A stretch of DNA of 59,545 nt, taken from NCBI RefSeq assembly GCF_003201205.1, contig NZ_QICN01000015.1, positions 1 to 59,545 on the forward strand, written 5' to 3'. Position 1 is the stretch's first letter. Each line of letters opens with the position of its first letter. Origin of the DNA: Sinimarinibacterium flocculans (lineage in GTDB: Bacteria > Pseudomonadota > Gammaproteobacteria > Nevskiales > Nevskiaceae). This document shows, piece by piece, positions 1 to 59,545 of this stretch. Under the pieces are notes generated by a model. That model had not been told where the DNA came from, did no database searches, and was given only the letters and a program-made list of their open reading frames with translations. The translations under genes were made by a program, and so were the position numbers.

Positions 1-42
1 TTGGCGAAAATCCGCCGGGTACGGCGCTCGACTCTTGGGCAT
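1..42 (-). CDS. IS3-family transposase OrfA, N-terminal 14 residues (partial)
   Basis: The frame starts at ATG 42 and reads MPKSRAPYPADFRQ before the window ends. The MPKSR-PYP-EFR pattern is typical of the HTH OrfA of IS3-family elements. A short purine-rich stretch (GAGAGAAGGAG) precedes the ATG. The rest of the gene is outside the window. Confidence 0.6.
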   Translation of the reverse strand, partial: MPKSRAPYPADFRQ

Positions 43-95
43 ATCGGACTCCTTCTCTCAAAAGATCAGGTGTCCGCGAGAACGGGTCAACTCCA
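1..95 (-). mobile_element. IS3-like insertion sequence, left end (partial)
   Basis: On the minus strand the element appears to begin at 95 with TGGAGTTGACCCGTTCTCGC and runs out of the window to the left. A near-identical terminus, differing at a few positions, occurs at 59451 at the other end of the window. Just inside it an ATG opens a frame encoding MPKSRAPYPADFRQ, which resembles the start of IS3-family OrfA proteins. hsdR coding stops matching its family at exactly this point, which supports the boundary. Only the first 95 bases are visible, so the IS name cannot be given. Confidence 0.7.
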
Positions 96-1950
96 CCAGT
101 GCGTTTTGCAGCGCCCGGAAGATGCCGACGTAGTCGACGATCAGGCCGGACTCCTTGCCCGGTGCCACGCGGTTGGCGCGGGCGATGGTCTGCATGAGCG
201 TGTGCGCCCGCATGGGCTTGTCGAGATAGATCGTGGAACAGGTCGGCACGTCGAAGCCGGTGATCCACATGGCACACACGAACACCAGCCGCAGCGGGTC
301 GTTTTCGTCCTTGAACCTATCGTCCAGCTTGTCCTTGAGCATCCGCTGGCGATGAGGCGTGATGTCCAGGCCCCTCTTCTTCAGCTCCTCAACTTCGTTC
401 TGGCCCTGGCTGACGATGACGGCCATGTCCGTGGCTTCCATCACCGTGATGCGAGCAATCAGCACCTCTCGGTCGTCGCCCTTGGTCTGCGCCAACTCTG
501 CCTTGAGCCGTGCAATCTCATCCTTCCAGTGCGACCTCACCTTGTCGTACATCCGCACGGCGGTTGCCTTGTCGATGCAGACCATCATCGCCTTGCCGCG
601 ATAGCCACGGCCAGTGAAGTGCGCCACCACGTCCTTGGCGATGACCTCCAGCCGGTCCTCGCGGGTGATGATGTGGTACTCGCGGCCGAACTCCCGCTCC
701 AGTTTCTTCTCTTGGTCCTCGTCCAGCTCCGCGGATTCGAGCAGGGCTTCCAGGTCGCGGTTGAGGTCTTGGTTGGTGAGCTGCACCTCGGGGATGCGGT
801 TCTCGTAGTACAGCGGCACCGTGGCCCCGTCTTCGATGGACCGCACGAAGTCGTAGACACTCACGTACTCGCCGAAGACCTCGCGCGTGCGCTCGTCGTC
901 GCCCTTGATCAGCGGCGTGCCGGTGAAGCCGAGGAAGCCGGCATTGGGCAGCGCGTTGCGCATGTTGAGCGCGAAGATGTCGTACTGGCTGCGGTGTGCC
1001 TCGTCGGTAATGACGATCACGTCGGACCGATCGGAAAGCGGCGGGTATGCCTTGCCCGGCTCGTTCCGGAACTTCTGAATCAGCGTGAAGATGTAGCGCT
1101 CGTTGCCGCGCAGCAGTTCCTGCAGATGCTCGCCGCTGCTGGCCCGCACGTCCTCGCGTGCCGTGGCACCGGTGGCCTTGAAGGTCTTGCTGATCTGGTC
1201 GTCCAGTTCCTCGCGGTCGGTAACGATCACGAAGCTCCAGTTGCCCTTGAGCTTGCGCAGTACCTTCTGCGTGAAGAACACCATCGACAGGCTCTTGCCC
1301 GAGCCCTGCGTATGCCAGAAGACGCCCAGGCGCTTGCGCTCCTTCTCGTTGGACTCGCGCAGTTCCGCCAGCCGTGCGATGGCACGGTTCACGCCGAGGA
1401 ACTGGTGGTTCTTGGCCGTCTTCTTGATCAGGCCGCCACGGCCGGCCTCGAAGACGGTGAAGTTCTCCACGTAGTCCAGCAGCTTGGCCGGCGCAAGCAA
1501 GCCGCGCAGCGCGCGTTCCAGCGAAACCTTGCCGACCTCGGCTTCATCGTCCACCCGCTTCCAGTCGAAGAAGTGCTCCCAGGCACCGGTCAGCGTGCCG
1601 ATCTTGGTGTCCGCACCGTTGGACAGCAGGATGAAGGCGTTGGGATGGAAGAGCTGCGGGATGGACTGTCCGCGGTAATCGCGCAGGTTCTTGTCGAATG
1701 CGGTCTTGAGCGGCTCCGCCGGACGCTTCAGCTCGATGAACACCAGCGGCAGGCCGTTGATGAACGCCACCAGATCGCAGCGCCGCCGGTACATATCGCC
1801 CGCCACCCACATTTGCGAGGCGACGAAGTAGTCATTGTTGCCCGGCGTGTTCCAGTCGATCACGCGCAGCGTCTCGGTGGTCTGCCCGCCCTGCTCGTCC
1901 GGCACCGTCACCTTCACGCCGTCCTTGATCAGCGCGTAGACCTCGTGGTT
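96..1950 (-). pseudogene. hsdR: Type I restriction enzyme R subunit, central part (interrupted at both ends)
   Basis: This segment encodes the nuclease and motor core of HsdR, the ATP-driven DNA-translocating subunit of type I restriction systems. Visible motifs are the PD-(D/E)XK-like nuclease region (RRCDLVAFINGLPLVFIELKRP), Walker A (HTQGSGKS), the DEAH-box (ITDEAH), SF2 motif III (GFTGTP) and the late motif QTIARANR. The 5' part of the gene, about 102 codons, lies at 55465-55770, separated by the 53.5-kb transposon. The 3' part is cut at position 95 by an IS3-like element, so the frame ends in IS sequence. As it stands the gene cannot make a functional enzyme. Confidence 0.93.
1946..1950. 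repeat. Target-site duplication TGGTT, left copy
   Basis: The five bases directly outside the left inverted repeat are TGGTT. The same five bases directly follow the right inverted repeat at 55460-55464. A 5-bp duplication is the signature of Tn3-family transposition. Collapsing the two copies restores the hsdR reading frame as codons for V-N-A-N-H-E-V-Y. Confidence 0.93.
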
Positions 1951-1998
1951 GGGGTAATTCCACGGAAGCTCTTCTGAGACGCCAAACGCCCCTGTAAG
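1951..1998 (+). repeat. Left terminal inverted repeat (IRL) of the transposon
   Basis: It starts GGGGTAATTCCACGG and ends TAAG, giving a 48-bp repeat with the GGGG outer and TAAG inner signatures of Tn3-family ends. It matches the right end at 39 of 48 positions, including 27 consecutive bases (1960-1986 against 55424-55450). The mismatches are clustered at positions 3-4, 9, 37-41 and 44. Confidence 0.9.
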
Positions 1999-2041
1999 TA
2001 TCTGTATTTATAGAGATCCGTGGGTGCATTTGCTTCAGCGT

Positions 2042-3190
2042 TTATGCCAGCGTCACGATGAACTTCGGCTTGTCCCCCGCCTCGCGCTTCCAACGCTTTC
2101 CCCCGTGACTACGCCGCCGGGCCTCCCAGGTGACCAAGAACGTCTCTGCCAGCATCAAGCGTTGTACGTAGAGCCGCTCATCCTTGACCAACGCATCGTG
2201 CACTCGCACGTGCGCTGCAGCGTGCTTTCTGGCCACAGGATCTATAACTGCAAGAACGCCCTTCGCGTTCGCAATCGATAACCGGCCCCCAAGCCTTCGC
2301 TGAATGAACCTGGTTACGGCTGGAAATACCCCGTCATAGTCCCAGCCTTGAACTCGGTATTCGGAAATTGAGTCCAGATCGAAGTGGCATCCGACGAGAT
2401 CTTCCATTAGAAAAAGGCTACTCGCCTCTCGGATTTCCGTCGGAACACTCCGCCGCAGTTCCTTGTAGCGTAGCGAGAAGTACGCGTTGCTCTCGTTGGC
2501 CGGGTGATCCATCGGAATCCATAGCTTGGCTAAATGTGCCTTCTTGTAGGCAGTGGATCCCGGTGTGTGCTCGCCACAGAGATAGATACGTTTGCCGCGG
2601 CTCGTTCCTACCCGCCAGCAGACGTTGCACCAGCCAATTGGATGAATCGCTCCTTTTGGCTTTCGTTTCTCGCGGTGAAGAGAGTATCGATTGTATAGAT
2701 GCTGAAGCGCGTCTCCCGCTATTTGCCAAGCGCGCTGAACCCTTTCGGCGTCGACGGAATCGCGGTTGGCATAGCGATCAACCTGCAGTTCGCTTTCGAC
2801 AAATGCGCGATTCCTGCGAATCTCGCCGGGCTTGAACCGTGGGAAATTCTCGCGACTCTGGATGACCAGATCGGCGTACTTGTCGCCTTCGCGGCTGAGA
2901 AACTTGAGCACTTGTTCGATGTGGAACGCCGACTTCCACCTTGATGGGAACCGATCAGCGACTACACCGAACGCCGATTCGATGGTCTCGAAGCGGATGA
3001 GATTCTCATCATCTGGGTTGCGGGCCGCATACGCTGCCCACTTGCGGAGACGGTTTTCGACGATCGTCTTGTCGCAAAAGACTTTCAGTGCGCCATGCCA
3101 CAGCCTGTGGGCGGGAGTGCCCCGCGGATACGCACGCATCTCGATCCAAATGAGCGCAATCAATTCCTTCGTGGCCGGCGAATAGGTCAT
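2042..3190 (-). CDS. Hypothetical protein with a putative zinc-binding CxxC...CxxH motif
   Basis: The protein is 382 aa from ATG 3190; a TTG at 3220 would add ten residues. I do not recognise the family. It is rich in Trp, Arg and Lys. Near the middle it has CNVCWR followed about 13 residues later by CGEH, a spacing that suggests a small zinc-binding knuckle. No signal peptide or membrane segment is visible. It lies just inside the left transposon end, divergent from an AlpA-like HTH gene. That position suggests an accessory gene of the transposon or an older cargo gene, possibly regulated with its neighbour. Function is unknown. Confidence 0.7.
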   Translation of the reverse strand: MTYSPATKELIALIWIEMRAYPRGTPAHRLWHGALKVFCDKTIVENRLRKWAAYAARNPDDENLIRFETIESAFGVVADRFPSRWKSAFHIEQVLKFLSREGDKYADLVIQSRENFPRFKPGEIRRNRAFVESELQVDRYANRDSVDAERVQRAWQIAGDALQHLYNRYSLHREKRKPKGAIHPIGWCNVCWRVGTSRGKRIYLCGEHTPGSTAYKKAHLAKLWIPMDHPANESNAYFSLRYKELRRSVPTEIREASSLFLMEDLVGCHFDLDSISEYRVQGWDYDGVFPAVTRFIQRRLGGRLSIANAKGVLAVIDPVARKHAAAHVRVHDALVKDERLYVQRLMLAETFLVTWEARRRSHGGKRWKREAGDKPKFIVTLA

Positions 3191-3334
3191 GCAGGAGATG
3201 ATAAAACACTTTATTAACAATACTATATGACTTCAAGAGGGAATTTGAAATCTTACTGATCGCTACTCCTAGTTCTTCGGCAAGCTGGCTCCGAGTAGCT
3301 CGGCGTAACCGCTTGTGATCAGGAGAAATCGGCT

Positions 3335-3595
3335 GTGTCGGATGAGGTCCTGAAAATCCAGGAAGTCGCGGCTCTGTACAAGACGACACCTGGTGCGATC
3401 CGTGCGGCTCTCTGGCGCTTTCGCCACCACGGCACCGATCCTGGGATGCCGCTGCCGAGACTGGTTCGCCATCGCTCGGTTTGGCTGCGCAGCGCAGTCG
3501 ATGCACATCTCAAGTCCCTCGCAACGGTCCCGGCAGCGCCCGAAATGACTGTCGACGCTGCTACACCCGTCGTGCGACCCGGAGGTTCCCCATGA
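3335..3595 (+). CDS. Small AlpA/excisionase-like helix-turn-helix protein
   Basis: This is an 86-aa protein from a GTG start, with AGGAG about ten bases upstream. The N-terminal half (EVAALYKTTPGAIRAALWRF, then RLVRHRSVWLRSAVDAHL) has the layout of MerR-superfamily/AlpA-type winged HTH proteins, in which a helix-turn-helix is followed by an Arg-rich wing. Such proteins act as excisionases or local regulators. The C-terminal tail is Pro/Ala-rich. It is divergent from the 382-aa hypothetical gene and followed by a strong hairpin. Assignment is by pattern only. Confidence 0.6.
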   Translation: MSDEVLKIQEVAALYKTTPGAIRAALWRFRHHGTDPGMPLPRLVRHRSVWLRSAVDAHLKSLATVPAAPEMTVDAATPVVRPGGSP

Positions 3596-3647
3596 CGCCT
3601 TCCTAGAACATCGCCGCGTCATGATTGAGGGAGCCTGAAAACGCGAA

Positions 3648-3671
3648 AACCCAGGGTGGCGACCCTGGGTT
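3648..3671 (+). terminator. Strong hairpin, probable terminator between the HTH gene and tnpA
   Basis: A perfect 10-bp stem (AACCCAGGGT paired with ACCCTGGGTT) closes a 4-base GGCG loop, 52 bases after the stop of the AlpA-like gene. No long U-run follows, so it may be a weak intrinsic terminator or mainly shield tnpA from upstream transcription. Confidence 0.55.
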
Positions 3672-3858
3672 CTCTGACAGCGATTACCACCTACTTACGG
3701 TTCGATCGTGCGTCGTTTTCTCGGTCCGGTCAAGACCGAGGCCCCTTCAGAGAGCTTTTTTCATCGTCTTGAAGTGCGACGAGGGCCTTGCTCGGCCCGT
3801 CGCCGGGGGAAGCTATGGACGTGCAGGTATCGAGGCAGCCGAATGCGGAGCAATCCGC

Positions 3859-6834
3859 ATGAGACGCAAGTTTACAGAGTTGGAAATGGCGGAGCACTGG
3901 ACGCTGTCGCCTAAGGAAATGGAAATCCCGGCCGGAAAGTCCCGGATCACCAGGCTCGGCTACTTCGTACTGCTGAAGTATTTCCAGTACGAAAACTCAT
4001 TTCCCACCACCCGGCGCGACATCCCAACCGCAGTCGTCGAGGCCATCGGCGATCAGCTGTCGATCAATCCCGCGCTCTTTAGCGAGTACAGACTTGATGA
4101 TCGGACGGCTTCACGGCATCGATCCGCCATCCGAGAGCACCTTGGTGTCCGCGAGGCTACTAACCAGGATGGCCAGCCGCTGATCGATTGGCTCATCGCG
4201 GAGGTGCTCCCCCATACCTCAGACGATCCGACCGTCGAGGCGGAGGTCGACAAGTGGCTCAGGCGCAAAAAGATCGAATCGCCAAGCGATGAACGTATTA
4301 AGACCTACGTCGCAAGCGCAAAGAATAGCTTCGAAAAATCGCTGTACCAGCGCCTGTTGAACGCGCTTCCTGAGGAATGCCTCAATGCCATCGACGCAAT
4401 GCTGCAACTGTCTGACCCGGAGCTGATCGACGGTCAGGGGCCGGACACAGCCGAGATGCCCGACGGTGAAACCGCCCCATTGACCTTCCACCAGATTAAG
4501 AGCGATCCAGGTAGAGCCAGCCTGGAATCGGTCTTTCGCGAGGTCGCCAAGCTCAACAGCATCAAGTGCCTGATGATTCCGGATGCCCCCTGGCTGGCGA
4601 TTCCTCCGCGCGAGCTCGAAGTGCTCAAGCGCCGGACGTCCTCGTACGACTCAAGCGAGTTGCGGCAGCTAACATCGCCGGCCAGGTATGTCTTGGTCGC
4701 CGTCTACTGCTGGCTCCGTCGGCGGGAAATCCTGGATGGATTTGTCGAGCTGCTTGTCAGCCTCATTCACCGTATCGATGTTCGCGCCGAACGCAGAGTC
4801 GAGAAGGAACTGCTCAACGACTTCAAGCGTGTTCGCGGTAAGTCACAGATGCTGTTCAAGATCGCCGAACTCTCCGTCGAAAACCCGGACGGCGTGATCT
4901 CAGATGTCATCTTCCCGATCGTGCCCAAGGACTCGCTTGACGCTGTGGTTAAGGAGTTCAAGTCCGGCGGCCCGGCATTCCGTACCATCGTGCATAAGGT
5001 GATGCGCAACTCCTACAGCAATCACTATCGCCAGATGCTGCCGCGGATGTTGGACAACCTGGTCTTCCGTTCAAACAACACTCTGCATCAGCCGGTCATC
5101 GAGGCACTGGAGATCCTCAGGACATACCGCAATGACCGCTTCCAGTATTTTCCTGACCACGTTGACCTGCGGCTCGAAAGCGTCGTCCCGGCCAAATGGC
5201 GCGATGTTGTTCTCGAAGAAGGAAAGGACGGCAACGAGCGCATCAATCGCATCAACTACGAAATCTGCGTGCTTCAGTCTCTCAGAATCCAGTTGCGTTG
5301 CAGGGAGATTTGGGTTGAAGGCGCAAGGAAGTACGGTAATCCGGACGAAGACCTGCCGAGTGATTTCAACGAACGACGAGCCGACTACTACGCCGACCTG
5401 GATTTGCCGAGCGAATCAAATGACTTCATCAACAAGATTCGCCTGGAGATGGCGGAGGCATTGCAGCAGCTCAACGACGACCTGCCTCGTAATCGATACG
5501 TGAAGCTGCGTGAGGTCGGTATGAACAGGATCGCTTTGGAACCTCTTGATGAGCAGAAAGAGCCAGAGAATCTTCACGCATTGAAGATTGAAATCAACAA
5601 GAAGTGGCCGGCGACAGGCCTGCTCGACATCTTGAAGGAGACCGAGTTCAGAGTTGGAGTGACGGACTGTTTCAAGACCGCTGCGAGCCGCGAGGCCTTG
5701 GAGAAGCCCGCTCTCCAGCGACGACTTCTGTTGTCTCTCTATGGCCTGGGTACGAATACTGGGCTCAAAAGAGTGGTGACCAGCGAGATTCCGGAAAGCT
5801 ACAAAGACCTCGTCTACGCGAAACGCCGCTACATCACGAGAGAGTTCCTTCGCAACGCGATCGGCAAGGTGGTCAACGCGACATTCGCAGCGCGGGATCC
5901 GGAGATCTGGGGAGAAGGCACTACTGCGTGCGCATCGGATTCGAAGAAGTTCGGCAGCTGGGATCAGAATCTCATGACCGAATGGCATATCCGCTACGGC
6001 GGCCGTGGCGTGATGATCTACTGGCACGTGGAGCGCAAGTCGGTTTGCATCTACTCCCAGCTGAAGAAGTGCTCGTCATCGGAGGTGGCAGCGATGATGG
6101 AAGGCGTCCTGCGGCATTGCTCGGACATGGAGGTCGAGAAGAACTACGTCGATAGCCATGGGCAAAGCGCGGTCGGATTTGCCTTCTCGCGGTTGCTCGG
6201 TTTTGAACTGCTGCCGCGGCTGAAGGCAATCAGCAAGCAGCGGCTTTATCTGCCTGGCCCTGGCACGGCTGCGAACTATCCGAAGCTGGCCCCGATCCTG
6301 GCGCGGTCGATTGATTGGGGACTCATCGCTCAGCAGTATGACGAGATGGTACGGTTTGCTTCGGCGATGTCCAATGGGGTCGACGCGGAGTCGGTGCTGC
6401 GCCGGTTCACTCGGGAAAATGCTCAGCACCCCACCTACCGGGCTCTCCAGCAGCTGGGCCTGGCGGCAAAGACCATTTTCCTCTGCCGCTACCTGAACAG
6501 CCTGACGTTGCGTCAGGAGATCCACGAAGGTCTTAACGTGGTCGAGAACTGGAACTCGGCCAACAGCTTCATTTTTTACGGCAAGAGCGGCGAAGTCGCG
6601 ACCAATCGCCTAGAGGATCAGGAACTGTCCGTCCTGTGTCTGCATCTGCTGCAATCGTCCCTGGTGTACGTCAACACGCTGATGATCCAGCGCGTCCTTC
6701 GCGAGAAGCAGTGGCGGCGGCGCCTCAAGCCCGAAGACCTTCGTGCGCTGACCCCGCTGATCTATCTTCACGTGAACCCCTATGGCGAGTTCAAGCTCGA
6801 TATGGGAGACCGCATTCAGATCGAGAGCATGTAG
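3859..6834 (+). CDS. tnpA: Tn3-family transposase TnpA
   Basis: TnpA binds the terminal repeats and catalyses replicative transposition. From ATG 3859 the protein is 991 aa, normal for the family; the frame stays open further upstream but without family similarity. The N-terminal part ([24 protein letters not shown]) is the DUF4158 DNA-binding region. The C-terminal half is the DDE_Tnp_Tn3 catalytic domain, with acidic residues in [21 protein letters not shown] and [12 protein letters not shown]. The motif [20 protein letters not shown] is highly characteristic. The gene reads inward from the left end. No frameshift or stop is seen, so it appears intact. Confidence 0.97.
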
Positions 6835-6840
6835 AAATCT

Positions 6841-6868
6841 GGCGCTGCCCGATTAGTTGGGCATCGCC
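6841..6868 (+). terminator. Hairpin downstream of tnpA
   Basis: An imperfect stem (GGCGCTGCCC against GGGCATCGCC, 9 of 10 pairs) with an 8-base loop begins six bases after the tnpA stop codon. There is no U-tract, so termination is inferred from position and stem strength. Confidence 0.4.
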
Positions 6869-7140
6869 AGCCTGAATCGCCAAAGTGGCAGTTGCTCACT
6901 TCGATAGCCCTCGGGGATCACCGCAGCAAGATTCCCGGGGGCACCGGGAGGTGCTAAAGGGCTAATCGATAACTAGGCGGAATTTGTTGCGCTCGCTGTA
7001 TGGGTAGTAGCACCAACTTGAGCGGAATCATGGATGGCTACTTGGTTTATGCATCTCGCCCTGCTTTTGGCAGACGCACACGCGAAAAGCTAACGCACTC
7101 CTTGCTGCGACACGCCCCTCTTCGCGGCGCGCACGTGCCG

Positions 7141-7221
7141 GACTCGATTGTGGACGGCGGGTGCAGCTTCTCCCGGCGCTTGGCGTAATCGGGGATCGGC
7201 CAGCTCTTTGAGAATCGGGGT
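7141..7221 (-). pseudogene. C-terminal fragment of a MerR-family metal regulator (remnant A)
   Basis: On the minus strand the peptide PILKELADPRLRQAPG reads like the last residues of CadR/PbrR-type regulators, where CxILxEL follows the metal-binding cysteines. No helix-turn-helix or coiled coil is found upstream. The cysteine is replaced by proline. It is a short decayed fragment. Confidence 0.4.
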
Positions 7222-7290
7222 AGCCGTCAAGTAAGGCGATTTCTCAACGCAAAGCTTTCGTGGCCGAAGACCCCAATTTCCGCACCCGCC

Positions 7291-7400
7291 TCAGTCGTGG
7301 ACTGCGGCTGCGGCTTCCACCCGTGACGGGCATGCCCGCGGATCGGACAGCTCTTTGAGAATCGCGCAGTCCTTCGTGGCCAGCGGGCTGGCGCACCGGC
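7291..7400 (-). pseudogene. C-terminal fragment of a CadR/PbrR-type MerR regulator (remnant B)
   Basis: The minus strand encodes TKDCAILKELSDPRACPSRV and stops shortly after. It closely resembles the C-terminus of the intact CadR-like protein at 50621-51130, which has TKDCAILQELSGTRARASRI. The DNA-binding and dimerisation parts are absent. Together with remnant A it indicates two tandem, decayed copies of such a regulator tail. Confidence 0.5.
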
Positions 7401-7564
7401 TGCGGATGTTTTGAGTTCTAACCGTAGCGCACGAAGCGACCGGATGTGGGTGAGAACGTGCTGTGGTGGGCAGTTTCTGCATTCATCGGACTTTGCCGAG
7501 ATGAGGTACACGTTGCCCGCGACCTATACCCGGTAGACCGGTGGGTCGAACCAGATGGCCGGCG

Positions 7565-8050
7565 TCAGTGCGCATGCGCGTCCTCCGCCGCGGGCCAGTC
7601 ACCATGGCGCGCGAACACCTGCGTGTGTCCCGTCTCGTCGAACAGCAGCACCTCGTAGGGATCGCGACGTGCGCCGACCTCCATGCCGGGCGAACCGATC
7701 GGCATGCCGGGCACGGCGATCCCCTTGGCCTTCGGCTTGTCCGCGAGCAGGCGCCGGATGTCCTCGGCCGGCACGTGGCCTTCGACCAGATAACCGTCGA
7801 CGACGGCCGTGTGGCAGGAACCGAGCTCGGCGGGCACGCCCAGCCGCGCTCGGACGGGCGCCAGATCGCGCTGCGCCTCGACCCGCGTCGCAAACCCGTT
7901 CGCCTTCAGGTGTTCGACCCAGACGGAACAGCAGTTGCAGGTCGGGCTCTTGTAGACGGTGATGACCGGCGCGCCCTCGGGCGTCGACCTCGAGCAAGCG
8001 GCGGCCAGCAGAACGATCAGGCCGAATGCAGTGAAAGCGATGGTATGCAT
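7565..8050 (-). CDS. DUF411 metal-binding (lipo)protein, copper cassette 1
   Basis: The 161-aa protein has an N-terminal hydrophobic segment ending LLAAACSRS, which fits a lipoprotein signal with lipobox LAAAC, so it is probably periplasmic and membrane-anchored. The mature part is a DUF411 domain: YKSPTCNCCSVWVEHL carries the CxCC metal-binding motif, followed by GSCHTAVVDGYLVEGHVP and AVPGMPIGSPGME. DUF411 proteins occur in copper and other metal-resistance operons and are thought to bind metal; the exact role is not established. It is the last gene of cassette 1, four bases after the cyclase fusion and with an SD of CAGGAG. The C-terminus is His-rich. The counterpart in cassette 2 is at 31461. 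Confidence 0.85.
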   Translation of the reverse strand: MHTIAFTAFGLIVLLAAACSRSTPEGAPVITVYKSPTCNCCSVWVEHLKANGFATRVEAQRDLAPVRARLGVPAELGSCHTAVVDGYLVEGHVPAEDIRRLLADKPKAKGIAVPGMPIGSPGMEVGARRDPYEVLLFDETGHTQVFARHGDWPAAEDAHAH

Positions 8051-8053
8051 GAA

Positions 8054-9079
8054 TCAACTCCTGCAGTCCTGACACACGTCGGCAGCCAAGCTGCCGTCCG
8101 CCGCCACGTAGACGGAGACGGGCTCCTGCCAACCCTTCAGCAGCTGTTGCTCCGGCAGCGCGACGAACCGGGCGGCGAGATCCGGATCGGTGTACCAGGC
8201 CTCGCTGACGATGCGATAGGTCGCGACGATGCCGCCCGGCGGCGCCAGCTTGAGAATGCGCGCCGCGGCGTTGACGCTCGGACCAATGAACGACAGCCCG
8301 CGGCGCTCGACGGCGCCGACGTGGCCGACCACCAGCGGCCCGGCATCGAGCGCGAAGCGCGCCTGCGGCAATTCCGGCAGTTCGCGCCGCCGTGCGTTCA
8401 GCGCGGTGCGCAGATTGAACGCTGCCGGCAGCGCCTCGCCGACGCCGGCGAAGTACAGCATCGCGCCGTCGCCCTCGAAGTCGTGCACGTCGCCGCAGTG
8501 CTGCACGGCGACATCGACGACGATTTCCATGAAGGCCTGGACCAGGCCCAGCATTTCCTCCGGGCTGTGCATGAACAGCAACTGCGTCGAATCGACCATG
8601 TCGACGAACAGCACCGCCATGTCGCGTCGCGCCGGCAGCTGCTCTCCGGCGAGGAACGCACTTTCGGCAATCAGGCTGCCGCCCGTTGCGCCGGTGGCCT
8701 GGCGCGGCGGCGGGATCCACGTGGTGATCCGACGAGCGTCATCGGGATGAATCGGCGCGCGCGGAAAATCCGCCGCTTCCCACGCCGGCAGCCCGCCCGT
8801 CAGCACGGCGACGTCGGTGTAGCCCGCAGCTTCGAGCCAGCGCGCCGCGCGCGTGCTCGACGCCTGTCCCGAGCACAGGCAATAGGCGACGACCGGCGTT
8901 TCCCTTGGCACATCCGGAATCTGCGGTTCCGGGACGTCGAGCAGCAGCGGAATCGCACCGGCGATTCCCGACGGATGGCGACGGAACGCTTCCGGACGCC
9001 GCACATCGAGCACGAGCACGGGCTCGGCAGCGTCGAGGCGCCCTTTGAGCTCGTCGGGGCTGGTGCGGCGCAGACTCAT
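8054..9079 (-). CDS. Rhodanese-class III adenylate/guanylate cyclase fusion protein
   Basis: The protein is 341 aa. Residues ~1-110 form a rhodanese domain (VLVLDVRRPEAFRRHPSG, then VVAYCLCSGQASS with the catalytic-loop cysteine). Residues ~150-330 form a class III nucleotidyl cyclase domain: AVLFVDMVDSTQLLF and HDFEGDGAMLYF carry the two metal-binding aspartates, and FIGPSVNAAARI carries the transition-state Asn/Arg. No membrane segment or signal peptide is seen, so it is cytoplasmic. It overlaps the upstream methyltransferase by ATGA, implying translational coupling. I infer a sulfur- or redox-linked cyclic nucleotide signal within a copper operon. No cyclic-nucleotide receptor gene is seen nearby. 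Cassette 2 lacks this gene. Confidence 0.9.
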   Translation of the reverse strand: MSLRRTSPDELKGRLDAAEPVLVLDVRRPEAFRRHPSGIAGAIPLLLDVPEPQIPDVPRETPVVAYCLCSGQASSTRAARWLEAAGYTDVAVLTGGLPAWEAADFPRAPIHPDDARRITTWIPPPRQATGATGGSLIAESAFLAGEQLPARRDMAVLFVDMVDSTQLLFMHSPEEMLGLVQAFMEIVVDVAVQHCGDVHDFEGDGAMLYFAGVGEALPAAFNLRTALNARRRELPELPQARFALDAGPLVVGHVGAVERRGLSFIGPSVNAAARILKLAPPGGIVATYRIVSEAWYTDPDLAARFVALPEQQLLKGWQEPVSVYVAADGSLAADVCQDCRS

Positions 9080-9735
9080 GGCTCCTGCCCCGGCTTGCGT
9101 GCGCGGTACAGCGCGATCGTACCCAGTGGGGTGGCGAAGCGACGCGTCTCCGCGGCCTCGACAATGCCGCCGTCGACCATGAACGCCGGCAGGCGGCCGG
9201 CGACGTTGTCGTCCGTGGTCTCGAAGCCGTCGAGCAACTGCACGAGGATGAACGCGGCGCGCATCAGCGGATTCGCCGCCTTGCCCCAGTGGGCCGCGTG
9301 CAGCCAGCCGCCGGGCTTGAGCACGCGGTGAACCTCGCGCAGCGTCGCCGGCTTGGCATCCCGACCAAGATGGTGGAAGAACAGGCTCGACAGCACGACG
9401 TCGAAGCTCGCGTCGGCATACGGCATGCGGTCGGACATCGCTTCGTCGAAGTGCAAGCCCGCACCCGCGCTTCGCGCCTTGGCGCGCGCACGTGCGAGGA
9501 TGGCCGCGTCACCGTCGAGCCCACGGATCTCGGCACCGGGCTGCGCCTGCTGCGCCGCAATCGTCAGCGTGCCGGTGCCGCAGGCCAGGTCCAGCACCCG
9601 CCCGCCGGGCTGCAGGTTCGCCTGCTGCAGCAGTGCCGACTTGAACGTACGCTCGCGCGTGGCCCATGCGACCACGGGATCGTAGAGCGGCGTCAGCCAG
9701 CGGTACGACAAGGCCGGAATGTAGCGCTCAGTCAT
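9076..9735 (-). CDS. Class I SAM-dependent methyltransferase (UbiE-like)
   Basis: The protein is 219 aa with Rossmann-fold methyltransferase motifs: VLDLACGTGTLTIAAQ (motif I), IRGLDGDAAIL (motif II acid loop), ASFDVVLSSLFFHHL (motif IV) and HRVLKPGGWLHAA (motif VI). The fold is that of UbiE/MenG-like enzymes, but the substrate cannot be read from sequence. It sits between cytochrome c (8-bp overlap) and the cyclase fusion (4-bp overlap), so it is part of the copper cassette 1 operon. It has no counterpart in cassette 2. A role in methylating a metal, metalloid or lipid is only a guess. Confidence 0.85.
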   Translation of the reverse strand: MTERYIPALSYRWLTPLYDPVVAWATRERTFKSALLQQANLQPGGRVLDLACGTGTLTIAAQQAQPGAEIRGLDGDAAILARARAKARSAGAGLHFDEAMSDRMPYADASFDVVLSSLFFHHLGRDAKPATLREVHRVLKPGGWLHAAHWGKAANPLMRAAFILVQLLDGFETTDDNVAGRLPAFMVDGGIVEAAETRRFATPLGTIALYRARKPGQEP

Positions 9736-10312
9736 CGTGCTCGTTCCCGGCGCTCGCGCCGTGTCCGTCGTGGCCCATGCCGCCGCCCCGCGCCGTGAGG
9801 ATCTGGTACTGCGCCGGCGTCAGCGTCGGCAGCTTCTGCAGGAAGGCGACCATCGCCCAGATGCGCGCGTCGTCGTGCGTCGGTCCCCAGGCCGGCATTC
9901 CGGAGGCCTTGATGCCGTGCTTGATGATCCAGAACTGGCGCGCGGCGCTGGCGCGCGCATCGCCGTGCGCGTGGCCGTCACCGTGGTCTTCCGCCGGCTG
10001 CGCGAGATTGGGCGGCTTCGGATACAGGCCGATGCTCAGGTCCGACTCGGTTTTGCCCGGCTTGAGATGGCAGCCGGCGCACATGTCGTTGTAGTCGGCT
10101 CCGCCCGCGAGCAGCATCTGCGGATCGTCCAGAGGCGGCACCTCGATGCCGCCGATGCGGGCGGCGATGGAGCGCTCGCGTACCGTCTCCAGCAGCCAGT
10201 ACACCGGCTTCGTGTGCGGCACGTCGGCGCCGATCGGATAGACGCCCATGTAGATGAAGCCGACCGCGCCCAGGACCGCGAGCAACACGAGTAACAGTTT
10301 CAGCACTTTCAT
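9728..10312 (-). CDS. Membrane-anchored c-type cytochrome, copper cassette 1
   Basis: The 194-aa protein has one N-terminal transmembrane segment (LKLLLVLLAVLGAVGFIYMG) that acts as an uncleaved anchor. A single haem-binding motif, MCAGCH, lies at about residue 80. Downstream SGMPAW supplies a plausible axial methionine, and the region RIWAMVAFLQKLPTLTP is typical of small class I cytochromes. The tail and an internal loop are His-rich (DHGDGHAHGD). It follows the multicopper oxidase gene in the operon. I infer that it passes electrons from periplasmic copper oxidation toward the respiratory chain. Its homologue at 31994 carries an extra C-terminal domain. Confidence 0.9.
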   Translation of the reverse strand: MKVLKLLLVLLAVLGAVGFIYMGVYPIGADVPHTKPVYWLLETVRERSIAARIGGIEVPPLDDPQMLLAGGADYNDMCAGCHLKPGKTESDLSIGLYPKPPNLAQPAEDHGDGHAHGDARASAARQFWIIKHGIKASGMPAWGPTHDDARIWAMVAFLQKLPTLTPAQYQILTARGGGMGHDGHGASAGNEHDD

Positions 10313-10330
10313 CGTCCTTTCTCCGGTGCA

Positions 10331-11758
10331 TCAGCCGCCGTGCCTCGAGTGATCCATGCCCGGCATGTCCGGCATGGGGCTCGGCGAGCCCGCCGCCGAC
10401 AGCTGCGGCGGACCGTAGGGTTGGCGGCGGACCGGGTTGCCGAATCCCGGATCGCTGCTGATCCGCCAGGCGACCTGATTCTTCGGATGCCGGTACCAGC
10501 CGGGATCGCGGTAGTCGCCGGGTGCGAGCCCCTCGCGCACTTTCACCACCGTGAACATGCCGCCCATCTCGACCGGTCCGAACGGCCCTTCGCCGGTCAT
10601 CATCGGTAGCGTGTTGTCGGGACCGCGCAGGCCCATCGCAACGTGACCGGCGTGCTCGGCCATGCCGTCCTTGCCCATCGCCATGTAGCCGGGCAGCATC
10701 TTGCGGATCTCCGCTTCGACGCCGGATTGGTCGACGCCGGTCGGATTGGGAATGCCGTGCCCCATCGCGTTCATCACGTGATGCGCCATGTGGCAGTGGA
10801 ACGCCCAGTCGCCGGGCTCGGTCGGCACAAACTCGTAGTCGCGCATCTGGCCGACGCCGATGATCTCGGTGGCCTCGCGCCGCCACTGCGACTGCGGCCA
10901 GCGTCCGCCGTCACTGCCCGTCACCCAGAACGGATTGCTGTGCAAGTGGATCGGGTGATTCCACATCGACAGATTCCCGATGCGGATACGCACGCGCTCG
11001 CCTAGGCCGACGACCAGAGGCTCGATCGCCGGAAAGACCTTGCTGTTGAAGGTCCACAGGTCGAAGTCCTGCATGATCGACGGATCCGGGCGGTACGTAC
11101 CCGGATGCAGCGCCCAGTTGTGCAGCAGGAAGCAGTAGTCCCGGTCGATCGGCACTTCCTCGCCATCTTTCGGATGGATGATGAACAGGCCCATCATGCC
11201 GAACGCCATCTGCACCATCTCGTCGGCGTGCGGGTGATACATGTGCGTGCCGTGCTGCTTGAGCGTGAATTCGTAGACGTAGGTCTCGCCGGGTTTGATG
11301 TGCGGCTGGTTGAGGCCGCCGACACCGTCGAAACCGTTGGGCAGATCGATGCCGTGCCAGTGCACGCTGGTGTGTTCGCCCAGACGGTTAGTGACGTAGA
11401 TGCGCACGCGATCGCCTTCGACCGCTTCGATCGTCGGCCCCGGCGTCGTGCCGTTGTAGCCCCAGCATTTCGCGCGGCAGCCCGGCGCGAACTCGTGCTC
11501 GACTTCCTCGGCGACGAGATGGAAGACCTTCACGCCGTCTTTCGTCTCGTAGGGCAAGGTCCAGCCGTTGAGCGTGCGCACCGGCACATAGCCCTGCGGA
11601 TGGCGCTTGAGCGCCCCGGGTGGCGGCGCAGGCGGCGTGGCTGGAACGGCCGTCGGCGGACTCGTCGTGTGGCCTTCGTGCTGGGCGCGGGCGACACCGG
11701 TCAGAAGACCGGCGCCGCCCAGACTAATTGCCTGGATCAGATTGCGTCGCGTGACCAT
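10331..11758 (-). CDS. Two-domain multicopper oxidase, Tat-exported (CopA-like), copper cassette 1
   Basis: The protein is 475 aa and probably oxidises Cu(I) to the less toxic Cu(II) in the periplasm. The N-terminus MVTRRNLIQAISLGGAGLL is a twin-arginine signal. The four copper-ligand clusters are complete: SVHWHGIDL, HMYHPHADEM, NHPIHLHSNP and AFHCHMAHHVMNAM, the last holding the type 1 Cys-His-Met site. The tail is Met/His-rich (PMPDMPGMDHSRHGG). It is shorter than plasmid CopA/PcoA proteins (about 600 aa) because the Met-rich insert is missing. Its start overlaps the stop of the small Met/His protein upstream. It is similar to the enzyme at 32996 over its whole length. Confidence 0.93.
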   Translation of the reverse strand: MVTRRNLIQAISLGGAGLLTGVARAQHEGHTTSPPTAVPATPPAPPPGALKRHPQGYVPVRTLNGWTLPYETKDGVKVFHLVAEEVEHEFAPGCRAKCWGYNGTTPGPTIEAVEGDRVRIYVTNRLGEHTSVHWHGIDLPNGFDGVGGLNQPHIKPGETYVYEFTLKQHGTHMYHPHADEMVQMAFGMMGLFIIHPKDGEEVPIDRDYCFLLHNWALHPGTYRPDPSIMQDFDLWTFNSKVFPAIEPLVVGLGERVRIRIGNLSMWNHPIHLHSNPFWVTGSDGGRWPQSQWRREATEIIGVGQMRDYEFVPTEPGDWAFHCHMAHHVMNAMGHGIPNPTGVDQSGVEAEIRKMLPGYMAMGKDGMAEHAGHVAMGLRGPDNTLPMMTGEGPFGPVEMGGMFTVVKVREGLAPGDYRDPGWYRHPKNQVAWRISSDPGFGNPVRRQPYGPPQLSAAGSPSPMPDMPGMDHSRHGG

Positions 11759-12039
11759 CAGTGCTTGTGCTCGTCGGCCTTGGCAGGTGCCTTGGATTCA
11801 CCGTCGGTGTGATCCATGTCCTCGTGACCGATCTGGCCCATGCACTTCTCGTGCATTGCCTTCATCACCGGGTCGTTCATGTCCATCTTCGACTTGTCCA
11901 TATCCTTCATCTGCGCGCAGTCGGGGCCGGCGTTCTTGGCCGCGGCCTCCTTCTCGTGCTCCTTGGGGTCGTGGGCGGCGACGGCCTGCGCGGCCAGCAC
12001 AAGGGCGGCGATCAGCGTCGATTGGATCAGCTTGTTCAT
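11758..12039 (-). CDS. Small periplasmic Met/His/Cys-rich protein, copper cassette 1
   Basis: The 93-aa protein has a Sec signal peptide (LIQSTLIAALVLAAQAVAAH, cleavage after AVAA). The mature part is dominated by Asp, Lys, Met, His and two Cys: CAQMKDMDKSKMDMNDPVM and KCMGQIGHEDMDH. This composition fits periplasmic copper binding, as a chaperone or buffer for the downstream oxidase. No named domain is recognised. It overlaps the oxidase gene by one base. Cassette 2 has an equivalent at 34426 with the same HDPAEHAKEAAA-type start after the signal. Confidence 0.75.
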   Translation of the reverse strand: MNKLIQSTLIAALVLAAQAVAAHDPKEHEKEAAAKNAGPDCAQMKDMDKSKMDMNDPVMKAMHEKCMGQIGHEDMDHTDGESKAPAKADEHKH

Positions 12040-12082
12040 CGGTAAAGCTCCTGGTTGATGGCGCGGTGCGCCGGTTGGGAAT

Positions 12083-13696
12083 TCAGTGGTGCTGATGTTC
12101 GTGCGCGGGCTTCTCCTCGGCAGGCTGCTCCTCCTGCTTCGGCTCGGGTTCCGACGCGGCTTCGTGCGTGCCGTGATCCATCCCCTGCATGCCGGGCATG
12201 TCGTCCGTCTCCATACCTTCGTGCTGCATGTGACGGCCGGAGTGATCCATGCCCTTCACTCCGCCCATAGCGTGGCCGCTGTGATCCATGCTGCCGCCCT
12301 TGGGCTTGGTCAGCTCCTGCGGATCGAGCGTCGGCTCGGCGGGCTGGTCGCTGCTGGGCAGTTGCCGGCCGACGGCGCGCGCCAGCTCGGTGCGTGCGAT
12401 CCAGTAATCGCGCACCGCGTCGAGATAGCCGGCGTAGGCGTCATACTCCTGCTGCTTCGCAACCAGCAGCTCGAAAACGCCGATCAGCATGTAGTTGACC
12501 TCACGCTCCATCTGCTCGACCACGGCCTCGCGCTGCGGGATCAGCGCGCTGCGGTAGCTTTCGGCGCGCGCCTTGGCCGAGAGCAGCCGGGCGTTCGCCA
12601 GCTTCACCTCGTTGCTGCTGTCGAGCACCCGCGCATCGAGCTCGGCTTCCGCCTGCTCCAGCGCGGCGCGTGCGGCGGCGACGCGGCCGGCGCCCCAGTT
12701 GAACAACGGCAGCTCGAGTTGCAGCGTCGGGCCGAGGTTGATGGCGCCGTCGTAGTCCTTCTCGCGCTCGACGCCGATCTCGATGCCGCCGATCAGGCGC
12801 GTGCGGCGCTCCAGGCCGAAGCGGGCGGCCAGCGCTTCGGCGTTGGTGCGCGCCGCCGCGACGTCGAGCCGCGATCCGGCGGCAAGCCGCAGCAGCGCAC
12901 CGAGCTCGTCTTCGCGCGGCAGCGGCTCGGCGAGTCGCGCGTCGAGCGACCACGTGTCCTGCGCCGCCGACAATCCCATCAGCCGATTGAGCGCGCCGCG
13001 CGCCTCGACCGCCGCGGCGCGCGCCGACAGCGCATCGAGATGGGCCTGGCTCGCCGCCGCCTGCTCCAGCGCCAGCTCGCGGCGGCTGATGTTGCCGGCG
13101 TCGAAGAAGCGCTGCGCCAGATCGGCCGACGCTTTGGCGGCGCGCACGACGGCCTCGCGCATCTGCGCCAGCTGCTCGGCGCCGACCGCTTCGTAGTACG
13201 CCGCCTCGACGTCGGCAGCCAGGTCCACGGCCGCGGCGGCGACCGCCAGCTTCGCGGCCTCGAACTGCGCGCCGGCGTAGCGCGTGTTCACCGGCAGGAA
13301 CAGCAGGTTCACGAAGTTGAAGGCGATGCCCAGCGTCAGCTGCGCATTCGGCGCCGCAGCGTCGCCGGGCGACAGCCGTGTCGCCGAGAACACCGGGTTG
13401 GCGAGGCGTCCCGCGTCGTACAGATCGGCGGCCGCGAACCCCAGGCGTGCCGTCTCGCTGCGCACCAGCGGGTTGTTGAGCAGCGCGAGCTGCACCGCGG
13501 TGTCCGCCGTCAGCGGCCGGCTCAGCGCCTCGCGCGTGAAGGCGGCCGCATCGTCGGCCTGCGGAATCGTGCGTCCATGGGACGCGGCGAGCTGGGCGGC
13601 CTCACCGCGCCCCCAGTCGGCGGGGATACTTGCGCAGCCGCCCAGACCGGCGACCAGCAGCGCGCCGGACAGCAACAGCAATCGTTGGGAAACCAA
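12083..13696 (-). CDS. TolC-family outer-membrane channel with Met/His-rich C-terminal tail, copper cassette 1
   Basis: The 537-aa protein starts at a TTG supported by GGAGG six bases upstream. The signal (LLLLSGALLVAGLGGCASIP) ends in a lipobox, so it is a lipoprotein. The body has the paired TolC/OEP repeats and alpha-helical barrel typical of CusC/CzcC. About 70 residues at the C-terminus form an unusual tail rich in Met and His (MDHSGHAMGG, GMQGMDHGTHE, HEHQHH) that could bind copper. No RND pump or membrane-fusion gene lies in this cassette, so the partner is unclear. It may stand in for CopB, or dock with the Cus pump encoded 4 kb away. Confidence 0.88.
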   Translation of the reverse strand: MVSQRLLLLSGALLVAGLGGCASIPADWGRGEAAQLAASHGRTIPQADDAAAFTREALSRPLTADTAVQLALLNNPLVRSETARLGFAAADLYDAGRLANPVFSATRLSPGDAAAPNAQLTLGIAFNFVNLLFLPVNTRYAGAQFEAAKLAVAAAAVDLAADVEAAYYEAVGAEQLAQMREAVVRAAKASADLAQRFFDAGNISRRELALEQAAASQAHLDALSARAAAVEARGALNRLMGLSAAQDTWSLDARLAEPLPREDELGALLRLAAGSRLDVAAARTNAEALAARFGLERRTRLIGGIEIGVEREKDYDGAINLGPTLQLELPLFNWGAGRVAAARAALEQAEAELDARVLDSSNEVKLANARLLSAKARAESYRSALIPQREAVVEQMEREVNYMLIGVFELLVAKQQEYDAYAGYLDAVRDYWIARTELARAVGRQLPSSDQPAEPTLDPQELTKPKGGSMDHSGHAMGGVKGMDHSGRHMQHEGMETDDMPGMQGMDHGTHEAASEPEPKQEEQPAEEKPAHEHQHH

Positions 13697-13809
13697 ATGA
13701 AACCTCCGGGACCATCCTGAATGCGCAGGTGCCGCGCTGACGCAGCAGCGGGCTTGCGGAAGAGCGGACCGCGGGCGAGGACGAGCCTCGCCGCGGCCGC
13801 GGCTTCACG

Positions 13810-14247
13810 TCAGGTGATACTGGGAGGACGGATCAGATCGCGCGCGTGGGCGCTGGCCGGGCTCGCTGCGCCTCGGGCGGGGCGCAGCGTGTCGGCGAAG
13901 AATCGGGCCATGCCCTCCGCCGGACCGGCGGCGAGACCCGAGGCAGAGCTGCCGCAAAGCTGGTCGACGCACTGACAGCCGCAGTCGCAGCCGGGCATCG
14001 GCTCCGACGCTGCCTTCTGCTGTTGGGTGCTGCTCCCCTCGGCAGCCTTGCGATGGTCAGCGTGCCCGGCACCGTGCATCGCGTGGGCATCGTTCGCCAT
14101 AGCCATCGCGGTGTGTTCGAGCTGCGGCGCCTCCGCCGCAGTCCGCTCGCCCGCCTGGCGGCAGATGGCCCCCGAAGCGCCGGCGATGGCCTGGACGGAG
14201 AACGTCCACGCCAGCAGCAGAATGAGCACGGTCTTCAGGGTTTTCAC
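13810..14247 (-). CDS. CopL-like secreted Cys/His-rich leader protein, copper cassette 1
   Basis: The 145-aa protein starts at GTG 14247. It has a Sec signal peptide (VLILLLAWTFSVQAIAGAS), a His-rich middle (HAMHGAGHADHRK) and a cysteine cluster, CDCGCQC, followed by DQLC. It ends near LIRPPSIT; this Arg-Pro-Pro ending is shared with the proteins at 23208 and 36421. CopL-type proteins lie first in xanthomonad copper operons and are required for copper induction, but the mechanism is uncertain. Here it is also the first gene of the cassette, just behind a plausible promoter. Confidence 0.7.
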   Translation of the reverse strand: MKTLKTVLILLLAWTFSVQAIAGASGAICRQAGERTAAEAPQLEHTAMAMANDAHAMHGAGHADHRKAAEGSSTQQQKAASEPMPGCDCGCQCVDQLCGSSASGLAAGPAEGMARFFADTLRPARGAASPASAHARDLIRPPSIT

Positions 14248-14256
14248 GAGGCGGCC

Positions 14257-14285
14257 TTTGTAGCCTTTCGGTAGACGCTTGGCAA
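14257..14285 (-). promoter_or_regulatory. Sigma-70-like promoter for copper cassette 1
   Basis: On the minus strand TTGCCA (14280-14285) and TACAAA (14257-14262) are spaced by 17 bp. The -10 box ends only nine bases before the GTG start, so any leader would be only a few bases long. No MerR-type dyad is seen between the boxes. Confidence 0.45.
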
Positions 14286-14305
14286 GCGACGACTGGGGCG
14301 CAACA

Positions 14306-14517
14306 TCACGGGAGTCGATCGAGCATCTGCGTCACCGGCAGCAGCAGATAAGCGGCGGCGAACCCGACGATCCACAGTCCGACAGACATCCAGTAGACGC
14401 GCCGGTTCCATGCGTCCACCCGCCGGCACAGCCGCGCCATCACGAGGTGTCCACGAGAACGATGCCCTGCTCGAAATCGACGTCCACGTGTTCGACGCCG
14501 TCGATCTCATCATGGCA
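14306..14517 (-). pseudogene. HMA-like fragment and short membrane peptide, possible mer/cation-transport remnant
   Basis: One frame (14443-14517, stop at 14440) encodes EIDGVEHVDVDFEQGIVLVD, which resembles the second half of a heavy-metal-associated domain. Overlapping its stop (TGATG) is a 44-residue frame (14306-14440) with a single hydrophobic segment, VYWMSVGLWIVGFAAAYLLL, like the last helix of a MerT-type transporter. Neither is a complete domain. They may be a small two-gene unit or debris of a transporter. The strip between copL and the desaturase holds nothing else. Confidence 0.3.
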
Positions 14518-14569
14518 CCGCCGGCGCGCTGGCTTGCGGAATGCGGCGCCGACGGGCCAAGTCGGAGTA

Positions 14570-15433
14570 TTACTCGGCGCGGCGGTCCGGCGCCGTCTTC
14601 AACGGCCACAGCAGCTGTCCGAGATAGCTGCGCGGGACGGCGTCGTCGCGCAGGCCGACGTCGCCGCGCCCCGGGCTTCGCGCGGCGTCGTAAAAGGTTC
14701 CGAACAACCGGTCCCAGATCAGCAGCACCTCGCCGAAGTTGACCTGCGCGTCCTCGAAGTCGCGCTTGTGATGCCAGCGGTGCATCTCGGCGACGCCCAG
14801 CAGATGGCGCAGCGGGCCGAGGCGGTAGTCGAGATTCGCATGCTGAAAAGCCAGATGGATGCTCATGAAGCTCAACCAGGCGCCGACCGCGACCGGTGTC
14901 GCCCCCAGGGCCATCAGGGCCAGCAGCCCGGGCCCGGCGAGCACCAGCGCGGACAGCGGATGCCGGCGTCCGCCATTGAGCCAGTACAGTCGCTGCGGAC
15001 TATGGTGTATCGCATGCAAGCGCCACAGCAGTCCGCTCGCATGGCTGGCACGGTGCATGGCGTACAGGCCCAGATCCATGATCAGCCCGGCCAGCGCCAC
15101 CTGCGCCCACATGGGCCATCGTTCGGGCCAGACGCTCGCCCACTCGGGACGCCAGGCGCGCAAGCCGAACAGCAGGATCACGGCAAATTGAATCAGCATG
15201 TAGCTGACGATCAGATGCAGCAGGTCGACCCTGGTGTCACCCTCGTGATCGCGGTTCCAATCCGGCTCATACGGCGCCACGCGCTCGAGCACGGCGACGG
15301 CCGCGATCCCGGCCAGAACGATCAACGGAAACGTCGGCCAGTAAGCGATCCCGGCTCCAGCCAGATCGATCAGCAGCGCGAAGGCGCCACCGGCAATCAT
15401 GGGATAGGCACCGTAGCGAATCAGCAGGATCAT
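14570..15433 (-). CDS. Sterol desaturase / fatty acid hydroxylase-family membrane protein (copy 1)
   Basis: The 287-aa integral membrane protein has at least four hydrophobic segments. The di-iron histidine motifs of the family are present: HRASH, HAIHH and HRWHHKRDFEDAQVNFG. Such enzymes hydroxylate or desaturate lipids such as sterols, carotenoids and fatty acids; the substrate here is unknown. The gene directly follows an AraC-family gene. The same pair recurs at 29536-31231 with strong similarity along the whole protein, including RLYWLNGGRRHPLSALVLAG. Its repeated association with copper cassettes suggests lipid remodelling under metal stress, which is an inference. Confidence 0.88.
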   Translation of the reverse strand: MILLIRYGAYPMIAGGAFALLIDLAGAGIAYWPTFPLIVLAGIAAVAVLERVAPYEPDWNRDHEGDTRVDLLHLIVSYMLIQFAVILLFGLRAWRPEWASVWPERWPMWAQVALAGLIMDLGLYAMHRASHASGLLWRLHAIHHSPQRLYWLNGGRRHPLSALVLAGPGLLALMALGATPVAVGAWLSFMSIHLAFQHANLDYRLGPLRHLLGVAEMHRWHHKRDFEDAQVNFGEVLLIWDRLFGTFYDAARSPGRGDVGLRDDAVPRSYLGQLLWPLKTAPDRRAE

Positions 15434-15506
15434 CGTGCGCGCTCCAAGACGAGGCTCCAGTCTGTGCGACCCGGTGCTCAGTGTCTTGAACGAACCTGCT
15501 GTCCGC

Positions 15507-16265
15507 TTACGGCGTCATCGCGGCCAAGGCCCGAGGCGTGATTCCGAAGTGCCGACGCATCGTGCGTGTGAAATGCGCGGCATCGGCAAACCCGGCGAGC
15601 AAGGCCGCGTCGGTCAGAGTGGCGCCCGTCAGCACCGCATGCATGGCCCGCAGCAGGCGACGCCAGCGAAGATAGGGGCGCGCCGGCATGCCGGTTTGTG
15701 CACGGAAGCGATGCTGGAAGTGACTCACCGACATGCCCGCCGCGGCCGCCAACCGTGAAGTGCCGGCGGCCTCGTCCAGCCACGCGTCCACGTCGGCGAG
15801 CAGTGCGTCGATCCGCGGATCAGTGCGTCGCTCTGCGACTCCGCCGCCGGCGGGCACCAACTGCTCGACCAGCGCCTCATCCGGCGCCTGCGGCCTCGCA
15901 TCGAGTGCGTCGTGACAGGCGGCCTGTTGTTTGGGGCTCAGTATCGCCACGCCGTGCTGCAGGAGTTGCCGAATGCGCCGGCCCGCGTCTGAATCGGGCT
16001 CCAGATAGACCAGTGTGACCGCTTCGTCGCTGCGACCGAGCGCATGCATCAAGGAAGGTCCCAGCAGGATGGCGCAGCGTTTCTGCCAACCTTCGGACGC
16101 GGTCCAGACCGGCACGGGTCGATCGCACAGCACGAGCTGAATCGCGTAGTGCGCGTGCGCAGCAGGATCGCCGACGGCGCCCTGGAACCATCCCCAGCCC
16201 AGGCCCATGCGCACCCGGCCGTACCAGACGCCTGGCGCGGATTGCTTCTGTGCGTCGTCGGACAT
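15507..16265 (-). CDS. AraC-family transcriptional regulator (copy 1)
   Basis: The 252-aa protein starts at ATG 16265, chosen because AGGGG lies six bases upstream; a GTG at 16271 is the alternative. The C-terminal ~100 residues hold the double HTH of AraC proteins (SRLAAAAGMSVSHFQHRFRA and LTDAALLAGFADAAHFTRTM, then RRHFGITPRAL). The N-terminal sensor resembles a cupin-type region (HAHYAIQLVL). It lies 73 bp upstream of the sterol-desaturase-like gene on the same strand and probably regulates it. The copy at 29536 has the same length. Confidence 0.9.
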   Translation of the reverse strand: MSDDAQKQSAPGVWYGRVRMGLGWGWFQGAVGDPAAHAHYAIQLVLCDRPVPVWTASEGWQKRCAILLGPSLMHALGRSDEAVTLVYLEPDSDAGRRIRQLLQHGVAILSPKQQAACHDALDARPQAPDEALVEQLVPAGGGVAERRTDPRIDALLADVDAWLDEAAGTSRLAAAAGMSVSHFQHRFRAQTGMPARPYLRWRRLLRAMHAVLTGATLTDAALLAGFADAAHFTRTMRRHFGITPRALAAMTP

Positions 16266-16531
16266 GCTCACCCCTGCCGCTCAGTGATCCGGGCTTGGCG
16301 CTGCGGCGCCTGGTGTACAGCCGAACCTGCTCCACGAGCGGATCGCGTCTCCCGGCTGTGGAAACAGCATGCCAGTCTCCGCGGCGATACGGGATATAGC
16401 GCCGACACCGTGACGCGTTGTCGAGCGACCCGCCGGAGGTGCGCGGGCGCGAGCCTGTCGCCGACACGCCCAGCGCGACGAGCGCGGGGTCCAAGTAAGA
16501 CGTTCGGGCGGTGCGTTCATGGCGTCCCGCG

Positions 16532-16819
16532 TCACTCGTAAACCGGAATGGTGTTGCGCGGGCCGGTCCAGGTCTTGATCTTGCGGGTCTTGGCGCCGGC
16601 GCACTCACGCACCGTCACGGCCTTGCGACTTTTGGCGCTGCTGTCCCAGACCTGGCGGACACTGGTCGTGCAGTTCTGGACTGTTTCCGGAAGCGGTTCG
16701 AACCGCACGGTGCCGCGCGGACCGTAGGTTTCGGGGGCGGCCTGCGCCGTCTGGATCAGGCTCAGCCCGGCGATTACGCCGATGCCGAGCATGCGGATGA
16801 CTCGGGTTGTGTTGTTCAT
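16532..16819 (-). CDS. Small secreted protein of unknown function
   Basis: The 95-aa protein starts at ATG 16819. A Sec signal (VIRMLGIGVIAGLSLIQTAQA) is followed by a mature part with two cysteines (NCTTSVRQVWD and RECAGAKTRK) that could form a disulfide. No His/Met enrichment is seen. No known family is recognised. It lies between the AraC gene and the Cus operon on the same strand. Confidence 0.6.
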   Translation of the reverse strand: MNNTTRVIRMLGIGVIAGLSLIQTAQAAPETYGPRGTVRFEPLPETVQNCTTSVRQVWDSSAKSRKAVTVRECAGAKTRKIKTWTGPRNTIPVYE

Positions 16820-16924
16820 AGCGTGCCTCTTCTTCACGAACGGGTTGGACGGCATGCAGGGCATGCCGCTCGATTCGTTGGGTGAAGCCAGGCCTCAGCG
16901 AACCGCCTGAAGCCCTCCGGCGCG

Positions 16925-17305
16925 CTACAGCCGCAGTCTCGCGGTTTGCAGGTAGGTTTCGTTGCCCGCGAACCAGCCGCGGTCAGGGGTCAGCCACGCG
17001 ATGCCATGCCCGGACGCGGGGGGCAAAGGCGTAAAGCTGACGGAAGAGGGCGGCGGGGCCAGCGGCTTGCCGCCGTCGGGTGACGGCAATGTATCCGCCT
17101 GCGAATCCGCCAACTGGGACGGCGCGGCGAGCACCGTCTTGCAGCATTGGCCGACGCCGGTCTTGATCTGCGGGCAAACCGCCCTTTGCTCCAGGCAGCA
17201 GCAGCGTTCCTGGACCAGACCGGCCTGATGGGCGCAGGCGAGCGCCACCCGCCACGGCATGAAGCTCGCCATGACCAGCAGCACGACCCACAAGCGTCGG
17301 TTCAT
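16925..17305 (-). CDS. Secreted Cys-rich protein at the end of the cus operon
   Basis: The 126-aa protein starts at ATG 17305. The signal (LWVVLLVMASFMPWRVALA) is followed by six or seven cysteines, including ERCCCLEQRAVC and GQCCKTV. The C-terminal half is Pro/Ser-rich and ends WFAGNETYLQTARLRL. It lies 65 bp downstream of cusA. Its layout recalls the CopL-like proteins, but the Arg-Pro-Pro ending is missing. Periplasmic metal binding is likely; the exact role is unknown. Confidence 0.6.
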   Translation of the reverse strand: MNRRLWVVLLVMASFMPWRVALACAHQAGLVQERCCCLEQRAVCPQIKTGVGQCCKTVLAAPSQLADSQADTLPSPDGGKPLAPPPSSVSFTPLPPASGHGIAWLTPDRGWFAGNETYLQTARLRL

Positions 17306-17370
17306 ACCGCCCCTCCGCTGCCCACTCTGGTTGGACCGGCCTACGGTCACCGCGTTCCTGCTGCGGCGCG

Positions 17371-20300
17371 TCATGACAGCACCTGCCGAGCCAGCCGCCG
17401 GCCGCGCAACAGCAGATACGCCGCCGGCAGCACGATCATGGAGAGCAGCGGTGCCGTCACCATACCGCCGACCATCGGCGCGGCGATGCGCTGCATCACC
17501 TCGCTGCCGGTGCCCGCGCCGATGAACAAGGGCAGCAGGCCCGCGATGATGACGGCCACCGTCATGGCCTTGGGGCGCACGCGCAGCACTGCGCCCTCGA
17601 TCAGCGCCTCGCGCAGGTCCGCAACGGTGCGCATCTGGCCGCGTTGCTCGCGCTCGCGGATGGCGTTGTCGAGGTAGATCAGCATGATGACGCCGAACTC
17701 CGCCGCGACACCGGCCAGCGCAATGAAGCCGACGCCCGAGGCCACCGACAGGTGATGCCCCAGGGCGTAGATCAGCCACAACCCACCGACCAGCGCGAAC
17801 GGCAGCGTCGCCATGATCAGCGCGGCCGAGGCTGCGCTGCGGAAGGTGAGGTACAGCAGCAGGAAGATCACCGCCAGCGTGAACGGCACGACGATCTTCA
17901 TGCGCTTTGCGGCACGCTCCAGATACTCGAACTGCCCTGACCAGGCCACCGAGTAGCCCGGCGGCAGTTGCACCTGCTCGGCCACGACCCGCTTCGCGTC
18001 CGCCACGTAGCCGCCGAGGTCGCGGCCGCGGATGTCCACATAGATCCAGCCGTTGGGCCGCGCGTTCTCGGACTTGATCATCGGTGGGCCATCGGCAATC
18101 TCTACCGTGGCGATGCTGCCCAGGGTCAGGGTCTCGCCGCGCATCGTCACGATGGGCAGCTCGCGCAGGTCCTGCACCGAGTCGCGCAACTCGCGCGGGT
18201 AGCGCAGATTGATGGGGAAACGCTGCAGGCCTTCGATGGTTTCGCCGATGTTCTGGCCGCCGACGGCGATGCTGACGATGCGCTGCACGTCTTCGATCGA
18301 GAGGCCGTAGCGTGCGGCGGCAATGCGATCCGGCACCACCTCGACATAGCGCCCGCCGGACACCCGCTCTGAGAAGGCCGAGGCGGTGCCCGGCACCTGC
18401 TTCACCACGGATTCGATCTCATTGCCGATCTGCTGAATCACATTCAGATCCGGCCCGGCGATCTTGATGCCCACCGGCGACTTGATGCCGGTGGCGAGCA
18501 TGTCGATGCGGTTGCGGATCGGCTGTACCCAGACATTGCCCATGCCGGGAATCTTCAGCGCCGCGTCCATCTCCTCGATGAGCTTTTCCGTGGTCATGCC
18601 CGCGCGCCACTCGGATTGCGGCTTGAGCATCACCGTGGTCTCGACCATCTCCAGTGGTGCCGGATCGGTGGCGGTCTCGGCGCGTCCGATCTTGCCGAAC
18701 ACCCGCTGCACTTCGGGGAAGGTTTTCAGGATGCGGTCGGTCTGCTGAAGGATCTGCGCGCCCTTGCCGACGGCCAGACCCGGCAGCGCGGTCGGCATAT
18801 AAAGCAGATCACCCTCATCCAGCGGCGGCATGAACTCGCTGCCCAGGCGCGTCGCTGGCCACAGCGTGGCGAGTGCCGCCGCCACGGCAATGACCAGCGT
18901 CGCCCTCGGGAAGGCCAGCACCTGATTGATGACCGGGCGGTAGAGCGCGATCAGCAACCGGTTCAGCGGGTTCGCGGTCTCGTCCACAATCTTGCCGCGG
19001 ATGAAGGCCACCATCAGCACTGGAATCAGCGTCACCGACAGGCCCGCCGCCGCCGCCATCGCATAGGTCTTGGTATAGGCCAGCGGCGTGAACAGGCGGC
19101 CCTCCTGCGCTTCCAGCAGGAACACCGGCACGAAGGACACGGTGATGATGAGCAGGCTGAAGAACAGCGCAGGGCCGACTTCGGCGGCGGCTTCAGCCAT
19201 CAGCTTGAGGCGCGCTTCGCCTTCCAGTTCCTGCCCGGCATGATCGTGCCGCCAGTGTTCGAGCTTCTTGTGTGCGTTCTCGATCATCACCACCGCGGCG
19301 TCCACCATCGCGCCGATGGCAATGGCGATGCCGCCCAGCGACATGATGTTGGCGTTGATGCCCTGGGCATGCATCACGATGAAGGCGGCGAGAATGCCGA
19401 TGGGCAGGGTGATGATGGCGACCAGCGCCGAGCGTAGATGCCAGAGGAAGATCACGCAGATCAGTGCAACGACGAGAAACTCCTCCAGCAACTTGTGCGA
19501 GAGGTTCTCCACCGCGCGCTCGATCAATGCGGAGCGGTCGTAGGTCTCGACGATCTCGACACCGGGCGGCAGGCTGGCCTTGAGCGTCTCCAGCTTGGCC
19601 TTCACCGCTTCGATCGTGGACTGCGCGTTCTCGCCCGAGCGCAGGACGATCACGCCGCCGACGACCTCGCCTTCGCCATCCAGCTCGGCGATGCCGCGCC
19701 GCGTCTCCGGTCCCAGCTGCACCGTCGCCACGTCGCGCAGCAGAATGGGCGTGCCGGCCTCGCCGAGCCCCACCGGGATGTCGCGGAAGTCATCCAGTGT
19801 TTTCAGATAACCGCGTGCGCGCACCATGTATTCGGCTTCGGCCAGCTCCAGCACCGAGCCGCCGGCCTCGGCATTGGCTGATTGCACAGCGTCCATCACG
19901 GTCTCCAGCGGCAGCTTGAACGCGCGCAGGCGATCCGGATCAAGCACGATCTGATACTGCTTGTTGAAGCCGCCGAGGGTGGCGACCTCGGCGACGTTGG
20001 GCACCGTCTTCAACTCGTATTTCAGGAACCAGTCCTGTATCGCGCGAAGCTGCGAGATGTCGTTCTGGCCGGTTCGATCGACCAGCGCGTATTCATAGAT
20101 CCAGCCCACGCCGGTGGCGTCCGGCCCCAGCTCCGCGCGCGCGGTCGGCGGCAAGCGGCCCTGTACCTGAGACAGATACTCGAGCACGCGCGAGCGGGCC
20201 CAGTACAGGTCCACCCCGTCCTCGAACAACACATAGACGAAGGACTCGCCGAACAAGGAGTAACCGCGCACCGTCTTGGCATAGGGCACGGACAGCAGCG

Positions 20301-20514
20301 TCGTGGTCAACGGATAGGTGACCTGATCCTCCACCACCTGGGGTGCCTGGCCCGGATACACCGTGCGCACGATGACCTGCGTGTCGGACAGGTCGGGGAT
20401 CGCGTCCAGCGGCGTGTTGGCGGCGGAATACAGGCCCCAGGCGGTGAGCATGGCCGTCGCCAGCAGCACCAGGAAGCGGTTGTGCACGGACCAGTGGATG
20501 AGCCGGGCGATCAT
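17371..20514 (-). CDS. cusA: Heavy-metal RND efflux pump, Cu(I)/Ag(I)-type (CusA-like)
   Basis: The 1047-aa protein is the proton-driven inner-membrane pump of a CusCBA system. It has the twelve-helix RND layout with two large periplasmic domains. Features typical of CusA are [15 protein letters not shown] and [13 protein letters not shown], plus two of the three copper-path methionines (WRAGMT and [14 protein letters not shown]). The third, at E. coli position 573, appears as Leu (PTALPGL). The charged helix-4 region [19 protein letters not shown] is present. It overlaps cusB by four bases, and the operon order is cusC-cusB-cusA. An Ag/Cu role is favoured over Zn/Co. Confidence 0.95.
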
Positions 20515-21848
20515 GGCGTGCTCCCTGCACCGATGCGGTTATAGGCGCCGAGCAGGCTGGCCTCCGAATCAATCAGGAACTGACCGGACGTCACCACCTG
20601 TTGGCCGGGTTCGAGACCGTCGACGACCACGATCTCCTCTTGCCGTTCCGGCCCCAACACGACCTCGACCGGGCGGTAACGGCCCTCGCGCTCGGCCACC
20701 AGCACCACGTTGCGGGTGCCGGTGCGAATCACCGCCTCACTCGGCACCAGGGTCACGCCGCGCTTCGCACCGCCGAACACCGTCACTTCGGCATACATGC
20801 CGGGCTTGAGTGTGCCGTCGGCGTTGTCGAAGGCCAGTCGTGCGCGCAGCGTGCGGGTCTGCGTATCGAGCAGCGGATAGACGTAGTCCACCGTGCCCTC
20901 GAACACCTGGCCGGGCTGGCTTTTCAGGCGCGCTTGCGCCGGCTTTCCCGCCATCACCCAGGACGCCTGCGCCTCCGGCACCTCGACCAGAATCCAGACC
21001 TTCGACAGGTCGGCCAGCTTCAGCAGCGGCATCCCTGGCGTGACCTGCGCGCCCTGGCGCACCATCAGCTCGGTGACGACGCCAGACTGCGGCGCGGCGA
21101 TCAGCGTCTGGCGCTGCGGACGGCCGCTCGTGCTCGCATTGAGCAGCTTGAGCCGCGTCTGCGCCGCTCCGATCAGCGTCGGGTCATCGAGCTTGCGCGC
21201 CAGCGCCAGCTCCTCCTGCGCGGCCAGCAGCTCGGGCGAGTAGATCCCCGCGACGACCTGACCGGCACGCACGGTGTCGCCGACGGCGCGCACATCGAGT
21301 CGCTCCACCCAACCGGCGGCGCGGGCCTCCACGACCGCGATTCGGTTCTCGTCCACCGCCACGCTGCCGACCGCGTCCACGCGCTGCCAGAACGTGCCGG
21401 TCTTGACCTCGGCGGTGCGCATGCCGAGGTTCTGCGCCATGCGCGGATCGATCTCGACGACGGTGCTGCCGGACATGCCCATACCGGCCTCGTCGGCGTA
21501 CTTGGGCACCAGCTCCATGTCCATGAAGGGCGACTTGCCGGGCGCATCGAAATGCTGGTCCGGCCGCATCGGGTCATACCAGTAGAGCACCTCGCGCTCG
21601 TCGCTCATGGCGGCATCGGCAGGTTTGTCCTCACGCTTCACCAGCTTCATGCCGCAGATCGGGCAGTTGCCGGGCTCGCCTTGCTTGACCTGCGGATGCA
21701 TCGGGCAGGTGTAGTAAACCTTGCCTTGCTCGTCGGTCATCTTCACCAGCTGGTGCTTGTGCGGGGTCATGCTCTGTGCATACCACCAGCCGCCGCCGGC
21801 ACCGGCAGCAACCACAAGGCTCAAGGCCATCAGGGTTTTCTTATTCAT
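20511..21848 (-). CDS. cusB: Periplasmic adaptor of the RND pump with heavy-metal-binding N-terminus (CusB-like)
   Basis: The 445-aa membrane-fusion protein starts at ATG 21848. A signal/anchor ([19 protein letters not shown]) is followed by a YHS-like metal-binding domain ([10 protein letters not shown] then [10 protein letters not shown]), as in many CusB and SilB proteins. A second motif, [20 protein letters not shown], lies just after it. The hairpin, lipoyl and barrel domains follow ([51 protein letters not shown]). It links CusA to the outer-membrane channel and can hand over metal. It overlaps both neighbours, so the operon is translationally coupled. Confidence 0.93.
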
Positions 21849-23142
21849 GGGTGTTCTCCCCGGCGTCGATTTCAAAGGCGCCGAGATAAGTGAGTTGGAC
21901 GAAGCGCCGGGCGAGATCGTGTTGCAGATCGAGCCGGGCCATCTGGATTTCGAGCGCCGCGCGGCGGGCATCGAGCACCTCGCGCAGCGCGTTGCGGCCG
22001 GAGCGCCAGCCCGCCAGCGCCGCCGTGATGCGGTTCCGGCTCTGCGGTAGCAGGGTCTGCTCATAGTCCTGCAGACGGATGGTCAAGCGCTCGTAGTCGT
22101 GGTGATTGAGCCGGGCCTCGGCCACGAGCTGGCGGCTCGCGTCCTCGACCGCGAACTCGGCGGCGTCCCGCTGCGCCAACGCCGCCGCGAGGCCGCGGTC
22201 CTGCCGGTTGCGCGTGAACACCGGCAGATCCACACCGACCTGCAGCATCAGCATCTCGGAGAAGGCGGGCCGGTAGCCGTAGCCGAGTTCCACGCGCCAG
22301 TCGGGTTTGAAGGCGGCCTGCGCCAGCGCCGCGCCGGTCTGCGCGGCGGCGACCTGAGCACTGGCGCCGGCCAGCTGCGGATGCGCGCGTACCCGGTCCA
22401 GGGTCGCGGCGAGGCTGGGCAGGGTCGGCGTTTCCGGCAGTTGCGGACTGACCGGCCGCCATGCCGCCTCACCGATCCAGCGCGACAGCGCGTTGCGGGC
22501 ATGGGCGACGCTCTGCTCAGCCGCGGCGACTTCGTCGCGCCGACGATCCGCTTCCTGGCGTGCGGCCAGAAACTCGGCTTGCGTGGCGGTGGTGCCGGTC
22601 TTCAAGGCGATCTCGACCGCCTGCGTCTGCGCCTCGGCTTCGCGCAGGCTGGCACGGGCGAGGCTCAGCAGCTGGTCGTAGCGCCACAGCTCCAGCCAGG
22701 CCAGGGACGCGTCCCGGCGGATCGCTCGCCGGGCGAGATCGTGCTCCGCATCGAGCCGCGCGGCCTCGCGCTCGGACAGCTCGCCGCGCAAGCGGCGCTT
22801 CTGCGCGCGCGGAAACTCCTGCATCAGGCCGACGACGATCTGTGTGTCGCCGTCACGGGTCAGCGAGTAGGCGTCGTCCGTGTTCACCGGCAGATCGGCG
22901 ATGCCGGTGAACAGTTGCGGGTCGGGCAATTGCCGGGCTGCGACGGCGGTTTCGCGCGCCGCGCGGGTCTGGGCCTCAAGGCCCTGAAGCAGAGGCTGGG
23001 CGCTGACCGCCAGGTTCGCGGCCTCCGGCAGTTTCAGCGCGACGTCTGCGGCCGGCTGTGCCCCGAGCGTGAACGGCAACAGGGCGAGCGGCAGCGCGCC
23101 GCTCAGGAGCCGCGCAGCCGCGCGGCGGAATACGGGAATCAT
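21841..23142 (-). CDS. cusC: Outer-membrane efflux channel of the Cus system (TolC family)
   Basis: The 433-aa protein has a signal (LLSGALPLALLPFTLGAQPA) and the repeated helical-barrel architecture of TolC/OEP proteins, ending in LDLQHDLARRFVQLTYLGAF. It is the first gene of the cusCBA operon and overlaps cusB by eight bases. Unlike the two cassette TolC proteins it lacks the Met/His-rich tail. It completes the tripartite route from periplasm to outside. Confidence 0.9.
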   Translation of the reverse strand: MIPVFRRAAARLLSGALPLALLPFTLGAQPAADVALKLPEAANLAVSAQPLLQGLEAQTRAARETAVAARQLPDPQLFTGIADLPVNTDDAYSLTRDGDTQIVVGLMQEFPRAQKRRLRGELSEREAARLDAEHDLARRAIRRDASLAWLELWRYDQLLSLARASLREAEAQTQAVEIALKTGTTATQAEFLAARQEADRRRDEVAAAEQSVAHARNALSRWIGEAAWRPVSPQLPETPTLPSLAATLDRVRAHPQLAGASAQVAAAQTGAALAQAAFKPDWRVELGYGYRPAFSEMLMLQVGVDLPVFTRNRQDRGLAAALAQRDAAEFAVEDASRQLVAEARLNHHDYERLTIRLQDYEQTLLPQSRNRITAALAGWRSGRNALREVLDARRAALEIQMARLDLQHDLARRFVQLTYLGAFEIDAGENTHE

Positions 23143-23207
23143 CGTTCTTCTCCACGGTCGGGCCGGACAGCGGCCCAGAGCGGCTCAGGACGAGCCGCAG
23201 ACAGGCA

Positions 23208-23579
23208 TTAACCGTGGAGGGCGATCGGAGGGCGCAGCAGAGAGCCAGTCGTGCGCGAAGCGGCGATAACGGGCGTGAGTCCGCGTCCGACTCCGGCCGG
23301 CTGTGGCAGGGCCAGAGATACCATGGCGACCGACGCCAGATGGCCCAGGGCGCAGGTGGTCATGTCGGGGCAGTTTTCGTCGCAGCAGGAGGGCTGCTGC
23401 TCGCCCATCTCGTCCGCTTGGCTCGCCATCTGCCCGTGACAGGGCATGTCGGCCATGACAGTCGCCGAGAGGGCTGGGGCCGCTGACAACGAGGCCCGCG
23501 GCGCAGCGGACACGGCAATGCCCTGCGCCAGGAGCACCAGCCCCAGGAGCATGCTCAGCAGTGTCCGGATGCGATTCAT
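23208..23579 (-). CDS. CopL/DUF2946-like secreted Cys/His protein upstream of cusC
   Basis: The 123-aa protein has a Sec signal (LLSMLLGLVLLAQGIAVSAA), then MPCHGQM, QPSCCDENCPDM and TTCALGH, which could bind metal. It ends RPPIALHG, with the same Arg-Pro-Pro ending as the proteins at 13810 and 36421. It leads the cus operon, 65 bp before cusC. By analogy it may be a metal-responsive leader or periplasmic buffer. Confidence 0.6.
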   Translation of the reverse strand: MNRIRTLLSMLLGLVLLAQGIAVSAAPRASLSAAPALSATVMADMPCHGQMASQADEMGEQQPSCCDENCPDMTTCALGHLASVAMVSLALPQPAGVGRGLTPVIAASRTTGSLLRPPIALHG

Positions 23580-23659
23580 GACGGCTATGACTCTAGGCAG
23601 GTTTCAAGGGTTCCGCAATCGGCATGAACGCTCGGGCATGACCGCCAGACGGTAACCGG

Positions 23660-24292
23660 TCAGTGACAGGGCTTCTTGACGCTGCTGCGCAGCAGCCACC
23701 AGTTCACCGGCCAGGCGACGACGAAACCCGCGGGCAGCGCCAGTGCAAAGCCTAGCCAGAACTGCGGCGCGAACACCGAGGCCGCCTGCACGCCGCCAAC
23801 GTGATAATCGGTGAAGTTCATGGCGAACTCCATCACGGCGATCGAGATCGTCTCGCCCAGCCAGATCGTCCGGAATGCCTGCGTCCAGCTCATGCCCTGC
23901 TTGACCAGGGGCCACAGGCCGAGCGCATAGCCGCTGAGGAACCCCAGCGCCGTCGCCAGTGCCATGGTGGCCCAGGGGTTGAAGCCCAGGCTCACACCGA
24001 TGGCGAGGCCGATCCACTCGCCGATGGCGCAGCCCGTCAGACAATGCAGTGTTGCCGACGTGGTCAGCCGCGCGTGTGACTGCGGCGCGCCACCGTGCAC
24101 ATGATGCGCGTGCGGCGAGGCGATCTTCGCAGCCGGTGACGGCTGGCCGGGGTTCGCTCCGCCCTGATGCTCACGCACCTTGTGATGAGCGCCACAGGCA
24201 TGTTCGTCGAGAGCCTGCTTCTGATCTATAGCGCCGCCGTCATGCCCCCTCGTCCGAGTCAGGGTGCGGGCGTGAACGTGTTCGTGCTCCAT
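23660..24292 (-). CDS. DUF4396-family membrane protein with His-rich N-terminus
   Basis: The 210-aa protein starts at ATG 24292, giving MEHEHVHARTL. Residues ~1-85 are hydrophilic with many His (EHEHVHA, HAHHVHGGAPQSHA). Residues ~90-205 form about four membrane segments of DUF4396 type (ATLHCLTGCAIGEWIGLAIG, ETISIAVMEFAMNFTDYHVG). The function of DUF4396 is not established; the His-rich region suggests metal binding. It lies one base downstream of the MerR gene and is probably co-transcribed with it from the MerR-type promoter at 24742-24772. Confidence 0.75.
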   Translation of the reverse strand: MEHEHVHARTLTRTRGHDGGAIDQKQALDEHACGAHHKVREHQGGANPGQPSPAAKIASPHAHHVHGGAPQSHARLTTSATLHCLTGCAIGEWIGLAIGVSLGFNPWATMALATALGFLSGYALGLWPLVKQGMSWTQAFRTIWLGETISIAVMEFAMNFTDYHVGGVQAASVFAPQFWLGFALALPAGFVVAWPVNWWLLRSSVKKPCH

Positions 24293-24293
24293 G

Positions 24294-24716
24294 TCAGTGC
24301 TCCCTGTAACTCGGCGTGTCCTGAGCCAGCACGCCTTCGATGATGGGACAACCCTTGAGTGATCCCTGACCGGAACACCGCCGCACCAGCGTGGCCAGCG
24401 CATCGCGGATGGCAGTCAATTCGCCCAGCTTCCGGTCAAGATCGGCCAGACGCCGCTGCGCGAGGTGCTTGACGTCCGAGCGACTGCCTTCGGCGGCATT
24501 CAGTCGCAGCAGCTCGGCGATCTCCTCAAGGCTGAAGCCCAGGGTTTTCGCGCGGCGGATGAAACGCAGGCGATCCACGTCGTCAAGCGAATAGAGCCGG
24601 TAGCCGCTCTCCGCGCGCCGCGCCTCGGGCAGCAGACCTTCGCGCTCGTAGAAACGCACGGTGTCGATGCCGACACCGGCCTGTTTCGCCACTTTGCCGA
24701 TGGTCAACGTCTGCAT
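24294..24716 (-). CDS. MerR-family heavy-metal-responsive regulator (CueR/HMRTR type)
   Basis: The 140-aa protein has an N-terminal winged HTH (LTIGKVAKQAGVGIDTVRFY, then EREGLLPEARR), a dimerisation helix, and a C-terminal metal loop CSGQGSLKGCPIIEG with two cysteines spaced as in CueR-like +1 metal sensors. It should bind the dyad in the promoter just upstream and so control itself and the DUF4396 gene. The exact metal (Cu, Ag, Au or Hg) cannot be decided; a nearby copper pump makes copper likely. Confidence 0.88.
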   Translation of the reverse strand: MQTLTIGKVAKQAGVGIDTVRFYEREGLLPEARRAESGYRLYSLDDVDRLRFIRRAKTLGFSLEEIAELLRLNAAEGSRSDVKHLAQRRLADLDRKLGELTAIRDALATLVRRCSGQGSLKGCPIIEGVLAQDTPSYREH

Positions 24717-24741
24717 AGCTCACTCCGCTTTTCTGAACACA

Positions 24742-24772
24742 GCTTAAACCCTCGACTCAGGTCCAGAGTCAA
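24742..24772 (-). promoter_or_regulatory. MerR-type promoter with 19-bp spacer and dyad
   Basis: On the minus strand TTGACT (24767-24772) and TTAAGC (24742-24747) are separated by 19 bp. The over-long spacer contains a dyad with arms GACTC and GAGTC. This is the classic layout of promoters untwisted by MerR regulators. It points to the merR/DUF4396 genes. Confidence 0.75.
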
Positions 24773-24812
24773 GGAGTCGCTCGGCAGAAGCAGGAACGCG
24801 CTGTCATGGGGT

Positions 24813-24844
24813 TTGACTCTGCACTATGGTGCAGGGTGGAGGAT
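24813..24844 (+). promoter_or_regulatory. Putative MerR-type operator for the second MerR gene
   Basis: TTGACT at 24813-24818 is followed by a perfect dyad, CTGCAC-TATG-GTGCAG, inside the spacer. A -10 box is weak (GAGGAT after 20 bp). Its position directly before the MerR gene at 24852 supports autoregulation. Confidence 0.5.
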
Positions 24845-24851
24845 GTCCGCC

Positions 24852-25274
24852 ATGAGCAATGCGAGCGATGTTCTGACCGTCGGCCAGTTGGCGAAACGTG
24901 CCGGCGTCGGTGTGCCGACGATCCGCTTCTATGAACGCCGGGGACTGCTGCCGTCGCCGGCGCGCCGCGCGTCCGGATACCGACAGTTTGCGCCCGACTG
25001 CGTACAACGCGTGCGCTTCATCCGGCATGCCCAGGAGTTGGGTTTCTCGCTGCGCGAGGTCCAGGAACTGTTGTCGCTGAGTATGGACCCGCACAAATCC
25101 TGCGCCGATGTGCGCGAACGGGCCGCAGCGAAGGTCGCCGACATCGAAGGCAGGCTCGCCAGCCTGAAGCGGATGCGGACCGTGCTGACGCGGCTGATGA
25201 AGCGCTGTCCTGGCGACGGCCCGACCGAGGCGTGCCCTATCCTGATGACGATGGAACCTGAACATGAGCGTTGA
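24852..25274 (+). CDS. MerR-family regulator of the mer-like cluster
   Basis: The 140-aa protein starts at ATG 24852 because GGAGG lies about ten bases upstream; an in-frame ATG at 24843 is too close to the SD. The HTH is LTVGQLAKRAGVGVPTIRFY. Three cysteines occur, at KSCADVRE, MKRCPGDG and EACPILM, an arrangement compatible with MerR-like Hg(II) or other thiophilic-metal binding. It overlaps the downstream transporter fusion by eleven bases, so regulator and target share one transcript. Confidence 0.85.
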   Translation: MSNASDVLTVGQLAKRAGVGVPTIRFYERRGLLPSPARRASGYRQFAPDCVQRVRFIRHAQELGFSLREVQELLSLSMDPHKSCADVRERAAAKVADIEGRLASLKRMRTVLTRLMKRCPGDGPTEACPILMTMEPEHER

Positions 25275-25989
25275 ACTGATCTATGACGCCGACTGCCCGA
25301 ACGTGGGTAAGGCGCGAACGCAGTTGCTGCGGGCCTTCGCCCTGGCCTCGCAGCCACCGCGCTGGCGCGAGTGGCGGCGCGACGACAACGCCGCGCCTGC
25401 GCGCGTCCGACGCTTTGGCTCGCCGACCATCCTGATCAACGGCCGGGATGTTGCACCGATGGCGGACGCCACCGCTTGCTGTCGTCTGTATGCGCAGGGC
25501 GGAAATGCGATGTCGGGCGTGCCGCCGGTGGACGTCATTACCCGAGCGCTGCGGCGGACCGGCAGCCGTTTCGACTGGAAAGGCGCTGGCCTTTGGGGTC
25601 CGGCAGTGGGCATCGCTTTTCTGCCCAAGCTGATCTGCCCGGCGTGTTGGCCGGCCTACGCGGCGCTGGTCGGCGCGCTCGGGCTGCCGTTCCTGCTGGA
25701 GACGGCCTTCCTGCTGCCGCTGACCCTGGCCGCCTTGGCGTTGGTGCTGAGTCTGCTCGCCTGGCGTGCGCCGCAGCGGCGGGGCTACGGCCCGTTGCGG
25801 CTCGCAGCACTCGCCGGCGCGGCCATCGTCACAGGCAAGTTCGGCTTCGAGAGCAATGTCGCCGCTTATGTGGGCGCCTCGGCCCTGTTCGGGGCTTGCA
25901 TCTGGAATTCGTGGCCCCGATCCGACGCCGCAGCCCTTCACTGTCCAGCCTGCGAGCCGGACGCTTCTCCATCCGTGACCAAGGAGTAA
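25264..25989 (+). CDS. Fusion of a DF-type thioredoxin-like domain and a MerC-like metal transporter
   Basis: The protein is 241 aa. Residues ~1-95 resemble small thioredoxin-fold DF proteins: VELIYDADCPNVGKAR holds the active-site-like CPNV, and FGSPTILINGRDV holds the cis-Pro region. Residues ~105-225 have four hydrophobic segments with a Cys pair in the first (FLPKLICPACWPAYAALVGA), as in MerC and related mercury transporters. The C-terminus has CPAC. A soluble thiol domain fused to a transporter suggests direct metal hand-over at the membrane. No merA, merP or merB is present. Confidence 0.7.
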   Translation: MSVELIYDADCPNVGKARTQLLRAFALASQPPRWREWRRDDNAAPARVRRFGSPTILINGRDVAPMADATACCRLYAQGGNAMSGVPPVDVITRALRRTGSRFDWKGAGLWGPAVGIAFLPKLICPACWPAYAALVGALGLPFLLETAFLLPLTLAALALVLSLLAWRAPQRRGYGPLRLAALAGAAIVTGKFGFESNVAAYVGASALFGACIWNSWPRSDAAALHCPACEPDASPSVTKE

Positions 25990-25992
25990 ATC

Positions 25993-26259
25993 ATGAGCAC
26001 CAAACGCAAGATCGAAGTCTTCAGCGCGGGATGCCCCGCCTGCGATGACACTGTCCAGCTGGTTCACGACATCGCCTGTGAGTCCTGCGAAGTCGCCGTG
26101 CTGGATATGCACGATCCGGTGGTCGCCGCGCGCGCCAAAGCCCTGGGGGTGCGGTCCGTCCCGGCGGTGGCGATCAACGGCGCGCTGGCAGGCTGCTGTG
26201 CGGGCCGAGGCCCTGATGCGAACAGCTTGCGTCAGTCCGGGATCGGACGAGCGCTTTAG
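25993..26259 (+). CDS. Small thioredoxin-like protein of the mer-like cluster
   Basis: The 88-aa cytoplasmic protein starts at ATG 25993 with AAGGAG upstream. It has a thioredoxin-like fold with CPACDD near the N-terminus, SVPAVAINGALAG (cis-Pro strand) and a Cys pair, GCCAGRGP, near the C-terminus. Such proteins accompany MerR-transporter genes and may take metal or reduce thiols. It is three bases behind the transporter fusion and is the last gene of this small operon. Confidence 0.75.
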   Translation: MSTKRKIEVFSAGCPACDDTVQLVHDIACESCEVAVLDMHDPVVAARAKALGVRSVPAVAINGALAGCCAGRGPDANSLRQSGIGRAL

Positions 26260-26330
26260 GAGATCGGGTGTCGCGGACAGTCTCTGGAGGATTCCCGATT
26301 CCGGCACGGCGATCCCGTGTGATCCTTACC

Positions 26331-26840
26331 TCACTTACCGTCACGTCGCTTGCCGGTGCGGCTTGCGGAGCGCGGTGAATCGCGTTGTGCGCCGGCTGGC
26401 GTCCTTGGCCGTCGCTTCTGCCGTCGCGGAGCGGACTCCGAGGGACCGTCGCCTACCATGGTTGCCCCTTGCAGCGCCGAATCCAGTCTCGCCAGCGAGA
26501 GTGCAGTCGCGATCGTGCGCGTGAACCGGAGGTATCCATCTCGAACCCCGCTGTGCCAGCGAGCCCACAACTCATGGATGGCGCGGGCGTCGGACGAATC
26601 GGTTCGAATTTCGGGAACAGTCCCGCATGCGCCCTCTGGGAGTGGAAGTCGGACGAACTCAGTGCTCGGATCATCGTCCGCCAGGAGTATCCCCTCGAAA
26701 CTCACGCGGTCGATCAGGCCGATGACCGTCAGCGAGAAGCCGGCCAGTTCGGCAGGACGGTAGTCGGCGAGCAGCGTAATGGCGCGGCCGCTCTTGATTG
26801 CCCGGGTGAGATAAGTAGGCAGACGCTCGGATGCAGGCAT
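26331..26840 (-). CDS. Unknown protein with basic C-terminal tail (pair member B, copy 2)
   Basis: The 169-aa protein starts at ATG 26840. The core (PTYLTRAIKSGRAITLLADY, then EFVRLPLPEG and RIATALSLARLD-like helices) is not recognised. The last ~45 residues are Arg/Lys/Ser-rich (RRQKRRPRTPAG, SRTGKRRDGK), as in nucleic-acid-binding tails. It closely matches the protein at 27440-27952 from end to end. It follows the 91-aa protein A2 by 33 bp, as its copy follows A1. Confidence 0.7.
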   Translation of the reverse strand: MPASERLPTYLTRAIKSGRAITLLADYRPAELAGFSLTVIGLIDRVSFEGILLADDDPSTEFVRLPLPEGACGTVPEIRTDSSDARAIHELWARWHSGVRDGYLRFTRTIATALSLARLDSALQGATMVGDGPSESAPRRQKRRPRTPAGAQRDSPRSASRTGKRRDGK

Positions 26841-26873
26841 GGTTCTCTCCAATCAGGTGCAAGGTGGCGAAGT

Positions 26874-27149
26874 TCACTGCGGCCGCTCCCCTGATTTCGG
26901 CGGGTCGGCCTCCGATTCAGCCTCGGAAGGCGCTGGGTCCAGTTCGTGCACGGAAAACGGTTCGGGCTCGACATCAAACGCGTCGGTGATCTCGTCGAGC
27001 AGGTACGGACCGAAATCCGGAGTGCCCGCAAGTCGAAGGACGTAGTACCAGCCAGCGTGGTCCTGAAGGACACGCAGCATCTGGTCCGGATAGGCTCGCC
27101 TGCGCAAGCGGATCTCGCGAGCAAATCGCGCGCGCTGGTCGGCAGCCAT
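26874..27149 (-). CDS. Unknown 91-aa protein with acidic tail (pair member A, copy 2)
   Basis: The N-terminal part (FAREIRLRRRAYPDQMLRVL, then HAGWYYVLRLAG and FGPYLLDEITDAFDVE) is nearly identical to the protein at 27987-28262. The C-terminus is acidic and variable. It has no signal peptide or membrane segment, and I do not recognise the family. It always stands directly upstream of a B protein with a basic tail, which suggests that A and B act together. Confidence 0.7.
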   Translation of the reverse strand: MAADQRARFAREIRLRRRAYPDQMLRVLQDHAGWYYVLRLAGTPDFGPYLLDEITDAFDVEPEPFSVHELDPAPSEAESEADPPKSGERPQ

Positions 27150-27194
27150 CAGACGCTCCCCGCGCGAAGGGTCAAAGCCTGCGCGACCAGGGGT

Positions 27195-27415
27195 AAGCGT
27201 TAAGTAGGACGAGTTTTGGGACATTCTCCTACGCAAAACCTTCGCACTTGGTGCTGTGCGCCGCCTGCCACTGGAGGCCGAAGTCGTTCTCTGTCATCCC
27301 GTTCATGGGATGCCTCGCTGACTGGATCTTTTCGGTGCTCATTCTCGATCCATCGCTGATGGCCGGCTATCGCCGGAAAGGCACCAAACCTACGATGTCG
27401 GCCGCATGCCGTCAT
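27195..27415. repeat. Non-coding ~220-bp repeat, copy 1
   Basis: This stretch between the two A/B gene pairs is closely similar to 41593-41817, 14 kb away (shared blocks include GGACATTCTCCTACGCAAA, GCCTCGCTGACT and GGCTATCGCCGGAAAGGCAC). Small indels between the copies break any shared reading frame, so it is probably not coding. It has no obvious terminal inverted repeats. Origin unknown. Confidence 0.75.
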
Positions 27416-27439
27416 ATGGCGATCCAACTGACCTTCGGA

Positions 27440-27952
27440 TCACTTGCGGCCCCGTCGATTGCCGGCATTACTGGCGGCCCGCCTCGACTTCGGCGGAGTC
27501 CCGCCCGCGCGCGCCCTTGACCGTCGCTTTTTCGCTTGAGGAGCGGTCTCCATGGACTTATCACCAACGACGGTCGCCCCTGCCAGCGCCGAGTCTAGCC
27601 TTGCAAGCGCCCAGGCTGTCGCGATCGTTCCCGTGAACTGAAGGTAGTTGTCTCGTACGCCGTTGTTCCAGAGCGACCACAGCTCGTGTACGGCGCGAGC
27701 ATCGGCCGAGTCAGTTCGAATTTCGGCGACACCTCCTGCAACGCTCCCAGGTAGCGGGATCCGGACGTACTCGGTACCGGAGTCATCGTCGGCTAGTAGA
27801 AGCCCTTCGAATCCCACGGTGTCGACCAGGCCGAAGACCGTCAGGGAGTAACTGGTGAGTTCGGCTGGACGGTAGTCGGCGAGCAGCGTTATGGCGCGCC
27901 CATCCTTGAGTGCTTGGTTGAGGTAGGTGGGCAATTGCTCGGATGTTGGCAT
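27440..27952 (-). CDS. Unknown protein with basic C-terminal tail (pair member B, copy 1)
   Basis: The 170-aa protein starts at ATG 27952. It shares most of its sequence with the protein at 26331-26840 (for example GRAITLLADYRPAEL and RTDSADARAVHELW), including a Lys/Arg-rich tail. No family is recognised. It lies 34 bp after A1. The intercistronic stretch, including TCAGGTGCAAGGTGGC, is conserved between the two pairs, so the duplication covers the whole two-gene unit. Confidence 0.7.
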   Translation of the reverse strand: MPTSEQLPTYLNQALKDGRAITLLADYRPAELTSYSLTVFGLVDTVGFEGLLLADDDSGTEYVRIPLPGSVAGGVAEIRTDSADARAVHELWSLWNNGVRDNYLQFTGTIATAWALARLDSALAGATVVGDKSMETAPQAKKRRSRARAGGTPPKSRRAASNAGNRRGRK

Positions 27953-27986
27953 CGATCTCTCCAAATCAGGTGCAAGGTGGCTGTGT

Positions 27987-28262
27987 TCACAACGGGTGAT
28001 CTTCTGAATTCGGCGGATCAGCTCCGGATTCGCCGTTTGAAGGCCCTTGGCATAACTCATGGACGGACAGCGGTTCGGGCTCGACATCGAACGCGCCAGT
28101 GATTTCTTCGAGCAGGTACGGACCGAAATCCTGCGTGCCCGCCAGTCGAAGGACGTAGTACCACCCGGCATGGTCTTGCAAGACGCGCAGCATCTGCTCC
28201 GGATGCCCCCGCCGGCGCAGACGGATTTCGCGGGCGAACCGGATGGTCTGATCGGCGGCCAT
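27987..28262 (-). CDS. Unknown 91-aa protein with acidic tail (pair member A, copy 1)
   Basis: It has the same length as A2 and is closely similar over the first ~70 residues (FAREIRLRRRGHPEQMLRVL, FGPYLLEEITGAFDVEPEPL). The tail diverges but remains acidic. Its start overlaps the stop of the 109-aa gene upstream by one base, so it is part of a tight operon. Confidence 0.7.
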   Translation of the reverse strand: MAADQTIRFAREIRLRRRGHPEQMLRVLQDHAGWYYVLRLAGTQDFGPYLLEEITGAFDVEPEPLSVHELCQGPSNGESGADPPNSEDHPL

Positions 28263-28591
28263 CAGCGCCTCCCGATGCGCTGACTCAGCGCCTGGGCCGC
28301 CAGTTCGACTCCGTGTCGGCGCCAGAGCGCCTCCGCAAGTTCCTGGCCGAGCTGGATGTCCATCACGTCGGTGCCGTAGATGCGGTCCGCCATAACAGGA
28401 AAGACGAGCCCGGACGGGGCCAATGCGAATACTGCAATCGGTCCGCAGCTCGCGGTCACGGCAACTTCGTTCGTGGGAACGACGCCGTATTGGTCCCAGC
28501 GAACCTCCGGATACTCCCGGTCAGGTCGGTTCTGGACCTGGGGGATCACCTCGCGCCGGGCAATGTGCCGCTCAAGCGCCGAACCGCTCAT
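28262..28591 (-). CDS. Unknown 109-aa protein in the A/B cluster
   Basis: It starts at ATG 28591 (SALERHIARREVIPQ) and has a mixed alpha/beta look, with a weakly hydrophobic centre (VAVTASCGPIAVFALAPSGL). No membrane signal or known motif is seen. It overlaps pair member A1 and lies 69 bp after the 112-aa gene. Confidence 0.6.
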   Translation of the reverse strand: MSGSALERHIARREVIPQVQNRPDREYPEVRWDQYGVVPTNEVAVTASCGPIAVFALAPSGLVFPVMADRIYGTDVMDIQLGQELAEALWRRHGVELAAQALSQRIGRR

Positions 28592-28660
28592 CGGCCCTGC
28601 ATGTAGTACGTCGATCAACTTCGAGGCCCCGCGTCGCGCAGGGACTGACGCTCGAATGCG

Positions 28661-28999
28661 TCAGCGCACGCGACTTTTCCGGTACGTCTCGGCGTGGTTG
28701 GCCAGAAACTCGGTCATCGCGTGACGGTGCTGCAGCACCGTCGCCGGGATCTGTAGGTTCAGCTCGCGGGCTATCGCGACCGCGTACTTGACCTGCTTCT
28801 CCGAAGGGGGGATCACGTTGTTCTCCAACATCGACGAGACCACCTCGACGATGCTGGAGGACAGCTCCAGCCGCCTGCGCTCCTGCATGGGAGATTCCGG
28901 CGACGCCCTCATCAGGCGGATCAGTATTTCCTCGACATGCGCTTCGAACTGCAACGGAAGCGCGATCTCGTGATCGCCGTAGACGAGAACAAAGGACAC
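28661..28999 (-). CDS. Unknown 112-aa protein with a PSEKQ-type helical motif
   Basis: It starts at GTG 28999, preceded by AAGG. The C-terminal half, PPSEKQVKYAVAIARELNLQ followed by HRHAMTEFLANH, resembles a small motif found at the ends of some topoisomerases and single-strand-binding proteins, where it may contact nucleic acid. The N-terminal half (VLVYGDHEIALPLQFEAHVE) is unassigned. It is the first gene of the A/B cluster, divergent from the XRE regulator. Confidence 0.6.
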   Translation of the reverse strand: MSFVLVYGDHEIALPLQFEAHVEEILIRLMRASPESPMQERRRLELSSSIVEVVSSMLENNVIPPSEKQVKYAVAIARELNLQIPATVLQHRHAMTEFLANHAETYRKSRVR

Positions 29000-29133
29000 G
29001 CTCGACCCCTTGATATTCCGGTGTTCTGGATGGGTTCGACCGCATGCCCCAGCTTGCCTGTCGCGGCTTCGGACTGTCCGCTGACACATCGACAGGCATT
29101 TCGAGCGCCAGGGAGCGCCGGCGTGCGCATTAT

Positions 29134-29158
29134 GACCTATAGGTCGTGGACAGTCCAC
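29134..29158. promoter_or_regulatory. Two adjacent palindromes upstream of the XRE regulator
   Basis: GACCTATAGGTC (29134-29145) is a perfect 12-bp palindrome. It is immediately followed by GTGGAC-A-GTCCAC (29146-29158). They lie in the divergent region 24 bp before the XRE gene. I infer operator sites for that regulator. Confidence 0.55.
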
Positions 29159-29181
29159 GGCCCGGACCCAAGCCTTTGCGC

Positions 29182-29412
29182 ATGGTCCGGCCGCGCAAAA
29201 TCAGCCTTCGTGAGAGGCTCGCTGTGAATGTGCGGAATGAACGTCACGCACGCCAGTGGACTCAGGAGGATCTGGCGCACCGCTCGGGTGTGAGCCAGAG
29301 ATATATCAGCCGTGTTGAGTCCGCCAAGTCGGCGATCTCCGTTGACACGATTGAGAAGCTCGCGGAGGCGTTCGGCATCGACGGCGAGCTGCTGCTCAGA
29401 CGCCCCACATAG
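29182..29412 (+). CDS. XRE-family helix-turn-helix regulator
   Basis: The 76-aa protein consists almost wholly of a Cro/C1-type HTH (RQWTQEDLAHRSGVSQRYIS, then RVESAKSAISVDTIEKLAEA). It resembles phage repressors and restriction-controller proteins. ATG 29182 was chosen; a GTG at 29221 is also possible. It is divergent from the unknown A/B cluster and probably controls it through the palindromes in between. Confidence 0.85.
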   Translation: MVRPRKISLRERLAVNVRNERHARQWTQEDLAHRSGVSQRYISRVESAKSAISVDTIEKLAEAFGIDGELLLRRPT

Positions 29413-29535
29413 ACTGCCCCATGTTCGCCGGGCACCGCCTTGTTCAGACTAGCTGGGTAGAAGCGTAAATCTTGAACATGGGTCCGGAGTCAAGCCCGGT
29501 TGCAGCGGAGTCACTCCAGTCTGGATGATGGAGCG

Positions 29536-30294
29536 ATGTGGACAGGCAAAGCGATCATTCAGCCCGGATGGGCCATCTTTTTCGGCACGGCAGGCGATCA
29601 CGTGCCTCACCGTCATCACGCGGTGCAGCTCGTGGTTGGCCTGACCGGGACCGTTGGGCTGTGGTCTGAGAAGTCGGGCGAGTTGGAAGGGGCTGGTGCG
29701 GTGATCGCAGCGGACCACGCACACCGGCTGACCGGCGGTCGCGATCCCTTACTGCTGGCGTACGTGAATCGGGAAACGGATCTCGGCCGACAGCTGGATG
29801 CCTGGTGCGGCGCCGGAGCTCGCGCGCTCAGTGCCGGTCAGGCAGAGCACCTGCGCGGCTTACTTCGGCAGCCTGAGTGCGTCACCGCGCAGACACTGAA
29901 GAGGGTGGTCGCAATCATCCTGGATTCCGCTGCGGCAAGCGGAACGCCACCGTTCCATGATCCACGCATTGCACAATTGCTAGCGACGCTTCCGCGTCCG
30001 TTACCTGAGCGCATCAGCACGTCGGAACTCGCGGCCCGGGTGAGCCTTTCACCCGGCCGGTTCGGCCATCTGTTCCGCGCGCATACAGGGATGCCGTTGC
30101 GGCCTTACCTGCGGTGGCTGCGGCTGCAGCAAGCCCTGGCCAGCGTGGCGCAGGGCTACCGTCTGACCGAGGCCGCGCACGCCGCCGGATTCGCGGATTC
30201 CGCCCATCTGTCGCGCAGCTTTCGACGGACCTTCGGGATCCCACCGCAGGTGCTGCTCAATCCGGCCTTCTCGCTCAAGACTGGACTTGAGTGA
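29536..30294 (+). CDS. AraC-family transcriptional regulator (copy 2)
   Basis: The 252-aa protein starts at ATG 29536, with GGAG just upstream. The N-terminal part (GDHVPHRHHAVQLVVGL) looks like a cupin-type sensor. The C-terminal double HTH is clear (SELAARVSLSPGRFGHLFRA, LTEAAHAAGFADSAHLSRSF, GIPPQVLL). It has the same length as the AraC protein at 15507-16265 and, like it, precedes a sterol-desaturase-like gene, 85 bp away. Confidence 0.9.
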   Translation: MWTGKAIIQPGWAIFFGTAGDHVPHRHHAVQLVVGLTGTVGLWSEKSGELEGAGAVIAADHAHRLTGGRDPLLLAYVNRETDLGRQLDAWCGAGARALSAGQAEHLRGLLRQPECVTAQTLKRVVAIILDSAAASGTPPFHDPRIAQLLATLPRPLPERISTSELAARVSLSPGRFGHLFRAHTGMPLRPYLRWLRLQQALASVAQGYRLTEAAHAAGFADSAHLSRSFRRTFGIPPQVLLNPAFSLKTGLE

Positions 30295-30379
30295 GGGTTC
30301 AGCCAATTCGTTCAAGCGATTCTCGATCCTCACGTCGTAGCGTGTATCCATCGGTGGAACCAGCGATGGAGCAAGACGC

Positions 30380-31231
30380 ATGAAGCCCGCAGTTCGATAT
30401 CTCTCGTATCCCGCGGTCATGGGTGGTTTGGCCCTGACGCTGGTGGTACTTGCGGCAAGTGGCGTGGCCTATTGGCCAGTATTTCCCTTGCTCGTGGTCG
30501 CCGGCATGGCGGTGGTTGCCCTGTTGGAGAGACTGGCGCCCTTTGAGCCGGACTGGAACCGCGATCACGACGGCGATACCAGGGTGGACGTACTCCATCT
30601 GCTGGTCAGTCATGCTTTGATCCAGATCAGCGTCGCGGGTGCGTTCGGACTGCGGCTGTGGGTGCCGCAGTGGCCGCCTCTATGGCCAGCCGCGGCGCCC
30701 ATGTGGGCTCAGGTCCTGGTCACCGGCGCAATCATGGATCTGGGGCTGTACCTGATGCACCGGGCTAGCCATGCCAGCGGCTTTCTCTGGCGGCTCCATG
30801 CGATTCATCACATGCCGGAGCGCCTCTACTGGCTCAACGGTGGTCGCCGCCATCCGCTATCCGCTCTGGTGCTCGCGGGCCCCGGTTTGACCGTGCTGCT
30901 GGCATTAGGCGCTACGCCCATTGCGGTCGGAGCCTGGCTCGGCATCATGAGCGTGCACTTGGCGTTTCAGCACGCCAACCTTGACTACCGGCTCGGACCG
31001 TTCCGCCATCTGCTGGGCGTCGCCGAGATGCACCGCTGGCATCACAAGCGTGACTTCGAGGACGCTCAAGTGAATTTCGGCGAGGTATTCCTGATCTGGG
31101 ACAGGATCTTCGGCACGCATCACGACGCGCCGCACAGTCCCGCACGTGGTGAAGTGGGGCTGAATGAGGCGGACATTCCAACAACCTACATCGGCCAGCT
31201 TCTGTGGCCGCTCAGGCGATCATCAACTTGA
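30380..31231 (+). CDS. Sterol desaturase / fatty acid hydroxylase-family membrane protein (copy 2)
   Basis: The 283-aa polytopic membrane protein has the full set of His boxes: HRASHASGFLWRLHAIHH and HRWHHKRDFEDAQVNFGEV. It is similar to the copy at 14570-15433 over almost the whole length. The predicted chemistry is di-iron, oxygen-dependent lipid hydroxylation or desaturation, with unknown substrate. It is downstream of its AraC partner and adjacent to copper cassette 2. Confidence 0.88.
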   Translation: MKPAVRYLSYPAVMGGLALTLVVLAASGVAYWPVFPLLVVAGMAVVALLERLAPFEPDWNRDHDGDTRVDVLHLLVSHALIQISVAGAFGLRLWVPQWPPLWPAAAPMWAQVLVTGAIMDLGLYLMHRASHASGFLWRLHAIHHMPERLYWLNGGRRHPLSALVLAGPGLTVLLALGATPIAVGAWLGIMSVHLAFQHANLDYRLGPFRHLLGVAEMHRWHHKRDFEDAQVNFGEVFLIWDRIFGTHHDAPHSPARGEVGLNEADIPTTYIGQLLWPLRRSST

Positions 31232-31460
31232 GCCGACCTAGCGTTCCGGCGGTTCAAGCAGCAGCCGCAGATATCACGAGCCGCTCGATGCCCGCCCCAA
31301 GTGGGAGTCTGGGCTTCAGGCGGGTCATGCCTGCGCCGCGCTCTGCCGGAGAGCGAAAAGCGGTACTGGCATGCCCCGCAAGGGAGAAGGCAGGTCGCAT
31401 CCCATCACCGCCACGTTTCGCACTCACGTTCGGAGGTATGGAGCAAATGATTGTTCACGC

Positions 31461-31979
31461 TCAAAATTGGGCGCCGTGCGTTGCGAAGACAGATGGGTCA
31501 CCTTCGCTGGCGAAGAGCAGAACGTCGTATCGATCAATGCGGCTCCCGCTTTCCATCCCAGGAGATCCGACGGGCATGCCGGGGACCGCAAGCCCGTCCG
31601 CATCGGGCCTGCGGGCGAGCAGCGCTCGGATGTCTTCGGCAGGTACATGCCCCTCAATGACGTAGCCGTCCACCTGGGCGGTGTGACAGGACGCGAGCGA
31701 CGACGGCACGCCGAGGTCGCGCTTGACCGCCGCCATATCTGAGCGATTCTCGACTGCAACCGAAAAGCCGGCCCTGCGCAGGTGATCAACCCATTTCGTG
31801 CAACACCGGCAGCCCGCGTCCTTGTAGACCACGATGGCGCCAGCGTCCGCCGTAGGCGGCAACCCTCGCCGCGACTCAATCACGATAGCGACGCCCAGCG
31901 CAATCGCGACCACAGCGCCGAGCCCGGCCATGGCCCGCCGTCTGGACCGGAATGAAGTCTGTTTTACTCTCGCGTTCAT
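31461..31979 (-). CDS. DUF411 metal-binding protein, copper cassette 2
   Basis: The 172-aa protein starts at ATG 31979. One N-terminal membrane segment (AMAGLGAVVAIALGVAIVI) has no lipobox, unlike its cassette 1 counterpart. The DUF411 part is complete: YKDAGCRCCTKWVDHLRRAG, SLASCHTAQVDGYVIEGHVP, AVPGMPVGSPGME. It is the last gene of cassette 2, 14 bp after the cytochrome fusion. Confidence 0.85.
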   Translation of the reverse strand: MNARVKQTSFRSRRRAMAGLGAVVAIALGVAIVIESRRGLPPTADAGAIVVYKDAGCRCCTKWVDHLRRAGFSVAVENRSDMAAVKRDLGVPSSLASCHTAQVDGYVIEGHVPAEDIRALLARRPDADGLAVPGMPVGSPGMESGSRIDRYDVLLFASEGDPSVFATHGAQF

Positions 31980-31993
31980 CCTATCGGCTCCGA

Positions 31994-32983
31994 TCATTGC
32001 GTTGACGCGTGATCGCGTGAAGACCAGTGCAGGTGCGTGATCTGCCACCCCTCTGCGCCGAACTCGAGCACCGCCGTCTCGGTGTTCAGCAGACTGACGG
32101 GTTGATCCTGCGAGGACGCCTCGATTCGCGACTCCGTGAGAACGACGACGGCGGTGCCGACCTTCTGTACCACGCGATTGCGGATGTCGATGCGGGCCTG
32201 GCTCAGGAAGGCCATGTCGGCCTTCAGGTGGTGATCCAGGTATTCATCACGCGAGCGCTCAGCACCGCCGCCTTCATAGATCAATACCTGAGGCGACAGC
32301 AGTGTGAGCGCAGACTCGGCATCGCCGGACCGGAGGGCGTGGGTGAAGGCGTCCAACGCTTTGACAGCACTTTGGTCCGTAGGATCAAGGTTCGGTTTCG
32401 GAGCTTCGCCGTGCCCGGTATCGGAGTGCGATTGTCGGCTTGCACCTGAATCTGCGGCATCGCGTGCCGTCAGGATCTGATACTGAGCTGGTGTGAGCTC
32501 CGGCAGCTTCTGCAGAAACGCTACGAGCGCCCATATCCGCTCGTCATCATGGGTCGGACCAAACGCAGCCATCCCGCTCGCCTTGATGCCGTGCTTGATG
32601 ATCCAGAACTGACGCGCTGCACTGATGGCCGGATCATGAGCATGACTGTGATCATCGCTCGCTTCTGCCAGATTCGGCGGTTGCGGGTACAGGCCTTGAC
32701 TCAGATCGGATGCGGAGCGGCCCGGCTTGAGATGGCAACCGGCACACATATCGTTGTAATCCGGGCCACCTGCCAGCAGCAGTTGTGGATCACTCAGATC
32801 CGGTGCTTCGATGTCCCGGATCGCGCGTGCAATAGAGCGCTCGCGCAACGTCTCCAACGCCCAGTAGACCGGGCCGGTGTGCGGGGTATCGGCGCCCATC
32901 GGATACAAGCCCGAGTACAAGAACCCGACGGCGCCGATCGTCGTCGCAAAAGCAACCAGTAGTACAGCGCGTAGTAGCTTCAC
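31994..32983 (-). CDS. Cytochrome c fused to an NTF2/SnoaL-like domain, copper cassette 2
   Basis: The protein is 329 aa. Residues ~1-185 match the membrane-anchored cytochrome of cassette 1, with anchor VLLVAFATTIGAVGFLYSG and haem motif MCAGCH. Residues ~205-325 form a second domain with the cone-like alpha+beta pattern of NTF2/SnoaL proteins (VKALDAFTHALRSGDAESAL, YLDHHLKADMAFLSQARIDI, GAEGWQITHLHWSSRDH). The linker is His-rich. The added domain has no visible catalytic motif and may bind metal or a partner. The domain is absent from the 194-aa cassette 1 protein, so a fusion or loss occurred after duplication. Confidence 0.85.
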   Translation of the reverse strand: MKLLRAVLLVAFATTIGAVGFLYSGLYPMGADTPHTGPVYWALETLRERSIARAIRDIEAPDLSDPQLLLAGGPDYNDMCAGCHLKPGRSASDLSQGLYPQPPNLAEASDDHSHAHDPAISAARQFWIIKHGIKASGMAAFGPTHDDERIWALVAFLQKLPELTPAQYQILTARDAADSGASRQSHSDTGHGEAPKPNLDPTDQSAVKALDAFTHALRSGDAESALTLLSPQVLIYEGGGAERSRDEYLDHHLKADMAFLSQARIDIRNRVVQKVGTAVVVLTESRIEASSQDQPVSLLNTETAVLEFGAEGWQITHLHWSSRDHASTQ

Positions 32984-32995
32984 GGGATGATCTCC

Positions 32996-34426
32996 TTAAC
33001 CGCCATGGCGGGAGTGATCCATCTGCGGCTGCTTCACCTTGGCCGGCGTGTCGGTCGGTGAGCCGTAGGGGTGGCGACGATGCGGCTGGCCGAATCCCGG
33101 ATCGACGCTGATGCGTCGAGCCATCTGGTCTTTCGGCGAGCGATACCAGCCCGGATCGGTGTAGTCCCCCGGCTTCTGGTCGTCGCGCACCTTGACGATC
33201 GTGAACATGCCACCCATCTCGATCGGCCCGTGCGGCCCTTCGCCGGCCATCATCGGCAGCGTGTTCTCCGGTCCGGGCAACCCCATGGCCACGTGCCCAC
33301 TGTGCTCGCTCATGCCGTACCGGCCCATGGCGCCGTAACCGGGCAGCATGCGCCGGATCTCGGCCTCGACACCGGACTGGTCCACGCCCACCGGATTGGG
33401 CACACCGTGGCCCATCGGTCCCATCGTGTGGTGGGCCATGTGGCAGTGGAAGGCCCAGTCGCCAGGCTCAGTGGCGACGAACTCGATGTCGCGCATCTGG
33501 CCGACGCCGACGATTTCGGTCGTCTCGCGTCGCCACTGACTCTGCGGCCAGCGGCCGCCATCGCTGCCGGTGACCCAGTACGGATTGCTGTGCAGGTGGA
33601 TGGGGTGGTTCCACATCGACAGGTTGCCGATGCGCACGCGCAGGCGTTCTCCGGTGCGCATCACCAGCGGCTCGGTGGCCGGGAACACCTTGCTGTTGAA
33701 GGTCCACAGATCGAAATCGACCATGACCGACGGATCGGGCCTGTAGGTCCCCGGGTGCATGGACCAGTTGTGCAGCAGGAAGGCGTAGTCGCGGTCGACC
33801 GCTACAGCCTCCGGTTCGCGTGGATGGATGATGAACAGACCCATCATGCCGAAGGCCATCTGCGTCATCTCGTCGGCATGCGGGTGATACATGTGCGTGC
33901 CGTGTTGCTTGAGCGTGAACTCGTAGACGTAGGTTTCGCCGGGGCCGATCGCCGGCTGGTTGAGGCCGGCAACGCCGTCGTAGCCGACCGGCACGTCGAT
34001 CCCATGCCAGTGGACGCTGGTGGGCTCGCCCAGGCGGTTGGTGACGTAGATCCGCACGCGATCGCCCTCGACGACCTCGATCGTCGGCCCCGGCGTGGTG
34101 CCGTTGTAGCCCCAGCATTTCGCACGCGAGCCGGGCGCGAACTCGTGTTCGATCTCCTCTGCGACCAGGTGGAACTCCTTGACGCCGTTCTTGATCTCGT
34201 AGGGCAAGGTCCAGCCGTTGAGGGTGCGAACCGGCAGATAGCCCTGCGCGTGACGCTTCTGCGCCCTGGGCGGCTCCAGACCGGCAGGCACGGGAACTGT
34301 GCTGGACGCAGGCGTCGCGCTCATCCGCGACATGTCATGCCCTTCATGCTGGGCCAGCGCGCGGGACGAAGCGCCCGCGACGATGCCCGCGCCCATCATC
34401 TGCAGCAATTGTCGACGGCTGGTCAT
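32996..34426 (-). CDS. Two-domain multicopper oxidase, Tat-exported (CopA-like), copper cassette 2
   Basis: The 476-aa protein has a twin-arginine signal (MTSRRQLLQMMGAGIVAGAS) and all copper-ligand motifs (SVHWHGIDV, HMYHPHADEM, NHPIHLHSNP, AFHCHMAHHTMGPM). It is close to the cassette 1 enzyme over its full length, including the short format, and ends KQPQMDHSRHGG. It probably oxidises Cu(I) in the periplasm. Its start overlaps the small Met/His gene by one base, as in cassette 1. Confidence 0.93.
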   Translation of the reverse strand: MTSRRQLLQMMGAGIVAGASSRALAQHEGHDMSRMSATPASSTVPVPAGLEPPRAQKRHAQGYLPVRTLNGWTLPYEIKNGVKEFHLVAEEIEHEFAPGSRAKCWGYNGTTPGPTIEVVEGDRVRIYVTNRLGEPTSVHWHGIDVPVGYDGVAGLNQPAIGPGETYVYEFTLKQHGTHMYHPHADEMTQMAFGMMGLFIIHPREPEAVAVDRDYAFLLHNWSMHPGTYRPDPSVMVDFDLWTFNSKVFPATEPLVMRTGERLRVRIGNLSMWNHPIHLHSNPYWVTGSDGGRWPQSQWRRETTEIVGVGQMRDIEFVATEPGDWAFHCHMAHHTMGPMGHGVPNPVGVDQSGVEAEIRRMLPGYGAMGRYGMSEHSGHVAMGLPGPENTLPMMAGEGPHGPIEMGGMFTIVKVRDDQKPGDYTDPGWYRSPKDQMARRISVDPGFGQPHRRHPYGSPTDTPAKVKQPQMDHSRHGG

Positions 34427-34728
34427 TAGTGCTCCCCGTGGTGGCTGGACGATGTGGACAGCTCGTCCGGCTCGGACTTCGTCTGCGCATCGGGGGATCC
34501 ATGACCCTCGTGAGCTCCCCCGTCACCGTCCTGCATGCCGCACTTGGCCATCAGCGCGCGTGCCACCGGGTCGGCGGGATCCATCGCGCTGTGGTCCAGC
34601 GCGGAACAATCGGCGGCCTTGCCCGCTGCGGCAGCTTCCTTGGCGTGCTCGGCCGGATCGTGGGCAAGCGCCATGGAAGACGCTGCGAACAGCAGCGAGG
34701 CGAAGAACATGCGAACTTGGAATGTCAT
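34426..34728 (-). CDS. Small periplasmic His/Met-rich protein, copper cassette 2
   Basis: The 100-aa protein has a signal peptide (MFFASLLFAASSMALA) followed by HDPAEHAKEAAA. This matches the start of the mature cassette 1 protein, HDPKEHEKEAAA. Cys and His (ADCSALDHSAMDPAD, KCGMQDGDGGAHEGHG) suggest copper binding. No named domain. It lies between the TolC gene and the oxidase, as in cassette 1. Confidence 0.75.
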   Translation of the reverse strand: MTFQVRMFFASLLFAASSMALAHDPAEHAKEAAAAGKAADCSALDHSAMDPADPVARALMAKCGMQDGDGGAHEGHGSPDAQTKSEPDELSTSSSHHGEH

Positions 34729-34767
34729 GATGTGTCTCCAGTGATTTGAGCGATCGGACCCGGCGCA

Positions 34768-36345
34768 TCAGTGATGCGCGTGTGCGTCGGTCTCGCGCGG
34801 CGGCGCGGTCGGCTCGGATGAGGACTCGGCGGGCGGATGCATGTCGTGCTGCGTGTGTACATCGCCCGACATTTGGTGGCTCGCGCCGTGATGCATGCCG
34901 GAGTGCATGCTGTGACCGCCGCCAGCGGCAGCGTCCGGAAGGCGGATGGCGCCGGTCCTTGATGGCCCGTCCTGTCCATTCGCCGGCAACGCGGCACCAA
35001 CGGCGTGCTGCAGCGCCACGCGGGCAAGCCAGTAATCACGCAGCGAGTCGAGATAGCCGGCGTAGGCCTCGTACTCCTCCTGCTTGGCAACCAGCAATTC
35101 GAACTGCCCGACGATCATGTAGTTCTGCAGTTCCTGCATGCGCGCGACAACGGCTTCGCTTTGCGGAATCAGCCCCTCCCGGAATCGCTGAACGCGGGCC
35201 TGCGCCGCTTGCATCCGCGTCAGGGCAGTGGCGACGCCGTTGGCGACTTCGGCACGAATCGCCTCGGCCTCGGCGATCGCCTGTTCGCGACGCGCCTGCA
35301 TCCGCAGCACCTCGCTCTGGCTCTTGCCGAACAGCGGAATCTCGATCGCCACCGTAGGGCCGAGCAAGCGCGAGCCGTCACCTTCGCGTTCGCCTTCAAG
35401 GCCGACCTCGACGAACGGAATCCAGCGCAGCGTCCGCGCCAGTCCCAACGCGCCTTCGATGGCGTCGATTTCTCTTTGCTTGGCCAGCAGGTCAAGTCGT
35501 TGCTGCAACGCGCTGGCGACCAGCGCATCGGTCGATAGCGTTTCATCTACCGGCAGGGCCAGCTGCGGGTCCAGCGTCCAAGCCAGCGGCGGTGACAGGC
35601 CCATGGCTTCATTGAGCGCCAGGGCTGCGCTGCTGGCCTCGGCCTCGGCGGATTCCTGCTCCAGCACCGCACGATGGGCTGCCGCCTTTTCGCGCGCCAG
35701 CTCCAGCGCATTGATGTTGCCCGCGTCCTTGAATCGCTGCGCCAGATCGGCCGACGCCGTAGCGGCGTGGGCAATGACACGGCGCATTTGCGCAGTCTGC
35801 GCGGCGCCAACCGCCTCGTAGTAGCGGCTCAGCACCTCGGCGGCGAGATCCTGGATGGCCGCGGCCGCGTCCGCCTCAACCTGGTCCCGACCATGTGCTG
35901 CGATGCGGCTGCGGCTGCGCAGGAACAGCAGGTCGGTGAAGTTCTGAACCAGGCCGTAGCCCAGCCGCGTGCGCTCGCCGGACGCACTGGACTCCAGCGC
36001 CGAGAACGACAGGACCGGGTTGGACAAGCGGCTGGCGTCCAGCCAGTCAGCCTGCGCCAGACCGAGCTGCGCATAGATGACGCGCAGCCGCGGACTCTTG
36101 AGCAGGGCGACGCTCAGGGCGCGGTCCGCTGTCAGCGGAGCGGCCATCAGGGTGGCCATTTGAGTGTCGATGGATTCGGGATCAGCCGACAGGGCTGTCT
36201 GGGCAGACGCCAGGGTGGGGTCGCGGGCCTTCAGCAGACCTTGCACCTCGCTCAGGCCGCGATCGGCCGGTGCGGTAGCGCAGCCCGTCAGGACGGCGGC
36301 GACGAAAACGCTGGCGAGCCGCCCACGGGGGACGGTGTAACGCAC
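34768..36345 (-). CDS. TolC-family outer-membrane channel with Met/His-rich tail, copper cassette 2
   Basis: The 525-aa protein has a lipoprotein signal (LASVFVAAVLTGCATAP) and a TolC/OEP body. The tail holds GGGHSMHSGMHHGASHQMSG and further His residues. It matches the 537-aa channel of cassette 1 in length, order and tail type. No dedicated RND pump is in the cassette. Confidence 0.87.
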   Translation of the reverse strand: MRYTVPRGRLASVFVAAVLTGCATAPADRGLSEVQGLLKARDPTLASAQTALSADPESIDTQMATLMAAPLTADRALSVALLKSPRLRVIYAQLGLAQADWLDASRLSNPVLSFSALESSASGERTRLGYGLVQNFTDLLFLRSRSRIAAHGRDQVEADAAAAIQDLAAEVLSRYYEAVGAAQTAQMRRVIAHAATASADLAQRFKDAGNINALELAREKAAAHRAVLEQESAEAEASSAALALNEAMGLSPPLAWTLDPQLALPVDETLSTDALVASALQQRLDLLAKQREIDAIEGALGLARTLRWIPFVEVGLEGEREGDGSRLLGPTVAIEIPLFGKSQSEVLRMQARREQAIAEAEAIRAEVANGVATALTRMQAAQARVQRFREGLIPQSEAVVARMQELQNYMIVGQFELLVAKQEEYEAYAGYLDSLRDYWLARVALQHAVGAALPANGQDGPSRTGAIRLPDAAAGGGHSMHSGMHHGASHQMSGDVHTQHDMHPPAESSSEPTAPPRETDAHAHH

Positions 36346-36420
36346 GATGGGATTCTCCGTTGAACGCTGGACAGCAGGCAGACGCGCGTGCAGCGGGCGC
36401 CCGCCTGCGCGAAGCAGGCG

Positions 36421-36840
36421 TCAGACGAAGATCGGTGGTCGCAGCGGGGTGGACAGCGGCGGTGAAGTCAGGTCCGTCGGCATGCCCGCCGGCTGCAGGC
36501 GCGGCGCAGGCCAGTCCGCCGGGAGGACGGGGAACGTGGCGGTCAGGGCAGACGCGCAGTGCGTCAGACAGCTGCTCGCGCAGACGCAACCACAATCGCA
36601 AAGGCCCGCGAATGTGGCATCCACGGCCGGCGTCACGGCAGCTGAGGCGTCTGCGTCGGTGGAGGCGTGCATCCGATGATGTGCGTGCGGGTCCGGCGCG
36701 ACGTCAGCAGCCGCTTCGACCACCGTCGCAACCGCATTCGCCGCATGCGCGCAGGCCACGCCGCTGGCGAAAGCCCCACCCTGCAGGGCGAGGCTCAGCG
36801 CCAGCAACCAGGCGAACAGCCGGCTTGCACGCATCAACAT
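36421..36840 (-). CDS. CopL-like secreted Cys/His-rich leader protein, copper cassette 2
   Basis: The 139-aa protein starts at ATG 36840; another ATG lies at 36855, inside the putative -10 region. It has a signal peptide (LLALSLALQGGAFASG), HAHHRMHAS, and a cysteine cluster CDCGCVCASSCLTHC that is richer than in cassette 1. It ends LRPPIFV. As first gene of the cassette it fits the CopL role in copper induction; the mechanism is unproven. Confidence 0.72.
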   Translation of the reverse strand: MLMRASRLFAWLLALSLALQGGAFASGVACAHAANAVATVVEAAADVAPDPHAHHRMHASTDADASAAVTPAVDATFAGLCDCGCVCASSCLTHCASALTATFPVLPADWPAPRLQPAGMPTDLTSPPLSTPLRPPIFV

Positions 36841-36846
36841 GGTTGG

Positions 36847-36875
36847 ATTGAACACCCGTAGCGCAAATAGTTCAA
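36847..36875 (-). promoter_or_regulatory. Sigma-70-like promoter for copper cassette 2
   Basis: On the minus strand TTGAAC (36870-36875) and TTCAAT (36847-36852) are 17 bp apart. The -10 ends only six bases before ATG 36840, so the transcript may be nearly leaderless, as seems true for cassette 1. Confidence 0.45.
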
Positions 36876-36912
36876 CGGCCGAACCGCCTTTCCCGAGTCG
36901 ACAGACCAGCCG

Positions 36913-37110
36913 TCACGACGCGCGTGCCGGGTACCCTGCCTTGGCCAATGCCGTGCGCAGATCCGCTTCCGCCGCGGTGGACTTGACGCCCACCCGCTTG
37001 GTCGCGAGGTCGACGTCGACCTCTGCGTTGATGTCGCAGCCGCGCACCGCCTGCGTCACGGTCTTGATGCAGTGCCCGCAGCTCATCTTCTCGATAGTGA
37101 ATTCGTACAT
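36913..37110 (-). CDS. copZ: HMA-domain copper chaperone (CopZ-like)
   Basis: The 65-aa protein is a single heavy-metal-associated domain. [18 protein letters not shown] holds the metal-binding CxxC, and the beta-alpha-beta-beta-alpha-beta order is visible ([27 protein letters not shown]). The start at 37110 fits the GGAG six bases upstream. It is divergent from the Cu(I)-ATPase gene and shares its operator, so it probably delivers Cu(I) to that pump in the cytoplasm. Confidence 0.9.
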
Positions 37111-37144
37111 CTCCATCTCCAGTGCTTGCCGATATGGCGAGAAA

Positions 37145-37233
37145 AGCATCCGGCTTGCCATGGTGGGAAGGTCAAGCGATTGCTGACAACGGAGCCGGCG
37201 GCTTGACCTTCCCACCATGGGAACGCCCAGCCT
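37145..37233. promoter_or_regulatory. Divergent CueR-type promoters with 20-bp inverted repeats (copZ / copA)
   Basis: A 20-bp sequence starting CCATGGTGGG (37158-37177) is repeated in perfect inverted orientation at 37201-37220. Each copy carries TTGACC followed by CCTTCCCACCATGG. On the plus strand -35 TTGACC (37203-37208) and -10 CAGCCT (37228-37233) are 19 bp apart. On the minus strand TTGACC (37170-37175) and GATGCT (37145-37150) are also 19 bp apart. Long spacers with the ACCTTCC half-site are typical of CueR promoters. Confidence 0.8.
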
Positions 37234-37262
37234 GCCACCACCGCTTCCAGCCGAGACTCTCA

Positions 37263-39488
37263 ATGAACGCCGCAACGACCACCGTCACCGACCTTCAGAT
37301 CGAAGGCATGACCTGCGCTTCCTGCGTCTTTCGCGTCGAGAAGGCGCTCGCGGGCCTCCCAGGCGTGACCAATGCCCAAGTCAATCTGGCCACCGAACGC
37401 GCCAAGGTGCGCCACGCTGCAGGTGTCGACCTGGAGGCCCTGGTCGGCGCGGTGCGCGACGCGGGGTACAGCGTCGGTGGCTCCCGTGGCGGTCCAACGG
37501 TTGCGGCGACACCGCACAGGACTTCGGATGGCTGGCGCGTGGCGGCTGCCGCCATCTTGTCGTTGCCGCTGGTGCTACCGATGTTGTTGATGCCGACGGG
37601 CATCCATGTCGGGCTCCCTGGATGGCTGCAATGGCTGCTGGCAACGCCCGTGCAGTTCTGGCTCGGCGCACGGTTCTACAAGGCCGGGTGGAAGTCGGCG
37701 ATCGCGGGCACCGGCAGCATGGATCTGCTGGTCGCCATCGGGACCAGCGCGGCATACGGGCTGTCTGCCTACCTGGTGCTGGCGGCTGGCGCACACACCC
37801 ATGCCCTGTACTTCGAAGCATCCGCTGCAGTGATCACGCTGGTGCTGCTGGGCAAATGGCTGGAAGCGCGCGCCAAGCGCCAGACCACGGCAGCGATCCG
37901 CGCCCTGCAGGCACTCCGACCCAACGTGGCGCGCGTCAGCCGCAACGGCGTCGATACCGATATCCCACTGGATGAGGTACAGCCGGGCGACATGGTGGTC
38001 GTTCGCGCAGGTGAGCGCATCGCGGTCGACGGCGAGATCATCGATGGATACAGCCATGTCGACGAATCGATGATCACCGGTGAAAGCCTGCCCGTGGCCA
38101 AGGCGCCGGCGGACAAGGTGACTGGCGGCGCGGTCAATGGCGAAGGTGTCCTGCGAATCCGCACGACGGCGGTTGGCGCGGAATCGACCCTGGCAAGAAT
38201 CATCCGGCTTGTCGAAGACGCGCAGGGCAACAAGGCACCGATCCAGAAGCTCGTCGATCGCGTGACGGCCGTCTTCATTCCGACGGTGCTCGTCATTGCC
38301 GCGCTGACATTCTTCGGCTGGGGTCTGGTCGATGGCGATTGGACACAGGCCGTACTGCATGCCGTGGCCGTGCTGGTGATCGCCTGCCCCTGTGCGCTGG
38401 GCCTGGCCACGCCCGCCGCGATCATGGCCGGCACCGGCGTTGCCGCACATCACGGCATACTGATTGCTGACGCCGAGGCACTGGAGCGCGCCCGCCAGAT
38501 CGATACGGTCGCGTTCGACAAGACCGGCACGCTGACGCAGGGGCACCCGGTGCTCGAAGCGGTCGTTCCGGCCGACCAGGATGCCGACACGCTGATCCGC
38601 TTCGTCGCCGGCATTCAGGCCAACAGCGAGCATCCGCTGGCACGTGCGGTCGTCAGCTACGCTGCCGATCGCGGACTGGAGCCGACATCCGCATCAGCCG
38701 TTGAAGTGCTGCCCGGGCGCGGGATCTCGGCGATCATCGAGCGCCGTCCGATTCTGATCGGCAGCGAGCGCCTGATGCAGGAGCAGCAGCTTGATCTTGC
38801 GATGCTGCAGACAGCAGCACACGAGCTTGCCTCCGATGGGCGGACGCTCTCCTGGGTTGCGCAAGTCGGCGAGCAGCCGAAGCTGCTGGGCTTGCTGGCC
38901 TTCAGCGACGCTCCCAAGGCCACGGCGAGATCAGCCGTGCATCGCCTGCAGCAGCGCGGCCTGCAGACCGTGATGCTGACCGGCGACCAGGAGGCTGCGG
39001 CACGCAAGATCGCTGCGGTCATCGGCATCGATTCGGTACGGGCGAACGTCCTGCCCGCCGACAAGGCGCGCGAGATCGAAAGCATCCAGCATCTTGGCAA
39101 GCGCGTCGCCATGGTCGGCGACGGCATCAACGATGCGCCGGCGCTGGCGCAGGCGGACGTCGGCATTGCCATGGCGACGGGCACCGACGTGGCGATGCAC
39201 GCGGCGGGCATCACCCTGATGCGCGGCGATCCGGATCTGGTGGCCGACGCACTGGAGATTTCCGATCTGACCTATCGCAAGATCCGCCAGAACCTGTTCT
39301 GGGCCTTTGCCTACAACGCCGCTGGCATTCCACTCGCTGCGCTGGGCATGCTGTCCCCGGTAGTGGCGGGTGCGGCGATGGCCTTGAGCAGCGTCAGCGT
39401 GCTGCTGAATGCGCTGACCTTGATGCGCTGGCGGCCGGCCAGCGCCCATCCGCATCGTGAAGCCGAATTGACAGGAGCAGACGTATGA
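37263..39488 (+). CDS. copA: P1B-type Cu(I)-exporting ATPase (CopA)
   Basis: The 741-aa protein starts at ATG 37263. It pumps cytoplasmic Cu(I) into the periplasm. One N-terminal HMA domain ([15 protein letters not shown]) is followed by eight membrane helices. Signature motifs are all present: TGES (actuator), [10 protein letters not shown] (transport site), [11 protein letters not shown] (phosphorylation), [29 protein letters not shown], and the late-helix YN and MxxSS residues ([21 protein letters not shown]). It overlaps the downstream cueR gene by four bases. Confidence 0.96.
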
Positions 39489-39973
39489 GCGCAGCAGCAA
39501 CCCGCCACCGGCACCGGGGCCCGCGGATCGAGGCGTCCGAGGCCCGGCAGTCGGGGTACTTCAACATCGGCGACGCTGCCCAAGCCACCGGCGTGTCCGC
39601 CAAGATGATCCGCCACTACGAATCGATCGGCCTGATTCAAGCAGCGGATCGCACCTTTGCGAACTATCGCATCTATAGCGAGAACGACCTGCACACTCTG
39701 AGGTTCGTCAAGCGCGGCCGCTCCCTGGGATTCTCGATCAAGCAGATCGAGGCCCTGCTGGAACTCTGGAGCAAGCGCGGCCGCAGCAGTGCGCAGGTCA
39801 AGAAGCTCGCGCTGCAGCATGTCGACGATCTGAATGCCCGCATTGCAGAAATGCAGGCCATGCGCGACACCCTGCAGGACCTGGCGAACCGCTGCCATGG
39901 GGACGAGCGCCCGGACTGCCCGATTCTTGAGGATTTGGCTTGCGCCAAAGGACACGATCAGAAGCATCCCTGA
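39485..39973 (+). CDS. cueR: MerR-family Cu(I)-responsive activator (CueR)
   Basis: The 162-aa protein has an N-terminal extension of ~25 residues, then the HTH ([20 protein letters not shown]). The metal loop [12 protein letters not shown] has the two-cysteine CueR spacing for monovalent copper, silver or gold. It is translationally coupled to copA (4-bp overlap) and should act on the divergent copZ/copA promoters. Confidence 0.92.
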
Positions 39974-40055
39974 CGTGTTCATTCGCCGCTCAGCGCAGAT
40001 TAACGCCGCCCTGGGATTATCGACACCGACCCTCAACAGTTGGGAGGCAAGAATC

Positions 40056-40511
40056 GTGAAGATTTCGTACGCACGCTTCGCCGCGATGATCGGCACGTCC
40101 ACCGTCGTGATGTACGCGGCGATGTATCTCAACACCTATGCCATCGACCACGTGCTCTGGAGTGAAACAAGGGCCTGGATGGCGCTCCTGATGGGCGCAG
40201 TCATGGCGACAGTGATGCTGGGTTTCATGGCAAGCATGTACCCCAGCCAAAGAATTAATGCAGTGATCTTTGGACTCAGCGCGGCGGCATTTGCAGGGTC
40301 GCTATGGCTGGTGAGAAGCCAAGCCACGGTCGATGACGTTGACTACATGAGTGCGATGGTGCCGCATCATTCCATCGCTATCATGACCAGCGAGCGCGCT
40401 CACATTTCCGATCCGCGCGTCCGCGAATTGGCGGATGAGATCATCAAAGCGCAGCGGCGTGAGATCGCTGAGATGAAGCTCCTTCTGAAAGACCTTCGGG
40501 GCATGGAGTAA
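40056..40511 (+). CDS. DUF305-family membrane protein
   Basis: The 151-aa protein starts at GTG 40056, with GGGAGG eight bases upstream. It has three hydrophobic segments (AAMIGTSTVVMYAAMYLNTY, MALLMGAVMATVMLGFMASM, VIFGLSAAAFAGSLWLV). A periplasmic-type DUF305 stretch follows (DYMSAMVPHHSIAIMTSERA, then KAQRREIAEMKLLL) with the His-His and Met residues usual in this family. DUF305 proteins often accompany copper genes. It lies 82 bp behind cueR on the same strand. Confidence 0.82.
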   Translation: MKISYARFAAMIGTSTVVMYAAMYLNTYAIDHVLWSETRAWMALLMGAVMATVMLGFMASMYPSQRINAVIFGLSAAAFAGSLWLVRSQATVDDVDYMSAMVPHHSIAIMTSERAHISDPRVRELADEIIKAQRREIAEMKLLLKDLRGME

Positions 40512-40578
40512 GTGGCCGTGGCTCCGGAGTCAGCTCCAACACCGAAACTCATGCTTCGCCTGCATGAGGGTGCTTGCC

Positions 40579-41406
40579 ATGTCAGTTTCTAAAGGGGAGT
40601 TCCGGAGCATCAATTACAGCGCTTTTGATGGACAGACGCTGTTCGCGGTCACCGCAGGCGATCCGAAGCTTTCATCCCTAGTCCTCATGCATGGAGGCGG
40701 GCCGGACCATCAGAGCTTATTGCCGCTCGGTCGTCAGCTATTGAATTGTTGCCGGGTCATCCTCCCGGACATCCGCGGCTATGGAAGGTCCATCTGCAGG
40801 GACGCGGGCCGCCACACCTGGGCCCAATACGCTGATGACGTCGCCGCACTGCTGGATCACCTCGGTCTCGATCGAGCATTTGTGGGAGGCGCGGGCCTCG
40901 GGTCAACGGTTGCGCTTCGTTTCGCCCAGGCTTATCCGGAGCGGGCGAAAGGCCTCATCCTGATCAGCGTCGAGGACATCGAAGACGACGACGCCAAACA
41001 ACTCGAGGTGGCGTTCATGGAGGCCTTTGCAGAGCGGGTCCGCACAGACGGAATCGACGCCGCATGGGCGCCAATTCTCCCGGATCTCGCTCCGATCATT
41101 GGCGTCATGGTGCGCGATGCGATTCCCCGGTCTGACCCCGCCAGCATCGCCGCTGCGGCGTCCATTGGTTACGACCGCTCATTTCGAAGCGTGAATGATC
41201 TCGCAAGCATTGAAGCGCCTGCACTCATTTTCCCGGGAATGGACGCTCGGCACCCGCCGGGCCTTGCAAGGAATCTGGCGCGGATGCTCAAGGGCGGCGA
41301 GTACGCTTGCACGATAATGTCGCCAGACATTGACACAGCGCACACGTTTGCCAGTGCGTTCGCACCAGAGATCGCAGAATTCATCGCTCGTCAGTCGGCG
41401 ACCTAG
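40579..41406 (+). CDS. Alpha/beta-hydrolase-fold protein with altered nucleophile elbow
   Basis: The 275-aa protein starts at ATG 40579 (an ATG at 40564 would add five residues). The oxyanion-loop region (LVLMHGGGPDHQSLLPLGRQ), PDIRGYGRS and a late DTAHTF histidine identify an alpha/beta hydrolase. At the nucleophile elbow the usual G-x-S-x-G reads G-A-G-L-G, so the catalytic serine appears to be glycine. It may be non-hydrolytic or use another residue. It is 67 bp behind the DUF305 gene; its link to metals is unclear. Confidence 0.85.
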   Translation: MSVSKGEFRSINYSAFDGQTLFAVTAGDPKLSSLVLMHGGGPDHQSLLPLGRQLLNCCRVILPDIRGYGRSICRDAGRHTWAQYADDVAALLDHLGLDRAFVGGAGLGSTVALRFAQAYPERAKGLILISVEDIEDDDAKQLEVAFMEAFAERVRTDGIDAAWAPILPDLAPIIGVMVRDAIPRSDPASIAAAASIGYDRSFRSVNDLASIEAPALIFPGMDARHPPGLARNLARMLKGGEYACTIMSPDIDTAHTFASAFAPEIAEFIARQSAT

Positions 41407-41592
41407 TCCCAGTGCGGGGGCGGCGGCGCTCTGGTAGCACCAAGAGATGATACAGGGGAAGTTGAACTCGCCGAGTTGCCTTCCCAGGAGCGGTCATTGA
41501 CTCATCGCACCGCAGTCAGGGTGTATATGCACGCGGGTAGAAACTTTCCCTTGGGACAATTCTGAAACGCTGCGATCATCGGCCTCGTTTGG
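41407..41592. other. Gene-free stretch with an orphan MerR-type promoter
   Basis: No gene is seen between the hydrolase and the ~220-bp repeat. A MerR-like promoter (41497-41527, listed separately) lies here and points into sequence without an open frame. Confidence 0.5.
41497..41527 (+). promoter_or_regulatory. Orphan MerR-type promoter
   Basis: TTGACT (41497-41502) and TGTATA (41522-41527) are 19 bp apart, and the dyad TGACT...AGTCA lies across the -35 and spacer. The layout matches promoters of CadR/ZntR/PbrR-regulated genes. There is no coding frame downstream on the plus strand for about 350 bp, only the non-coding repeat. Confidence 0.55.
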
Positions 41593-41817
41593 GTAAGCGT
41601 TAAATTAAGTAGGCCGAGTTTTAGGACATTCTCCTACGCAAACCCTTCGCACTCGGTGCTATGCGCCGCCGGGCACTGAAGGCCAAAGTCGCCTTCTGCC
41701 ATCACGTTCATGGGAAGCCTCGCTGACTAGGATCTTCTCGGAGCTCATTGTCGGACGTCGCTGATGATCGGCTATCGCCGGAAAGGCACCAAACCTACGA
41801 TGTCGGCCGCATGCCCT
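41593..41817. repeat. Non-coding ~220-bp repeat, copy 2
   Basis: Closely similar to 27195-27415 in the same orientation, with scattered substitutions and small indels. It begins near AAGCGTTAA and ends near GATGTCGGCCGCATGCC in both copies. No shared frame or terminal repeat is visible. It may be a relic of an insertion element or a common gene end. Confidence 0.75.
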
Positions 41818-41891
41818 TCACGATAGGAGGTTCAGCAAGGGCGCCCGCTACCAGCGGCCTGTTCATTTTGCGCACGACACCACGCAGCGTG

Positions 41892-46770
<4,879 letters not shown>

Positions 46771-46781
<11 letters not shown>

Positions 46782-47826
46782 GTTCAGCCTCTCCCTTGCC
46801 GAGTTCGGCCTTGAGGACAAAGCTGCCCTCGACAACAACCGACTCACCAGCTTTCAGGCCTTCGAGAATCTCCGCGTTCCGACCGTCGTTGCGACCAACC
46901 CTGACTGGTCGCACTTCAAGCTCGCCGTTGTGCTCGACGAACACCGACGTACTGTCCTCGATCTGCTGCAGTGCAGCGTCGGGCACTGCGACCGAGACGG
47001 CGAACTCACCAATCGCCACATGACCCTGAACGTTGAGTCCCGGCGTCCAAATACCATCGACGTTCTCCAGAAGCACCCTCGCGGTTTGCGATTGCGTTTC
47101 TCGAGCGGACATCGGTGAGACGAAGATCACTTTTCCGAGCGCGCTTAGCGGACCCTCCGCCGAGATCTGTGCGGATTGCCCTACCTGTACCCGCCCCCGG
47201 TCGCGCGGATACAGCGCCAGGTCGACCCAAACGCTGCTAAGGTCGGCCACGACGAACATGGCCTCGCGATCTGCCTGTTCGCCGGGGTTGGTGAAGCGAT
47301 TGATGACCGTGCCATCCAATGGGCTGGTAACAGCGAACGTCCGAAGACTCTCGTTGCTCTCGACCGTGGCCAGCATCGCGCCTTGGCGCACCCGATCGCC
47401 AATACTGACATCAACGCTTCGAACCATTCCCGGGAATCGGGCCGAGACGGCGCGTGTGCGCTCGGCATTGGGGACGACGGCTCCATAGAGCAGCAGCGTC
47501 TCCACCAGAGTGCTGGGTCCGGCCGGTGCGATCGTCAGTCCAGCAGCATCGCGTGCCTCGGGAGTCAACCTGAGCGTTTCGCCGTGCGCAGTTTCCTCGT
47601 CGTGCGTATCGACGTCTGACTGCTTGTCGGTCTCGTGGCGATCCCCCTCCTCATGTTTTTCGGATTCACTGTGAGGGGCGTTTTCGCCATGACTGCGTCG
47701 GTCTTCGTGTTCGTGACCTTGCTCGTCCAGATGGGGCGATCCGTTACTGCCACCGCAGGCGCCTAGCGCGAGTGCGATTAGCGCCGGGACGACGATGAGG
47801 TAACGCTTGGTTGTGTTCATGTTCAT
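46771..47826 (-). CDS. czcB: Periplasmic adaptor of the Czc pump (CzcB-like), lipoprotein
   Basis: The 351-aa protein has a lipoprotein signal (VVPALIALALGACGG). Residues ~30-85 are very rich in His, Glu and Asp (GHEHEDRRSHGENAPHSESE), suited to divalent-metal binding. The membrane-fusion core follows (VSARFPGMVRSVDVSIGDRV, SPLDGTVINRFTNPGEQADR, AEILEGLKAGESVVVEGSFV). It ends GEAEHGH. It connects CzcA with CzcC. Confidence 0.92.
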
Positions 47827-47838
47827 GCGACGTGTCCT

Positions 47839-49098
47839 TCAGCGACTTACGGCCGTAGCAGTAAGTCGCTCGATTTCGATCAGGGTGAGGTGGTACTGCA
47901 TGGCAGCTTCGATCAAGTTGTCACGCACGCTGAGCAGTTCGCGCTGCGCATCAACCAGTTCCAGGTAGCTGTAACGCCCCCGCTCGTAGGCAGACTCAGT
48001 CCCTTTCAGTGCCGCTTCGGTCCGCGGCAGAGCCCGCTCTCGTAATGCACGCACCTGCTGCCCAAGGTCTTGCAGTTCGCGGTGATTGCTAAACAACTGT
48101 GTGCGGGCCTTGAGCAGGGCAGCGCTGCGATTGGCTTGTGCACCCGCCTTGAGCGCCTCCGCCTCGGCCACGGCGCCTTGGTTGCGGTTATTGACCGTCA
48201 GTGGGATGCCCACATTGAAGACGAATGCCGTGTCGTCAATCTCCGCGAGCCGCCTGATGCCCGCGCCGATCTCGATGCCCGGACGCTGGCTGGCTAGGGC
48301 GAGGGTTACCTCGGATTCGCGTAACCGGCGTTCACTCAGGTATCGCGAAAGGTCGGGCGTACGCTCAAGCGCAGCGAGCAGATCCTCATACGCGGAAAGT
48401 TCCGGCAACGCGTACAAGTCGGCGGCGGCTTCCACGAAATCAGGTTGGATCGCGCCCCACGACGCAGCCAGCTCATAGCGCGCTGCGACTAGCGCATGTT
48501 CGGCATGAGCATCAGCGATGCGCGCACGTTCTAAGGCGACCGCAGCCCGATCCCGCTCGGATTCAGGCGATATCGCTGCAGCGACACGACGCTGCACGGC
48601 TTCCGCGGTCTTCTCGGAGAGTTCGACGGCAAGGTGCGTTAGCCGGTGTTGCTCTTGCTGGCCGACCAACTTGACGAACCGCCGCGCCGTCTCCGCGAGA
48701 ATGTCGAGGCGTCTGATCTGACCGTCGATCTCAAGGCCTTCACGGGTGAACTGTGCACTGGTGACTCGCTTGTCCCGCAGGCCATCAAGCTCGATCAGCT
48801 GGCTCAGACCGATCGTCATTTCAGTGGCGTCAAGACCGCGCGTTTCACCAGTGCCAAAAGCGTTCTCAACGTCTGCAGTGATAACCGGATTGGGCCGCAG
48901 GCCAGCCTGTGTGATCCGGCCATCTTGTGCCCTGAGTACGTACTCGTAGGCCGCGAGGTCGGGATTGGACTCCAGGGTACGCGCCAGCGCGTCTCGCAAC
49001 TTGAGCGACGCGCCGCTGGCAACGGACGGATCACTGAAAGCCACCGCAAGCAGAACCACGGGCGCAAGGCGCCCTGCGGCGATGAGTCGAAAAAACAT
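47839..49098 (-). CDS. czcC: Outer-membrane efflux channel of the Czc system (CzcC-like)
   Basis: The 419-aa TolC/OEP-family protein has a signal peptide (LAPVVLLAVAFSDPSVASGA), then LKLRDALARTLESNPDLAAY and RSAALLKARTQLFSNHRELQ. The closing part is RYSYLELVDAQRELLSVRDN. It is the first structural gene of the czcC-B-CDF-A-desaturase operon. Confidence 0.9.
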   Translation of the reverse strand: MFFRLIAAGRLAPVVLLAVAFSDPSVASGASLKLRDALARTLESNPDLAAYEYVLRAQDGRITQAGLRPNPVITADVENAFGTGETRGLDATEMTIGLSQLIELDGLRDKRVTSAQFTREGLEIDGQIRRLDILAETARRFVKLVGQQEQHRLTHLAVELSEKTAEAVQRRVAAAISPESERDRAAVALERARIADAHAEHALVAARYELAASWGAIQPDFVEAAADLYALPELSAYEDLLAALERTPDLSRYLSERRLRESEVTLALASQRPGIEIGAGIRRLAEIDDTAFVFNVGIPLTVNNRNQGAVAEAEALKAGAQANRSAALLKARTQLFSNHRELQDLGQQVRALRERALPRTEAALKGTESAYERGRYSYLELVDAQRELLSVRDNLIEAAMQYHLTLIEIERLTATAVSR

Positions 49099-49150
49099 GG
49101 AAAAACTCCCGACTGCGTGAACGGATGCCCTGATCAGGGCATGAAGGGGT

Positions 49151-49549
49151 TCAGGCGAGGGAGTTCATGGGCGGGCCGCGAGGGGCCGGAGTGAAGAATG
49201 CGGGGCGCGCAGGGTGCAGGACGGGAGGGCCGCGTGGAATGCGAACACTCAGCCAGCCGGCAGACGATGTTGGGTCCAGGCGATCAGGACCGATCAGCGC
49301 AGGCGCGGTATCGCCATCGGGGTCGAGGTATTGCCCAGGGAAGCCGACTGACGTGAGTTCGACTTCCAGGTGATCCGGATGATCATTGGCGTGTTCTTCG
49401 CCGAACAACAACCCGGCGTCAGCGTAGTGTGTGGACTCGTGAACGTGGCCAAGGCTCTCGATGCCCGCACAAACATGCAGATGCAAGCCGAGCAGCCTCG
49501 TTACAACGAGACCCGCGACCAGTGACCAGATGGCAAGAGAGCGAAACAT
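49151..49549 (-). CDS. Secreted His-rich protein ahead of czcC (CzcI-like position)
   Basis: The 132-aa protein has an N-terminal hydrophobic signal, then several His/Asp residues (HLHVCAGIE, HVHESTHYADA, HANDHPDHLEV) and a Pro/Arg-rich end (RIPRGPPVLHPARPAF). It occupies the place of czcI/cnrX-like genes, small periplasmic metal-sensing proteins in front of czc operons. Sequence identity to those is not evident. GGAACC and GTCTAG with a 17-bp spacer (49556-49584, minus) resemble an ECF-type promoter, but no ECF sigma gene is seen. Confidence 0.6.
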   Translation of the reverse strand: MFRSLAIWSLVAGLVVTRLLGLHLHVCAGIESLGHVHESTHYADAGLLFGEEHANDHPDHLEVELTSVGFPGQYLDPDGDTAPALIGPDRLDPTSSAGWLSVRIPRGPPVLHPARPAFFTPAPRGPPMNSLA

Positions 49550-49673
49550 CGAACGCTAGACTACCACGACCCTCGACAGGTTCCCGTTGCGTTGACGATC
49601 GCCGAGATCGACCCGCGGCCGCGAGTGCTGCTGATATCGATTGCCCAGCGCCGACCCTTCGGCACACCGCAGG

Positions 49674-49922
49674 TCACGCGACGTTCTCCCACTGCGGTGA
49701 GAACCGCTGAATCGAGATGCTGCCCATGATCTGCACAACGATCAGTGCCCCGTGCAGCGTCATCAGCAGGACAGGCGCCAAGACGCCTTGAGGGGGAATC
49801 ATCAGTACAGCCGAAGTCGAAACCTCGACCAAGCTGATATGGCGCTTTGCCAGACGATGATGCAACAAGTGCAGCGTTTGCACCGAGATTAAGGCGATCC
49901 AGGTCAATTCAGGTGTGAGCAT
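49674..49922 (-). CDS. Small membrane protein downstream of the CDF gene
   Basis: The 82-aa protein starts at ATG 49922 and overlaps the CDF gene by 14 bases. Hydrophobic segments are ALISVQTLHLLHH and GVLAPVLLMTLHGALIVVQI, with a cluster of His near the first. No family is recognised. The overlap suggests co-expression with the CDF transporter from the CadR-type promoter. Confidence 0.55.
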   Translation of the reverse strand: MLTPELTWIALISVQTLHLLHHRLAKRHISLVEVSTSAVLMIPPQGVLAPVLLMTLHGALIVVQIMGSISIQRFSPQWENVA

Positions 49923-50547
49923 GTCGAACTCCGGTCGTCGCCAGCTCACGGCGAGCTTGGGCGACCACTTGCTGGGCTGCCGAGATTGCCAAAGCACCCA
50001 TGATCCCGGCCACGACTAGATCAGGCCATGCGGTGCCGGTGCCGAATACGCCGATGGCTGCAAGAACGATGGCGACATTGCCGATCGCATCGTTGCGCGA
50101 GCACAGCCACACCGAGCGCATGTTGGCGTCGCCATCTCGAAAGGCGTAGAGCAGCACCGCTACGGCGAGGTTCGACGTCAGTGCCAATACACCGACAACA
50201 CCCATGGTCACCGCGTCCGGGGACACCCCTTGCAGCGCGTTCCAGCCCGCCTGTCCCAAGACATACAGGCCATAGCCACCCATGACCAGGCCCTTGGTCA
50301 AGGCTGCACGTGCTCGTGCGGTCAGCCCCATCGACAGGACGAACAACGAGACGGCGTAGTTGGCCGCATCGCCAAAGAAATCGACTGCGTCAGCGAGCAG
50401 TGCCGCCGATGCGGCATTCCAACCGGCAGCGATCTCCACCGCAAACATCGCCAGATTCACGACCAGGGCCACCCAGAGCACGCGGCGGTACGCAGGAGGC
50501 GGGGGCTGGCGAGAGCTGCATGGGCCGGAGGAACAAGCGTCAGACAT
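49909..50547 (-). CDS. Cation diffusion facilitator transporter (CzcD-like, short)
   Basis: The 212-aa protein starts at ATG 50547 (MSDACSSGPCSS). It has six membrane helices. Helix 2 is SAALLADAVDFFGDAANYAV with the typical Asp residues, and helix 5 region is SVWLCSRNDAIGNVAIVLAA. The C-terminal metal-binding domain is absent. A short Cys-rich N-terminus (DACSSGPC) may bind metal. It is controlled by a CadR-type promoter just upstream and is divergent from the regulator. Confidence 0.85.
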   Translation of the reverse strand: MSDACSSGPCSSRQPPPPAYRRVLWVALVVNLAMFAVEIAAGWNAASAALLADAVDFFGDAANYAVSLFVLSMGLTARARAALTKGLVMGGYGLYVLGQAGWNALQGVSPDAVTMGVVGVLALTSNLAVAVLLYAFRDGDANMRSVWLCSRNDAIGNVAIVLAAIGVFGTGTAWPDLVVAGIMGALAISAAQQVVAQARRELATTGVRHAHT

Positions 50548-50575
50548 GGGGTGCTTGGAATGGAGCGGTGGCGGT

Positions 50576-50606
50576 ATTGCACACCCTGTAGTAACTTCAG
50601 GGTCAA
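50576..50606 (-). promoter_or_regulatory. CadR/PbrR-type promoter of the CDF gene
   Basis: On the minus strand TTGACC (50601-50606) and TGCAAT (50576-50581) are 19 bp apart. The spacer holds the dyad CCCTGAAGT...ACTACAGGG, close to the known Cd/Pb/Zn MerR-operator consensus. The divergent regulator gene begins 15 bases beyond the -35. Confidence 0.85.
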
Positions 50607-50620
50607 GGAGGTGGGTGTGC

Positions 50621-51130
50621 ATGCCCGAGACCTATCGCATCGGCGAGTTGGCGCGCGAACTGTCCGTGCCGGTGGAGACCATCCGCTACTACGAGAAAGC
50701 GGGTTTGCTCGCGCGTCCGGCCCGCAGCTATGGCAACTATCGCCTCTACAATGAGAGTCAGCGCCAGCAGCTTGCGTTTGTGCTGCATTGCCGCGCGCTG
50801 GACATGACGCAGGCCGAAATCCGTCAACTGCTGGATCTGCAGAGCAGGCCAGAGCAAGGCTGCGAAGAGGTCAACCACGTGCTCGATGCGCATATTGATC
50901 ACGTCCTGGTCCGCATTCGAACCCTGCATGCGCTGGAAGCCGAGCTTCGGAAAATCCGGGCCTCCTGCCATGCCGGGGGCACCACAAAGGACTGTGCGAT
51001 CTTGCAGGAACTAAGCGGCACGCGGGCACGTGCATCGCGAATAGAATCGGCCGCGACCCCTCGCGACCGACAGCGTCGTAGCGTAGCAAGTACCCGAGAC
51101 GGACTTGGTCGGTCGCGATGTCAACGCTGA
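50621..51130 (+). CDS. MerR-family Cd/Pb/Zn-responsive regulator (CadR-like)
   Basis: The 169-aa protein starts at ATG 50621. The HTH is YRIGELARELSVPVETIRYY. The metal-binding residues of the CadR/PbrR group are present: Cys in QGCEEVN and the C-terminal pair SCHAGG and KDCAIL. The C-terminal 30 residues are Arg-rich and longer than usual. It should bind the adjacent dyad and control the CDF gene, and probably itself. Confidence 0.9.
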   Translation: MPETYRIGELARELSVPVETIRYYEKAGLLARPARSYGNYRLYNESQRQQLAFVLHCRALDMTQAEIRQLLDLQSRPEQGCEEVNHVLDAHIDHVLVRIRTLHALEAELRKIRASCHAGGTTKDCAILQELSGTRARASRIESAATPRDRQRRSVASTRDGLGRSRCQR

Positions 51131-51236
51131 TATGTCGCTTGCCGCTCGATATCCAATGAAGACCAATTTCGAGTCGCGATACGAAGTTGACTCGCGTCAG
51201 CGCATCGACTTGCGCGGGAATGAAGACGTGGGCCCT

Positions 51237-51989
51237 CTAGCCGAACGTGGCTTGCATGAGCTCCCTGAACGCGACGAGATCGCTTCCCTCCGGGACACCG
51301 CCCCAGATCTGCCAGTGAATCAGGTCGTCAAAGACCGCAAGGGCATCGTCGCTTAGCTTCCAGCCGCAGGTCTTGTACGCGTGATAATGACGACCAATCG
51401 GCTGGATCTGGTCAAGCCTGAGAATCGAGGTCTGCGGCCCACCTTCGAGCGGCAGCTGATCCCACATGAACTGTGGGTACTCGCAATGCCGAATCCGATC
51501 GATGAAGCCGTCGTTGAAGCCGGCGCGCGAACCGTCCTTGTCGGCACCGTAGAACGGCGCCACGAGCATTGTTGGGGCGGTCGTCGCGTTCGGCATGCCC
51601 TTGGTGAGCCCGCGATCCACGGTTGGACATTCATCGGAGATGACGATGCACGGGCGGCGCTTGGCGCGGTACGCGGCCCATACCTCGCCAGGCTTGAGCG
51701 GAAGTGCTGCGACCGGCAACGCCGTCACGGGCTTTAACGGTTCGCCTACTTTCAGGGGGGAAACCTTGACGGTCGCGCTGCCGTGCTCGGTAGGCACCGT
51801 TCGGCCAACAGGTTCGAATTGGTAGGGCACCTGATCCGTATGTGCAACGAAGCAATACAGCAAGGCCCCTCGGCACAGCGTATGGCCCTCATCCGGGACC
51901 CACCAGCGCGAAGGGTCCTGGATGATGGCCTGGACGCAGTCGTCAGGATAAGTCCGAACCCTTGCGGGTCGATGATGTCCAGACGTCAT
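51237..51989 (-). CDS. PemK/MazF-like protein, probable toxin partner of the Panacea gene
   Basis: The 250-aa protein starts at ATG 51989 and overlaps the upstream gene by 47 bases. The central part (KPGEVWAAYRAKRRPCIVIS) resembles the first strands of PemK/MazF-fold proteins, with the conserved Arg-Pro after the turn. Later parts (TMLVAPFYGADKDG, FMWDQLPLEGG, LIHWQIWGGVP) are not assigned. It is longer than classical MazF toxins (~110 aa). Tight overlap with a Panacea-domain gene supports a toxin-antitoxin pair. Confidence 0.55.
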   Translation of the reverse strand: MTSGHHRPARVRTYPDDCVQAIIQDPSRWWVPDEGHTLCRGALLYCFVAHTDQVPYQFEPVGRTVPTEHGSATVKVSPLKVGEPLKPVTALPVAALPLKPGEVWAAYRAKRRPCIVISDECPTVDRGLTKGMPNATTAPTMLVAPFYGADKDGSRAGFNDGFIDRIRHCEYPQFMWDQLPLEGGPQTSILRLDQIQPIGRHYHAYKTCGWKLSDDALAVFDDLIHWQIWGGVPEGSDLVAFRELMQATFG

Positions 51990-52734
51990 CGGAGAACTCG
52001 GCCACCAGATTGCCTTCAGGAAGTGCTGGCCCCGCCAGACTTTCCAGCCACGCCACACCCTGTTCAAACACCTCGTCGTATCGGGGTTGATCGAGCTTCA
52101 CGAGCTTCTGGCGACCCGCCGAGCGGGTGCTCGACTGCTCGCGGATCGTCTTGAGCCGTTCCCGTAGCTTCTTCTGTTTGTTCGCTGAAAGCGTCGACGC
52201 GGTATCGGCGACGTCGGCATTTTTAATTGGGCGCGCGCGCGCCTCCAGGGCGAAATCCAGCCTCTGACCCGGCGCGGCATCCAGCATGGGCGCGGTCCGG
52301 TAGACAAAGTCGAGCAATGCCGGCGTGTCTTTGCCGAAGCGATGGACGAGAGGGCGCAGTTCCCGTCGGATGCAGGACGGCAATGAGTTCTCCTTGGCTT
52401 CGAGAAGTCGGTCATCCGACTTCCACCACCGAAACCAGTCCTGACGGTCGCCATAGTCGCTGGCCATGACCTTCTCGTCGGCCTGCACCATTCGCACGGC
52501 AGGTGCGATGCGTGCGTGTACGTCCTGCGCCCACGGTCCGAACTTGTAGAAAGTCCAGTTCGCCCCGGTGAATGTCCGACCCTCCTCGTAGCGTGCGTGG
52601 ATTAGGTCCGCGAGATAGCAGTACTTGAGCAGGTGGATGGGGCCCAGCTGCCGATCAAAAAAATCATCCTCCTGCCCGGCAAGCAGCAGGGCGTACTGGA
52701 GGATCAGATCCGCTTTGGCGGCATCAACGGACAT
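51943..52734 (-). CDS. Panacea (DUF4065)-domain protein, probable antitoxin
   Basis: The 263-aa protein has an N-terminal region, HLLKYCYLADLIHARYEEGR, then FTGANWTFYKFGPWAQDVHA. This is the Panacea/SocA-like signature LLYLAD...G..W..YxxGP. Panacea domains occur in antitoxins paired with many different toxins (PanAT systems). The C-terminal part is charged (KKLRERLKTIREQSSTRSAG). It precedes and overlaps the PemK-like gene, the usual antitoxin-first order. Confidence 0.7.
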   Translation of the reverse strand: MSVDAAKADLILQYALLLAGQEDDFFDRQLGPIHLLKYCYLADLIHARYEEGRTFTGANWTFYKFGPWAQDVHARIAPAVRMVQADEKVMASDYGDRQDWFRWWKSDDRLLEAKENSLPSCIRRELRPLVHRFGKDTPALLDFVYRTAPMLDAAPGQRLDFALEARARPIKNADVADTASTLSANKQKKLRERLKTIREQSSTRSAGRQKLVKLDQPRYDEVFEQGVAWLESLAGPALPEGNLVAEFSDDVWTSSTRKGSDLS

Positions 52735-52811
52735 ACGGGGGCGCGCTGCGGGCGCTGGCGAAGACGGCGCGCATTATTGCGATGTCCGCGGAAGACGCAA
52801 GTCGTGTGCGC

Positions 52812-54011
52812 TCACTCTGGCTCGTCTCCGACGTCTTGGTCCGCGACCGTGTTGCTCGATGCATCGTATCGCGATGAGCCGCTGCGGCGGCGCCCGTGAA
52901 CCAGCAGATTCGCCACCTTTCGTCCGACCATCGAGCCCGAGTCTGAGTATCGTACGACGCTCTTCACAGTCCGATGCCCCGTCATCGCCATGGTATCGGA
53001 CAAGGGCACGGCGTTCATGCCTGCCTCTGTCGCGAAGCCGCGCCGCAGGCTGTGGCCGGCAAAATCGCCATTGAGTCCCGCCAGCGACGCGCGTGACTTG
53101 ACGATCTGGCCGACCGAATGCGGCGTCAGCCCGCCACCGAGCGACGCGCCACCGCGATAAAGACGACGAAAGATCGGACCGCTCCGAATCTGGGCGCGAT
53201 CGAGCCACGCACGCATCGCGACCGCCGCCTCGTCGACCACCGGCTTGGGCCCGACGTCGCCGGTCTTGGACCGGCGCATCCTGAACACGGCGCTCCGATC
53301 ATTGAGCCATTCGAGATCCTCGACGAGGGCCGCCGCGATCTCCGAGCGGCGGCGGCCCCCGCTGGCCCACCCGAACAGAAGCAGTGCTCGGTCCCGCAGG
53401 CCCTCCAGTGAATCATCGCAGGTGTCCAGCATCGCATCGAGGGCTTCCTGCGTGGCCGCCGCCTTGGGCTTGGGAGCCTGGCCAAGCTCGAGCGCCAGCT
53501 TGCGACAGTCGGTGAGCAATCGCCGTACCGATGCGTCCTCGGTCGGGCTGATCAACTGCTTTTCGTGGTGCGCCCAGGACAGGATTGCAAGACGGTGGTC
53601 GATCGTCGACATCTTCAACGAACCCAAGCGCGCCTTGAATCGCCCGTCGACGAGAGCCTGGTCGACGGCGGGTGGCATCACCGTTTCGAGTGAGAGCCTG
53701 CCGGCCGTATCCCGCTGCGGCAGGCCGAAGTGGTCGAGCACGAACTGGACGACGATGGCGGACGGTGTGGGCACCGGGAGGGGCTCTCCGAACCGGGCCT
53801 GCGCCCAAGCGCAAACGTAGCGCAGCGCCCGGGCGTAGGTCTCCCAGGTGCTGCTGGGTGTCGCCGCAAGCCGAAATGCCCGCAGCGCCGCTTGGGTACC
53901 GGCTTCGAGGCTGGCACGATCGCTGACGACAACCGCTTCAGGCAACAGCGCGCTCGCGGATCGGGCCGCTGCGAGCAGTGCGTCGCCGGTGATGGAATCA
54001 TCTTCTATCAT
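52812..54011 (-). CDS. tnpS: Tyrosine recombinase TnpS (cointegrate resolution)
   Basis: The 399-aa protein starts at ATG 54011. The C-terminal catalytic domain has the recombinase residues: first Arg in WASGGRRRSEIAAALVED, Lys in RRSKTGDVGP, H-x-x-R in AGHSLRRGFATEAG, His in MTGHRTVKSVVRYSD and the nucleophile Tyr in VRYSD. The N-terminal SAM-like domain (TWETYARALRYVCAWAQARF) binds the core site. In Tn4651-type transposons TnpS resolves cointegrates at a site next to the divergent tnpT, which matches the layout here. Confidence 0.9.
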   Translation of the reverse strand: MIEDDSITGDALLAAARSASALLPEAVVVSDRASLEAGTQAALRAFRLAATPSSTWETYARALRYVCAWAQARFGEPLPVPTPSAIVVQFVLDHFGLPQRDTAGRLSLETVMPPAVDQALVDGRFKARLGSLKMSTIDHRLAILSWAHHEKQLISPTEDASVRRLLTDCRKLALELGQAPKPKAAATQEALDAMLDTCDDSLEGLRDRALLLFGWASGGRRRSEIAAALVEDLEWLNDRSAVFRMRRSKTGDVGPKPVVDEAAVAMRAWLDRAQIRSGPIFRRLYRGGASLGGGLTPHSVGQIVKSRASLAGLNGDFAGHSLRRGFATEAGMNAVPLSDTMAMTGHRTVKSVVRYSDSGSMVGRKVANLLVHGRRRSGSSRYDASSNTVADQDVGDEPE

Positions 54012-54045
54012 ACGTAATACGTTATATTCATGACGAGTCAGAAAA

Positions 54046-54080
54046 ATAAGTTTCGATAAATATCCATTATCGAAACTTAT
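54046..54080. repeat. Perfect inverted repeat, probable TnpS recombination core (res/rst site)
   Basis: Two 14-bp arms (ATAAGTTTCGATAA at 54046-54059 and its exact reverse complement at 54067-54080) flank the 7-bp spacer ATATCCA. The arms plus short spacer have the format of tyrosine-recombinase crossover sites. It lies in the 105-bp region between divergent tnpS and tnpT, where the Tn4651 resolution site is located. Confidence 0.85.
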
Positions 54081-54116
54081 CGGAGTTTTCGACGTTTTGA
54101 AAGTTGGGAGACCGTC

Positions 54117-55142
54117 ATGCGTCCTGGCGTCACTTTGGAAGATGTCACCCGAGCGGCCGATTTGCTGCTCGAAAAAGGCGATCGGCCGACCATCGAGGGA
54201 GTGCGCGGCGTGCTTGGCACCGGGTCGCCAGCCACCGTCAACGCCCATCTCAAGGCTTATTACCAAGCACTGCCGGCGCGCCTGAACCTGCCGGCGCCGA
54301 TCGCGACGGCGGCCGCTCAGCTCTACCAGAGCATCCGGGATGCCGCACAGGTCGAGGTCGACCAGATCGAGGGTGAGCGTCGCGCTGCCCTGGACGCCGA
54401 TCGCGCAGCGCTTGAGGGCGAGCGCCGCACTTACGAATCCGAGAAAAACCAGTTGCAGGCGCAGGCCACCGCACTAGCCGCGGACTTGGCTGTAGCGCGC
54501 GATCAGGTTTCGGCCAGTCAGCGCCAGTTGGCCGCGCTTCAGGTGCAGATTGCGGACGCCTTGCGCGCCGTCAGCGCCGCCGAGGCCCGTGCGCAGGCGG
54601 CGATTGAAGAGCGCGACCGCGCGGCGCGCAAGCATCAGGAGGAGATTGAGCAGTTGCGCGCCCGCGCCGACGGCAACGAGCGACACCTGCTGGGCCAGAT
54701 CGACGAGCAACGGACCCAGAACCGCCGCCTGATCTCCGAGCGTGAAAAGGAGCAGGCGGCAAGCGCCAAGCGGATTGCCGATCTGGACGCGGCGATCGCG
54801 CAGTTCTCAAAGGACCTCGCGGAGCAGCGCAAGGACGCAATCCGCCTGTCGGCCGAGCTGTCGCGAGAACAGCGCGCGCGATCGGTCGCAGAAGCTTCGT
54901 TGGGTTCCGCTGCGGACGCGCACGAGCGCGAGCTGGCGTCGCTTCAGACCCAGCGCGACCAACTCCGAGCCGACCGCGATCATGAGCGAGCACGAGCCGA
55001 TCGACTGGCGCACGAGCGCGACGCCGCTGCCGGCGACGCCGCCGGGCTGCGGGGGAGGCTCGAAGGACTCGAAGCGCAACTGGACCGCCTCGTTCCGACG
55101 GCCGCCCGCAGTAAGTCAGGGCGTCCCAAGGCCGATTCCTGA
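54117..55142 (+). CDS. tnpT: TnpT, KfrA-like DNA-binding coiled-coil protein
   Basis: The 341-aa protein starts at ATG 54117 with GGGAG six bases upstream. Residues ~1-110 form a KfrA_N-like DNA-binding domain (VTLEDVTRAADLLLEKGDRP, GVRGVLGTGSPATVNAHLKA). Residues ~110-320 are almost unbroken coiled coil, rich in Ala, Arg, Glu and Gln. TnpT of Tn4651 aids TnpS-mediated resolution by binding the resolution site. Divergent from tnpS across the inverted-repeat site. Confidence 0.88.
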   Translation: MRPGVTLEDVTRAADLLLEKGDRPTIEGVRGVLGTGSPATVNAHLKAYYQALPARLNLPAPIATAAAQLYQSIRDAAQVEVDQIEGERRAALDADRAALEGERRTYESEKNQLQAQATALAADLAVARDQVSASQRQLAALQVQIADALRAVSAAEARAQAAIEERDRAARKHQEEIEQLRARADGNERHLLGQIDEQRTQNRRLISEREKEQAASAKRIADLDAAIAQFSKDLAEQRKDAIRLSAELSREQRARSVAEASLGSAADAHERELASLQTQRDQLRADRDHERARADRLAHERDAAAGDAAGLRGRLEGLEAQLDRLVPTAARSKSGRPKADS

Positions 55143-55289
55143 AGGACGCTGCGAGCCGCCGAGAACGAGCGATAAGGTCAAGGTATGGCTGATTGATATG
55201 CTGGTCCATGACTGGCAGAAACTCAGAGCAGACGGCAGCACATCGGCAATGCGATAGGATTTGAAGTAAATCAATAAGGTATAGATGTG
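55143..55289. other. Non-coding stretch after tnpT
   Basis: About 150 bases between the tnpT stop and the IR-like sequence at 55290. No gene, RNA or clear hairpin is seen. It is part of the right terminal region of the transposon. Confidence 0.5.
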
Positions 55290-55316
55290 TTTGGCGTTTC
55301 AGGAGAGCTTCCGTGG
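55290..55316 (+). repeat. Extra terminal-repeat-like sequence inside the right end
   Basis: These 27 bases match the most conserved part of the terminal repeats (55424-55450) with two mismatches and the same orientation, 134 bases further in. The outer GGGGTAATT-type bases do not follow, so it is not a full end. It could be a second transposase-binding site or a relic of a nested end. Confidence 0.75.
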
Positions 55317-55411
55317 ACGACTTTTTTCGTTTTATCGAGATTTTGTGGATAAGTCGAATCTACGAGCAACGGCATGCGGCAGTCGCACACATTTCTGCTT
55401 AAAAACAGAAG

Positions 55412-55459
55412 CTTAGAGACCTCTTTGGCGTCTCAGAAGAGCTTCCGTGGGATTAGGCC
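55412..55459 (-). repeat. Right terminal inverted repeat (IRR) of the transposon
   Basis: Read inward on the minus strand it begins GGCCTAATCCCACGG and ends CTAAG after 48 bases. It matches IRL at 39 of 48 positions. Bases 3 and 4 are CC instead of GG, which departs from the usual GGGG outer end. Confidence 0.9.
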
Positions 55460-55464
55460 TGGTT
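55460..55464. repeat. Target-site duplication TGGTT, right copy
   Basis: TGGTT directly follows the right inverted repeat and matches 1946-1950. It fixes the transposon boundary to the base. Confidence 0.93.
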
Positions 55465-55770
55465 GGCGTTGACGGCAAGTTGCTTGGAGCGGTCCCGCGT
55501 GAGCTGATCGATGGCCTGCCCGATCGCATCGTCTCGGACATCCGCCGGCAGATCAGGATTGAGCCTCGACAGCGCGGCGCGAAGCCGGCGCGTGAGCACC
55601 ACCTGATGCTCGCTCTCTCGCCCTTCCGAGCCGTGTTCGCCGAAGGTTTCGGTGTAGAGGTTCGCGTGCGTCCAGCCCAGCGACTCAAGGCATGCAATGG
55701 CCGGCTGCTCGACCAGCATCAGCTCGCCATAGCTGGCGGACATTTCCCTGATGCCGAGCGTGGGGCTCAT
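55465..55770 (-). pseudogene. hsdR: Type I restriction enzyme R subunit, 5' part (separated by transposon)
   Basis: The first ~102 codons of hsdR: SASYGELMLVEQPAIACLES, then VVLTRRLRAALSRLNPDLPA and IDQLTRDRSKQLAVNAN. At this point the transposon begins, and its first bases add Gln-Ala and a stop. The continuation is at 96-1950. The start at 55770 overlaps the nucleotidyltransferase-like gene by four bases (ATGA), so hsdR belonged to a coupled operon. Confidence 0.92.
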
Positions 55771-56450
55771 GCGGTCATTTCTCGCAGGCGGGCCAGAACA
55801 ATGTCCGTGCGCTGACCGTCGGCAATCAAGCCCGGCAAGACGTTTTCAAAGTCCGGCTGACGCAGCAGCGTCGTCAACTCAGCAGCCACGAACAGGCGCA
55901 GTTCCGCCGATACCTGTCGCAGCTCCTGTGGTAGCGCGGGGCGGCCATCCACAACGATCAGGATGTCTTCCAGGTCATGACTGTAGAGGTCGCGTTTACC
56001 GCGCGTGATGAAAGCCTCCAGCTTGGTCGCCACGAACACCGGCGCGGAAATCAGGCGGATATTCAGCCGCTCGGCGAGTCTCTCGGTAGAGGCCGTACGC
56101 ACCGCCTCGGGGTACCAGCGGTTCGCAAAGCCCAGCACCTGCGGATCGGTAGGCATCAGATCGAAGGTGATGCGGCTGTCGCGATGCTTCCAACGGCAGA
56201 TCACGCCGCTCTCGGCATCGCGTACGAATCCCCGCTTCGGCAGTTCCGCCTCAATGGCATAGAAACGACTCAACGTCGCGGCCTCGGCCACCGCATCCAC
56301 ATCGTCGGTGGGGCGTATGCCCGTGGCCTGCACATCGGTCAGGAGCAGCCCGGCCGCGCAGCCGCCGACGAACACCAGCTCGTCGCAGAGAGTGCCCAAG
56401 GCCTCGGCAATCAGAGTGAGCGTCGGCAAGTTGGGATCGTCAGGACGCAT
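55767..56450 (-). CDS. Nucleotidyltransferase-fold protein (AbiEii/MenT-like) inside the hsd operon
   Basis: The 227-aa protein has FVGGCAAGLLLTDVQATG and RPTDDVDAVAEA, that is the GG...(D)xD pattern of DNA polymerase beta-type nucleotidyltransferases such as AbiEii toxins. SRITFDLMPTDPQVLGF could hold a further acidic residue. ATKLEAFITRGKRDLYSHDL matches the Lys-rich helix common in this family. It overlaps the HTH gene by 11 bases and hsdR by four. It is probably the toxin or effector of an abortive-infection module carried in the restriction operon. Confidence 0.82.
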   Translation of the reverse strand: MRPDDPNLPTLTLIAEALGTLCDELVFVGGCAAGLLLTDVQATGIRPTDDVDAVAEAATLSRFYAIEAELPKRGFVRDAESGVICRWKHRDSRITFDLMPTDPQVLGFANRWYPEAVRTASTERLAERLNIRLISAPVFVATKLEAFITRGKRDLYSHDLEDILIVVDGRPALPQELRQVSAELRLFVAAELTTLLRQPDFENVLPGLIADGQRTDIVLARLREMTA

Positions 56451-56970
56451 CGGTCAGGCCCAGTAGCCGCTTCAAGTGCTGGGCTGCCAGGGCTCGCTCG
56501 CGGGCGCGCCCCATGCGCAGCGCATCTTGCAGGGCCAACAGCTCGTGCATGGCAGGGTCTGCAAGGGCCACATCAGGCACGGTGCGGCATAGCGGCGACA
56601 GGCTCGGGCCACGTACCGTGCCTTCGGCATGGGGCCAGACCGGAGCCTCCCCGGGGGAGCTGCGAATCTCTCCTGCCAGCGGTGCGGCACCAAAGGCGGT
56701 TGCCACACCGCGGCGTGGCGCGCCGATCACGGCAGGAAAGGCGTAGCGCACGCCGTGCACGGCAAACTCCAGCAACGCCGTGCGCACCGTTTGCCACTGA
56801 CCGCGCCCTTTTTCCACGGCCAGCCCTGCGGCGATGCAGCGCTTCACGCTGCGATGCACCTGCGAGGCGCTCATCTGCAAAGCCTCGCCCAGGGTCGCGT
56901 AAGTCCAGGCGCGGTCGGCATGAGCGACCTGCTTGAACAGCACCAACACGTCCTGTGGCTTCAGTTCCAC
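56440..56970 (-). CDS. Winged-HTH protein, probable antitoxin/regulator of the nucleotidyltransferase
   Basis: The 176-aa protein starts at GTG 56970. The N-terminal ~65 residues look like a winged helix (AWTYATLGEALQMSASQVHR, SVKRCIAAGLAVEKGRGQWQ). The middle and C-terminus are not assigned. A 22-bp perfect palindrome lies six bases in front of the start codon, which suggests autorepression. It overlaps the nucleotidyltransferase gene, as antitoxin-toxin pairs do. Confidence 0.75.
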   Translation of the reverse strand: MELKPQDVLVLFKQVAHADRAWTYATLGEALQMSASQVHRSVKRCIAAGLAVEKGRGQWQTVRTALLEFAVHGVRYAFPAVIGAPRRGVATAFGAAPLAGEIRSSPGEAPVWPHAEGTVRGPSLSPLCRTVPDVALADPAMHELLALQDALRMGRARERALAAQHLKRLLGLTDAS

Positions 56971-56976
56971 CGTTTA

Positions 56977-56998
56977 TTCCATATTCTGGAATATGGAA
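56977..56998. promoter_or_regulatory. Perfect 22-bp palindrome, probable operator of the HTH/nucleotidyltransferase operon
   Basis: Arms TTCCATATTC and GAATATGGAA flank a TG centre. It ends six bases upstream of the GTG start of the HTH gene, where a repressor would block transcription or translation initiation. Confidence 0.75.
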
Positions 56999-57046
56999 TA
57001 TCAACCAGATCGACAGCGATGGCAAGCCCGCAGGCTCAGCGCGGCG

Positions 57047-57440
57047 TCACGCCGCAAGCTCGGACTCGGGCATCGCCGACACGTCCAGTTCGCCGGAGAT
57101 GAGCTTGGGGAGCAGGAGGTCGCGGGTGGTGCGGAGGTTGGCGTTTTTCTTGGCCAGCAGTCTGGCCAAGCTGAGCAGCATCCCGCACTGAGTCTCGAAG
57201 CCGACGAGCAACTCCTTTGTCGGGAGCAGTAGCGGGAGCGCGTATGCCTGATTGCGATTCAGTCCAGGCACTGCCGCGTCGTTGTTGAGAAAATTCTGCC
57301 GCTGAAGATTGAAGAAAGTGAAGTGCAAAGGTAGCGCCGTCTTGACGTAGTACACGGTGTCGATCGGATAGAACGCAACATCCGACCAATGAACGCTTCC
57401 GACGTTGCCCTTCCTGCCGACGATGATTCCAGGACCATCT
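57047..57440 (-). pseudogene. hsdS: Type I restriction specificity subunit, C-terminal part (truncated)
   Basis: About 130 residues of an HsdS second target-recognition domain and C-terminal conserved helices remain: GPGIIVGRKGNVGSVHW, VAFYPIDTVYYV, then LAKKNANLRTTRDLLLPKLI and SGELDVSA. The first half of the gene, including TRD1, is missing. At the 5' side it runs directly into a truncated IS110-family transposase. Methylation specificity must be lost. Confidence 0.9.
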
Positions 57441-58062
57441 ACCAAGCTCGTGTCGTGACGGGTGCGATCTGCCGGTCGAGCTCCTCAATGCGATCATGGA
57501 GTTCGTCCATGTGATGGAGCTGCAGGTCGATCAGTTGCCGAAACGTGCCCGGCAGTTCCTGGTCGATCATGGCCATGCGCAGGCGCGGCACGTTCTCGAT
57601 TCCCCTGGGTGCCACGATCCCGAACTCGGCGAGCAGGCCGCGAATCTGGCTCGCCATCGCCGTGCGAGCGCGCACGAAGCCCTGTCTCGCTCGATGTATC
57701 GACAAGATGGCCTGCTGCTCTGTCGTCTTCACAGGGACGAAACGCATGCCAGGACGCCGCACCGCCTCGCAGATCGCCTCCTCGTCGGCAGCGTCGGTCT
57801 TATTGCGCTTCACGAATGGCTTCACGTACTGCGGTGCGATCAGGCGAACCTCGTGGCCCAGCTCGCGCAGCTTGCGCGCCCAGTGGTGCGCGCTTCCGCA
57901 CGCCTCCATCCCGATCACGCATGCGGGCAGTTGCGCGAAGAACTCAGCCACCTGCCCTCGTCGAAGCGTCTTTCGCAACACCGCACGGCCGTCCTCATCG
58001 GCACCGTGCACCTGAAAAACCGTCTTTGCCAGATCCAGCCCGACCGCTGTAACTTTCTTCAT
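57439..58062 (-). pseudogene. IS110-family transposase, N-terminal two-thirds (truncated)
   Basis: It starts at ATG 58062 with GAAGGAGGGG upstream. KVTAVGLDLAKTVFQVHG is the first Asp of the DEDD catalytic domain, and VIGMEACGSAHHWARKL and RNKTDAADEEAICEAVRRPG supply further motifs. About 207 residues remain; the C-terminal Transposase_20 domain with its serine is missing because the frame runs into hsdS and stops. A remnant, not a functional element. Confidence 0.88.
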
Positions 58063-58140
58063 GGACGCCCCTCCTTCGTAGGGAGACAACACATACCTCC
58101 CACTCTGGCACTTCGATGCCGCTAGAAGGAGGGCGCGTCC
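58063..58140 (-). mobile_element. Terminal part of the IS110-family remnant
   Basis: About 80 bases upstream of the transposase start, with GGACGCGCCCTCCTTCTAGC near the presumed outer end. IS110 elements usually lack clear terminal repeats, so the exact boundary is not certain. Confidence 0.4.
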
Positions 58141-58526
58141 ATTCCATTGATAAGGGAACATTTTCGTAACGGTTCGGAAAAGCCTCACAGGTTTCAGATC
58201 CGCTGTCGCTGCTGCATCATGTCCGAGCACACGTACGGAATGCCCGAGTTGGGCGTGAGGACAACATCCTCTTCCAGCGCATTCTCGATTCGTGCGCACC
58301 CTATGTGCACGTCGATGCCTGATTGCTTTATCAAGGGCCGCCAATATGGTTCCGAAGGCGAATGAGTTCACCGGGATCGCTAATGACTGAGAGCCTTTTC
58401 GCTTTGCGACATGATCGCGTGCTGCTAGAGCCGATCATCAGAATGTCCGGCGACACTCTCAGCTGACGCGATGGCGGTGCTCGCTTGCGCCGCCCATCGC
58501 TGGGGTTACCTTGTTAGCGGCGGAAA

Positions 58527-58609
58527 AAGTGACGTTTTCTTTTTCTTTTAAAAACAGCGACATACGCCGATAAAAGACAAAATCGTCAGTAATAACAATA
58601 AGTTATGGT
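58527..58609. repeat. ~84-bp direct repeat, copy A
   Basis: It begins AAGTGACGTTT and ends AATAACAATAAGTTATGGT. The same ends occur 145 bases later in copy B, while the middle is diverged with a shared TTCTTTTA block. AT-rich compared with the surroundings. Possibly element ends or protein-binding repeats. Confidence 0.6.
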
Positions 58610-58671
58610 ATGGGTCGGCAAGGGGCATTTAGATTGTCTCGGTCTGGGAAGGCCGCTTGCCGAAGAGACAT

Positions 58672-58755
58672 AAGTGACGTTTAATATTCTCTTTTAGAAC
58701 AATAGCTTGCAGATCGCGCATTCACGAAAGATTAGAAATAACAATAACTTATGGT
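58672..58755. repeat. ~84-bp direct repeat, copy B
   Basis: Begins AAGTGACGTTT and ends AATAACAATAACTTATGGT. It has the same orientation as copy A and nearly the same length. Confidence 0.6.
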
Positions 58756-59142
58756 GCCCCCCACATCTGCGGACCTCTTCGCCGTTGACGCGGCACCTCG
58801 CGGCCACTGACCTTTCCTGTCTGCCTTCGGAGCCAAGCCCGAGAACAAGCTGGACTGTCTCGCACGGCGCTCAGAATGAGCCGGACGGAGACGACGAGTT
58901 CGGTGCGTGACTTGACCGCCGTTGAGCCGTTCGAGTGGCTAATGTCACGCAACGCCTCGCAGGGAAGGTCGCGGCCGCCGGCGCGTCGGTTCCAAACTGG
59001 TCATGAGCGCCGCGAGCTTCGGCACGCTGCTGCGGCGGATCTGATCGGTTACGTTGCGCTGCGGCCAGCTCGCTAGCCGGCGGTCGTTCTGTGCAGGCAG
59101 GGCGACGATGAAGGTGGTCACGAATTCACGTGAGCACTTGCG

Positions 59143-59450
59143 TTGTCACTGATTTCAGAGGCGCTTGTAAAGGCCAAGAAGGCAGCTGCGAAGAAGGCGC
59201 CGGTCAAGAAGGCGGTGAAGAAGGCAGCCCCGAAGAAAGCTGCGAAGAAGTCCGTAAGGAAGACCAAGCGCAAGGCCAGCCCTGCGCTGATGAAACCGAT
59301 GACGCCCAGCGCGACGTTGGCCGCGGTGGTCGGCAGCAAGCCGATTCCGCGTGGCCAGATCACGAAGAACCTGTGGGCGTATATCAAGAAGAACGGCCTC
59401 CAGGACAAGACCAACAGGCGCCAGATCAACGCCGACGACAAGCTGAAGGC
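59143..59450 (+). pseudogene. SWIB-domain protein with Lys/Ala-rich N-terminus, interrupted by an IS
   Basis: The frame encodes a histone-H1-like region of Lys/Ala repeats (KKAAAKKAPVKKAVKKAA), then a SWIB/MDM2-type domain: ALMKPMTPSATLAAVVG, ITKNLWAYIKKNGLQDKTNR, RQINADDKLKA. It breaks off at 59450, before the last strand, where an IS terminus begins. No ATG is in frame; TTG 59143 or CTG 59149 would have to serve, so the 5' end may also be lost. Such chromatin-like proteins are found in many proteobacteria. Confidence 0.8.
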
Positions 59451-59545
59451 TGGAGTTGACCCGCTCTCACGGACAGGTGGTCGCTTGATTCTCAAGCGAT
59501 GGATTCAGTCTCCGCTGTGCGGAGCTTGGCGGCTGTCGATGGTGG
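59451..59545 (+). mobile_element. IS3-like insertion sequence terminus (partial)
   Basis: It begins TGGAGTTGACCCGCTCTCAC, differing at few positions from the terminus at the left edge (TGGAGTTGACCCGTTCTCGC at 95). It cuts the SWIB gene. Whether this is the left or right end of the IS cannot be decided from 95 bases. Confidence 0.6.

Follow-up and report, generated by a model that had tools for sequence, protein, structure and literature searches.

A 59,545-nucleotide stretch of Sinimarinibacterium flocculans DNA (the window) carries a Tn3-superfamily unit transposon at positions 1951-55459 (53,509 bp), which is very probably a complete element that entered the host gene hsdR once, by replication, and a hybrid between one lineage of transposase and the resolution module of another. 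A single replicative (paste-and-copy) event would have placed it there; from what is known of the family, TnpA, belonging to a lineage apart from Tn4651, would act on the two 48-bp ends, stagger the target by 5 bp and form a cointegrate, and TnpS, with the help of TnpT, would then recombine two copies of a palindromic rst site to separate the replicons. The tnpA end and the resolution end, some 46 kb apart, bracket ~43 kb of cargo for metal efflux. The ends, the duplication, the empty site, the open frames with their conserved motifs and the differing affiliations of TnpA (in part also the repeats) and TnpS/TnpT were observed directly; that the element is active, and in which order its modules and cargo came together, are matters we infer from the sequence.

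Ends of the element and the interrupted host gene

58-1950, minus strand: C-terminal part of hsdR, the interrupted host gene (Pfam)
1946-1950: left copy of the target duplication TGGTT, 5 bp
1951-1998, plus strand: left terminal inverted repeat (IRL), 48 bp, starting GGGG and ending TAAG
55288-55316, minus strand: inner copy of the terminal-repeat core, 26/29, without the terminal GGGGTAATT
55412-55459, minus strand: right terminal inverted repeat (IRR), 48 bp, starting GGCC
55460-55464: right copy of the target duplication TGGTT, 5 bp
55460-55770, minus strand: N-terminal part of hsdR (Pfam)

Tn3-family elements have terminal inverted repeats of ~38-50 bp with GGGG-type tips and duplicate 5 bp of their target. 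The two repeats in the window, with tips GGGG on the left and GGCC on the right, match at 39 of 48 positions, the same count as in the initial annotation, and at 33 of the first 38; under a simple random model some 1e-5 such pairs would be expected in the window by chance. The perfect TGGTT duplication was likewise found again, and the element was rightly described as complete with exact ends, although the interval given for it, 1946-55464, counted both target duplications as part of its span.

The proposed insertion into hsdR is borne out by Pfam, which finds HSDR_N either side of the element and, in the left part alone, SWI2_SNF2 together with T1R_D3, and by a natural empty site, for which a search had been suggested. 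This lies in a genome from another genus of the same family (G015), where hsdR is uninterrupted as one frame of 1152 aa; at this locus (L080) the two protein pieces adjoin, one reaching 1470 and the other starting at 1468. With the flanks compared separately, without joining, the C-terminal piece is 90% identical and the N-terminal piece 79%, and the 5-bp target is present once in intact hsdR (AACCG in L080, AATCA in L081). As the empty site has been sequenced, the insertion event is clear in outline.

With up to three mismatches the repeat core occurs at three places in the organism's own genome, all on this contig, and this genome was the only one positive among 299, a distribution that gives no sign of movement; the exact 24-base core was not found in viral contigs. 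Searches of plasmids with the intervals 1700-26000 and 31000-55700 returned partial matches, none with 80% coverage, and DNA from the tnpA end had no match in phages. An Rfam scan gave 0 matches at the gathering score and a tRNA scan found 0. The truncated inner copy of the core sits just past tnpT.

The transposase, its clade and the terminal repeats

2042-3220, minus strand: gene of 392 aa, divergent from tnpA, with no Pfam or PHROG match
3859-6834, plus strand: tnpA, Tn3-family DDE transposase, 991 aa, the reading frame being open from 3625 (Pfam PF01526, E 2.8e-128)

Both the Pfam match and an alignment to Tn4430 TnpA, in which acidic residues occupy the D, D and E positions, identify TnpA as a Tn3-family DDE transposase. 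Over its full length it is 55% identical to a sister TnpA at locus L029 and 53% to that of Pandoraea, and the other four relatives among 85 genomes of the order (own genome included) reach 43-53% identity where they match, one of them with a further piece at 60%; no relatives were found in viral contigs. A quick tree, built without bootstrap, places it in a clade of 15 rows (Pandoraea, Paenibacillus, Priestia and others) with an SH-aLRT of 100. The few yardsticks for the Tn3, Tn21, Tn163, IS1071, IS3000 and Tn4430 subgroups all fall outside this clade, Tn4430 being absent from the tree and compared pairwise only; which yardstick represents which subgroup is in part presumed from record lists. 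The plasmid yardsticks other than Tn4651 are 19-29% identical over matched parts. In the same tree, pDK1_118k groups with Tn21.

The element had been called Tn4651-type, and it shares a good deal with Tn4651 of the Pseudomonas putida plasmid pWW0: membership of the Tn3 family, a tnpA far from a divergent tnpS/tnpT pair with a palindrome at the other end, a KfrA_N domain in TnpT, long repeats (48 bp in the window) with a TAAG end, and a very large size, 56 kb on pWW0. Tn4651 is also the nearest named group in the tree, as sister across long branches, so that a broad definition of its subgroup could include this TnpA. That the element is an ordinary Tn4651-subgroup transposon with diverged proteins is nevertheless very unlikely, and is largely refuted by the tree. 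The two TnpAs are only 24-25% identical, grouping with the Tn4651 clade was rejected in an AU test (p-AU 0.00017, with the Tn4651 rows chosen from the same TnpA tree), the proteins of the resolution module are distant and the repeat sequences differ. Tn4651 further differs in carrying xyl genes and in having tnpC adjoining tnpA. Membership of TnpA in the Tn4651 clade was thus rejected on its identity, the AU test and its position as sister only.

A comparison of the ends with those of Tn4651, as had been advised, gave a likeness at chance level: 1159 and 1210 of 2000 shuffles scored as high, using Tn4651 repeat strings that started two bases early and with end gaps free. Tn4651-like terminal repeats were rejected by this test, the 48-bp length and inner TAAG nonetheless being alike. 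The left repeat does resemble those of the TnpA clade, the score being reached by 4 (Priestia), 5 (a Clostridia MAG) and 15 (Aeromonas) of 2000 shuffles; three further clade repeats are marginal (36, 86 and 92), and the likeness to the right end of Pandoraea (964/2000) or to Chelativorans (1112/2000) is not beyond chance. Clade-type repeats were not found at 6 of 14 loci scanned, nor was a convincing pair seen around the TnpA/TnpS pair on contig C1 of the own genome (~65 kb apart) or around the loci in G010, a congeneric genome, and G019. Judged by sequence, then, the terminal repeats follow the TnpA clade in part. The earlier concern that TnpA and the repeats might belong to different subgroups is answered by both, the repeats in part, pointing to the same clade, which is not that of Tn4651.

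Within the clade, the Pandoraea oxalativorans plasmid elements L049 and L050 have a TnpA at the 53% given above, repeats (36/38) and a 5-bp duplication, but they measure 6.5 kb, carry a serine recombinase and have a right end starting CAGG. The Paenibacillaceae elements L030 and L040 also have a related TnpA (L030 lies in the tree clade) and carry metal genes, among them a P-type ATPase and a methyltransferase that share 30% and 50-52% identity, respectively, with their counterparts in the window; there, however, a small tyrosine recombinase lies directly behind tnpA, and L040 is 11.5 kb. The gene at 2042-3220 has no match in plasmids but a partial relative (24%) in G019, where a Tn3 transposase lies some 20 kb away.

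The resolution module

52812-54011, minus strand: tnpS, tyrosine recombinase, 399 aa (Pfam PF00589)
54046-54080: probable core of the resolution site rst, with 14-bp perfect arms and a 7-bp spacer, between tnpS and tnpT
54117-55142, plus strand: tnpT, KfrA_N DNA-binding coiled-coil helper protein, 341 aa (Pfam PF11740)

The arrangement described initially, in which tnpA and the tnpS/tnpT pair with its palindromic site occupy opposite ends, was recovered, the genes by Pfam and the palindrome at the position listed. TnpS has the residues R, HxxR, H and Y, which we take to be the motifs of such recombinases. No shuffle out of 2000 gave palindromic arms of even 12 bp. Of seven other regions between tnpS and tnpT, six hold a counterpart that could be aligned by eye, the exception being that of Tn4651; the counterpart is imperfect in G042 and G038, and by the rule of our script a near-perfect palindrome occurs only in the window and on contig C1 of the own genome. 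TnpS, TnpT and the palindrome would together provide the resolvase with its own site that is expected of a Tn3-family element.

TnpS is 76% identical to its relative in G010, 57% to that at another locus of the own genome and 28% to that of Tn4651; the values for TnpT are 45% in G010 and 25% in Tn4651. The statement that the pair is as in Tn4651 holds for its presence at the far end, whereas homology is distant. The pair is also found in another subgroup, and members of the Tn4651 subgroup with TnpR exist (PMC7157771), and for these reasons it does not define that subgroup. The Xanthomonadales tnpA-tnpS-tnpT transposons TnXocp1, TnPsd1, TnSml1 and TnXax1 have TnpS and TnpT with rst accessory and core palindromes, and czcCBA is carried by the first three (PMC4619425); the likeness drawn here is one of the resolution module and, for those three, of czc cargo.

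Because TnpA, and in part the repeats, have affiliations different from those of TnpS and TnpT, the element looks like a hybrid of two transposon lineages, its resolution module presumably derived from the second. Among 25 clade loci, a serine resolvase was found at nine, a small tyrosine recombinase at seven, a TnpS-type recombinase at one and none at eight. Thus another kind of recombinase is present at 16 of the 17 loci where one was recognised, which could mean that TnpS and TnpT are passengers or remains of a second transposon, cointegrates being resolved by host recombination; the occurrence of TnpS/TnpT relatives near transposases of other clades and the inner repeat core, lacking its tip, just past tnpT fit this as well. 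We consider it unlikely, as tnpS, tnpT and their site, all intact, are found within 0.3-2.6 kb of the right end, the ORFs of the element that were scanned revealed no further resolvase, and the sister TnpA in L029 is also adjoined by a TnpS-type recombinase.

The hybrid reading can be extended, tentatively and with slightly less confidence than doubt, to the proposal that the TnpA clade represents an eighth subgroup of Tn3, as yet without a name, which freely swaps resolution modules (serine TnpR, small tyrosine recombinase, TnpS-type), the element being a natural cross between TnpA of the new clade and TnpS/TnpT, with rst ~47 kb from tnpA, and having become several times as large as those relatives that have been delimited. 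If so, transposition and resolution would be independent, exchangeable modules. The element offers a natural test case for the interchangeability of Tn3 transposases and resolvases, resolution genes of three kinds having been seen among the 25 clade loci examined.

Metal-resistance cargo

7565-16271, minus strand: copper-type cassette 1 (DUF411, rhodanese, methyltransferase, cytochrome c, multicopper oxidase, outer-membrane efflux protein, weakly CopL-like protein, fatty-acid hydroxylase, AraC regulator)
17371-23142, minus strand: Cus-type RND efflux pump (CusA, CusB, outer-membrane efflux protein; TIGR00914, 1329.9 bits, over cutoff)
23208-25989: CopL-like protein, DUF4396 protein, MerR-family regulator, DF-family/MerC-like protein (the last on the plus strand)
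26390-28273: degenerate tandem repeat of ~1.1 kb, copies 76% identical
27191-27410, plus strand: left copy of a direct repeat (87%) bounding the second copper block
29500-41406: copper block 2 (AraC, fatty-acid hydroxylase, cytochrome c, multicopper oxidase, outer-membrane efflux protein, copper P-type ATPase at 37122-39488, CueR at 39485-39973, DUF305, hydrolase)
41591-41815, plus strand: right copy of the direct repeat
43010-50622, minus strand: Czc/Ihp-type RND pump and two CDF-type transporters
51237-52067, minus strand: gene overlapping the next, no Pfam match
51943-52734, minus strand: possible SocA/Panacea-type antitoxin gene (SocA_Panacea match below cutoff)

The two copper cassettes and the Cus and Czc pumps reported initially are present, together with a copper P-type ATPase, and a single movable unit thereby combines two systems of copper type with two RND pumps for metals, a copper ATPase and transporters of the CDF type. 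Not every model reaches its cutoff: the copper-resistance multicopper oxidase model scores under it in cassette 1, as does the CusB model in the Cus-type pump, and the second CDF (49909-50622) passes the Pfam cutoff but not that of NCBIfam. What had been described as a mer-like cluster amounts to a MerR-family regulator that scores under the MerR cutoff, along with a protein weakly resembling MerC; a mercury operon was rejected, as no mercury reductase, MerT or MerB was found among the proteins scanned, which were part of the ORFs.

Nor is the element exceptional in size, as had been suggested for the Tn3 family, since Tn4651 on pWW0 spans ~56 kb between its own repeats, and exceptional size as such was set aside; it is 4-17 times the size of eight delimited members of its clade. 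The internal direct repeats, the related copper genes that occur twice and the draft state of the source assembly (39 contigs) could suggest that the 53.5 kb were built by separate insertions or mis-assembly. That it is not one unit is, however, very unlikely, given that the outer ends are flanked by a perfect duplication of 5 bp, that the relative with intact hsdR has the target once, and that within the own genome the repeat core (up to three mismatches) is confined to three places on this contig.

The region 25990-29160 had no match in plasmids. The possible antitoxin gene has four plasmid relatives, which are annotated as SocA-domain antitoxins.

Boundaries of the element and its target gene

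The draft genome of 4.40 Mb comprises 39 contigs, and the window (bases 1-59545 of contig C15) carries a pair of terminal repeats which are 39/48 identical to each other, with 33/38 matches in the first 38 positions:

1951-1998: left terminal repeat
55412-55459: right terminal repeat

Only ~1e-5 repeat pairs of such quality would be expected in the window under a simple random model. As TGGTT lies beyond both repeats, the element spans 1951-55459 (53,509 bp); the initial annotation had recognized the repeats and the duplication, but its interval of 1946-55464 counted both duplication copies. The transposon itself is confirmed, its Tn3 logic being ordinary and its pairing of modules unusual. 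A further copy of the repeat core, lacking the GGGGTAATT tip, lies inside the element at 55288-55316, past tnpT and before the right end, with 26/29 matching positions; it may represent an older end or an additional TnpA-binding site.

The interrupted hsdR gene is read on the minus strand, and HsdR matches at E <= 1e-100 were found in 4/61 genomes, our own included. In G015, from another genus of the same family, the C-terminal HsdR piece is 90% identical and the gene is a single frame of 1152 aa. The two window flanks were compared separately, and never joined, with this locus (L080): the left matches at 88% over 1835 bases, the right matches the adjoining stretch at 79% over 312 bases, and the HsdR protein pieces from the two flanks meet at L080 1468-1470. 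The 5-bp target is single-copy both there (AACCG) and in L081 (AATCA). This abutment, together with the single target copy, makes insertion into a formerly continuous hsdR well supported, and the empty site that the initial annotation proposed to look for is thus present in G015. An IS110-type transposase (57439-58371) lies outside the element, past the hsdR start.

Affiliation of the transposase and terminal repeats

The open frame encodes 1069 aa, of which relatives align from residue ~79 onward; the start of tnpA was accordingly placed at ~3859. The protein contains a Tn3 DDE domain, with acidic residues at the D, D and E positions aligned to Tn4430 TnpA, which we take to be catalytic. Its best full-length relative, at 55%, is from a Proteobacteria MAG contig (L029), followed by Pandoraea plasmids (53%) and by Paenibacillus, Priestia, Desulfosporosinus and others (47-52%); relatives of 49-52% are also present in cyanobacteria. 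In contrast, Tn4651 TnpA is 24-25% identical, and the remaining plasmid yardsticks reach 19-29% over matched parts. Among 50 rows sampled from the 5000 plasmid records listed, identities of matches covering most of the query fall from 42% directly to 25%; Klebsiella plasmids account for six of these rows, at 47.5%, and the lineage is therefore not rare.

Seven Tn3-family subgroups are listed in the part of the literature consulted: Tn3, Tn21, Tn163, IS1071, IS3000, Tn4430 and Tn4651 (PMC7157771). In a tree of 41 rows, from which frames <900 aa, exact duplicates and then the near-duplicates L050 and L070 had been removed, the window TnpA falls inside a 15-row clade (SH-aLRT 100) with L029 as sister (99); the Tn4651 clade (8 rows) is a neighbour separated by long stems. 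The AU test rejected a topology constrained to place the window TnpA in the Tn4651 clade, whose members were chosen from the tree above (p-AU 0.000167). Together with the 24-25% identity this argues strongly against the Tn4651 subgroup for TnpA, and the label "Tn4651-type" given initially misnames the subgroup.

Clade-type repeats were found in 8/14 scanned loci (L049, L050, L073, L075, L076, L035, L040, L102) and not in the other six (L074, L104, L105, L030, L036, L033); L111 has a partial pair. Likeness to the window's left repeat was scored as the number of 2000 shuffles reaching the score: Priestia 4, Clostridia MAG 5, Aeromonas 15, G072 36, L040 (Paenibacillaceae) 86 and Pandoraea left 92, with Pandoraea right (964) and Chelativorans (1112) no better than chance. 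By these scores the repeats share, in part, the affiliation of TnpA. In the suggested comparison, Tn4651 resembles the element in repeat length (48 bp) and in a TAAG on the inner side, but its repeats are otherwise at chance level (1159 and 1210/2000).

Resolution module and resolvases of the clade

The genes tnpS, for a tyrosine recombinase, and tnpT, for a KfrA_N protein, diverge from an intervening palindrome with 14-bp arms (arms of 12 in 0/2000 shuffles). By eye, a counterpart (CGATAA or like, 7 bases, TTATCG or like) could be aligned in 6/7 other tnpS/tnpT intergenic regions, and none in that of Tn4651; by the script's rule a near-perfect palindrome is present only in the window and on contig C1 of the same genome. 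TnpS is 76% identical to that of the congeneric G010 (TnpT 45%), 57% to the C1 locus, 46% to Rhodanobacter and 45% to Xanthomonas, whereas Tn4651 gives 28% for TnpS and 25% for TnpT. TnpS matches at E <= 1e-60 occur in 17/100 relatives, our own counted, and the transposase neighbouring tnpS in G010 groups with IS1071. On C1, another Tn3 transposase (~739576-742065) lies about 65 kb from the second tnpS/tnpT pair (~805613-806650), and no terminal repeats were found around the two.

In the sections consulted, PMC7157771 describes three resolvase types in the Tn3 family and TnpS with TnpT in several Tn163-subgroup members, and PMC4619425 describes tnpA-tnpS-tnpT transposons of Xanthomonadales, some with czcCBA, and their rst palindromes. 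No published description of this TnpA clade paired with TnpS/TnpT was found by a search lying mostly outside the subscription literature.

The resolvase survey covered 25 clade loci, excluding L050 (near-duplicate of L049), L039, L042, L043, L045 and L047. A serine resolvase occurs in nine (L049, L073, L074, L075, L035, L046, L102, L104, L008) and a small tyrosine recombinase behind tnpA in seven (L030, L031, L032, L034, L036, L040, L111; L040 called by motif, L111 by annotation, with Pfam confirmation for L030 and L111). The recombinase in L029 shares 62% identity with TnpS of Tn4651 over 91 aa, and no resolvase was found in eight, several on short or cut contigs (L076, L033, L037, L038, L041, L044, L048, L105). 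L104 and L049 have an additional tyrosine-recombinase-like frame farther away. The element thus looks like a hybrid of one transposase lineage with the resolution module of another, and by inspection of the tree the resolvase was exchanged more than once within the clade.

Adjoining tnpS are two overlapping genes (51237-52734), one of them weakly matching a SocA/Panacea antitoxin, which may form a toxin-antitoxin pair; such pairs are reported beside resolution sites of Tn3 transposons (PMC7157771).

Distribution, size and cargo

The repeat core (<=3 mismatches) was found in 1/299 genomes of the phylum sample, our own, at three places all on C15. Clade TnpA at E <= 1e-150 occurs in 5/85 genomes of the order, our own counted, the other four at 43-53% over the matched part. 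In the genome collection a pattern scan retrieved 20 loci: identity reaches 55% among the full-length matches, five relatives that are broken or cut have stretches of 267-490 aa at 62-67%, and one match of 106 aa is at 78%. The same element with a different 5-bp duplication, which the initial annotation suggested seeking, was not found by these searches.

The element, at 53.5 kb, compares with about 3.1 to 12.9 kb for the eight clade members delimited (L049, L073, L075, L076, L035, L040, L102, L111; L076, L102 and L111 without matching duplications). However, about 56 kb separate the repeats of Tn4651 on pWW0; a large element with widely separated modules was therefore already known, and the size is not exceptional for a Tn3-family unit as first supposed.

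Domain and profile matches bear out the cargo of two copper-type cassettes and Cus-type and Czc/Ihp-type pumps, and add two CDF-type transporters, a copper P-type ATPase and CueR, the last two each over cutoff; both oxidases score below cutoff for the copper-resistance multicopper oxidase model. The supposed mer-like cluster was not supported among the proteins scanned, its MerR-family regulator being below the MerR cutoff and its MerC likeness weak. At 76% identity over 1.85 kb of DNA, the copper cassettes are no recent duplication. The second copper block is enclosed by direct repeats (87%, 14.4 kb apart), which suggests that it may have been gained by recombination.

A degenerate 1.1-kb tandem repeat occupies 26390-28273, and part of it (27191-27410) recurs at 41591-41815. 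Small genes at 28262-28618 and 28661-29158 recur within ~13 kb of Tn3 transposases on C1 and in G010, the latter gene also near one in G019. Metal-transport genes are also present in the Paenibacillaceae elements L030 and L040, whose TnpA is related to the window's, along with a methyltransferase that shares 50-52% identity with that of the window (9076-9735).
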